Shown: positions 1-33,012 of the stretch, piece after piece
Position numbering within the stretch: position 1 is the stretch's first letter
Layout of the letters: the number at the start of each line of letters is the position of its first letter
Source of the DNA: Candidatus Companilactobacillus pullicola
GTDB taxonomy: Bacteria > Bacillota > Bacilli > Lactobacillales > Lactobacillaceae
Direction: 5' to 3'
Length of the DNA: 33,012 nucleotides
Assembly (NCBI GenBank): GCA_019116025.1
Contig: DXCM01000034.1
Coordinates: 1 to 33,012, forward strand
The notes under the pieces: model-generated
The model's input: the letters and a program-made list of their open reading frames with translations, nothing else
What the model was told of the DNA's origin: nothing
The model's database searches: none
Program-made: the position numbers and the translations under genes

Positions 1-210
1 ACTAATACAATAAATTAATCCACATTTATGTATTTTGTGAAAAAAATACGTAAAGGGCTATTTATCGGGTGCATGTTTTCACAATTTGGCAAAATTCGAA
101 CAAATATTCGTAAATTTTTATTGAAAAACTATGGATTTTATTAATGCAATAAGTTACAATATTATTGTGTTTAAAGAGTTTGATACTACACAGGAAAGGA
201 GAGATTATAT

Positions 211-609
211 ATGGTAACCATTTATACATCTCCAAGTTGCACATCATGTCGTAAGGCCAAGGCTTGGCTCGAAGAACATGACATTCCTTACAAAGAAAGA
301 AACATTTACTCAGAACCTTTAAATAAGCAAGAAATTAAACAAGTTTTACAAATGACTGAGAACGGTACAGAAGAAATCATTTCAACACGTTCAAAGGCAT
401 TCCAAAACCTTAAAGTTAATTTGGACGATTTAACAATTGATCAATTGTTAGATTTAGTTCAAACAAACCCAGGTTTGTTAAAACGTCCTATTATTATGGA
501 TGATAAGCGTCTTCAAGTTGGTTTTAACGAGGACGAAATCAGAAGATTCTTGCCTAGAAGTGTTAGAACTATGGAACTTCAAAAGGCTCAATTAATGGCT
601 GGATTATAA
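211..609 (+). CDS. spxA: Spx-family transcriptional regulator
   Basis: Spx is an ArsC-fold protein that binds the RNA polymerase alpha C-terminal domain and redirects transcription under thiol/oxidative and envelope stress; it is normally kept low by ClpXP. The 132-residue protein has the usual family length. Its redox switch CxxC is at Cys10 and Cys13, and the RPI motif typical of ArsC/Spx proteins lies near residue 92 (KRPIIMDD). A strong Shine-Dalgarno sequence (AAAGGAGAG, 195-203) sits 7 nt before the ATG. The gene is monocistronic and ends at a clear terminator. Its adaptor SpxH is encoded about 5 kb downstream, as in the Bacillus yjb cluster. Several Spx paralogues are common in lactobacilli, so the paralogue number is not certain. 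Confidence 0.95.
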
Positions 610-619
610 AATATAAGCA

Positions 620-651
620 GATCACTTTCTTTTGGGGAGTGATCTTTTTTT
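620..651 (+). terminator. Rho-independent terminator of spxA
   Basis: The 7-bp arms GATCACT (620-626) and AGTGATC (638-644) are followed by seven T residues. It lies 10 bp after the spxA stop. Confidence 0.9.
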
Positions 652-681
652 GTAAGTAAAACCTTATAAAAGATTGATGGA

Positions 682-715
682 ACAGGTATTCACTTTTAGT
701 GGATATCTGTTTTTT
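682..715 (+). terminator. Second terminator-like hairpin downstream of spxA
   Basis: Arms 682-694 and 698-710 pair over 13 positions, with two mismatches on the DNA that become G-U pairs in RNA, around a TTT loop, and are followed by a T run. No gene ends immediately before it. It could be a back-up terminator for spxA or the remnant of a lost gene. Confidence 0.55.
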
Positions 716-754
716 GTTTGTATTTATATTAACTAGCGTAGGTTAAGTATGCCC

Positions 755-924
755 GTCGGTAGTAGAAAATCTGTGGGCCTGGAATGCGGTGGACACGGCT
801 TGAAGCTAATAATTTTGCACTTCGCGCAAAATCATGGATCTCCAAGTCCGGTCTTCTACTAACCTTGCTTCGCAAGCTAAGTAGAATTTCACCGCTTAGG
901 GCCCACAGATTTTCTACTACCGAC
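755..924. repeat. Fold-back element with 25-bp perfect terminal inverted repeats
   Basis: The outer arms 755-779 and 900-924 are exact reverse complements over 25 bases. Inside them GCGGTG (786-791) pairs with CACCGC (890-895). Two smaller hairpins are nested within: ATTTTGC/GCAAAAT (812-818, 826-832), and CTTGC/GCAAG (864-868, 872-876) extended by TTCTACT/AGTAGAA (854-860, 880-886). The segment looks richer in G+C than its flanks and has no reading frame. This is the architecture of a small non-autonomous mobile element or a dispersed repeat that can be transcribed into a long hairpin RNA. No target-site duplication is obvious. Confidence 0.7.
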
Positions 925-1260
925 TATATTTCTGGTTCTATTGTTATTGGTTAAGATTGCAGTATTTAAATATTTTTTGGTTCCATATAACAACAGGAGA
1001 AATTATGGAAAGAAATATATAAATATGTGGATATATGGGTATATCTGAGTCCATTCATTGGAATACTATTTTACTGTCTAACATATTAAGAAAGATATAA
1101 ATAGAACAACACACTAGTTCGGAGCAACAGACTCGATTGGTCTCAGCGTCCAAAGCGTTCCAGACCAATCGGGGTTGTTGTGGAGGACGGAATCTTAGGT
1201 AAAATATTCACAACTAAAAAAATAAATTTATGTAAATTGAAAAAATATTTTAATAAGACT
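925..1260. other. AT-rich intergenic stretch without a supportable gene
   Basis: Between the fold-back element and the surface-protein promoter I see no convincing gene. An open stretch at 991-1089 translates into a hydrophobic peptide but has no start codon paired with a ribosome binding site, so it may be decayed coding sequence. The hairpin element at 1116-1196 lies inside this stretch and is listed separately. Confidence 0.5.
1116..1196. repeat. Hairpin element beginning with a GGAGCAACA box
   Basis: CGATTGGTCT (1134-1143) and AGACCAATCG (1162-1171) are perfect 10-bp arms. An outer pair CAACA (1125-1129) with TGTTG (1176-1180) is separated from them by a 4/4 internal loop. The left border CTAGTTCGGAGCAACA closely resembles the reverse complement of a sequence at the right edge of the window, and both copies end near GACGGnATC. 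No coding content. It looks like one copy of a dispersed non-coding repeat; a small RNA is an alternative. Confidence 0.5.
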
Positions 1261-1269
1261 TGATATAAT
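1261..1269 (+). promoter_or_regulatory. Extended -10 promoter of the BspA-like gene
   Basis: TGATATAAT is a TGn-type extended -10 with a perfect TATAAT (1264-1269). A TTGAAA at 1237-1242 is 21 bp upstream, too far for a standard -35, which fits use of the extended -10. Confidence 0.6.
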
Positions 1270-1279
1270 TTCTTGATAA

Positions 1280-1293
1280 AGAAATCGCTTTCA
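1280..1293 (+). promoter_or_regulatory. Candidate cre (CcpA operator) before the BspA-like gene
   Basis: AGAAATCGCTTTCA matches the catabolite-responsive element consensus TGWNANCGNTNWCA at every defined position except the first. It lies just downstream of the -10 element and ahead of the ribosome binding site (AGAAAGG, 1294-1300), where bound CcpA would repress. Sugar-dependent repression is inferred from sequence and position only. Confidence 0.5.
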
Positions 1294-1307
1294 AGAAAGG
1301 CAAGACT

Positions 1308-3920
1308 ATGTTGATTCTAAGGGGAATTTTAAACCGAAACCGAAATAGGACCTTTTGTATATTATCTTCAGCAGGAATATTTTTAGCGTGTAATTTGTGT
1401 GCGTTTAATGTGAATAATGTGCAGGCTGCGACTGATAATGATATGCAGAATCTTTTGAATCAAAATACTAATGTTTTATTAAATGAAAAAATTGCTACGC
1501 AAACTAATACGATAATGCCTATTGCAGCAACGTTTAGTTACAGTGGAGTTAATGGTACGGCTAGTTGGGATATTGATGATGAAGGAAAGTTAACGATTCA
1601 TCCAGGTACTTTGGCCAATGGTCAGGGAAATTGGAAACCATATGCTGATTCTATTAAAAGTATTTATGTGGAACCGGGAGTGACTTCTACTAGTGATTAC
1701 ACCACTGGTAATGGTGGACTTTTTGCAGGATTAAAAAATGTCACTAAGATTGATGTTACCAATCTAGATGTATCAAGGGCACGTTCTCTGAGTAATTTTT
1801 TTTACGGAGATAGATCATTAATTGAAATTATCGGGCTAGATACATGGGATACGTCATCAGTTGGTGCAATGAATAATATGTTTGAAAGTGACAGCTCACT
1901 GAAAAATTTGGATTTGTCTAACTTTGATACTAGTTCTACATCAAACTTTGATCGTATGTTTTGGGGATGTAGCTCATTAGAGTATTTAAACATAACCGGA
2001 TTTAATACTAGCAAGGCTACATCGTTGAATAGTACTTTCGTTAGTGTTTCGGGAAAAATAATTGGTTTGAAGGACCTGGATTTGGGGAAGGTTACTTCCA
2101 TGAATAGTGCTCTTTCAGGCGTAGATTTTACGAAGACTGATCCGAATGATATCTGTGATTGGGATGTTTCTAACGTCGAGGATATGTCGGGCTTGTTTAG
2201 AAGTAGTAATTTAAACGGACTTGATTTGAGTCAGTGGAATGTTAAAAGCGTCAAGAACATGTCAAATTTATTTTATCAGGCCCAAGGTGCTGTCTCACAG
2301 GTTAAAGGACTAAGTAATTGGGATGTCTCTGGTGTAACCGATATGAATTCAATGTTCTTTTCCGTAAATGATAGTGATTTGTCGATGATTGAAAATTGGG
2401 ATGTTTCTAATGTGACGGGAATGTCTATGATGTTTTATAACTGTAAAAATTTAACTGGATTAGATTTATCACATTGGAGTACTGACAGTTTAAGTGGTGT
2501 GAATCAAATGTTTTATAACGATGCGTTGCTTAGTGAAGATAATTTAAAAGGGTATCAGACATTGGTTACTAAGAAAGTTGAATCTATGAATGGGATGTTT
2601 TCTGGAACCGGATTTAAAGTGATAGATTTATCGAAATATGATACTTCTAATGTAAAAGATTTTAGTTATCTATTTAGCAGTACTCGTAAATTAGAAAAAA
2701 TTATTGGAAATTTCGATACCAGTTCATTAACCAATATGAACAATATGTTTGCTAATTCAGCGATTACTAATTTTGATGAGCTAAATATTGCTGATTGGAA
2801 TACATCCAAAGTCACGGATATGGCAAGTACTTTTTTGGGAACGAAAATACTTGATTTTAATTTTCTTAAAGATTGGAATACCTCATCTGTAACTACTTTA
2901 AATTCGACATTTAGATCTGCTAAAGCAAAGACTATTCCCTTGGAAAAATGGGATGTTTCCAAAGTGGAAATATTTTACACGACTTTTCAGGGTGCTAGTG
3001 GATTAGAAAGTTTACCTATTGAGAATTGGGATGTTTCCAGTGCGACGACGATGTATGAAATGTTTTTTGAGGCGTCTTCTTTGAAAAAATTAGATTTTTC
3101 TAAATGGAATACCTCTAAGGTGACAAATTTTTATGCAATGCTGAATAAAATGTCTAATTTGGAAACTGTTGATCTCTCAGGATTAGATACTACTAATGCA
3201 ACAAATATGGATTATTTCTTTGGACTAAACTATAATTTGTGGAAAATCACGCTTGGACCTAAATCTGTTATGAAGAATCTTCAAGGGGAGCCGACCGATG
3301 TCAGATTTCCAACTCCCGTTGCGGGCACACAAATTAATGATGCATCAACTTCAGAAACTTATAGTGCAATTAGTAACAAATGGCAAATAGTAGATTATGC
3401 CAGTGGTGGTTCTGATCATGAGCCGGTAGGGGATTTAATGTCAGCAAAAGAGATCGTTGAACAATTCTCTAATGTGGGCAATCCAGTTACGACTTATGTT
3501 TGGCAGCAACAGCCAATTATCAATATCAAAATGCAAGTACCTGATATCGATTTTGGATCGATTAATCTTTCCTCACAGGTATTTCATCGGAAAAATAAGA
3601 ATTTTGCTATAGCGATTGATAATAATAATTATCCCTCCGGTGGTGTAAAATCAACGATTGCAGTGTCCATGGATAAACCTCTAACCACTAGTAGTGGAGA
3701 TATTTTGAATAACACTTTAATTTATCGTGAAAAGGGTCAAGGAAAACAGATCTTATCTGAAAAGCCAACTCAAATTTATGATGATGTGCTTCCTGATGGT
3801 ACTAGCTCAATTAATTGGGATGAGGATAGTGGAATATTATTAGATATGGGGAATGAACTGTATGCAAAGAGTGGAAGTTACTCTACGACCTTAAATTGGA
3901 CCTTGACCAACAGTATCTAA
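1308..3920 (+). CDS. Secreted BspA-type leucine-rich-repeat surface protein with WxL-like C-terminus
   Basis: Large exported protein of 870 residues. A basic start, a hydrophobic core (about 16-33) and a cleavage site near VQA (38-40) form a signal peptide. Residues about 140-640 carry roughly 19 copies of a 20-30 residue BspA/DUF285 repeat with the pattern W-D/N-V/T-S-x-V-T-x-M-x-x-M-F (for example NWDVSNVTGMSMMF). Such repeats form a solenoid used for binding host or environmental ligands. The last 130 residues end in Y858...LNWTL (Trp864), resembling the distal motif of WxL cell-wall-binding domains. I see no LPxTG sorting signal and no clear proximal WxL motif, so wall attachment is inferred. 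It has its own promoter and cre-like site, and it interrupts the usual spxA-mecA neighbourhood. The ligand cannot be told from sequence. Confidence 0.85.
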   Translation: MLILRGILNRNRNRTFCILSSAGIFLACNLCAFNVNNVQAATDNDMQNLLNQNTNVLLNEKIATQTNTIMPIAATFSYSGVNGTASWDIDDEGKLTIHPGTLANGQGNWKPYADSIKSIYVEPGVTSTSDYTTGNGGLFAGLKNVTKIDVTNLDVSRARSLSNFFYGDRSLIEIIGLDTWDTSSVGAMNNMFESDSSLKNLDLSNFDTSSTSNFDRMFWGCSSLEYLNITGFNTSKATSLNSTFVSVSGKIIGLKDLDLGKVTSMNSALSGVDFTKTDPNDICDWDVSNVEDMSGLFRSSNLNGLDLSQWNVKSVKNMSNLFYQAQGAVSQVKGLSNWDVSGVTDMNSMFFSVNDSDLSMIENWDVSNVTGMSMMFYNCKNLTGLDLSHWSTDSLSGVNQMFYNDALLSEDNLKGYQTLVTKKVESMNGMFSGTGFKVIDLSKYDTSNVKDFSYLFSSTRKLEKIIGNFDTSSLTNMNNMFANSAITNFDELNIADWNTSKVTDMASTFLGTKILDFNFLKDWNTSSVTTLNSTFRSAKAKTIPLEKWDVSKVEIFYTTFQGASGLESLPIENWDVSSATTMYEMFFEASSLKKLDFSKWNTSKVTNFYAMLNKMSNLETVDLSGLDTTNATNMDYFFGLNYNLWKITLGPKSVMKNLQGEPTDVRFPTPVAGTQINDASTSETYSAISNKWQIVDYASGGSDHEPVGDLMSAKEIVEQFSNVGNPVTTYVWQQQPIINIKMQVPDIDFGSINLSSQVFHRKNKNFAIAIDNNNYPSGGVKSTIAVSMDKPLTTSSGDILNNTLIYREKGQGKQILSEKPTQIYDDVLPDGTSSINWDEDSGILLDMGNELYAKSGSYSTTLNWTLTNSI

Positions 3921-3991
3921 GTCATTATTTTTGACTAGTATTTCGAGGTTTAGTATATTATTTTAATGACTAAATTATCGGTATATGATAG

Positions 3992-4019
3992 TTGAAATAG
4001 TTTATAAGACTGTTAGAAT
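3992..4019 (+). promoter_or_regulatory. Probable mecA promoter
   Basis: TTGAAA (3992-3997) and TAGAAT (4014-4019) are separated by 16 bp, 26 bp before the mecA start. The stretch after the surface-protein stop also has an 8-bp inverted repeat (3920-3927 with 3964-3971) without a T tract. Confidence 0.6.
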
Positions 4020-4045
4020 GTAGATACAGAATTGAGGTGACTATG

Positions 4046-4717
4046 ATGGAGATGGATCGACTTAATGAGAATACAATCAGAGTCATTCTTAGTACGGAAG
4101 ATTTACAAGAACGTGGCGTAACTGTTTTAGATTTGTTAGGCAACAAGAAGCAAATCGAATCGTTCTTTTACAGTATTTTGGATGAAGTTGATAAGGATCA
4201 TGTTTTTACAAATAATGAACCGGTTACTTTCCAAATAATGCCAAACAAAGAAGGTTTGGAGTTACTGATCAGTAAGAGTGATGATTCTGAAGGTACAGAT
4301 TCATTGCCATTAGATGGGCTACAAGGTTCAGTCGTTAATAATGATGATGATACTAACGAGGCAAAGATGGGCACTGAAGAATATGATAGTGAAACAGCAC
4401 CATATTTGAATGACCCAGACACACCTACGAAGACGATTATTGTTGAATTTAAGGACTTTGAGGACTATGTCCAATTGGCTGATTTGTTACACTTAGAAAG
4501 CGGAATTTCAAATCTTTGGGAATATGACAATAAATATTACTTGCAATTGATTCTGTTTACAGATGAGATGCATGAAATGACTTATAGTGATGTTTTGGCT
4601 TTACTTAGTGAGTATAGCTTTAAGACAAAGGTTACAGCAGCTGTCTTGTCAGAATATGGTAAGGAAATCATGTCGAAGACGGCACTGGAGTTAACTAGAT
4701 ATTATTTTGATAAATAA
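4046..4717 (+). CDS. mecA: Adaptor protein MecA for ClpC
   Basis: MecA delivers substrates such as competence regulators to the ClpCP protease. The 223-residue product has the two-part family layout: an N-terminal substrate-binding domain (MEMDRLNENTIRV..., with LLGNKKQIESFFYSILDEVD near 32-52), an acidic low-complexity linker (about 75-125), and a C-terminal ClpC-binding domain (from IIVEFKDFEDYVQLADLL onward). The ATG at 4046 is chosen because GAGGTGA (4034-4040) is 5 nt upstream and MEM-D/E-R is the normal start; an ATG at 4043 and a GTG at 4037 are possible but too close to the ribosome binding site. In streptococci MecA-ClpCP degrades the competence sigma factor, which gives meaning to coiA being next. 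Confidence 0.93.
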   Translation: MEMDRLNENTIRVILSTEDLQERGVTVLDLLGNKKQIESFFYSILDEVDKDHVFTNNEPVTFQIMPNKEGLELLISKSDDSEGTDSLPLDGLQGSVVNNDDDTNEAKMGTEEYDSETAPYLNDPDTPTKTIIVEFKDFEDYVQLADLLHLESGISNLWEYDNKYYLQLILFTDEMHEMTYSDVLALLSEYSFKTKVTAAVLSEYGKEIMSKTALELTRYYFDK

Positions 4718-4719
4718 AA

Positions 4720-4747
4720 CCAATCCGTGAAGGATTGGCTTTTTTTT
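4720..4747 (+). terminator. Terminator after mecA
   Basis: CCAATCC (4720-4726) pairs with GGATTGG (4732-4738) and is followed by eight T residues. The T run leads straight into the competence-type box before coiA. Confidence 0.9.
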
Positions 4748-4756
4748 GCGTAATTT
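4747..4756 (+). promoter_or_regulatory. Putative competence-sigma box upstream of coiA
   Basis: TGCGTAATTT lies 18 nt before the coiA start and directly after a T tract. The same core CGTAATTT precedes cinA and comFA. It resembles the streptococcal cin box TACGAATA. Function is inferred. Confidence 0.5.
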
Positions 4757-4774
4757 TTACTAGAGGTGATGAAA

Positions 4775-5626
4775 TTGTATGCTGCTTTAGACAAATCAGG
4801 CCTACTAGTATATGCACTGAAAGCCGATAAGAATAATGAGTATTATTGTTGTCGCTGTAAACAAAAAGTTAAATTGATCACCACAGCGTCCAGAGTTTAT
4901 TTTCGGCATAAAAATAAATGTGATAATTCAATAAATGAGCGCTTGATTCATCAAAAAGGTAAAAAATTAATCTTGGATGAATTGAGTAAACTGAAGCCGC
5001 AATTTTTAGAAGAGGAAACTTACTTATCGAGAATAAAACAACGCCCAGATATTCTAGTGAATAAGAATTTTGCAGTTGAATATCAATGTGCAAAAATAAA
5101 CATCAATCTTTTGAGTAAACGAGTTAAAGGATATCGAATAGCAGGAATAAAAAATATTTGGATTTTAGGTGGTCACTACTTAAAGAGACGGTTGGGGCGA
5201 GAACACCTTAAATTCATCACTTATAATAAAACTTGGAAATTTTATTTATTAATGCTAGATTCACAACAGGAAAGATTGACACTCTTTTATAATATTGAAT
5301 TCATTGGACCGTTCAACACTTTGACATATCAAAAAAAGATATTTGCGAGGGATGAATTTTGGAAAATATTCATATTTCGTCCTAAAGAAATATCGAAATT
5401 GGAAGTTACTCTCAGTGAACGTTGGTTAAATAAAATTAGAAGAAAAAGTGATTCAGATTCACAGAAACTTAAATTGAATTTTTATAATACTTATAAGATC
5501 ACAGTAGAAGACTACCTCAAAGAGGCAATTTTTGAAGCCGAATTTCCTATTTTTGCTACACCGGCTTGGCAGAGATATTGTGGTCAAGTCCCTAAAAGAT
5601 TAAAGCAACCGTTGCTAAAAAAATAG
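4775..5626 (+). CDS. coiA: Competence protein CoiA, nuclease-like
   Basis: CoiA is needed for natural transformation and acts after DNA uptake, with recombination proteins. Visible parts: an N-terminal Cys/His cluster (YYCCRCKQKV ... FRHKNKC) suggesting a zinc site; a helix with NERLIHQKGK; and a PD-(D/E)xK-like nuclease core RPDILVNKNFAVEYQ (about residues 90-104), whose D, E and Q are the expected catalytic set. The C-terminal half is poorly conserved, as usual for CoiA. I place the start at TTG 4775, 5 nt after AGAGGTGA (4762-4769). An ATG at 4769 overlaps that ribosome binding site and a GTG at 4766 lies inside it. About 283 residues. It stands between two terminators, so it is probably transcribed alone from the competence-type box. 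Confidence 0.88.
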   Translation: MYAALDKSGLLVYALKADKNNEYYCCRCKQKVKLITTASRVYFRHKNKCDNSINERLIHQKGKKLILDELSKLKPQFLEEETYLSRIKQRPDILVNKNFAVEYQCAKININLLSKRVKGYRIAGIKNIWILGGHYLKRRLGREHLKFITYNKTWKFYLLMLDSQQERLTLFYNIEFIGPFNTLTYQKKIFARDEFWKIFIFRPKEISKLEVTLSERWLNKIRRKSDSDSQKLKLNFYNTYKITVEDYLKEAIFEAEFPIFATPAWQRYCGQVPKRLKQPLLKK

Positions 5627-5663
5627 CTACTAGAAACCAATCGGCATCTAGTAGCTATTTTTA
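5617..5663. terminator. Bidirectional terminator between coiA and spxH
   Basis: Perfect 14-bp arms (5621-5634 and 5647-5660) have a poly-A run on the left and T residues on the right, so the structure can stop transcription from both converging genes. It overlaps the coiA stop codon. Confidence 0.9.
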
Positions 5664-5670
5664 TGTAAAG

Positions 5671-6327
5671 TTATTTTCTAAATCTATCTAAGCTGATAAC
5701 GGTTCCTGAAGTGGAAACATTACTAACGACATCTTGTTGGGGAAGTTCACGTTCTAACATCATATTGATGTTGTTGGTGATATCTTCCTGAGAAGTGGAT
5801 TCTCCGAAGTTGTTGATCATTACGCCGGGTTTTTCTTCATCTTCACAATCAAAAATTACCGCAGTTGGGGCCTTTTGAATGTGCATTTCCATCGACAATT
5901 GTTGATCACGTTTTAATCCTTGGATGACACATTGACTTTCTTTGTCAGTCATGATGGATTTATAATCAAGCCCACTATTGTTAATTACACGTCTGATAGT
6001 GTTATCATCAAAGGGATTATTTAAAATATTTACTTGTTCTTGAAGATTCATTAAAAAGTTACGTGCTTTTTTATTACCTTGACAAGAAGCTGCCTTGTAA
6101 AGTTTGGCTGCCTCGATGACATCTTGGGACGCACAAGTGCGCTCTTTCATATCGGTAATCTTGAAACCTTTTAATTGAACATAATCATTAATTGTTGCCA
6201 TATTATAGTTCGTTACAAAGTGATATTGTGTGTCAATATCGTGTTTTCTGGTGAAATCAATAATTGCTTGCTCCACTTTTAAACAATACGAACATAATGG
6301 ATTAATATATAAGAATACTTCCCACAT
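5671..6327 (-). CDS. spxH: ClpXP adaptor protein SpxH (YjbH family)
   Basis: SpxH is a DsbA-fold adaptor that binds Spx and speeds its degradation by ClpXP; oxidative stress inactivates it and so stabilises Spx. The 218-residue protein begins MWEVFLYINPLCSYC, with the thioredoxin-like CxxC at Cys12/Cys15 that is typical of the family (NPLCxxC). The start at 6327 is preferred because GGAGGG lies 7 nt upstream; the next ATG (6342) would lie before that ribosome binding site. It is convergent with coiA, in the same cluster as its likely target spxA. The peptidase gene pepF found beside it in Bacillus is absent. Confidence 0.9.
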   Translation of the reverse strand: MWEVFLYINPLCSYCLKVEQAIIDFTRKHDIDTQYHFVTNYNMATINDYVQLKGFKITDMKERTCASQDVIEAAKLYKAASCQGNKKARNFLMNLQEQVNILNNPFDDNTIRRVINNSGLDYKSIMTDKESQCVIQGLKRDQQLSMEMHIQKAPTAVIFDCEDEEKPGVMINNFGESTSQEDITNNINMMLERELPQQDVVSNVSTSGTVISLDRFRK

Positions 6328-6357
6328 TATGTTTCCCTCCATCTCTATTGCAATGTC

Positions 6358-6386
6358 ATTCTACCAACATTTTTAAAAAAGGTAAA
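6358..6386 (-). promoter_or_regulatory. Probable spxH promoter
   Basis: Read on the minus strand: TTTACC, 17-bp spacer, TAGAAT. A TGG just before the -10 makes an extended -10 (TGGTAGAAT). Confidence 0.6.
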
Positions 6387-6429
6387 ATTTTAAACTCAAA
6401 GATTGGTAATATTTATAATTAGATGAATC

Positions 6430-6457
6430 TTTTACGAAACTACGATATATTTATATT
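6430..6457 (+). promoter_or_regulatory. Weak candidate promoter of the relQ operon
   Basis: TTTTAC (6430-6435) and TATATT (6452-6457) with 16-bp spacing, 14 bp before the relQ start. The match is modest; it is the only plausible one in the short divergent intergenic space. Confidence 0.35.
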
Positions 6458-6471
6458 AAAGCGAGGTTACT

Positions 6472-7128
6472 ATGTCAGAAATCAAATGGAATGAATTTTT
6501 GATACCTTATTCACAGGCAGTTGATGAACTAAAAATAAAATTTAGAAATTTACGTAAAGAATTTCTCGAAAAAAATGAGCATTCACCTATTGAATTTGTA
6601 ACGGGACGTGTTAAAACAGTCGATAGTATTAAAGAAAAAATGCGTCGCCGGTTTATTTCAGAGGAATTATTGAAACAAGATATGCAGGATATCGCAGGAA
6701 TAAGAATCCAGTGTCAGTTTGTAGAAGATATTTATGACGTGGCCAAATTGCTTCATATTCGTGAGGATATGCGAGTGGTCGAAGAACGTGACTATATTGC
6801 AAACAGTAAGCCAAGCGGGTATCGCTCATACCATGTAGTAATTGAGTATCCTATTCAAACAGCTAATGGTCAAATTAATATTCTTGCTGAAATTCAGATC
6901 AGAACATTGGCGATGAATTTCTGGTCAACAATTGAGCATTCGTTAAATTACAAATACAAAGGCGATTTCCCAGAAGAGATCAATGAACGATTGAAACGAG
7001 CAGCTGAGGCTTCCTTCATGTTGGATGAGGAAATGTCTAAGATACGTGAAGAAATTCAGGATGCTCAGCAATACTTTACAGATCGAAAACGGGATTTGAA
7101 TGGCCCAACGGAGCAAAATAAAAAATGA
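6472..7128 (+). CDS. relQ: Small alarmone synthetase, GTP pyrophosphokinase (RelQ/YjbM)
   Basis: Makes (p)ppGpp from GTP/GDP and ATP without a hydrolase domain. The 218-residue length matches the single-domain RelQ/SAS1 class. Synthetase motifs are visible: RRRFISEELLKQDMQDIAGIRIQCQF (an N-terminal RxKxxxS-like ATP region then DIAGIR), SGYRSYHVVIEY, and EIQIRTLAMNFWSTIEHSLNYK with the catalytic-region EIQIRT. The C-terminal helix (about 180-215) is charged, as in the tetrameric members. The ribosome binding site GCGAGG is 5 nt before ATG. It overlaps nadK by 4 bp; the order relQ-nadK-rluD is the same as yjbM-ppnK-yjbO of Bacillus. Confidence 0.93.
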   Translation: MSEIKWNEFLIPYSQAVDELKIKFRNLRKEFLEKNEHSPIEFVTGRVKTVDSIKEKMRRRFISEELLKQDMQDIAGIRIQCQFVEDIYDVAKLLHIREDMRVVEERDYIANSKPSGYRSYHVVIEYPIQTANGQINILAEIQIRTLAMNFWSTIEHSLNYKYKGDFPEEINERLKRAAEASFMLDEEMSKIREEIQDAQQYFTDRKRDLNGPTEQNKK

Positions 7129-7937
7129 AATTATGGATTAATAATAACAATAAAGAACAGTCAGTTGAAGCCGCCAATAAGTTACGTAGCAAATTGCTAG
7201 ATGCCGGCTTAATCTTGGATCGTCGAAATCCGCAGTTGGTTATCAGTGTGGGTGGGGATGGAACTCTTTTGAGTACCTTTCACGCTTATGCAGCACATTT
7301 AGATCGAGTGAAATTCCTAGCGCTACATACTGGTCATTTAGGCTTTTATTCCGATTGGACTGATACGGAAATTGATGAGTTGGCTAAACGGATCATTGAA
7401 TGTCAGGATAATATTCCATCAACTAGCTACCCGGTTTTGGATGTCGTAGTCGAAAACAAAGAGGGCTCACTCTTTCATGGAATAGCTATTAACGAGACCG
7501 TTGTCAGACGACTTTCTTCTTTAACGATGAAAGCCAGAGTTGATCTAGATAAGGAATTTTTTGAAAGTTTTCGTGGGGATGGACTCTGCTTTTCCACTCC
7601 AACTGGATCAACAGCTTATTCTAAATCGGTTGGTGGGGCCTTGATTCACCCTAAAATCAGTGTTTTTCAAATGATTGAAATAGCCTCGATCAATAACCGT
7701 GTCTATCGGACAATCTCTTCACCAATTATCATTCCTCATAATCAGCAAGTTGACCTTTATCCACAGACAGCTGATGATTATGTTATCAGTTGTGACGGGA
7801 TTACAACTAAGCTCAAAAATGTTAAGAAGATAACAATTAAACTTAACTATCAACGAGCTCAATTTGCCCAATATCGTCATCGACACTTCTGGACTAGAGT
7901 AGAGACTGCCTTTTTAGCACAGAATGAAAAAAAATAA
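7125..7937 (+). CDS. nadK: NAD kinase
   Basis: Phosphorylates NAD+ to NADP+. The 270-residue protein has the diagnostic GGDGT at residues 43-47, with the following TLLSTFHAY. Further conserved segments are the NE of AINETVV, and FRGDGLCFSTPTGSTAYSKSVGGAL in the C-terminal beta domain, which binds the NAD ribose. Translation is coupled to relQ through an ATGA overlap, and the 3' end overlaps rluD by 14 bp. Its place beside an alarmone synthetase ties NADP supply to stress metabolism by co-expression. Confidence 0.95.
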   Translation: MKLWINNNNKEQSVEAANKLRSKLLDAGLILDRRNPQLVISVGGDGTLLSTFHAYAAHLDRVKFLALHTGHLGFYSDWTDTEIDELAKRIIECQDNIPSTSYPVLDVVVENKEGSLFHGIAINETVVRRLSSLTMKARVDLDKEFFESFRGDGLCFSTPTGSTAYSKSVGGALIHPKISVFQMIEIASINNRVYRTISSPIIIPHNQQVDLYPQTADDYVISCDGITTKLKNVKKITIKLNYQRAQFAQYRHRHFWTRVETAFLAQNEKK

Positions 7938-8844
7938 TCGTTTCTTAAAATTTGTGATTAATCATCATGACAAGAAAACCATCCGTAAATTTCTCGTGCA
8001 ACATAAATTCTCCTCTAGTCAGTTGCATAATTTGAAGAATAAAGGTGGACAAATTTTTGTTAATCACAAGCAACGTCATTTTAATTTCCAATTGCATGAT
8101 GGAGATGAAATGTTGATCGTCCTCAATTCTGAAGAACCATCTGATTTGATAAAACCAATGACTGGTCCTGTGGATATTATATTTGAGGACGATTATTTAT
8201 TAGTAGTCAATAAGCCACCAGGGATAGCTAGTCTTCCTGCTAAAGCTCGTGATAGTAAAACTATGGCCAATTTGGTTAAGGCTTACCTGATCTCTAAAAA
8301 GGAGAACAGTACGATTCATTTGGTGACACGTCTAGATCGTGATACTTCGGGACTAATGGTTTTTGCTAAAACATCGTACGCTCATTCACTGTTAGACCAA
8401 ATTCTTCACACCGAGAATTTTCAAAAGTTTTATTTAGCGATGATTTATGGACACGTCGAGCCCAAAGAAGGATTAATCGACTTACCAATAGGAATCGATC
8501 CCAAAGCCTTTTATAAACGAGCAATTGATCATCGAACAGGGAAGAATTCACAGACAATTTATAAAACGGTGGAAGATTATGCCACGGGTAGTTTATTGGA
8601 ATTAAAGCTATTAACAGGTCGGACTCATCAAATCCGTGTACATCTATCCGCAATTGGTCATCCTATTATTGGCGATGATATGTATAGCCAAAAAATTGAT
8701 CCCCGAATCAATCGTCAGGCGTTACATTGTTATAATTTGCAAATCGTCCATCCAGTAACCAAAGAGTTATTAAATTTAAAGGCGCCTTTACCTCAGGATA
8801 TGGTAATCTTAAAGAGTGTGTTAAGGGGTGAGAGAAATGGATGA
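7924..8844 (+). CDS. RluA/RluD-family pseudouridine synthase
   Basis: Converts uridine to pseudouridine in rRNA or tRNA. The protein has 306 residues. An S4-like N-terminal region (about 15-68, KKTIRKFLVQHKFSSSQLHNL...) is followed by the catalytic domain with RLDRDTSG (136-143), Asp138 being the predicted nucleophile, then a GRTHQIRVHL motif (about 240-249). The start ATG lies within the nadK end and has only a weak ribosome binding site, which suggests translational coupling. It corresponds to Bacillus YjbO. The exact target position is not deducible, so I give no symbol. Confidence 0.92.
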   Translation: MKKNNRFLKFVINHHDKKTIRKFLVQHKFSSSQLHNLKNKGGQIFVNHKQRHFNFQLHDGDEMLIVLNSEEPSDLIKPMTGPVDIIFEDDYLLVVNKPPGIASLPAKARDSKTMANLVKAYLISKKENSTIHLVTRLDRDTSGLMVFAKTSYAHSLLDQILHTENFQKFYLAMIYGHVEPKEGLIDLPIGIDPKAFYKRAIDHRTGKNSQTIYKTVEDYATGSLLELKLLTGRTHQIRVHLSAIGHPIIGDDMYSQKIDPRINRQALHCYNLQIVHPVTKELLNLKAPLPQDMVILKSVLRGERNG

Positions 8845-10210
8845 AAATGAAAAGAGACTGCAAGAAAGATTTGAACAGTTAAAACGGTACCTCGATAGTA
8901 ATGATAAGAAAAGGTTTCGAAAAACCTATCTTGATATGCATTTTTACGATCAAAGTACGTTCTATCTCACTTTAAATAAGGAAGAACGAACAACACTCTA
9001 TTCCATCTTGGAACCAGATGAAATGGGGGATATGTTCGATACCATTGAAGATGACAATCCAGCCATTCCAGAATTGTTGAAAGAAATGGATTTAGATTAT
9101 GCTTCTAAGATGCTAAACGACATGTATGATGATAATGCTGCCGATGTCTTGGAGCATTTAGATAAAGTTGATGTTGACCGATTCTTAGAACAAATGCCTA
9201 AGAATGATGCCAATAATCTACGTGGCTTGTTGCATTATGATACTGAAACTGCCGGTGGTATTATGACCACAGACTACGTTCAGTTCCATGAAGAAGAAAC
9301 AGCTGCCAGTGCAATTAGGGCATTGAAAAAATTTGCGGAAACGGCGGAGACAATTTATTATCTATATATTTTAGATAGTCACGATGACTTAGTCGGTGTA
9401 ATGTCGTTACGTGATTTAATTATGTTAAATGATAACGACACTTTGGGTAATCACATGAATAGTGACGTTATAACGGTCAATGTCGATGCAGAACAGGCTG
9501 AAGTAGCCCAAGTCTTCAGAGATTATGAATTTCTAGCTGTTCCAGTTGTCGATCATTCAAATAAGTTGGTTGGTATCGTTACGGTTGATGATGTAATTGA
9601 AGTTATTGATGATGAAGCTCAACAAGACTACTCTGGTTTGGCCGGTGTTAGTATGGATGAAGCTAATAATGATGGACCTTTCAAGGCTGCTTCCAAACGT
9701 TTGCCTTGGTTGATCACTTTGTTATTACTGAGTATGATCACGGCTACTTTAATCAACCATTTTGAAGGTTTGTTGGCAGAAGCTAGTATTTTGGCTGTCT
9801 TTATTTCTACTATTACAGGTACTGCCGGTAACGCCGGTACACAAAGTTTGGCTGTGGCAGTTAGAAGATTAGCGGTTGAAGAAATTAATCGTCATGAATT
9901 TTTGAAATTGATTGGTAAGGAATTGATCACCGGTTTTGTTACGGGATTAGTAACAGGGATATCGGTTTGCTTACTAGTAGGAATTTGGAAACATAATTTT
10001 GTTTTAGGAATGGTAATTGGTTTAGCCATGTGTGCCGCTATAACGGTTGCTAACTTGGCAGGTAGTTTGATACCAATGCTGATGTCCAGCTTTGGATTTG
10101 ATCCAGCTGTTGCCAGTGGACCATTTATCTCAACTTTGAGTGATTTGACCAGTGTATTGATTTACTTCAGTATTGCTGGAATGTTTATGCAATATTTCGT
10201 CAAAGCTTGA
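8837..10210 (+). CDS. mgtE: Magnesium transporter MgtE
   Basis: Mg2+-gated Mg2+ channel of the plasma membrane, about 457 residues. Order of parts: N-terminal superhelical Mg2+-sensing domain (about 30-130), two CBS domains (about 135-255, including YYLYILDSHDDLVGVMSLRDL and FLAVPVVDHSNKLVGIVTVDDV), a plug helix, and five transmembrane helices from about residue 285. The pore segment TGTAGNAGTQSLAVAVRR is present. The ATG at 8837 is chosen because AAGGGGTGA (8823-8831) is 5 nt upstream; the frame is also open from a GTG at 8828 inside that site. It overlaps rluD by 8 bp. No M-box leader is possible here, so control must come from the operon promoter or from the protein itself. Confidence 0.94.
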   Translation: MDENEKRLQERFEQLKRYLDSNDKKRFRKTYLDMHFYDQSTFYLTLNKEERTTLYSILEPDEMGDMFDTIEDDNPAIPELLKEMDLDYASKMLNDMYDDNAADVLEHLDKVDVDRFLEQMPKNDANNLRGLLHYDTETAGGIMTTDYVQFHEEETAASAIRALKKFAETAETIYYLYILDSHDDLVGVMSLRDLIMLNDNDTLGNHMNSDVITVNVDAEQAEVAQVFRDYEFLAVPVVDHSNKLVGIVTVDDVIEVIDDEAQQDYSGLAGVSMDEANNDGPFKAASKRLPWLITLLLLSMITATLINHFEGLLAEASILAVFISTITGTAGNAGTQSLAVAVRRLAVEEINRHEFLKLIGKELITGFVTGLVTGISVCLLVGIWKHNFVLGMVIGLAMCAAITVANLAGSLIPMLMSSFGFDPAVASGPFISTLSDLTSVLIYFSIAGMFMQYFVKA

Positions 10211-10253
10211 ATAATTCAATACTTTGAAATAAATTATTTTTTAGCTTCAAATC

Positions 10254-10307
10254 AAAAAGGGTGTTCATATCAACTGAGCTTAATCAGTTGGTATGAACAC
10301 CCTTTTT
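10254..10307. terminator. Bidirectional terminator between mgtE and cutC
   Basis: Arms 10254-10269 and 10292-10307 are perfect over 16 bp, extended inward by CAACTGA (10271-10277) with TCAGTTG (10284-10290). A-run on the left, T-run on the right; it serves both converging operons. Confidence 0.92.
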
Positions 10308-10333
10308 ACTAGTTATAAAATTTTTATTTGAGC

Positions 10334-10987
10334 TTAGTTATTAACTCCGTCAATAACCTTTGTTCCATGAACTTCTTTGACACCTAATTTTTTAGCAATA
10401 TCGTCACAATTTTGATAATTAACGCCACCACCAGGTAAAATAGCAATTCTACCAGCAGCGTAGTCAACGTATTCTTTAATCTTGTCGACTGTTTGGTCAA
10501 TTGGTGTAGTCAAGGGTCCACCGTGAGTGAGGATACGGTCAACGTCATGTTCAACTAGCCAATCAATAACAGGTTTCTTGTTATCTTCTGCTAAAGCGTC
10601 AAAGGCCATGTGGAAAACAATTTGCATACCTGATGAGGCAGCAATTAATTGCTCCATTGCTTCTTCATCTAAATCGCCATCCTCAGTTAATGCACCAAAA
10701 GTTACAGCGTCAACGCCAAGTTTTTGAGCTTGGAAGAGGTCAGCTTCCATCATTTTAATTTCTAGGTCGTTATAAACGAAATTTCCGCCACGAGGACGAA
10801 TCATTTCTACGACGGGAATAGATTTTTCTTGAAGATATTTTGTGCTTTCTTGTAGAACACCTAAACTTACTGTGGTTCCACCAACAGCTAAATTGTCATT
10901 CAATTCAATTCTGTTAGCACCTTTTAACACAGCTTTAGGAATATTGGTAAAATTTTCAACAGCAACTTCTTTATAAATAATAATCAA
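10334..10987 (-). CDS. cutC: CutC family protein (copper homeostasis family)
   Basis: TIM-barrel protein of the CutC family, 217 residues, linked to copper tolerance in older literature although the biochemical role is unsettled. Typical segments are EVAVENF, GANRIELNDNLAVGGTTVSLGV, MIRPRGGNFVYND, and ILPGGGVNY near the end. The start is unusual: there is no ATG or GTG before residue 60. The best reading is TTG at 10987, but that codon directly touches the GGGAG ribosome binding site; an ATT codon a few bases later would have better spacing. Last gene of a minus-strand group, separated from uppP by a terminator. Confidence 0.88.
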   Translation of the reverse strand: MIIIYKEVAVENFTNIPKAVLKGANRIELNDNLAVGGTTVSLGVLQESTKYLQEKSIPVVEMIRPRGGNFVYNDLEIKMMEADLFQAQKLGVDAVTFGALTEDGDLDEEAMEQLIAASSGMQIVFHMAFDALAEDNKKPVIDWLVEHDVDRILTHGGPLTTPIDQTVDKIKEYVDYAAGRIAILPGGGVNYQNCDDIAKKLGVKEVHGTKVIDGVNN

Positions 10988-11002
10988 CTCCCTTATTTTT
11001 TT

Positions 11003-11044
11003 AAAATAAAATCCCGATCAATTATAATACAATCGATCGAGATT
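11003..11044 (-). terminator. Terminator between uppP and cutC (minus strand)
   Basis: On the minus strand 14-nt arms (11031-11044 with 11010-11023) pair completely if two G-U pairs are allowed, followed by TTTTATTTT. It should reduce read-through from uppP into cutC. Confidence 0.7.
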
Positions 11045-11060
11045 AAACTAGTATGTAAAA

Positions 11061-11900
11061 TTAAGCCATCAATGCTTTAGAACCAAAGTAAGCAATTACG
11101 ATAATAGCTAAGATGATTCTGTACCAACCAAAGGCCTTGAAGTCATTACGTTTGATGTAATCGAGCAAGAATTTGATTGAAGCATAAGCAACGATAAATG
11201 ATACTAAAGTACCAACAAGAAGAATTATCGTTTGATCACCAGTAAAGGTATTACCATGTTTGAAATACTTAAATATTTTCAAAAGACTGGCACCAAACAT
11301 TGTTGGAATAGCTAAGAAGAAAGAAAATTCTGTAGCGACGAATCTAGAAGTACCAACGGTCATACCACCCAAAATAGTTGCACCGGAACGTGAAGTACCA
11401 GGAACTAATGAAAGAACTTGGAAGAGTCCAATTTCAAGAGCGGTTTTGTAAGATAGACTGTCCAGATCGGCCGTTTGTGGATCTTTGTTTTTAAGCCAAT
11501 TCTCAACAACGATGAATAAAATACCATAAATTAGTAGGGTAGCTGAGATAACTTGCCAGCTAGTAAGATGTTTATCCATCCAGTCGTTTAGTGGAAGTCC
11601 GATAATTACGGAAGGTAAGATAGCGACAATAACTTTAAACCAGATACTCCAAGTTTGTTTCTTTTCTACAGTGTTTTTCTTAGGTGAGAAAGGATTCAAC
11701 TTGTGGAAGTAGATGAGGATAACGGCTAAGATCGCCCCGAATTGAATAACTACCATGAACATGTTGATGAAAGCTGTGGGTTCGTTTAACTTAACGAATT
11801 CATCAGCCAAGTACAAATGTCCGGTTGAACTGATAGGTAGAAATTCAGTGAAACCTTCAATAATACCAAGGATAACGGTTTTAATGATTTCAATGAACAT
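11061..11900 (-). CDS. uppP: Undecaprenyl-diphosphatase UppP (BacA family)
   Basis: Integral membrane enzyme that dephosphorylates undecaprenyl diphosphate so the lipid carrier of wall synthesis can be reused; extra copies give bacitracin resistance. The 279-residue protein shows the two family signatures: [14 protein letters not shown] (15-28) and [14 protein letters not shown] in the second half, with about seven to eight hydrophobic segments. AGGAGAA lies 11 nt before the ATG. It lies 33 bp after the lactonase gene, so both are probably co-transcribed. The lipid carrier link with tagO elsewhere in the window is functional, not operonic. Confidence 0.94.
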
Positions 11901-11933
11901 AATAATTAATTATTCTCCTGACTAAATTTGGAA

Positions 11934-12953
11934 CTAAATAAAGTGTACACATACACACTCAGGAATGGAAATATTATTTTCCAAACTAGTCAAAATTCCT
12001 TTTTTCTCATTTCTCTTAAAGATAGTGATGTTATCTGAATCTTGGTTGGCAGCAATCAAGTATTTTTCAGAAGGATCTAGATCAAAGTCTCTTGGTCCTT
12101 TACCATCTGATGAAGTTGTGTTGATCTTCTTGAGGCGGTCACCTTTTTCGTTAACAGCAAATAGGGCGATAGTGTCTGCTCCACGTGTAGATGCATAAAG
12201 GAACTCGCCATCTTTAGTGATGCGGATAGCTGCAGTAGTATTCTTTTGTTCATCCTTAGCAGCTTCAACTTCGTCAACTAAAGTTAAACCAGCAGTTTCG
12301 GCATCATATTCCATGACAAGAACTTTTGAGGATAATTCGCAAGCTACATAAACGTATGGTTTTGTTGGATTGAAGACTAAATGTCTTGGTGCATATCCAG
12401 CTGGTGCGATGTAATTATTCATCAATTTTGGATTTTTAGCATCAGAAATATCATAAATATAAATACGGTCAGCACCGTAATCACAAATAATCAATTTGCC
12501 ATCAGGTGTAAGGCTACTGAAATGAGGCTTAGATTGATCTTGTTCAACACGAGGACCATGGCCTTCAAATTTAACCTCAGAATAGTGTTCAATCTTGCCA
12601 TCGGCAGTTAGATGATCAATCTTAACTTTGCTCAAGTGGAAGTAAGCACTAAAAATCAAATTACGACTGGCATCGAATTTAACATATGATGGAGAAGTTT
12701 CTTCTGAGAAGTCTTCATCCAATAATTTAGGTTCGTCACCTTTGATATCGTAAACAACGATACCGCCACGATCGTCTTTTTTAGCTAGAGCAATCAATTT
12801 TAAGTCATTTGTTACATCAATATATGTGGGACCATTTAATTCAACTAGGACTTTAGGTGTGGATAATTCACCGTTATCGGAATTGAATTCGGCTGAGTAA
12901 ACACCTTTACCAGCTTTTTTTGTATAACCACTAAAGAGAACCTTTTCAAACAT
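11934..12953 (-). CDS. pgl: Lactonase family protein, 6-phosphogluconolactonase (Pgl-type beta-propeller)
   Basis: Seven-bladed beta-propeller of the lactonase family (339 residues), which hydrolyses 6-phosphogluconolactone in the oxidative pentose phosphate pathway. Blade-like repeats and conserved pieces are visible: GPTYIDVTND, GHGPRVEQDQSKPHFSSLTPDGK, GYAPRHLVFNPTKPYVYVACELSS, and GKGPRDFDLDPSEKYLIAANQDSDNITIF. The ATG at 12953 is chosen, with GGAGG 9-10 nt upstream; the frame is also open from a TTG at 12968. It heads a minus-strand group with uppP and is divergent from the AI-2E gene across a 68-bp promoter region rich in TATA steps. The substrate is assigned by family only. Confidence 0.88.
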   Translation of the reverse strand: MFEKVLFSGYTKKAGKGVYSAEFNSDNGELSTPKVLVELNGPTYIDVTNDLKLIALAKKDDRGGIVVYDIKGDEPKLLDEDFSEETSPSYVKFDASRNLIFSAYFHLSKVKIDHLTADGKIEHYSEVKFEGHGPRVEQDQSKPHFSSLTPDGKLIICDYGADRIYIYDISDAKNPKLMNNYIAPAGYAPRHLVFNPTKPYVYVACELSSKVLVMEYDAETAGLTLVDEVEAAKDEQKNTTAAIRITKDGEFLYASTRGADTIALFAVNEKGDRLKKINTTSSDGKGPRDFDLDPSEKYLIAANQDSDNITIFKRNEKKGILTSLENNISIPECVCVHFI

Positions 12954-13021
12954 TACAAAAACCTCCAAACATTGTATAGTATATAGTATATTCTTAATAG
13001 AAAAGTTTTGGGGAGTACTTT

Positions 13022-14230
13022 ATGAAAGAAACGCCGGAAAAAAGAAAAAGTTGGTTCTACCAATGGTTTTTGAATAACCAATTGACGGTGATTTTGCTTA
13101 ATATTTTCTTAGTATTTTTGATAATTTATTTTTTTTCAAAAATAAGGTTTGTTTTCAATCCGCTTAGTCAAATTCTAGGAATTACAATGCCACCAGTTAT
13201 ATTAGCATTGGTATTGTATTATTTGATCAATCCTTTGATCAATGTTTTAGAGAGCAAGTTTCATGTTAATCGAATTATTTCGATCACCTTTGTTTTTATC
13301 ATTATTTTGGCATTATTGATTTGGGGCGTTATGTCCCTGATTCCATTTGTTCAAGATCAAATTGATTCTTTGGTTAAGAATTGGCCACAGTATTGGGATT
13401 CACTTAATAAAAGTTTGCAGAATCTGTTTTCTGATCCTAAATTACATATAGTTAGGGAACGATTAGTACAGACGAATGCTAGCATTACTAAGAGTTTTGA
13501 AAAATCAATGGATCAAATTCTACCACAGACTGTTAACAATATCGGTTCAGCCGTTAGTGTTTTGACGAATGTCGTTGTTATCATAATGACAGCACCATTC
13601 ATCTTGTTCTTTATGTTAAAGGACAATCGTAAGTTTAAAGAGTCAATTGTGAAAGTCATGCCTAATCGTATTAAAAAGTCAGTTGGCGATATGCTTTCGG
13701 AGATCAGTCAATCACTAAGTTCTTATATAACTGGTCAATTGACAGTTGCCTTTTGGGTAGCGGTAATGTTCTTTGTTGGTTATCTGATCATTGGTCAACG
13801 ATATGCTTTGGTACTAGGTATTGTTGCCGGTATTTTGAATTTAATTCCTTATATCGGTTCAACGTTGGCTTTAGTTCCTTCGTTGGTTATTGCGGCATTT
13901 ATCGCACCGTCAATGGTTTTAAAAGTTTTAATTGTCTTTGTAGTGGAACAGACTATTGAAACACGTGTCATTTCGCCAATAATTGTTGGTAATAAGATGC
14001 AGATGCATCCTGTCACAACTATCTTAGTTTTATTAGTATCCGCTGGGATGTACGGTTTAGTGGGAATGGTTGCCGGTATTCCTATTTTTGCCATTTTAAA
14101 AATTATTTTTACACGTTTCTTTAATTGGTTTAAACGTAATTCGAGTTGGTATGACGATGATGATCTTGTGGAGAACAACAAGGTCGTTGAAGCAAATAAT
14201 GAAAAAGAATCTCAAAAAGATCACAAATAA
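13022..14230 (+). CDS. AI-2E family transporter (permease-like membrane protein)
   Basis: Polytopic membrane protein of 402 residues in the AI-2E/PerM family. Members have been linked to autoinducer-2 export or to sodium/proton exchange, so the substrate is open. Hydrophobic segments occur near 20-42, 57-75, 84-110, 175-200, 235-260, 265-285, 290-312 and 330-365, with a long soluble loop (about 112-170) between the third and fourth, as is usual. The conserved LNLIPYIGSTLALVPS stretch is present. The C-terminus is hydrophilic and acidic. GGGGAG (13010-13015) is 6 nt before the ATG. Transcription probably ends before the trmL promoter, although no strong hairpin follows directly. Confidence 0.88.
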   Translation: MKETPEKRKSWFYQWFLNNQLTVILLNIFLVFLIIYFFSKIRFVFNPLSQILGITMPPVILALVLYYLINPLINVLESKFHVNRIISITFVFIIILALLIWGVMSLIPFVQDQIDSLVKNWPQYWDSLNKSLQNLFSDPKLHIVRERLVQTNASITKSFEKSMDQILPQTVNNIGSAVSVLTNVVVIIMTAPFILFFMLKDNRKFKESIVKVMPNRIKKSVGDMLSEISQSLSSYITGQLTVAFWVAVMFFVGYLIIGQRYALVLGIVAGILNLIPYIGSTLALVPSLVIAAFIAPSMVLKVLIVFVVEQTIETRVISPIIVGNKMQMHPVTTILVLLVSAGMYGLVGMVAGIPIFAILKIIFTRFFNWFKRNSSWYDDDDLVENNKVVEANNEKESQKDHK

Positions 14231-14242
14231 TTCATTTTTTTG

Positions 14243-14271
14243 TTGTCTAGACCGGACATGTCGTATATAAT
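14243..14271 (+). promoter_or_regulatory. Promoter of the trmL leader
   Basis: TTGTCT (14243-14248), 17-bp spacer, perfect TATAAT (14266-14271). The predicted transcript starts near 14278, leaving about 139 nt of untranslated leader before trmL. Confidence 0.75.
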
Positions 14272-14277
14272 AACTAA

Positions 14278-14400
14278 TGAGTTTGAAGTTATTTGTTTTT
14301 CTCAGAAGCAATTTTGACAAAAGCAAGTAAACATAAGGCTTTACTAGCGCATGTCCTTGCTGTGGTGTTCACCGAGGGTATGCGCTTTTTTGTTTTTAAA
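14278..14400 (+). ncRNA. Structured leader RNA before trmL, candidate cis-regulatory element
   Basis: The leader holds a hairpin AGTAAA/TTTACT (14326-14331, 14340-14345), an alternative pairing AGCAAG/CTTGCT (14322-14327, 14356-14361), and a final hairpin ending in six T residues (14347-14391). The alternative pairing uses bases that also sit in the final hairpin, so the two can compete. This is the form of an attenuator. A conserved Lactobacillales element called the 23S-methyl RNA motif is known upstream of RNA methyltransferase genes and overlaps terminators; this leader may belong to it, but I could not check. A free small RNA is another option. Confidence 0.5.
14347..14391 (+). terminator. 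Terminator hairpin inside the trmL leader
   Basis: GCGCAT (14347-14352) pairs with ATGCGC (14380-14385). Inside, CCT pairs with AGG (14355-14357, 14375-14377) and GGT-GTTC-ACC (14364-14373) closes the apex. TTTTTT follows. It lies between the promoter and the start of trmL. Confidence 0.75.
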
Positions 14401-14416
14401 AAAGGGGAAGAAATAA

Positions 14417-14926
14417 ATGACTAATCACATTGCTTTATATGAACCATTAATGCCAGCCAATACAGGTAATATTGCAAGAACCTGTGCTGGTACTAACACT
14501 AAACTACATTTGATCCGTCCACTAGGTTTTAGTACGGATGATGCACATATGAAACGTGCTGGTTTAGATTATTGGGATAAAGTCGATATCACTTATCATG
14601 ATAATTTAAACGACTTTTTGGAATCTATTCCTGATGATAAGTATCTATATTTAATTACGAAATTCTCAGATAAAGTTTACAGTGATCAAGATTTTTCTGA
14701 TACATCAAAAGACCACTACTTCTTGTTTGGTAAAGAAACAACTGGTCTTCCAGAAGATTTCATGCGTCGTAATCCTGAAAAATGCTTAAGAATTCCAATG
14801 AGTGATAATATCAGAGCGCTAAATCTTTCTAACAGTGCCGCTTTAGTAATTTATGAAGCAGTTCGTCAACAGAATTTTGCCGGCTTGGAATTAAGCCACC
14901 ATTATGAAAATGATAAATTAGACTAA
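14417..14926 (+). CDS. trmL: tRNA (cytidine(34)-2'-O)-methyltransferase TrmL
   Basis: SPOUT-class enzyme that 2'-O-methylates the wobble nucleotide of some leucine tRNAs using S-adenosylmethionine. The 169-residue length is that of the minimal TrmL/CspR group. The three knot motifs are visible: [12 protein letters not shown] (near 17-28), [11 protein letters not shown] (near 108-118) and [19 protein letters not shown] (near 130-148). The ribosome binding site is AAAGGGGAAG, 6 nt before the ATG. It has its own promoter and a folded leader with a terminator, so expression is likely regulated. The C39-type peptidase follows 13 bp downstream. Confidence 0.93.
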
Positions 14927-14939
14927 GAGGACAAAGTTG

Positions 14940-16196
14940 ATGAAAAAACAATTGCTTTACGCGACATTGTTTGCATCTAGCTGCCTTTTGTCGACCACAG
15001 TAGTTAAGGCCGATGAGGATACTACTGATCAACAACAAACAGTCACAACACAAACACAGACAGAAACAACAAATAATGTTTCCAATAACGATAAAAATTC
15101 AAACTGGGTTTTTATTCCAGATGCTTCTAAGCAAAGTACTACTCAGCAAAATAATATGTCTAGTCAGACTGAGGGTAGTGTCGCTACTGCAGCGACTGAT
15201 AATTCAAACGTTAATCAAACGACTACGCAAAACAATCAATCTACACAGGCTGTTCAAGAGTCGCAACCAACTTTTCATGACGAGGCAGTTAATGGTGTTT
15301 TCACCATTGGTAGTAACATTGCAAACCTTCATGATAATAACGACAAATCAATTACAAATCGTTATTTAGGACCAAATACAGCTTGGCGTGCCGATTATCG
15401 TCGTACCTTTGAGGATAAGGTTTATTATCGAGTTGCTACAACTGAGTATGTAGACTCAGCACTGGGAACTTATCGGGATTATGCACAGCCATATAACGGT
15501 GTTGTAACGGTTGCTTATAAAGATGGTGCCAGTGTTCATAATTTTCAAGGCTTCGGTGATAAGGCAGTTTATCTAGGAAATAATTTACCAACTGGTAGTA
15601 GTTGGAAAGTTAACAGCCGTGCACAATTTGGAGGCAAAGATTGGTATCAAATTGGTAATAATACGTGGGTACCACAAGATTATGTTGTCCTCAGTCAAGG
15701 CCAATACCAAGATGCCAAATGGATTTCTGGTGTACCTTTGATTGCACAAAGACCAGAATTGCCAAACGGTTGTGAAATCACTGCTGTGACAATGATGTTG
15801 CAATACGCTGGAGCCAAGGTCAATAAGATGCAAATGGCAAAAGAGATGCCCCGTAGTAGCGACCCTAACTACGGTTATATCGGTCAGCCTTGGGATGGAA
15901 CTGGAATAACAATTTTTCCACCAGCTTTAATGAACTTAGTTGAGAAATATACAGGCACTGCTAAAGATTTAACTGGTCAAGGATTCAATGCTATCAAGTA
16001 TCAAATCAATATCGGTCATCCAGTTGTAACTTGGAATACCTTATATGGATTCCCATATCATGCGTTAGTTGTGACAGGATATGACAAAAATTACGTCTAT
16101 TACAATGATTGTTGGACTGATCAGACTCTCCAAATGGGGATTAATCAGTTTATCAACAATTGGAATACACAAAAAAGACGTGCAATAAGTTATTAA
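14940..16196 (+). CDS. Secreted C39-family cysteine peptidase with N-terminal wall-associated repeats
   Basis: Exported protein of 418 residues. Signal peptide 1-24 ends VKA. Residues 28-110 are a Thr/Gln/Asn/Ser-rich linker. Two SLAP/SH3-like modules follow (about 118-185 and 186-260, with VYYRVATTEYV and DWYQIGNNTWVPQDYV). The C-terminal third is a papain-fold C39_2-type peptidase: NGCEITA holds the likely catalytic Cys278, GFPYHALVVTGYD the His374, and YYNDCW the Asn389/Asp390. No transporter is adjacent, so it is not the processing domain of a bacteriocin ABC exporter; a role on the cell wall or on secreted peptides is inferred. The ATG at 14940 is preceded by AGAGG; the frame is also open from TTG 14937. 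Confidence 0.85.
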   Translation: MKKQLLYATLFASSCLLSTTVVKADEDTTDQQQTVTTQTQTETTNNVSNNDKNSNWVFIPDASKQSTTQQNNMSSQTEGSVATAATDNSNVNQTTTQNNQSTQAVQESQPTFHDEAVNGVFTIGSNIANLHDNNDKSITNRYLGPNTAWRADYRRTFEDKVYYRVATTEYVDSALGTYRDYAQPYNGVVTVAYKDGASVHNFQGFGDKAVYLGNNLPTGSSWKVNSRAQFGGKDWYQIGNNTWVPQDYVVLSQGQYQDAKWISGVPLIAQRPELPNGCEITAVTMMLQYAGAKVNKMQMAKEMPRSSDPNYGYIGQPWDGTGITIFPPALMNLVEKYTGTAKDLTGQGFNAIKYQINIGHPVVTWNTLYGFPYHALVVTGYDKNYVYYNDCWTDQTLQMGINQFINNWNTQKRRAISY

Positions 16197-16262
16197 ATAG
16201 GTTTCAATTCGAGTATGACTAATGTCGACTATGGCAGTTTTATACTATAGGGAGGAACTAAT

Positions 16263-16709
16263 ATGAAAATAAATAAAGGTGAAGTTAACGTACAATCTTT
16301 TCACTATGATGTAGAGGCACCTAGTGCAGATGTAAAAACAGAATTGAATATTAATATTGAACATCCAGAATTTAAAGATGAGAATGGTGAACCTTTAAAT
16401 GAGGATGAAGGCAAGATCTTACAAGTCGTTGTACCATTTGAAATTCATCCACAAGGTGCACCGTTCAAAGTGTCAGGCTTGATTGGACAAGTTGTTCAAC
16501 CAATCGGTTTCCACGGTGAAATTCAAGATTTAGAAGCTAAAGATGTTCAACAGTTGTCACGACCAGTTGTTGAGTATATTGAAACTTTAACTTATCAAGT
16601 GACAAGCGTTGCGTTGAATCGTGGTTTTTCTTTGAATTTTAATAAAGATATTGAGATTGAACCTAACCAAGCACTAAAGGATTTGAAAAATAAAGAATCT
16701 GATAAATAA
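16263..16709 (+). CDS. DUF1149 family protein
   Basis: Cytoplasmic protein of 148 residues, without signal peptide or membrane segment. The sequence (MKINKGEVNVQSFHYDV..., FEIHPQGAPFKVSGLIGQVVQ, ELSRP-like LSRPVVEYIETLTYQVTSVAL) fits the DUF1149 family of lactobacilli and enterococci, whose predicted fold has been compared with the SecB chaperone. No function has been demonstrated that I know of. A strong GGGAGG ribosome binding site is 7 nt upstream. The 66-bp gap after the peptidase gene holds no good promoter, so it may be co-transcribed with trmL and the peptidase. Confidence 0.8.
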   Translation: MKINKGEVNVQSFHYDVEAPSADVKTELNINIEHPEFKDENGEPLNEDEGKILQVVVPFEIHPQGAPFKVSGLIGQVVQPIGFHGEIQDLEAKDVQQLSRPVVEYIETLTYQVTSVALNRGFSLNFNKDIEIEPNQALKDLKNKESDK

Positions 16710-16710
16710 A

Positions 16711-16737
16711 AAACAGTCCATATGGGCTGTTTTTTTT
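16711..16737 (+). terminator. Terminator after the DUF1149 gene
   Basis: AAACAGTCC (16711-16719) and GGGCTGTTT (16724-16732) form the stem around ATAT, with one G-T pair, then a T run. Confidence 0.88.
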
Positions 16738-16793
16738 AAGTATCAAAAAAGGTATAATTTTAGTTGATTATTTAAGAAATGTGTGAGGTATTT

Positions 16794-19187
16794 ATGGCAA
16801 GAAAAAAGGCAACTACAAAGCCTAGAAAGAGAAAAACAACTACAGATAATTCGCGATTGATTAGATCGTTGATCAGTTTGATTTGGATAATATTGTCAAT
16901 TTTAGGTTTATTTAAATTTGGAATTGTTGGTAAAACGTTTGATAACCTTTATCGAATGTTAGTAGGAGACAGCTATCCAGTCTTATTGATCATTAGTATT
17001 TTTGTGGCGGCATTTGTTATCGCAACGGGTAGAATACCGATGATGACACCTAAGCGAAACTTTGGATTATTGTTTGTATATTTAGGATCGTTGATTATTT
17101 TGCATGGTATATTTTTCTCCAATATGTCGTTATACCATAATTATAATTTAGTAACATGGAACACTTTGGCAGCTGATATGACTCAAGTTTCAGTTGATAA
17201 TTCAGTCGGTGGCGGTATGATTGGTTCATATTTATACAGTTTCTTTATGCCTATGTTTTCTACCGTTGGGACTTATTTTGTAACGGCTTTAATTATTTTT
17301 ATTGGAATATTAATGCTATTTAATGTAACGATGAAACAAGTATCGATCGTAACAACTAACGTTTTGGTTTACTTTAAGCACTTAGTCATTAAAATGAAAG
17401 ATTCTGCCACTGGTAAGTACGGGGACTATGTTGATCAAAGAGCAGTAGAAAAGAAAAAAGCATCACAGGCTATTAAACCAGAACCTGTAGTAGAACGAGA
17501 TGATAGTAAGTTTAAGGATGTTAATAGTTTTGCTAAAAAGGAACCAGAAACAACAAGTGATGATTCTGATTTCCACATTGATTTACCTAAGACGCCAGAA
17601 TTACAACCTGATTTAGCTAATACTAGTTCAGAAAGTACGGCTGAGGTTGTTTCTAAGCCATATGGAATTGATGGAACTAAGGATAAGGATTTACCTGAAC
17701 CAGTGAGTTCCAAGTCAACTGAGACTGATGACAGTGATTATAAATTACCTGGTCCCGATTTACTTAAGCAAATTCCTCAGACTGATCAGAGTGCTGAAGT
17801 AAAATTAATTGATGACAACAAGGATAAGTTAAAACAGACCTTTAAGAGTTTCGGTGTTGATGTTGAAGTTAAGAAAGCTAGTTTAGGACCAACTATTACC
17901 AAGTACGAAGTTCAACCGGCTGTCGGCGTCAAGGTAAGTAAGATCGTTAATTTAGCGGATGATCTTGCTTTGGCACTTGCCGCAAAGGATATTCGTATTG
18001 AAGCGCCGATTCCTGGTAAATCCTTTGTTGGTATTGAAGTACCTAATCAGACAATTTCGACCGTTTCATTCCGTGATATAACAGAGAACCAAAAGGATAA
18101 GACACATCCATTGGTCGTTCCGCTGGGAAAAGAAGTTTCAGGTAACATTATTGAAGCTAATATTACCAAGATGCCGCATTTATTGATTGCAGGTTCAACC
18201 GGTAGTGGTAAGTCTGTAGCTATCAATACAATTATCACTGGTATTCTGATGAAAGCTAAACCTAGTGAAGTTAAGTTGATTCTGATTGATCCAAAGATGG
18301 TTGAATTGAATGTTTATAACGGAATTCCTCATCTTTTGATTCCGGTTGTTACTGATGCGAGAAGAGCGGCTGGTGCGTTACAAAAGGCTGTTCAAGAAAT
18401 GGAACGCCGTTATAAATTGTTTGCAGAAACCAGTCACCGTAATATTGGTGAATATAATGCTGATGTTGACAAGTTCAATAAAACGGCAGCAGACGAGGAT
18501 AAGATGGAACGCCTTCCTTATATCGTCGTTATAGTTGATGAGCTATCAGATTTGATGATGGTTGCCGGACACGAAGTTGAAGCAGCTATTGTACGTTTAG
18601 CTCAGATGGCTCGTGCAGCTGGTTTACATATTATTATCGCGACGCAACGTCCATCAGTTGATGTTATTACTGGTTTGATTAAGGCTAATATTCCTTCACG
18701 TATGGCTTTTGCTGTTTCTAGTGGGGTCGATTCGAGAACTATCCTGGATTCTGTGGGTGCTGAGAAGCTCTTAGGACGTGGAGATATGTTATTCCAGCCA
18801 ATTGGTAAGAGTAAACCAATTCGTCTACAAGGAGCTTATATCTCTGAATCAGAGGTAGAAAATGTAGTTAATTTCGTAAGTAGCCAACAATCAGCAGATT
18901 ACGATGAAGATATGATACCCACTGACGTTGATGATGGTTCTGCAAGTGACGATAAACCAAATGATGAATATTGGGACGATGCTGTCGACTTGATAGTTAA
19001 ACAACAATCTGCCAGCGTTTCAATGCTTCAAAGACGATTCCAAATTGGTTATAATCGTGCAGCCAGAATGGTTGATGAGATGGAAAATAAAGGTATAGTT
19101 GGACCATCAGAGGGTAGTAAACCAAGAAAAGTTTTAATTACTGAAGAACAGTTAGAAACAATTAGGAAAAATCAGGTGAAAAATTGA
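16794..19187 (+). CDS. ftsK: DNA translocase FtsK/SpoIIIE family
   Basis: Septum-anchored ATPase that pumps DNA to clear the chromosome dimer and terminus region at division. About 797 residues. After a basic N-terminus come four membrane segments (about 24-50, 58-80, 85-105, 140-180), an acidic Pro/Ser-rich linker (about 200-330), then the motor: Walker A GSTGSGKS near 466, Walker B VVIVDELSDLMM near 580, IIATQRPSVDVITG, and a C-terminal winged-helix gamma domain (SVSMLQRRFQIGYNRAARMVDEME) that reads KOPS/SRS sites. The ATG at 16794 is chosen since GAGG is 5 nt upstream; the ATG at 16779 precedes it. It opens the conserved operon and overlaps ymfF by 4 bp. TATAAT at 16753-16758 may be its -10. 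Confidence 0.94.
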   Translation: MARKKATTKPRKRKTTTDNSRLIRSLISLIWIILSILGLFKFGIVGKTFDNLYRMLVGDSYPVLLIISIFVAAFVIATGRIPMMTPKRNFGLLFVYLGSLIILHGIFFSNMSLYHNYNLVTWNTLAADMTQVSVDNSVGGGMIGSYLYSFFMPMFSTVGTYFVTALIIFIGILMLFNVTMKQVSIVTTNVLVYFKHLVIKMKDSATGKYGDYVDQRAVEKKKASQAIKPEPVVERDDSKFKDVNSFAKKEPETTSDDSDFHIDLPKTPELQPDLANTSSESTAEVVSKPYGIDGTKDKDLPEPVSSKSTETDDSDYKLPGPDLLKQIPQTDQSAEVKLIDDNKDKLKQTFKSFGVDVEVKKASLGPTITKYEVQPAVGVKVSKIVNLADDLALALAAKDIRIEAPIPGKSFVGIEVPNQTISTVSFRDITENQKDKTHPLVVPLGKEVSGNIIEANITKMPHLLIAGSTGSGKSVAINTIITGILMKAKPSEVKLILIDPKMVELNVYNGIPHLLIPVVTDARRAAGALQKAVQEMERRYKLFAETSHRNIGEYNADVDKFNKTAADEDKMERLPYIVVIVDELSDLMMVAGHEVEAAIVRLAQMARAAGLHIIIATQRPSVDVITGLIKANIPSRMAFAVSSGVDSRTILDSVGAEKLLGRGDMLFQPIGKSKPIRLQGAYISESEVENVVNFVSSQQSADYDEDMIPTDVDDGSASDDKPNDEYWDDAVDLIVKQQSASVSMLQRRFQIGYNRAARMVDEMENKGIVGPSEGSKPRKVLITEEQLETIRKNQVKN

Positions 19188-20464
19188 AAAAAAAATTAGC
19201 AAAGAATATTTTTTTGAATATTAATCCAATAAAGAAATTTCGAACTATTAAGATTCAAGTAGACTTTTTACGTCCATTAAATAAAGATGAGACAACCAGT
19301 CGACGCTTATTGGCCAATGTTTTGTCTAATTCGACGAAGGATTATCCCAGTTTTCAAGCGATAAATGACCGTGAAATGGATCTCTACGGGTCGGAGATAA
19401 ACGTCTATACACGTAATTTGCTTAATTTTAACGATTTGGCTTTTAGTGTGGAGTTCGCTGATCCTAACTTCTTGATTGATGGACAGACACAAATCAAAGA
19501 CAATTTAGATTTATTAGGAGAAATTATTTTTAAACCCAATTTGAATGGTGGAGTTTTTGATGATGAGGCCTATTCAACTGAGAAACGTAATTTGATGTCT
19601 AATTTGTCATCAATTCAAGATAATCAAGATTTAGTCAGTTCACTCGGATTGATTAAATTGATCTATCGTGATGATCCTAATCGTCAGGTGCCAATTTTTG
19701 GGAGTATTGATCAACTAGAAAAACTTCAAAATGATGAACTTTTGAAGACTTATCAAGACGTTATTGATAATGATCTAGTAATTATCAATGTAGTGGGAAA
19801 TATTGACGAGACGGAATTTCTGGAATATTTGAATGAAAGTATTTTTGCTGAAAAGTTGAAGAGTGATCGCAATGATTTGACTATCTCTTTTAGTAATTTT
19901 GATGATTTAATTAAACATCCAGCTAATCAGATCGAACATAAAAATTTGAATCAGAGTCGTATCGGTTTGGCTTATGCGACTGAAGGTGTAACTAAAGATT
20001 TCAATCGTATGGCGCCGCAAGTTATGAACTTGATTTTGGGTGGCGATGATCAGTCACAATTATTTTTACAAGTACGTGAAAAGAACAGTTTAGCTTATTC
20101 AGTTTCTAGTACTTATCAACCAATCAGTCACTTAGTAACAATCCAAGCAGGATTGGATGCTGACTCAATTGAAGAGGCACTGTCATTAATCAATGATCAA
20201 ATTGCTTATATCAAAGACGGAAAAGTTACTGATGATCAGATAAAACATGCTCAGAAGGTAATGCTCACACGTCGAAAAATATCTACCGATTCAATTCAGT
20301 ATTATATTATGCGCAGTATTTGGGAAACGATTTATCCAAAGACTTTGTTGAGCAATCAACAATTTGAAGATGAATTGAACAATTTAGATAAAAAGCATGT
20401 AGCAAGCGTTGCCGCACACATGCATGCTATCGCGCAGTATCAATTGATTGGAGATTATAAATGA
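19184..20464 (+). CDS. M16-family peptidase-like protein YmfF, inactive partner
   Basis: Insulinase-like (M16) protein of 426 residues, annotated in this family as EF-P 5-aminopentanol modification-associated. The zinc motif HxxEH is absent; the equivalent N-terminal region reads RRLLANVLSNSTKD. The C-terminal half keeps the REKNSLAYSV segment, the Arg/Tyr pair that M16 enzymes use to hold substrate. This division between a partner without zinc and one with zinc is that of heterodimeric M16 peptidases, so it probably acts with the next gene product. Start is TTG at 19184, 4 nt after AGGTGA, overlapping the ftsK stop; the end overlaps the next gene by 4 bp. Confidence 0.87.
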   Translation: MKKKLAKNIFLNINPIKKFRTIKIQVDFLRPLNKDETTSRRLLANVLSNSTKDYPSFQAINDREMDLYGSEINVYTRNLLNFNDLAFSVEFADPNFLIDGQTQIKDNLDLLGEIIFKPNLNGGVFDDEAYSTEKRNLMSNLSSIQDNQDLVSSLGLIKLIYRDDPNRQVPIFGSIDQLEKLQNDELLKTYQDVIDNDLVIINVVGNIDETEFLEYLNESIFAEKLKSDRNDLTISFSNFDDLIKHPANQIEHKNLNQSRIGLAYATEGVTKDFNRMAPQVMNLILGGDDQSQLFLQVREKNSLAYSVSSTYQPISHLVTIQAGLDADSIEEALSLINDQIAYIKDGKVTDDQIKHAQKVMLTRRKISTDSIQYYIMRSIWETIYPKTLLSNQQFEDELNNLDKKHVASVAAHMHAIAQYQLIGDYK

Positions 20465-21699
20465 CACAGAGATTACAAAAATATAGTAAAAAATTGGCAA
20501 ACGGTTTTGAAATTGAAGTTGTGCCATTGCCTGGTTTTAACCAAGTTTATAGTGTTGTTATGGCTAACTTTGGCTCAGTCGATACTAAACAAGGCGTAAA
20601 GACTCTACCAGCAGGGATCGCACATTTTATTGAACATAAGTTATTTGCTAAACCCGGATACGATATATCAGAGAAATTTGCTAAATATGGCGCTAATTCA
20701 AATGCTTATACGAGTTACACGAAAACAGCTTATTTATTTCAAACCTTAGAAAATCCATATGATAATTTAAAAATATTATTGGATTTAGTACAGAATCCTC
20801 ATTTCACTGAAGAAAATGTCGCTTCAGAACGAGGAATTATTAATCAAGAGATACAAATGTATTTGGATATGCCCGAATTTGTTCTAGAACAAAGAATCTT
20901 GGAGCAACTCTATCCAAATGACCCCATTGCTGAAGATATTGCTGGAACAAGCGATACTTTACAACAAATTAATCAAAAGAATTTATTACAAGCGTATCAA
21001 GACAATTATCGTCCAAGTAATATGGATTTGGTTATTGTTGGTGATGTGGATCCTGAAAAAATTGAAAATATTGTAGAGAAATCTGATTTTCAAACTTTAG
21101 GTCAACCACAAGAAAAAACTTTTAATAAATTGATGCCTATTGGTTTAGGTGGTCAAGAAGAAATGGATATCAGTCAAGGTAGATCCGCCTATGGTATTAG
21201 AATTGATACTGATATGACGGGCTATGAGTTAGTTAAAAAACAATTTGAGATGAACATGGTAATGGAGACTCTAATTGGTGAATCATCCAGTAATTATCAA
21301 GAAATGAACCGTTTAGGAATAATTGATGATAGTTTTTCTTATAATGTGGTTGCAGAAAACAACTATTGTTTTATCATTATTAGTGGGTCAACTAATAATC
21401 CCGAACAATTTCAGGATTATCTTCAAAAACACTTGTCATACGAAGGGCTGAAAAAAGTCTTAACAGATGTTAAATTTGAACGTATCAAGCGTGATGCAAT
21501 TGGTGCATATTTGTTTGCGCAGAATTCGCCGGAGGCAATCGCCAATCAAATGGCTGAATTGTATTTTTATGATGTAGATTATCTCGAATTAATTCATATG
21601 ATCAATTCAATTCATCGTGATGACTTATTAGCAGTTTCAAAACAGTTTTTAGAAGACAAGAATTGCACCTACTATAATCTATTACCAAATAGGAAGTAA
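20461..21699 (+). CDS. M16-family zinc metallopeptidase YmfH
   Basis: Catalytic partner of the preceding protein, 412 residues. The inverted zinc motif is H55-F-I-E58-H59, with a further Glu in NVASERGIINQEI about 75 residues later as third ligand. The C-terminal half lacks the RxxxxLxY element present in the upstream partner, which supports a complementary pair. It starts within the stop of ymfF (ATGA overlap), indicating translational coupling, and is 3 bp before ymfI. In Bacillus the neighbouring ymfI reduces the 5-aminopentanone group on elongation factor P; whether these peptidases take part in that is association only. Confidence 0.9.
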   Translation: MTQRLQKYSKKLANGFEIEVVPLPGFNQVYSVVMANFGSVDTKQGVKTLPAGIAHFIEHKLFAKPGYDISEKFAKYGANSNAYTSYTKTAYLFQTLENPYDNLKILLDLVQNPHFTEENVASERGIINQEIQMYLDMPEFVLEQRILEQLYPNDPIAEDIAGTSDTLQQINQKNLLQAYQDNYRPSNMDLVIVGDVDPEKIENIVEKSDFQTLGQPQEKTFNKLMPIGLGGQEEMDISQGRSAYGIRIDTDMTGYELVKKQFEMNMVMETLIGESSSNYQEMNRLGIIDDSFSYNVVAENNYCFIIISGSTNNPEQFQDYLQKHLSYEGLKKVLTDVKFERIKRDAIGAYLFAQNSPEAIANQMAELYFYDVDYLELIHMINSIHRDDLLAVSKQFLEDKNCTYYNLLPNRK

Positions 21700-21702
21700 G
21701 CT

Positions 21703-22425
21703 ATGTATGCATTGATCATGGGTAGTTCAGGGGATATTGGAGCAAGTAGTGCTAAAAATCTAGCCGCTAAGGGTTGGTCACTATACTTGCATTACAATAA
21801 AAACGCTGAACGTATTGAGAAATTACGAGCACAACTCGTTGAAAAGTATCCAAAACAGGATTTCATACCAATCAAATTCGATATGGAACACGATCAAGTT
21901 GAGGATTTGACGAAGCAAATCTTTGGATTGGATGCAGTCGTTTTTGCACAGGGAAATACGTACTATAAATTATTAGTTGATATTTCGGAATCAGAAATTG
22001 ATTCATTGTGGAACATTCATGTTAAATTACCAATTTTAATTTTGAAACAACTGCAAGATAAGTTGGCCAAGACCCATCATGGGAGAATTGTCTTTATTGG
22101 TTCAATTTATGGCAAAGTTGGTTCAGCTATGGAAGTCGTTTACAGTACTGTTAAAGGTGCCATGTCCTCTTTTGCGGATGCGTACGCCAAAGAGGTTGCT
22201 TCGTTAGGAATTTCAGTAAACGTTGTGGCTCCCGGAGCTGTGAATACGAAGATGAATACACAAGAGTTTTCAAGTGAAGATTTGGAAAATGTTAAAGAAG
22301 AAATTCCGGCTGATAGGCTGGCAAACCCTGATGAGATAGCTGATTTAGTCAGTTATCTTGTCAATATCAAGTCGAATTATCTAACTGGACAGACGATTTA
22401 TTTTGCGGGTGGTTGGTTGTTATAA
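21703..22425 (+). CDS. ymfI: SDR-family reductase YmfI, predicted EF-P 5-aminopentanone reductase
   Basis: Short-chain dehydrogenase/reductase of 240 residues. The NADP-binding loop GSSGDIG is at 7-13. The catalytic Ser is in IVFIGSIYG and the catalytic Tyr/Lys in YSTVK (about 147-151). The C-terminal YLTGQTIYFAGGW is typical of FabG-like enzymes. It is often labelled 3-oxoacyl-ACP reductase, but its position after ymfF-ymfH and before rodZ matches Bacillus YmfI, which reduces 5-aminopentanone on Lys32 of EF-P to 5-aminopentanol and so helps translation of proline stretches. The function here is by synteny; EF-P itself is not in the window. Confidence 0.82.
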   Translation: MYALIMGSSGDIGASSAKNLAAKGWSLYLHYNKNAERIEKLRAQLVEKYPKQDFIPIKFDMEHDQVEDLTKQIFGLDAVVFAQGNTYYKLLVDISESEIDSLWNIHVKLPILILKQLQDKLAKTHHGRIVFIGSIYGKVGSAMEVVYSTVKGAMSSFADAYAKEVASLGISVNVVAPGAVNTKMNTQEFSSEDLENVKEEIPADRLANPDEIADLVSYLVNIKSNYLTGQTIYFAGGWLL

Positions 22426-22452
22426 GCTCGTTAGTAGTTAGATAATAATTTA

Positions 22453-22461
22453 TGTTATACT
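22453..22461 (+). promoter_or_regulatory. Extended -10 promoter before rodZ
   Basis: TGTTATACT forms a TGn plus TATACT, 29 bp before the rodZ start. No convincing -35 is seen. Confidence 0.45.
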
Positions 22462-22490
22462 TAGAAAAATTAGTTAATCGGTGGTAAAAA

Positions 22491-23333
22491 ATGGATGAAA
22501 TTGGCCAAAAATTAAGAAATGCACGTATCAAAAAAGGCTACACAATTGATGATTTACAACAAATCACAAAAATTCAAAAACGTTATTTAATTGCTATTGA
22601 AGAAGGTCAATTCGATCATCTTCCCGGTGATTTTTACGTTAGAGCTTTTATAAAACAATATTCTGATGCTGTTGGGATCTCTAGTGATGATTTGCTAGAG
22701 GAATATAAAGCTGATATTCCTAATTCTCAACCGTCACAAGAGGTAACACCGCAAGAAACAAAAACACGTTCTATCAAAGAAGAATCAAATTCATTCTTTT
22801 CTAATTTAGGAAACTATATTCCTCAAATTATTGTAGGTATCGTCGTTATTGTTATCATCGCGGTAATTGCTTTTGGAATGGTACATCGTAATCAAAATGC
22901 ATCAAGTGTAACAATTCCAAAGGACAATACTACTCAAACGACTAAGAAGACGGCTAAGAAATCAACCAAAACAACTAAGAAGGCTACTGCTAAAAAGAAA
23001 ACAGCAACTAAGACGGTTAGTGTTAAGTCATCAGGTGATAACACATATACTGTTACAAACATGCCTTCAGCTGGTTTAAAAGTCGTTGTAACTGGTAAAG
23101 GTGGTCAAGCCTGGATTCAATTTACTGAGGGTTCAAACACAACTTGGCAACAAGCATTGAGCGACGGTGAAAAGAAAGAAACAACAGTGCCTGCTGATAC
23201 AACTAGTTTCAAGATTCAAACTGGTAATATCAACAATACAGAAATTACTATTGATGGTAACAAGCTTGATTTAGGAACTACTGACAGTGAGAGTTCAATT
23301 GTCAAAACACTTACATTTAATGTTGAAAAATAA
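22491..23333 (+). CDS. rodZ: RodZ-like helix-turn-helix membrane protein (YmfM)
   Basis: Bitopic membrane protein of 280 residues that connects MreB-type cytoskeleton and wall synthesis in rods. The N-terminal RodZ HTH (about 1-70, IGQKLRNARIKKGYTIDDLQQITKIQ) would lie in the cytoplasm, where it contacts MreB in characterised homologues. A single membrane helix spans 110-131. The outside part begins with a Lys/Thr-rich repeat-like stretch (about 147-175, TTKKTAKKSTKTTKK...) and ends with a DUF4115-type beta domain (about 185-278). The positively charged extracytoplasmic linker may contact teichoic acids. It is followed by a terminator, which separates it from pgsA. Confidence 0.87.
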   Translation: MDEIGQKLRNARIKKGYTIDDLQQITKIQKRYLIAIEEGQFDHLPGDFYVRAFIKQYSDAVGISSDDLLEEYKADIPNSQPSQEVTPQETKTRSIKEESNSFFSNLGNYIPQIIVGIVVIVIIAVIAFGMVHRNQNASSVTIPKDNTTQTTKKTAKKSTKTTKKATAKKKTATKTVSVKSSGDNTYTVTNMPSAGLKVVVTGKGGQAWIQFTEGSNTTWQQALSDGEKKETTVPADTTSFKIQTGNINNTEITIDGNKLDLGTTDSESSIVKTLTFNVEK

Positions 23334-23335
23334 AG

Positions 23336-23376
23336 TAATGGTGTCTAATCTAATAAGAGTGGACACCATTATTTTG
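23336..23376 (+). terminator. Terminator after rodZ
   Basis: TAATGGTGTC (23336-23345) and GACACCATTA (23362-23371) form a 10-bp perfect stem followed by TTTTG; the T tract is short, so read-through to pgsA is possible. Confidence 0.7.
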
Positions 23377-23407
23377 TAAAAAAGAGTTATTATTGGAGGA
23401 TATTTTA

Positions 23408-23992
23408 ATGGTATGGAATTTGCCTAACAAATTAACTATGATTCGAATTATTTTAATTCCGGTATTTATTATTCTATTGGCTTTTGGTTGGTCAGATTTG
23501 GGAGATCTTTACGTTCTAGACAATTTGATTCCGATGAATCGCGTTTTAGCAACAGTGGTTTTCATCGTAGCCTCATTGACAGACTTAGCTGATGGTAAAA
23601 TTGCTCGTAAGCATCATTTAGTAACTAATTTTGGTAAATTTGCGGATACTTTGGCAGATAAAATGTTAGTTATGACTGCTTTTATTTTCTTAGTAAGTTT
23701 TAATATGGCACCGGCATGGGTTGTCGCAATTATTGTTTGTCGTGAATTAGCTGTTACAGGTCTTAGAACAATCGTTCTTGAACAAGGTGGTAAAGTCATG
23801 GCTGCTCAAATGCCTGGTAAGATTAAAACCACTACACAAATGATTGCTATTATTTTCTTATTAATGAACAATATTTTCTTCTCAGCAATCAATATTCCTA
23901 TCGGACAAATTTTCTTATATATTTGTTTAATTTTTACTATTTATTCCGGTGCTGATTATTTCTATCAAGCAAGAGATATTTTTAAAAGTTAA
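23408..23992 (+). CDS. pgsA: CDP-diacylglycerol-glycerol-3-phosphate 3-phosphatidyltransferase
   Basis: Makes phosphatidylglycerophosphate, the committed step to phosphatidylglycerol. About 194 residues with several membrane helices. The CDP-alcohol phosphotransferase signature D-G-x2-A-R-x8-G-x3-D-x3-D is complete (ADGKIARKHHLV then NFGKFADTLADK). The ATG at 23408 has TTGGAGGA 7 nt upstream; a TTG at 23393 lies within that site and is not preferred. The stop codon is directly joined to the competence-type box of cinA. Confidence 0.93.
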   Translation: MVWNLPNKLTMIRIILIPVFIILLAFGWSDLGDLYVLDNLIPMNRVLATVVFIVASLTDLADGKIARKHHLVTNFGKFADTLADKMLVMTAFIFLVSFNMAPAWVVAIIVCRELAVTGLRTIVLEQGGKVMAAQMPGKIKTTTQMIAIIFLLMNNIFFSAINIPIGQIFLYICLIFTIYSGADYFYQARDIFKS

Positions 23993-24002
23993 TACGTAAT
24001 TT
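23993..24002 (+). promoter_or_regulatory. Putative competence-sigma box upstream of cinA
   Basis: TACGTAATTT begins at the base after the pgsA stop and ends 13 nt before the cinA ATG. The identical 10-mer precedes comFA, and a one-base variant precedes coiA. In streptococci cinA-recA is driven by the competence sigma factor from a similar box. Confidence 0.5.
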
Positions 24003-24015
24003 GAAAGAGAGAGCA

Positions 24016-24555
24016 ATGAATAAATCAATCGAAATTTTAAAAGAAGTTGAACAGACTAATTTTGAAAAAGGATTGCCACAAAAATGGTCTGATTTTTCTA
24101 CGGAAACAGTTGAAAAACTTAAACAAAATGGATTAAAAGTAACAGCTGCTGAAAGTTTAACAGCCGGATTGTTTCAAGCGACAATTGCCTCAGTTCCTGG
24201 AGCTTCGAATGTTTTTGATGGTGGTTTTGTTACTTATGCTGATGAAGTTAAGGTCCAACTGTTAGGGATGGATCCCAAATTGATTGAACAATATACGGTA
24301 GTCAGTAATCCTGTAGCTAAAGCTATGGCTGAATTGTCGGCTAAAAAGTTAAATGCTGATATTGGCCTTGGTTTTACAGGGGTAGCTGGACCGGATCCTT
24401 TAGAAGGAAATCCTGTGGGGACTGTTTTTATAGGAGCATGCAATCGTCAAAATCATCAAGAAGTTATTAAAAAATTTCATTTTGAAGGTACAAGGCAAGC
24501 AATTCGTTTGAAGTCAGTTTTGTGTGGATTTGCTCTCATTCAAGAAATAATATAA
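24016..24555 (+). CDS. CinA C-terminal domain protein, nicotinamide-nucleotide amidase type (PncC)
   Basis: The 179-residue product covers only the C-terminal amidase domain of CinA: VTAAESLTAGLFQATIASVPGASNVFDGG with the active-site Ser region, VVSNPVAKAMA, and GFTGVAGPDPLEGNPVGTVFIG. Full-length CinA of Bacillus and streptococci has about 410 residues with an N-terminal MocF/MoaB-like domain, which is absent here; upstream is pgsA, not a broken N-terminus. The domain removes the amide from nicotinamide mononucleotide in characterised PncC proteins. AGAGAG precedes the ATG. The place before recA is the classic competence arrangement. Full-length cinA could exist elsewhere in the genome. Confidence 0.85.
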   Translation: MNKSIEILKEVEQTNFEKGLPQKWSDFSTETVEKLKQNGLKVTAAESLTAGLFQATIASVPGASNVFDGGFVTYADEVKVQLLGMDPKLIEQYTVVSNPVAKAMAELSAKKLNADIGLGFTGVAGPDPLEGNPVGTVFIGACNRQNHQEVIKKFHFEGTRQAIRLKSVLCGFALIQEII

Positions 24556-24580
24556 CGAACAAACATTTGTTCGCTTTTTT
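24556..24580 (+). terminator. Terminator between cinA and recA
   Basis: CGAACAAA (24556-24563) and TTTGTTCG (24566-24573) with only CA between the 8-bp arms, then C and six T residues. The very small loop would force the inner pair open. Confidence 0.75.
24560..24573 (+). promoter_or_regulatory. Near-consensus LexA (SOS) box before recA
   Basis: CAAACATTTGTTCG matches the Gram-positive LexA/DinR operator CGAACNNNNGTTCG at 9 of 10 defined positions. It ends 8 bp before the recA -35 and coincides with the right part of the cinA terminator, so the sequence may serve both purposes. Binding is inferred. Confidence 0.4.
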
Positions 24581-24581
24581 C

Positions 24582-24610
24582 TTGCTTTTTTCGTCGATTA
24601 CTAATAATAT
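24582..24610 (+). promoter_or_regulatory. Probable recA promoter
   Basis: TTGCTT (24582-24587), 17-bp spacer, TAATAT (24605-24610), 33 bp before the recA start codon. Confidence 0.5.
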
Positions 24611-24643
24611 ACTTAATGATGAATGCATTAGGAGGAAAGCAAT

Positions 24644-25768
24644 TTGGCTAAAGATGAACGACAAAAGGCTTTAGATGTAGCCTTAAAGAAGATTGAAAAG
24701 GACTTTGGTAAAGGTGCCATTATGAGAATGGGTGATGACCTTAACACTCAAATCTCGACTGTTTCCACTGGTTCTTTGGCTCTTGACAATGCTTTAGGTG
24801 TTGGTGGATTTCCAAGAGGAAGAATCGTTGAAATTTATGGACCTGAAAGTTCTGGTAAAACAACTGTAGCTTTACACGCCGTTGCTGAAGTACAAAAGCA
24901 AGGCGGAACAGCCGCTTATATTGATGCTGAAAATGCCATGGATCCAGAATATGCTAAGGCTTTAGGCGTTAATATTGATGATTTATTGCTATCCCAACCT
25001 GATACTGGTGAACAAGGACTAGAAATTGCTGATGCATTGGTAAGTAGTGGGGCAGTCGACATTGTTGTTGTCGATTCTGTTGCCGCTTTAGTACCACGTG
25101 CTGAAATTGAAGGTGAGATGGGTGATTCTCACGTTGGTTTGCAAGCAAGATTGATGTCACAAGCATTACGTAAGCTTTCTGGTTCTATCAACAAAACTAA
25201 AACAATTGCACTTTTCATTAATCAAATTCGTGAAAAAGTTGGTATTATGTTCGGTAACCCTGAAACAACACCTGGTGGCCGTGCTTTGAAGTTCTATGCA
25301 ACAATTAGACTAGAAGTTCGTCGTGCAGAACAAATCAAAGACGGTACAGATGTAATTGGTAACCGTACAAAAATCAAAGTTGTTAAGAACAAAGTTGCGC
25401 CACCATTTAAGGTTGCTTTAGTTGATATCATGTATGGTAAGGGGATTTCTCAAACCGGTGAATTGGTCGACATGGCGGTTGATAAAGATATCATCGACAA
25501 GAGTGGATCATGGTACTCATATGGCGATGAAAGGATTGGTCAAGGTCGTGAGAATGCTAAGACCTACTTGGCTGAGAACCCTGAAAAAATGGACGAGATT
25601 AAACAAAAAGTTCGTACAGCATATGGTATGGATGGAGTTGCTAAAGATGAAGCTGAATCAGAAGATGATAAGGATGATTCCAAGGCAAAAAAAGATACTA
25701 AAGATTCTTCAAAAAAGAACGAAAGTATCGATTTAATTCCTGATTCAAATAAAAAAGAGACTGAATAA
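24644..25768 (+). CDS. recA: Recombinase RecA
   Basis: Central homologous recombination and SOS co-protease, 374 residues. Walker [10 protein letters not shown] is at 66-74, and the Walker B region contains [15 protein letters not shown]. The DNA-binding loops include [23 protein letters not shown] and [18 protein letters not shown]. The acidic/Lys C-terminal tail (about 330-374) is longer than in many homologues and rich in Asp, Glu, Lys and Ser. The start is TTG at 24644, 5 nt after AGGAGGAAA; the protein begins (L/M)AKDERQKAL as RecA normally does. It follows cinA by 88 bp, with a terminator, a possible SOS box and its own promoter between. Confidence 0.97.
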
Positions 25769-25780
25769 GTCTCTTTTTTT
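25751..25780 (+). terminator. Terminator of recA
   Basis: AAAAAAGAGACT (25751-25762) and AGTCTCTTTTTT (25768-25779) pair across GAATA. It overlaps the recA stop codon. Confidence 0.92.
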
Positions 25781-25792
25781 CTTTTTATTTGG

Positions 25793-25820
25793 TTGACAGG
25801 CCATATTTATTCTATAATAT
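25793..25820 (+). promoter_or_regulatory. Promoter of rny
   Basis: Perfect TTGACA (25793-25798), 16-bp spacer, TAATAT (25815-25820); TATAAT is also readable at 25813 with a short 14-bp spacer. The leader before rny is about 70 nt and AT-rich. Confidence 0.65.
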
Positions 25821-25898
25821 TAAGTTGTATGTAAATAATTTGTAACAATACATTTTACAAACAAATCTTTTAAAAAAAGCAAATATGGAGGTGATAGC

Positions 25899-27464
25899 AT
25901 GTATCCAGCTATCATAACCTTCTCTTTCGCTCTAGTAACATTGATCGTAGGTATACTCTTCGGATATGCTCTCTGTAAGGATGCTTACGAAAAGAAACTT
26001 TCACAAGCTAAACAAACTGCTGAAGATATTGTTTCAGATGCAAAAAAAGCTGCTAAATCCTTGCAAAAGGAAAAGCTTCTTGAAGCTAAAGATGAGATTC
26101 ATCAATATCGTGAGAAACAAGAAGATGAATTGAAGGAACGTCGTAAAGATGTTCAGAGACAAGAAAATCGTATTCTCGAACGACAAGACATTTTGGATAA
26201 AAAAGACCAATCGCTTGAAAAGCGTGAGGAAAATATCGAAAATAACGAGAACGATATTTCGGCACGACAACAGAAACTTAGTGAAAAAGATAAACAATTG
26301 ACTGAAACTCTTAATGAACAGCAAGCGGAGCTGGTAAGAGTAAGTAACTTAACACGTGAACAAGCAAGAAAGATTATTCTTGGTAAGTTGAACAAGGAAT
26401 TGGTACATGAACGTGCCAAAATGATTAAGGAAAGTAACGAACAGGCCAAACAACATGTTGAAAAAGATGCTAAGGCCTTGATTGTTGCTGCCATTCAAAG
26501 AAGTGCAGCTGATACAGTATCTGAATCAACTGTTACTACCGTTACATTGCCTAATGAGGACATGAAGGGAAGAATCATTGGACGTGAAGGTAGAAATATT
26601 CGTACAATTGAATCTCTAACTGGAGTCGATTTGATTATTGATGATACACCTGAAGCGGTTGCTTTAAGTGCTTATGATCCTGTCAGAAGAGAAATTGCAA
26701 GAATGGCTTTGGAAAAATTAATTGAAGATGGTAGAATTCATCCAGCTCGTATCGAAGAAATGGTCGATAAGGCTAGAAAAGAAATGGATGATCATATTCG
26801 TGAGATTGGTGAACAAACAATTTATAGTTTAGGCATCAGTTCCATTAATCCAGATTTGATTAAGATCATTGGACGTATGCAATATCGTACAAGTTACGGT
26901 CAAAATGTTTTGAGTCACTCAATCGAGGTAGCCAAGTTATCCGCTGTAATGGCTGCTGAAATGGGTGAAGATGTTATGTTAGCAAAACGAGCAGGTTTAT
27001 TACACGATATCGGTAAATCCATCGACCGCGAAGTTGATGGATCACACGTAGAAATAGGTGTTGATATCGCAACTAAGTATAAAGAACCAGAAGTAGTTAT
27101 TAATACAATTGCTTCACATCATGGGGATGTTGAACCAACATCATTTATTGCAACAATCGTTGCAACTGCTGATGCAATTTCTGCAGCACGTCCTGGTGCT
27201 AGATCAGAATCGATGGAGAATTATATTCATCGTCTCGAGAAACTTGAAGAAATTGCTAATAAGCATGATGGTGTTGATCATTGTTATGCAATTCAAGCAG
27301 GTCATGAAATCCGTGTTATGGTTAAACCAGAAGAGATTTCAGATGACCAAGCAGCAATTCTAGCTCGTGATATTAAGGGCGAGATTGAGCAAAATCTTGA
27401 ATATCCCGGTCACATTAAAGTTACAGTGGTCCGTGAAGTTAGAAAAGTAGAATTAGCTAAATAA
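25899..27464 (+). CDS. rny: Ribonuclease Y
   Basis: Membrane-anchored endoribonuclease that starts mRNA decay. The protein has 521 residues, the usual length. Order: N-terminal membrane helix (about 3-24), a long charged coiled coil (about 28-190), a KH RNA-binding domain (about 205-270, [33 protein letters not shown]), and an HD metal-dependent phosphodiesterase domain (about 330-430) with [10 protein letters not shown] carrying the catalytic His-Asp, followed by the family's C-terminal domain. GGAGGTGA lies shortly before the ATG. It follows recA as in Bacillus, though with its own promoter. Confidence 0.96.
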
Positions 27465-27469
27465 AATGG

Positions 27470-27497
27470 GGGTGTATCGTTTGATACGCTCTTTTTT
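27470..27497 (+). terminator. Terminator of rny
   Basis: GTGTATC (27472-27478) pairs with GATACGC (27483-27489) through one G-T pair, followed shortly by six T residues. Confidence 0.8.
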
Positions 27498-27566
27498 AAT
27501 TTGTTTTTTGTTTAGGCTATAGGTATTGTATAATTGTTTTATTAACGGAAAGTGAGTTTTTCAAAA

Positions 27567-28661
27567 ATGTCGGGTATGTTTAGTGTAATAGTAAAATTAT
27601 TTTTAACGATGATTCTGTCGGCTATAATAACTCCTTTCGTAGTGAAATTAGCCTATATTTTGGGTGCTGTTGATAAACCAAATGCACGGCGTGTGAATAT
27701 AAAGCCAATGCCTACGATGGGTGGGCTAGCCATTTTTATCGCATTTAATTTTGCTACGTTTGCTTTGTTGCGAGAACAATTCCCAACCCATGAGTTATTC
27801 AGTGTTTTCTTAGCGGAATGTATTATTGTCTTAACAGGAATTATTGATGATATACGGGAATTATCACCTAAAGCTAAATTAGCGGGTATTTTTGCAGCTT
27901 CTCTAGTTATTTATTTCTTAGCTGGTATCAGAATGAATGAAGTAACTTTACCAATTATTGGTTCATTTGAACTTGGTTGGTGGAGTTTACCAATAACGAT
28001 CATTTGGATCATTGCCATTACTAATGCCGTCAATTTAATTGATGGGTTAGATGGATTGGCGACTGGTGTTTCGATTATTGCCTTATTTACCATGGGAGTT
28101 ATGGCTTACTTCTTCTTAAATCTAACCAATGTCTATGTGGCTATTTGGATTTTTGCTTTGGTATTTGCTCTAGTAGGTTTTCTACCGCATAATTTTCATC
28201 CAGCTAGCATCTTTTTGGGTGATACGGGATCACTTTTTATTGGCTTTATGATGGCAGTCTTCTCATTGAAGGGTTTAAAAAATGTGACTTTCATTACTTT
28301 ATTAATGCCAGTTGTTATCATGGGTGTTCCAATTACTGATACAGTTTATGCAATTTTAAGAAGACTTTTGAACAAGAAGCCAATCATGCAGGCTGATAAA
28401 CATCACTTGCACCATAGACTAATGCAACTAGGATTATCACATCGTCAAACTGTGTTGGTCATCTATGGATTATCTTTGGTCTTTGCCTTTATTTCCATGC
28501 TCTATCCATTATCGACTCTCTGGGGCAGTGTTTTGTTAACAATCGGAGTTCTGATTGGTTTGGAACTGTTTATTGAGTCAATAGGATTACTTGGTGATAA
28601 TCGTCAACCATTACTACATGCAATTCAAAAATTTATTAAACGATTAGAAAAAAAAGATTAG
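27567..28661 (+). CDS. tagO: Undecaprenyl-phosphate N-acetylglucosamine-1-phosphate transferase (TagO/WecA/MraY superfamily)
   Basis: Polytopic membrane enzyme that loads N-acetylglucosamine-1-phosphate on undecaprenyl phosphate, the first step of wall teichoic acid or other polymer synthesis. About 364 residues with some ten membrane segments. Family motifs are present: GGLAIF near the first loop, IIDDIRELSPK with the catalytic Asp pair, NAVNLIDGLDGLATG, FLGDTGSLFIGF and the HHLHHRL sequence on the fifth loop that marks the polymer-type members rather than MraY. The ATG at 27567 is chosen; a GTG at 27552 also opens the frame, and the ribosome binding site (GGAAAGTGAG) is imperfect for both. 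TATAAT at 27529-27534 is a likely -10. No other teichoic acid genes are adjacent. Confidence 0.87.
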   Translation: MSGMFSVIVKLFLTMILSAIITPFVVKLAYILGAVDKPNARRVNIKPMPTMGGLAIFIAFNFATFALLREQFPTHELFSVFLAECIIVLTGIIDDIRELSPKAKLAGIFAASLVIYFLAGIRMNEVTLPIIGSFELGWWSLPITIIWIIAITNAVNLIDGLDGLATGVSIIALFTMGVMAYFFLNLTNVYVAIWIFALVFALVGFLPHNFHPASIFLGDTGSLFIGFMMAVFSLKGLKNVTFITLLMPVVIMGVPITDTVYAILRRLLNKKPIMQADKHHLHHRLMQLGLSHRQTVLVIYGLSLVFAFISMLYPLSTLWGSVLLTIGVLIGLELFIESIGLLGDNRQPLLHAIQKFIKRLEKKD

Positions 28662-28690
28662 CAGACGCCGTTATAGCGCCTGTTTTTTTT
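28661..28690 (+). terminator. Terminator of tagO
   Basis: CAGACGC (28662-28668) pairs with GCGCCTG (28676-28682) with one A-C mismatch, followed by eight T residues. Confidence 0.85.
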
Positions 28691-28731
28691 GTATCTAATA
28701 ACGACTCTACAATTGCTAGATACCGATAGAC

Positions 28732-28760
28732 TGGATTCAACAGTATGTAGGTAGTATAAA
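28732..28760 (+). promoter_or_regulatory. Promoter region of the XRE gene with an upstream inverted repeat
   Basis: TGGATT (28732-28737), 17-bp spacer, TATAAA (28755-28760). Upstream, GTATCTA (28691-28697) and TAGATAC (28717-28723) are a perfect 7-bp inverted repeat that could be an operator, possibly for the regulator's own control. Confidence 0.45.
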
Positions 28761-28802
28761 TAGATGACACCCCTTTTAATGGAAATTGAGGAGATATGAA
28801 AA

Positions 28803-29513
28803 ATGAAATTAAGTGAGCAATTGAAGAAGTATCGAAAAGCAGAAAATTTAACGCAAAAAGAATTAGCGCAGAAGTTGAATGTTTCTGATAAAACAATTTC
28901 GAGCTGGGAAACAGGAAGAACTTATCCTGATATTTCTTTATTGATTAATTTAAGTTCCATTTTGCAGATATCCTTGGATGAATTTTTAAAGGGAGATGTA
29001 ACAACGGTGGAAAAAATTGATAAAGATTTGAAAATGAAAAATGTTTATAAATATTGGTTGATAGGGGTCGTAGCAATTTTTCTGGTTGTTGTTGGACTGG
29101 GAACCTTTCTTACAAACTACCAATATGAGAATCAGTGGGTAGATCGGTTTAATCCATTTATAAAGACTGAAATAGGATATGCTCCCTTACCTGAGAATAA
29201 AACTTTAAAAGCAGGCGCCCCATATAAAGATATTGTTGTGGTTGACGATGAATGGGGTAATTCAACCTTATTAGACTTTTATGGTGGCTTACATCCAAAG
29301 GACAAAGATTATGTGATGGTGCAACATAGAGGCTTGTACGTCTCTAGAATCAGTTTTATATCACGGGATGTAATTCCTAAGATCTATCGAAATTATATGT
29401 ACAAGGATTATGATGAAATGGCTAAAAATGTCAAAGTTATGAAGAAGTATGGTGATGGAGGGATTCCAGGTTCTGATAAGCACTTTGGTTTAAGTAATGG
29501 GGACTATGAATAA
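28803..29513 (+). CDS. Membrane-tethered XRE-family regulator with extracytoplasmic domain
   Basis: Protein of 236 residues in three parts. Residues 1-64 are a Cro/C1-type helix-turn-helix (LSEQLKKYRKAENLTQKELA, then SDKTISSWETGRTYPDISLL). Residues 84-104 are one membrane helix. Residues 105-236 are predicted to lie outside and show no family I recognise, with YGGLHPKDKDYVMVQHRGLYVSRISF in the middle. The design suggests direct sensing across the membrane, but neither signal nor targets can be read from sequence. It is transcribed alone, with its own promoter and a strong terminator. Regulators of this form are common in lactobacilli and often control themselves or a neighbour. Ribosome binding site GAGGAGA precedes the ATG. 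Confidence 0.82.
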   Translation: MKLSEQLKKYRKAENLTQKELAQKLNVSDKTISSWETGRTYPDISLLINLSSILQISLDEFLKGDVTTVEKIDKDLKMKNVYKYWLIGVVAIFLVVVGLGTFLTNYQYENQWVDRFNPFIKTEIGYAPLPENKTLKAGAPYKDIVVVDDEWGNSTLLDFYGGLHPKDKDYVMVQHRGLYVSRISFISRDVIPKIYRNYMYKDYDEMAKNVKVMKKYGDGGIPGSDKHFGLSNGDYE

Positions 29514-29514
29514 T

Positions 29515-29560
29515 AAAAACTCTCAATCAATTCGTTTTTTAGAATTGATTGAGAGTTTTT
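29515..29560. terminator. Bidirectional terminator between the XRE gene and yigZ
   Basis: Perfect 19-bp arms (29515-29533 and 29542-29560) with A-run and T-run ends. It overlaps the last bases of yigZ. Confidence 0.93.
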
Positions 29561-30197
29561 AATTTGCTTCAATGGGCACCTGTTTGTAAGTTTTTTCAGT
29601 TTCTTTTAACGTAATTTGATTTTGAAAGAGATCCTTAATATTTTGAACGGTTTGCTCAGCACTATCTAAGTCTAAGAAAATCTGACATTTAACGTCGGTT
29701 GAGAATTGTTTATCTTCTAAATTAATTTTTTCTTTCTGAGCGTAATTATCAAATTTATCGAACATATGATAAGGAATTGCCAATTCATATCCCTGTTGAA
29801 TACGATTTTCGACTAAGCCGATTTCTTTAACCGCTTCAGCAGTTGTTGAAGAGTAAGCCCTGATTAGCCCACCAGCACCTAACTTAATCCCCCCAAAGTA
29901 ACGAGTTACAACAACAGTCACATTTAAAAGATCTTGCTGTTGAAGGACATTTAAGATTGGAGGACCTGCTGTACCACTGGGTTCGCCATCGTCAGACATA
30001 CGTTCAATTTTGACATTTTCCATAACGATGTAGGCCGTACAATTGTGGGTTGCTCCAGATTCCTGTTCTCTGATCTTTTGAATAAAGGCTTTAGCCTCAT
30101 CTTCAGAGAAAGTTTGAGCAATGTGAGCAATAAAGCGTGATTTTTTAATATCTTTTTCGTGACTACCAGCTTCGGCAATCGTTTTATAATTTTGCAA
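29559..30197 (-). CDS. yigZ: YigZ/YvyE family protein (IMPACT fold)
   Basis: 212 residues of the UPF0029/IMPACT family. The N-terminal domain carries the signature region MSDDGEPSGTAGPPIL and VVVTRYFGGIKLGAGGLIRAYS. The C-terminal part (about 135-212) is the DUF1949 ferredoxin-like domain. Cellular function is not settled; eukaryotic IMPACT acts on translation control. The start is TTG at 30197, with GGAGAA 7 nt upstream; no ATG lies nearer. It is divergent from comFA with only 30 bp between the coding regions, as in Bacillus where yvyE neighbours comF. Confidence 0.9.
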   Translation of the reverse strand: MQNYKTIAEAGSHEKDIKKSRFIAHIAQTFSEDEAKAFIQKIREQESGATHNCTAYIVMENVKIERMSDDGEPSGTAGPPILNVLQQQDLLNVTVVVTRYFGGIKLGAGGLIRAYSSTTAEAVKEIGLVENRIQQGYELAIPYHMFDKFDNYAQKEKINLEDKQFSTDVKCQIFLDLDSAEQTVQNIKDLFQNQITLKETEKTYKQVPIEAN

Positions 30198-30212
30198 AAA
30201 AATATTCTCCTT

Positions 30213-30222
30213 TACGTAATTT
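30213..30222 (+). promoter_or_regulatory. Putative competence-sigma box upstream of comFA
   Basis: TACGTAATTT, identical to the box before cinA, ends only 5 nt before the comFA ATG. If it acts as a -10 element the mRNA would begin about at the ATG. No ribosome binding site is visible in the 30-bp gap on this strand. Confidence 0.5.
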
Positions 30223-30227
30223 TAATT

Positions 30228-31538
30228 ATGACTAATTTAGATGAGTATCTCGGTGGCAGAATTTTTAATGCCAAAGAATTAGATTTGAATTTACAACAAG
30301 AGTTAATTAACTTAGGAGCGTTGAAGACTAAGAGTATCTGTCAGGTCAAAGGTGAAAGACTCTGCCGTCGTTGCTTGATGAAATTGTCTTTAAAACCCAA
30401 GAAATATGATTATTGTCGTTATTGTATCAATCTAGGAAAAATCAATACAAGTGATGACTTACTAATTACTAGCTCAGACACTATATTTCCAGCTCAAGAA
30501 GTGTATTTAAATTGGAATGGTAAACTGACAGCCAACCAACAAAGAGGCGTCCACGAGCTTTTAAATGCCTTTGAGCATCATCAAGATCATTTGGTTTGGG
30601 CAGTAACGGGTGCTGGTAAAACTGAAATGATCTTTCCATTGATTGAACGAGCATTGATCAATCGACAACGAATTGCCATTTGTTCTCCGAGAGTCGATGT
30701 CTGTATTGAGCTTTTTCCGAGATTGCAAAAAGTATTTCCTACAACGACGATAGGACTCTTTCATGGTAAAAGTCTGGAAAGATATCACCTTACTCAAATT
30801 TCTGTCATGACAGTTCACCAATTGGTGAGATTCGAAAAGGCCTTTGACGTTTTGATTATTGATGAAGTCGATTCTTATCCTTTAGCCGGCAATCAAATGT
30901 TGCATCAGGCAATTAAAAAATCCCGAAAAGAAATTGGAATGACCGTTTATTTATCAGCAACGCCACCTAAAGAAATTTTGAAAAAAGTCGAACTAGGTCA
31001 AATAACACTTTCTAAATTATATCAAAGATTTCATGGTCATCCATTACCGGAACCGCACTGTCATTTGTTGTTTAAGGAGATTGATTTCCTTGGTATTAAT
31101 CCAAGATTGCGTTTGAGATTTGAACAGGTTATGAACAATCAGCTACGTTTGATGATCTTTTTTCCATCAATACCAGTTATGGAAAGATTTGCTAAGAAAT
31201 TGAAACAATATTATCCAAATTTATCGTTTGTAAGTGTCAGTTCTTTAGATAAACGACGATTAGAAAAGGTTCAACAATTCCGTGAAAAGCAGGTCCAGGT
31301 TATTTTAACGACCACAATTTTGGAACGAGGGGTGACCTTTAAAAGGGTGATGGTGTTAGTTTTAAATGCTGATGCTAAAGAATTTTCTAAAACATCCCTA
31401 ATTCAAATTGCCGGTCGTGCGGGACGGGATAAAAAATATTTTGATGATGAAGTACATTTTTATTATCACTATTACAATCAACAGATTTACCAAGCTTGTA
31501 AGGAAATAAAATATTTAAATCGACAGGTAAAGAAATGA
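30228..31538 (+). CDS. comFA: Late competence helicase ComFA
   Basis: DEAD-type ATP-dependent helicase/translocase that helps pull single-stranded DNA into the cell during transformation. About 436 residues. A four-Cys zinc site (CQVKGERLCRRCLMKL ... YDYCRYCINLGK, about residues 37-70) precedes the motor: Walker A VTGAGKTE near 125, DEAD-like IIDEVDS, motif III YLSATPP, and motif VI IQIAGRAGR. The ATG at 30228 gives MTNLDEYLGG and agrees with family length; upstream the frame stays open but runs back into yigZ. No Shine-Dalgarno sequence precedes it. It overlaps comFC by 4 bp. Confidence 0.93.
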   Translation: MTNLDEYLGGRIFNAKELDLNLQQELINLGALKTKSICQVKGERLCRRCLMKLSLKPKKYDYCRYCINLGKINTSDDLLITSSDTIFPAQEVYLNWNGKLTANQQRGVHELLNAFEHHQDHLVWAVTGAGKTEMIFPLIERALINRQRIAICSPRVDVCIELFPRLQKVFPTTTIGLFHGKSLERYHLTQISVMTVHQLVRFEKAFDVLIIDEVDSYPLAGNQMLHQAIKKSRKEIGMTVYLSATPPKEILKKVELGQITLSKLYQRFHGHPLPEPHCHLLFKEIDFLGINPRLRLRFEQVMNNQLRLMIFFPSIPVMERFAKKLKQYYPNLSFVSVSSLDKRRLEKVQQFREKQVQVILTTTILERGVTFKRVMVLVLNADAKEFSKTSLIQIAGRAGRDKKYFDDEVHFYYHYYNQQIYQACKEIKYLNRQVKK

Positions 31539-32215
31539 AATGTCTAAACTGTGGAGCCGAAATAACGAATAATTTAAAAATATCTGAAATACTTTTTTTA
31601 AAAGAAATTATACCGAATTATATTTGTGATTTATGTCGGAAACAATTGGTGCCTTTGGCAAATCGTAATAATTGTCCACGATGTTTTAAACCGAATAGTG
31701 AGGGAATCTGCTCAGATTGTCTCATTTGGGAACAAAAATATGGCAAAATCAATTGTCATCAGGCTTTGTTTGAGTATAATCAGTTCATACACAGCTATTT
31801 CAAGCTGTATAAACGATATGGAGATATCTTGTTATCAAAATTATTTTATCAAGATATAAAGAGTTGGTCTTTAAAACATAACTTTGATGTGGTTACATAC
31901 GTTCCTGCAAGTCAGAGTCATTTTGAAAAGCGTGGTTTTGATCCTGTTTATGAATTGTACGCTGATATCTTTGATCTGAAGAAGCTTTTGTTTAAAATTG
32001 ATGCCGACAAACCGCAAGCTCAAAAAAATCGTTTGGAAAGAATGCAGACACCCCAAACTTTTTCCGCTTTGCCAGAAATTAATAAAATACAAAAGGATCA
32101 AAAGATTTTGATATTAGACGATATTTACACGACAGGACGGACTTTGATGTATGCCCATGATATATTTTTAACCCATGGATTTAAAAATATTTACACGTTT
32201 TCATTATCAAGGTAG
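31535..32215 (+). CDS. comFC: ComFC, phosphoribosyltransferase-like competence protein
   Basis: 226 residues with an N-terminal double zinc finger (CLNCGAEI, CDLCRKQL, CPRCFKPNSEGICSDC, about residues 3-65) and a C-terminal type I phosphoribosyltransferase domain holding the PRPP loop LILDDIYTTGRTL near 192. Needed for transformation; thought to work with ComFA on the cytoplasmic side of the DNA uptake channel. Its ATG overlaps the comFA stop, so translation is coupled. No terminator is obvious before the hpf promoter, so competence transcripts could run into hpf. Confidence 0.92.
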   Translation: MKCLNCGAEITNNLKISEILFLKEIIPNYICDLCRKQLVPLANRNNCPRCFKPNSEGICSDCLIWEQKYGKINCHQALFEYNQFIHSYFKLYKRYGDILLSKLFYQDIKSWSLKHNFDVVTYVPASQSHFEKRGFDPVYELYADIFDLKKLLFKIDADKPQAQKNRLERMQTPQTFSALPEINKIQKDQKILILDDIYTTGRTLMYAHDIFLTHGFKNIYTFSLSR

Positions 32216-32223
32216 TGAAAACG

Positions 32224-32252
32224 TTGTCATATGGGCGTAAGAATATTATAAT
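32224..32252 (+). promoter_or_regulatory. Strong promoter of hpf
   Basis: TTGTCA (32224-32229), 17-bp spacer, perfect TATAAT (32247-32252). The transcript should start near 32259. Confidence 0.8.
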
Positions 32253-32255
32253 TGC

Positions 32256-32284
32256 ATTAAAGAGATGTAAAGATGCTCTTTAAT
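32256..32284 (+). promoter_or_regulatory. Stem-loop at the 5' end of the hpf mRNA
   Basis: ATTAAAGAG (32256-32264) and CTCTTTAAT (32276-32284) form a perfect 9-bp stem with an 11-nt loop, near the predicted transcript start and before the ribosome binding site GGAAGGAGAG. It may stabilise the mRNA or modulate translation. Confidence 0.45.
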
Positions 32285-32312
32285 TTCCTACTCGTCGGAA
32301 GGAGAGATTATT

Positions 32313-32861
32313 ATGTTAACTATTAATGTACGTGGTGAAAATATTGAGGTAACTTCATCAATTCGTGAATATGTTGAGAAGAGAATTTCTAAAATGGAAA
32401 AGTATTTCAGTGACGATAGCAATCCTATTGCTCACGTAAACTTGAAGACATATCCATCAAAGGGTACAAAAGTTGAAGTTACAATTCCATTGCCATATAT
32501 CACATTGAGGGCTGAAGAAGTAAACGATGATCTATATGCTGGAATTGATTTAGTAATCGATAAACTAGAAAGACAAATCAAGAAGTTCAAGACTCGTGTA
32601 AATCGTAAGAGTCGTGAAAGTGGCAGCATTAGAGATATTCCTATTGATGATGTGACACCAAAGGATACTGAAGAAGATAAATCAGAAATCGTTAGAACAA
32701 AACGTCTTTCATTGAAACCAATGGATGCTCAAGAAGCCGTTCTACAAATGGAAATGTTAGGCCATGAATTCTTCATCTTCGAAGATTCAGAAACTAATGG
32801 TGCAAGTATTGTATACAAACGTAATGATGGCAAGTACGGTTTGATTGAAACAAACGAATAG
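32313..32861 (+). CDS. hpf: Long-form ribosome hibernation promoting factor
   Basis: Binds 70S ribosomes and joins them into inactive 100S dimers in stationary phase or starvation. At 182 residues it is the long form: an N-terminal ribosome-binding domain (about 1-100, MLTINVRGENIEVTSSIREYV..., VNDDLYAGIDLVIDKLERQIKK), a flexible linker (about 100-125) and a C-terminal dimerisation domain (about 126-182, RTKRLSLKPMDAQEAVLQMEMLGHEFFIFED). A strong GGAAGGAGAG ribosome binding site lies upstream. Position after comFC is conserved in Firmicutes; secA usually follows and would lie beyond the window. Confidence 0.96.
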   Translation: MLTINVRGENIEVTSSIREYVEKRISKMEKYFSDDSNPIAHVNLKTYPSKGTKVEVTIPLPYITLRAEEVNDDLYAGIDLVIDKLERQIKKFKTRVNRKSRESGSIRDIPIDDVTPKDTEEDKSEIVRTKRLSLKPMDAQEAVLQMEMLGHEFFIFEDSETNGASIVYKRNDGKYGLIETNE

Positions 32862-32893
32862 AAAAATAGAGTATTAATTTTATGAGAATAAAT

Positions 32894-32933
32894 GGCTTAG
32901 GATAATCAGGGATGGTTATCTTGGGCTTTTTTT
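32894..32933 (+). terminator. Terminator of hpf
   Basis: GGCTTAGGATAA (32894-32905) and TTATCTTGGGCT (32916-32927) form an imperfect stem, followed by seven T residues. Confidence 0.7.
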
Positions 32934-32949
32934 GTTTGGGGTGGTGGTT

Positions 32950-33012
32950 GGATGCCGTCTACCGTAGCATTTCCCACGGATGTTGCTCCAGACTAGAAAT
33001 CGAATCTATGCA
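32950..33012 (-). repeat. Partial repeat-like element at the window edge
   Basis: Read on the minus strand it contains CTAGTCTGGAGCAACA, matching 14 of 16 bases of CTAGTTCGGAGCAACA at 1114-1129, then a short hairpin CCGT/ACGG and GACGGCATCC, comparable to GACGGAATC at 1186-1194. No coding content. It runs towards or past the window end, so its borders are unknown. Confidence 0.4.

Follow-up and report, generated by a model that had tools for sequence, protein, structure and literature searches.

Genes and features of the locus

The window, meaning the whole stretch of 33,012 nt analysed here (contig DXCM01000034.1 of assembly GCA_019116025.1, forward strand), comes from a Companilactobacillus and carries coiA, the cinA-recA pair and comFA, each preceded by a short conserved box (Table 1). 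Pfam agrees with the names that the preliminary description had given to coiA, cinA and comFA, returning CoiA_nuc, CinA and, as fits ComFA, helicase domains. The start of coiA is most likely the TTG at 4775, judging from the ATG that relatives have at this place; GTG 4766 and ATG 4769 are possible as well. For comFA, the GTG at 30159 of the open reading frame list is replaced by the ATG at 30228. The T-run on the mecA side and the coiA box share one base, the T at 4747, which ends the former and begins the latter, and the cinA box adjoins the TAA stop codon of an upstream CDP-alcohol phosphatidyltransferase gene.

Table 1. Features of the window, with positions in nucleotides and the basis of each assignment
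Feature	Position	Strand	Basis
Terminator-like stem CCAATCC-gtgaa-GGATTGG with T-run, 3' of mecA	4720..4747	+	Read from the sequence
coiA competence box TGCGTAATTT, core 4749-4756	4747..4756	+	Window scan and genus conservation
coiA, TTG start	4775..5626	+	CoiA_nuc, 90.8 bits; Shine-Dalgarno GAGGTGA 4763-4769
cinA-recA competence box TACGTAATTT, core 23995-24002	23993..24002	+	Window scan and 12/12 loci
cinA, ATG 24016	24016..24555	+	CinA, 167.3 bits
LexA-type operator candidate AAACATTTGTTC before recA	24561..24572	+	Kept before recA in relatives
recA, TTG start	24644..25768	+	Open reading frame; tblastn matches the loci of 16/16 relatives; named by reading the sequence
comFA competence box TACGTAATTT, core 30215-30222, between divergent yigZ and comFA	30213..30222	+	Window scan and 16/17 loci
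comFA, ATG 30228	30228..31538	+	Helicase domains
comFC-like phosphoribosyltransferase gene, overlapping the end of comFA	31535..32215	+	Pribosyltran just over cut-off; DZR_2 below

Occurrence of the 10-mer in the window and in the genome

The window has three copies of the 10-mer TRCGTAATTT, all on the plus strand and directly upstream of coiA, cinA and comFA, as had been claimed. Shuffled sequences contain 0.27 copies on average, and none of 100 shuffles reached at least three. Its restriction to these places on the plus strand was confirmed and extends to the minus strand, which has no further copies. The shorter core was correctly said to lie also inside genes: additional plus-strand copies at 19412, 19586 and 29610 fall within open reading frames, and the core CGTAATTT has nine matches on both strands of the window against 2.12 expected.

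The whole draft genome holds 66 copies of the 10-mer, five of which are found at com genes (coiA, cinA, comFA, comEA and radC). Open reading frames of at least 110 codons contain 47 copies (35 antisense, 11 sense and one both), and 14 belong to neither group. With 61 of the 66 copies away from com genes, the 10-mer by itself predicts little, and it was rejected as a genome-wide predictor. The signal arises from the position of the box, which is kept across species, and not from the 10-mer alone. In a profile scan of the same genome, hits in coding sequence rank among the com hits; dprA scores 9.0 bits and comFA is absent from the list. Further regulon members considered on contigs C6, C93, C82 and C78 were discarded, being located in gaps between convergent genes, at least about 80 nt away from a plausible start, or in coding DNA. 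Among the matches listed for relatives, 24 unassigned hits were examined; a recurring one reflects coding conservation within a conserved open reading frame, and the remainder belong to cinA, a second dprA or single cases.

Conservation of the box across the genus

Boxes with at most one mismatch to CGTAATTT were counted close upstream of each gene in up to 30 genomes of the genus, nearly all of which have the com genes searched. The box precedes coiA in 30/30 genomes (22 of them perfect), comGA, dprA and radC in 29/30 each, comC in 29/29 and comEA in 27/29 slices. For comEA, through which alone comEC was covered, G006, G008 and G014 were added by a profile hit, slice L154 was excluded, and a false box in slice L166 was kept out of the count; a comGA in two pieces (L140) was sliced by hand. 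The cinA sample comprised 17 loci, namely the window and 16 relatives; tblastn found cinA in 11 of the relatives, and all 12 loci with cinA have the box. At comFA (the window and 16 relatives), 16 of 17 loci have it, and CGTA stands 5 nt from the ATG in all 17 (15 by script, two by eye). The enrichment before comGA, comEA, comC and dprA that the preliminary description had proposed as a check was thus found in nearly all genus genomes.

The box itself also stood up to the genus comparison; its TR at the 5' end is unconserved, and the motif was amended to the core CGTAATTT with a T-rich 5' flank and T at −2. In the information profile, C, G, T, A, T, T and T are near invariant, and no specific −35 emerged from its 66 balanced promoters. 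In nearly all genus genomes examined, the core lies 13–27 nt from the start of comGA, comEA, comC, coiA, cinA and dprA, and 5–8 nt from that of comFA and radC. A terminator-like stem is located directly upstream of the coiA box in 18 of the 30 genomes, and the boxes of comGA, comEA and coiA usually fall on the T-run of such a stem upstream.

The short word is very probably a switch element before DNA-uptake genes across Companilactobacillus, a genus that comprises bacteria of food. Its preservation could also stem from overlapping coding or ribosome-binding constraints instead of promoter function, given that the bases upstream of the comFA box fit a ribosome-binding site of yigZ on the minus strand and that, by eye, TAA of the radC box doubles as the stop of the frame upstream. 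The same eight bases, however, precede eight units with differing neighbours, and this explanation is hardly credible.

SigH as the likely reader of the box

A homologue of the sigH-like gene is present in all 30 genus genomes. In genome G000, it resides at the rlmB-rpmG-secE-nusG locus, the neighbours having been named by reading. A profile search places its product over the cut-off of the sigma70-ECF superfamily model, while the SigH equivalogs remain below theirs (best 40.3 against 208 bits). The gene of G004 is split over two frames and the com boxes of this genome are present, so the boxes can persist after the sigma gene is no longer intact.

The box, its position and conservation and the sigH-like gene are observed; from these we infer sigma specificity and transcript starts, and consider it highly probable that CGTAATTT, together with the T at −2, serves SigH/ComX promoters as their −10 element, including the shielding from read-through and the gating of dprA described below. 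The ComX/SigH-type promoter initially suggested is thereby largely supported, by the box before eight units and the sigH-like gene in 30/30 genomes, with the sigma step itself deduced. Once SigH is made, RNA polymerase would start about 5–6 nt downstream of the core at comGA, comEA, comC, comFA, coiA, cinA-recA, dprA and radC; some species would add a second dprA-like gene to these units. Several late com units appear to be shielded from upstream read-through.

A short, near-invariant core is equally what an operator would look like, and the box might be the site of a ComK-like DNA-binding activator upstream of a sigma-A promoter. Such an activator would act specifically in competence as well, and it would fit with the −35 not being visible. 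Yet the box lies only 5–27 nt from the start codon (5 nt in comFA), which is too close for a sigma-A promoter to fit in between. Moreover, the box is single-sided and lacks a palindrome, the sigH-like gene is present in all 30 genomes, and many of these genes respond to SigH in L. sakei (PMC3364868). We therefore regard an activator site as very unlikely.

Under the SigH promoter reading, the two genes with the closest boxes deserve separate mention. The box ends 5 nt upstream of the comFA ATG in all 15 measured cases, as in two further ones judged by eye, and 5–8 nt upstream of the radC start in 29/29; none of these 15 and 29 measured starts has a Shine-Dalgarno score of at least 4. Just such a spacing without a Shine-Dalgarno sequence would be expected of a −10 element whose +1 coincides with the ATG or adjoins it, and for these reasons the mRNAs of comFA and radC are predicted to be leaderless.

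A hairpin around the dprA box

At dprA, the box is part of a hairpin, the 3' arm of which is the Shine-Dalgarno sequence, followed by a T-run that fills the spacer to the start codon. Hairpin, T-run and box occur together in 28 of 29 Companilactobacillus leaders, the broken dprA of G028 (L332) being excluded. Across the order, 75 of the 78 genomes with dprA besides the genome's own were tested; those left out are G059, with dprA in two pieces, and L461 and L466, for which no start was obtained. The layout was found in 11 of 32 other genera, with different arm sequences. One leader of family f3 (L408) was scored as full though its CGTA abuts the Shine-Dalgarno sequence, so the clear cases in f3 number six.

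Neither the 127 control leaders, taken from other com genes, nor the 23 window genes show hairpin plus T-run; without the T-run criterion, 24 of the 127 control leaders have a hairpin. In the dprA alignment, 93.1% of cells are paired, compared with 48–58% in slid controls, and 25 cells changed on both sides against 7.4 in shuffles; counted as pairs changed on both sides, the result is unremarkable (4 against 2.1, with 38 of 500 shuffles). A looser measure of Shine-Dalgarno pairing was uninformative (27/29 seen, 17.2 by shuffles) and was dropped for the stricter hairpin test. The dprA hairpin escaped a simple terminator scan, its loop being too long for the latter, and Rfam gave no match in six dprA loci.

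Since the 3' arm is the Shine-Dalgarno sequence, read-through RNA from rnhB would either end there or be blocked in translation, and because a T-run follows this arm before the AUG, termination probably acts as well as concealment of the ribosome-binding site. The SigH-started RNA would lack the 5' arm, unlike the rnhB read-through RNA. Averaged over 28 Companilactobacillus leaders, the Shine-Dalgarno sequence has a predicted openness of 0.13 in read-through RNA and of 0.49 in RNA that begins 5 nt downstream of the core; the latter value stays below 0.3 in five of the 28, including the genome's own leader. There, openness is predicted at 0.17 for read-through RNA and at 0.03, 0.12 and 0.36 for RNAs that begin 4, 5 and 6 nt past the core, so the shortened RNA is not predicted to be more open for two of three starts. 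According to this model, the hairpin may keep dprA silent until its promoter is used.

The hairpin could instead be a mere rnhB terminator, its overlap with the Shine-Dalgarno sequence and the box being compaction devoid of regulatory meaning. A co-directional open reading frame indeed ends 25–50 nt upstream of dprA in 12 Companilactobacillus leaders (RNase HII-like in the four loci read), and the boxes of comGA, comEA and coiA likewise border on terminator-like stems. Against mere compaction stand the Shine-Dalgarno sequence in the 3' arm and the T-run in the spacer of 28/29 leaders, the recurrence of this layout with other arms in 11/32 other genera, and the covariation of the hairpin pairs. 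In families f2 and f8, moreover, 7 of 18 leaders have CGTA or CGAAT and none of the 18 has hairpin plus T-run. A terminator without further role is thus rather unlikely, although it keeps appreciable weight, and even a plain terminator would still gate dprA in much the same way.

A LexA-type box before sigH and recA

Before sigH, RAAC-N4-GTTC occurs in 30/30 genus genomes, with a background of 0.008 per 300 nt. By its likeness to the B. subtilis consensus CGAACRNRYGTTYC, it is a candidate LexA box. The recA genes of 16 relatives are preceded by RAAC-N4-GTTC in 15 cases and by GAAC-N4-GTTT in one, and the window has such a box as well.

Tentatively, and at somewhat less than an even chance, competence can be read as a branch of the SOS response with LexA acting on sigH, a sigma-gated hairpin at dprA and leaderless comFA and radC mRNAs. 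LexA would repress sigH via the same type of operator as at recA; DNA damage would release SigH, and the CGTAATTT promoters would be read. Only RNA started inside the hairpin would escape the block at dprA, a T4-like switch that would exist in several families of Lactobacillales.

According to a 2025 review (PMC12470161), the lactic acid bacteria in which natural transformation is feasible are few, although nearly all 30 genus genomes have the com genes searched. The box, the sigma gene and the candidate SOS operator provide testable handles on the trigger of sigH, on transcript starts and on RNA-level gating of dprA, and the dprA layout offers a test bed for how bacteria hold a recombination mediator silent.

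Comparison with known systems

Among the open-licence PMC papers listed on these subjects, none describes a lactobacillus competence box or leaderless com genes in its title or the beginning of its abstract. As a query, CGTAATTT itself was uninformative; none of the matches listed concerns competence by its title.

The LexA regulon was called universal in 15 Lactobacillaceae genomes by a study from 2013 (PMC3616900). The LexA-type box before recA agrees with it; the main text of that paper is without recA and ComX/SigH and has competence once, in a reference.

In Latilactobacillus sakei, which has the same kind of sigma locus, SigH overexpression activates the comF, comE, comG and comC genes and dprA (PMC3364868). 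There, recA was little activated, table 2 is without coiA, cinA and radC, and the main text is without the words motif and consensus.

The streptococcal ComX (SigX) system likewise has a dedicated SigH-type sigma factor and a box, the CIN-box, before the late com operons, coiA, dprA, cinA-recA and radC. The likeness noted in the preliminary description holds for this gene set, including radC, and for a CG-containing box, but not for the exact consensus: the streptococcal TACGAATA is not matched, and that of the genus is TNCGTAATTT. In S. suis, the consensus is YTACGAAYW (PMC5167698), and CGAAT precedes dprA in 10/10 genomes of the streptococcus-like family f4. The Companilactobacillus CGTAATTT has one more base between CG and AAT and almost touches the start codon at comFA and radC, and its dprA hairpin is absent from the sampled f4 genomes (0/10).

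The dprA gene of B. subtilis has no promoter of its own; read-through from sucCD is its source and is limited by Rho (PMC12350095). There, dprA is kept low by stopping upstream transcription, as is proposed here, and unlike that of B. subtilis, the Companilactobacillus gene has a local hairpin and a candidate promoter of its own.

The dprA layout resembles that of gene e (lysozyme) of phage T4, whose late promoters are located within a structure that hides the ribosome-binding site in early read-through RNA (PMC3014915). At dprA, as there, the 5' part of such a hairpin would contain an alternative-sigma promoter, the pairing being predicted and the promoter putative. The T4 read-through RNA is blocked and the promoter-started RNA is free, and the same is proposed for dprA. 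If true, dprA would provide a cellular instance of the promoter-in-hairpin switch known from this phage; its layout differs from that of gene e in belonging to a cellular gene, in the T-run between the 3' arm and the AUG, and in being found in several families.

Distribution of the box in the window and the genome

The 10-mer TRCGTAATTT occurs three times on the plus strand of the window, compared with a mean of 0.27 in shuffled sequences, none of 100 of which reached three. The preliminary description had claimed that it is unique to these sites on the plus strand; the motif scan found it nowhere else in the window, and Pfam confirms coiA, cinA and a comFA-type helicase as the genes behind the sites. 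Pfam also places mecA before coiA. The core CGTAATTT has nine matches in the window, with 2.12 expected.

The draft genome to which the window belongs, as contig C8, totals 2.93 Mb in 99 contigs. Identity to the comFA of the window is 82% for Companilactobacillus paralimentarius and 81% for C. kimchii, and the 16 comFA loci of at least 54% identity comprise 15 Companilactobacillus records and one MAG labelled uncultured Lactobacillus. The 10-mer was rejected as a genome-wide predictor. Five of its 66 copies lie at the competence genes coiA, cinA, comFA, comEA and radC, but the other 61 lie elsewhere (47 within ORFs of at least 110 aa, purely antisense in 35 cases; 14 outside such ORFs), and comGA and dprA, which have TTCGTAATTT, are missed. 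By itself, TRCGTAATTT is a weak signal. By eye, TACGTAATTT was also seen in intergenic, repeat-like stretches of this genome with no com gene behind (L013, L257, L264, L265).

Coordinates of the features, with comFA boxes outside the genus
Feature	Source	Position	Strand	Remark
TRCGTAATTT before coiA	window	4747	+	
TRCGTAATTT before cinA	window	23993	+	
TRCGTAATTT before comFA	window	30213	+	
dprA	genome G028	G028:C10:282607-283202		match in two pieces, different frames
sigH	genome G004	G004:C1:2293080-2293633		split: two pieces, two frames
Second RpoD-like sigma factor	own genome (G000:C3)	L271:6341-7252		303 aa, on a 10-kb contig
TTTGCGTA-type comFA box	Enterococcus italicus			by eye
TTTGCGTA-type comFA box	Enterococcus sp. 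CU12B			by eye
TTTGCGTA-type comFA box	Oenococcus kitaharae			by eye

Conservation in the genus and the order

The entire analysis is a sequence comparison. From 30 genomes of the genus, comGA, comEA, coiA, dprA and radC were retrieved, and comC from 29; the comFA set consists of the window and 16 relatives, and the cinA set of the window and the 11 of these 16 relatives with a tblastn match. A box was counted when it lay just 5' of the gene, had an intact CGTA and differed from CGTAATTT by no more than one base. The enrichment before further com genes expected in the preliminary description is present: the box precedes comGA in 29/30 genomes, comC in 29/29, dprA in 29/30 and comEA in 27 of the 29 true cases in the slices. 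It likewise precedes coiA (30/30), cinA (12/12), radC (29/30) and comFA (16/17), the seventeenth comFA having CGTAGTAT in its place. The comEA genes of G006, G008 and G014, the last left out of the slices, have profile matches of 35 bits at the correct position. The comC prepilin peptidase (PF06750), present in 29/29 relatives, was not found in the own draft genome, possibly owing to an assembly gap (99 contigs, 8.2% estimated contamination).

In the balanced promoter profile, T predominates from -8 to -2 (0.81 at -2), and the core that follows is C, G, T, A, A (0.81), T, T, T. The profile shows no distinct -35 element. Although radC was absent from its input, the profile found this gene in the own genome, and the box was then confirmed in 29/30 genomes. 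Beyond the genus, certain named comFA upstream regions (L046-L066), including the three in the table, retain, by eye, TTTGCGTA-type boxes, so CGTA and not CGAATA may prevail across much of the Lactobacillales.

Spacing and predicted leaderless transcripts

At six genes, the box is followed by a Shine-Dalgarno sequence (SD) and then the start codon 13-27 nt on: comGA 15-23, comEA 16-20, comC 16-19, coiA 17-22, cinA 13-14 and dprA 21-27 nt (L112, L158 and a false row, L166, are excluded). The spacing from the end of the box to the ATG is exactly 5 nt at comFA in 15/15 measured loci, with the other two equal by eye, and at radC the start follows after 5-8 nt in 29/29. An SD score of at least 4 (of 6) was reached by 0/15 comFA and 0/29 radC leaders. 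If the core is a -10 element, +1 would fall on or beside the ATG at both genes, whose mRNAs are then predicted to be leaderless; the fixed spacing in turn supports this assignment of the core.

A terminator-like stem with a T-run lies directly 5' of the box at comGA (25/29), comEA (21/28) and coiA (18/30); such a stem precedes it at 0/29 comC, 0/12 cinA, 0/16 comFA and 2/29 radC genes. The cinA-recA box is without this terminator shield and has a growth gene downstream. At radC, the TAA within the box reads, by eye, as the stop codon of the upstream frame.

A predicted hairpin around the dprA box

The own dprA leader reads AAACATCACTTT-CGTAATTT-GAGTT-AAGGGAGTGATGTTT-TTATTATG. This is a predicted stem whose 3' arm carries the SD; the box occupies the space between the two arms, and a T-run separates SD from start. 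In 12 Companilactobacillus leaders inspected, the upstream ORF ends 25-50 nt 5' of dprA; in four loci, the co-directional ORF is RNase HII-like by our own reading. A strict test demanded a best hairpin of -10 kcal/mol or lower whose 3' arm includes the SD, a T-run of at least 4 between SD and start, and CGTA, CGAAT or CGAAC inside the hairpin. It was passed by 28/29 Companilactobacillus leaders, the exception being L328 at -9.1 kcal/mol. With the box optional, hairpin plus T-run was found in 0/127 leaders of comGA, comC, coiA, comEA and cinA (three skipped; 24/127 have the hairpin without T-run) and in 0/23 window genes (hairpin in one).

The order sample comprised 79 genomes besides the own, 78 of them with dprA; G059 had it in two pieces, L461 and L466 gave no start, and the other 75 leaders were tested. 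By family label, the layout was found in f1 (6/9), f3 (7/8, one doubtful), f5 (3/9) and f9 (6/10), and in none of f2 (0/10), f4 (0/10; called streptococcus-like on the strength of its CGAATA boxes), f6 (0/1), f7 (0/10) and f8 (0/8). It occurs in 11/32 genera other than Companilactobacillus. The arm sequences vary among families, with pairing retained. Among the genus leaders, 93.1% of cells are paired versus 47.7-57.5% when slid, and changes on both sides affect 25 cells versus 7.4 when shuffled (0/500); the number of pairs with both-side changes is not remarkable (4 versus 2.1; 38/500 shuffles).

RNA reading through from rnhB would either be terminated or have the dprA SD hidden, while SigH-driven RNA would begin within the hairpin and so escape the block. 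Across 28 genus leaders, predicted mean SD openness rises from 0.13 in read-through RNA to 0.49 for an RNA that begins 5 nt beyond the core; it rises from 0.06 to 0.64 in f1, 0.04 to 0.39 in f3, 0.02 to 0.56 in f5 and 0.00 to 0.45 in f9. The gate is weakened as a reading by 5/28 genus leaders that stay below 0.3, among them the own leader, whose value is 0.17 for read-through RNA and 0.03, 0.12 and 0.36 when the RNA begins 4, 5 or 6 nt past the core, respectively.

A second dprA-like gene is present in 18/30 genus genomes (L474, L476, L481, L489, L494-L507); three of the 18 have one stop codon within the match. In 12/18, a box with CGTA and no more than one mismatch precedes an ATG or TTG by 5 to about 38 nt (distances by eye); the spacing to the ATG is 5 nt in G029, G002, G010 and G006.

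The candidate sigma factor and a LexA-type box

Three Sigma70_r2 genes were found in the own genome. One, of 187 aa, is flanked by an rlmB-like methyltransferase and rpmG-secE-nusG-rplK (neighbours named by reading), a locus of the same kind as that reported for sigH of L. sakei and B. subtilis (PMC3364868). Its product scores above the cut-off of the sigma70-ECF superfamily model but far under those of the SigH equivalog models. Homologues exist in 30/30 genus genomes, with 42-84% identity outside the own genome. The 625-aa ORF adjoining the second RpoD-like sigma factor is, by reading only, N-6 DNA methyltransferase-like.

RAAC-N4-GTTC occurs within 300 nt 5' of the sigH match in 30/30 loci (L363-L392), typically inside GTAAACAAATGTTCGCTTAAAAT, against a background of 0.008 per 300 nt in other genus loci scanned. 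Its distance to the match is about 64-102 nt in 29/30; the own locus, L269, is on the minus strand. At recA, AAACATTTGTTCGCTT is found in 15/16 relatives and GAACAGATGTTT in one. Both match the pattern of LexA boxes in Gram-positive bacteria, CGAACRNRYGTTYC. Because sigH and recA share this box type, the comparison suggests that LexA controls the competence sigma factor. SOS control of competence is a testable prediction rather than a result, and it is disfavoured by L. sakei, in which UV survival was unchanged by the sigH level (PMC3364868). According to a 2013 study, LexA is present among Lactobacillaceae but absent from Streptococcaceae (PMC3616900).

Comparison with known systems

This kind of regulon is already known. 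Upon SigH overexpression in L. sakei, qPCR gave mRNA increases of 261- to 608-fold for comFA, comEA, comGC and comC, 2163-fold for dprA and only 2.7-fold for recA; the words "motif" and "consensus" are absent from the main text of that report (PMC3364868). Judged against the open-access PMC literature, what appears to be new is the box, the predicted leaderless genes of the regulon and the proposed gate at dprA. T4 gene e is reported to follow the logic proposed here for dprA (PMC3014915). The dprA gene of B. subtilis is kept at a low level by Rho, which acts on read-through from sucCD (PMC12350095).
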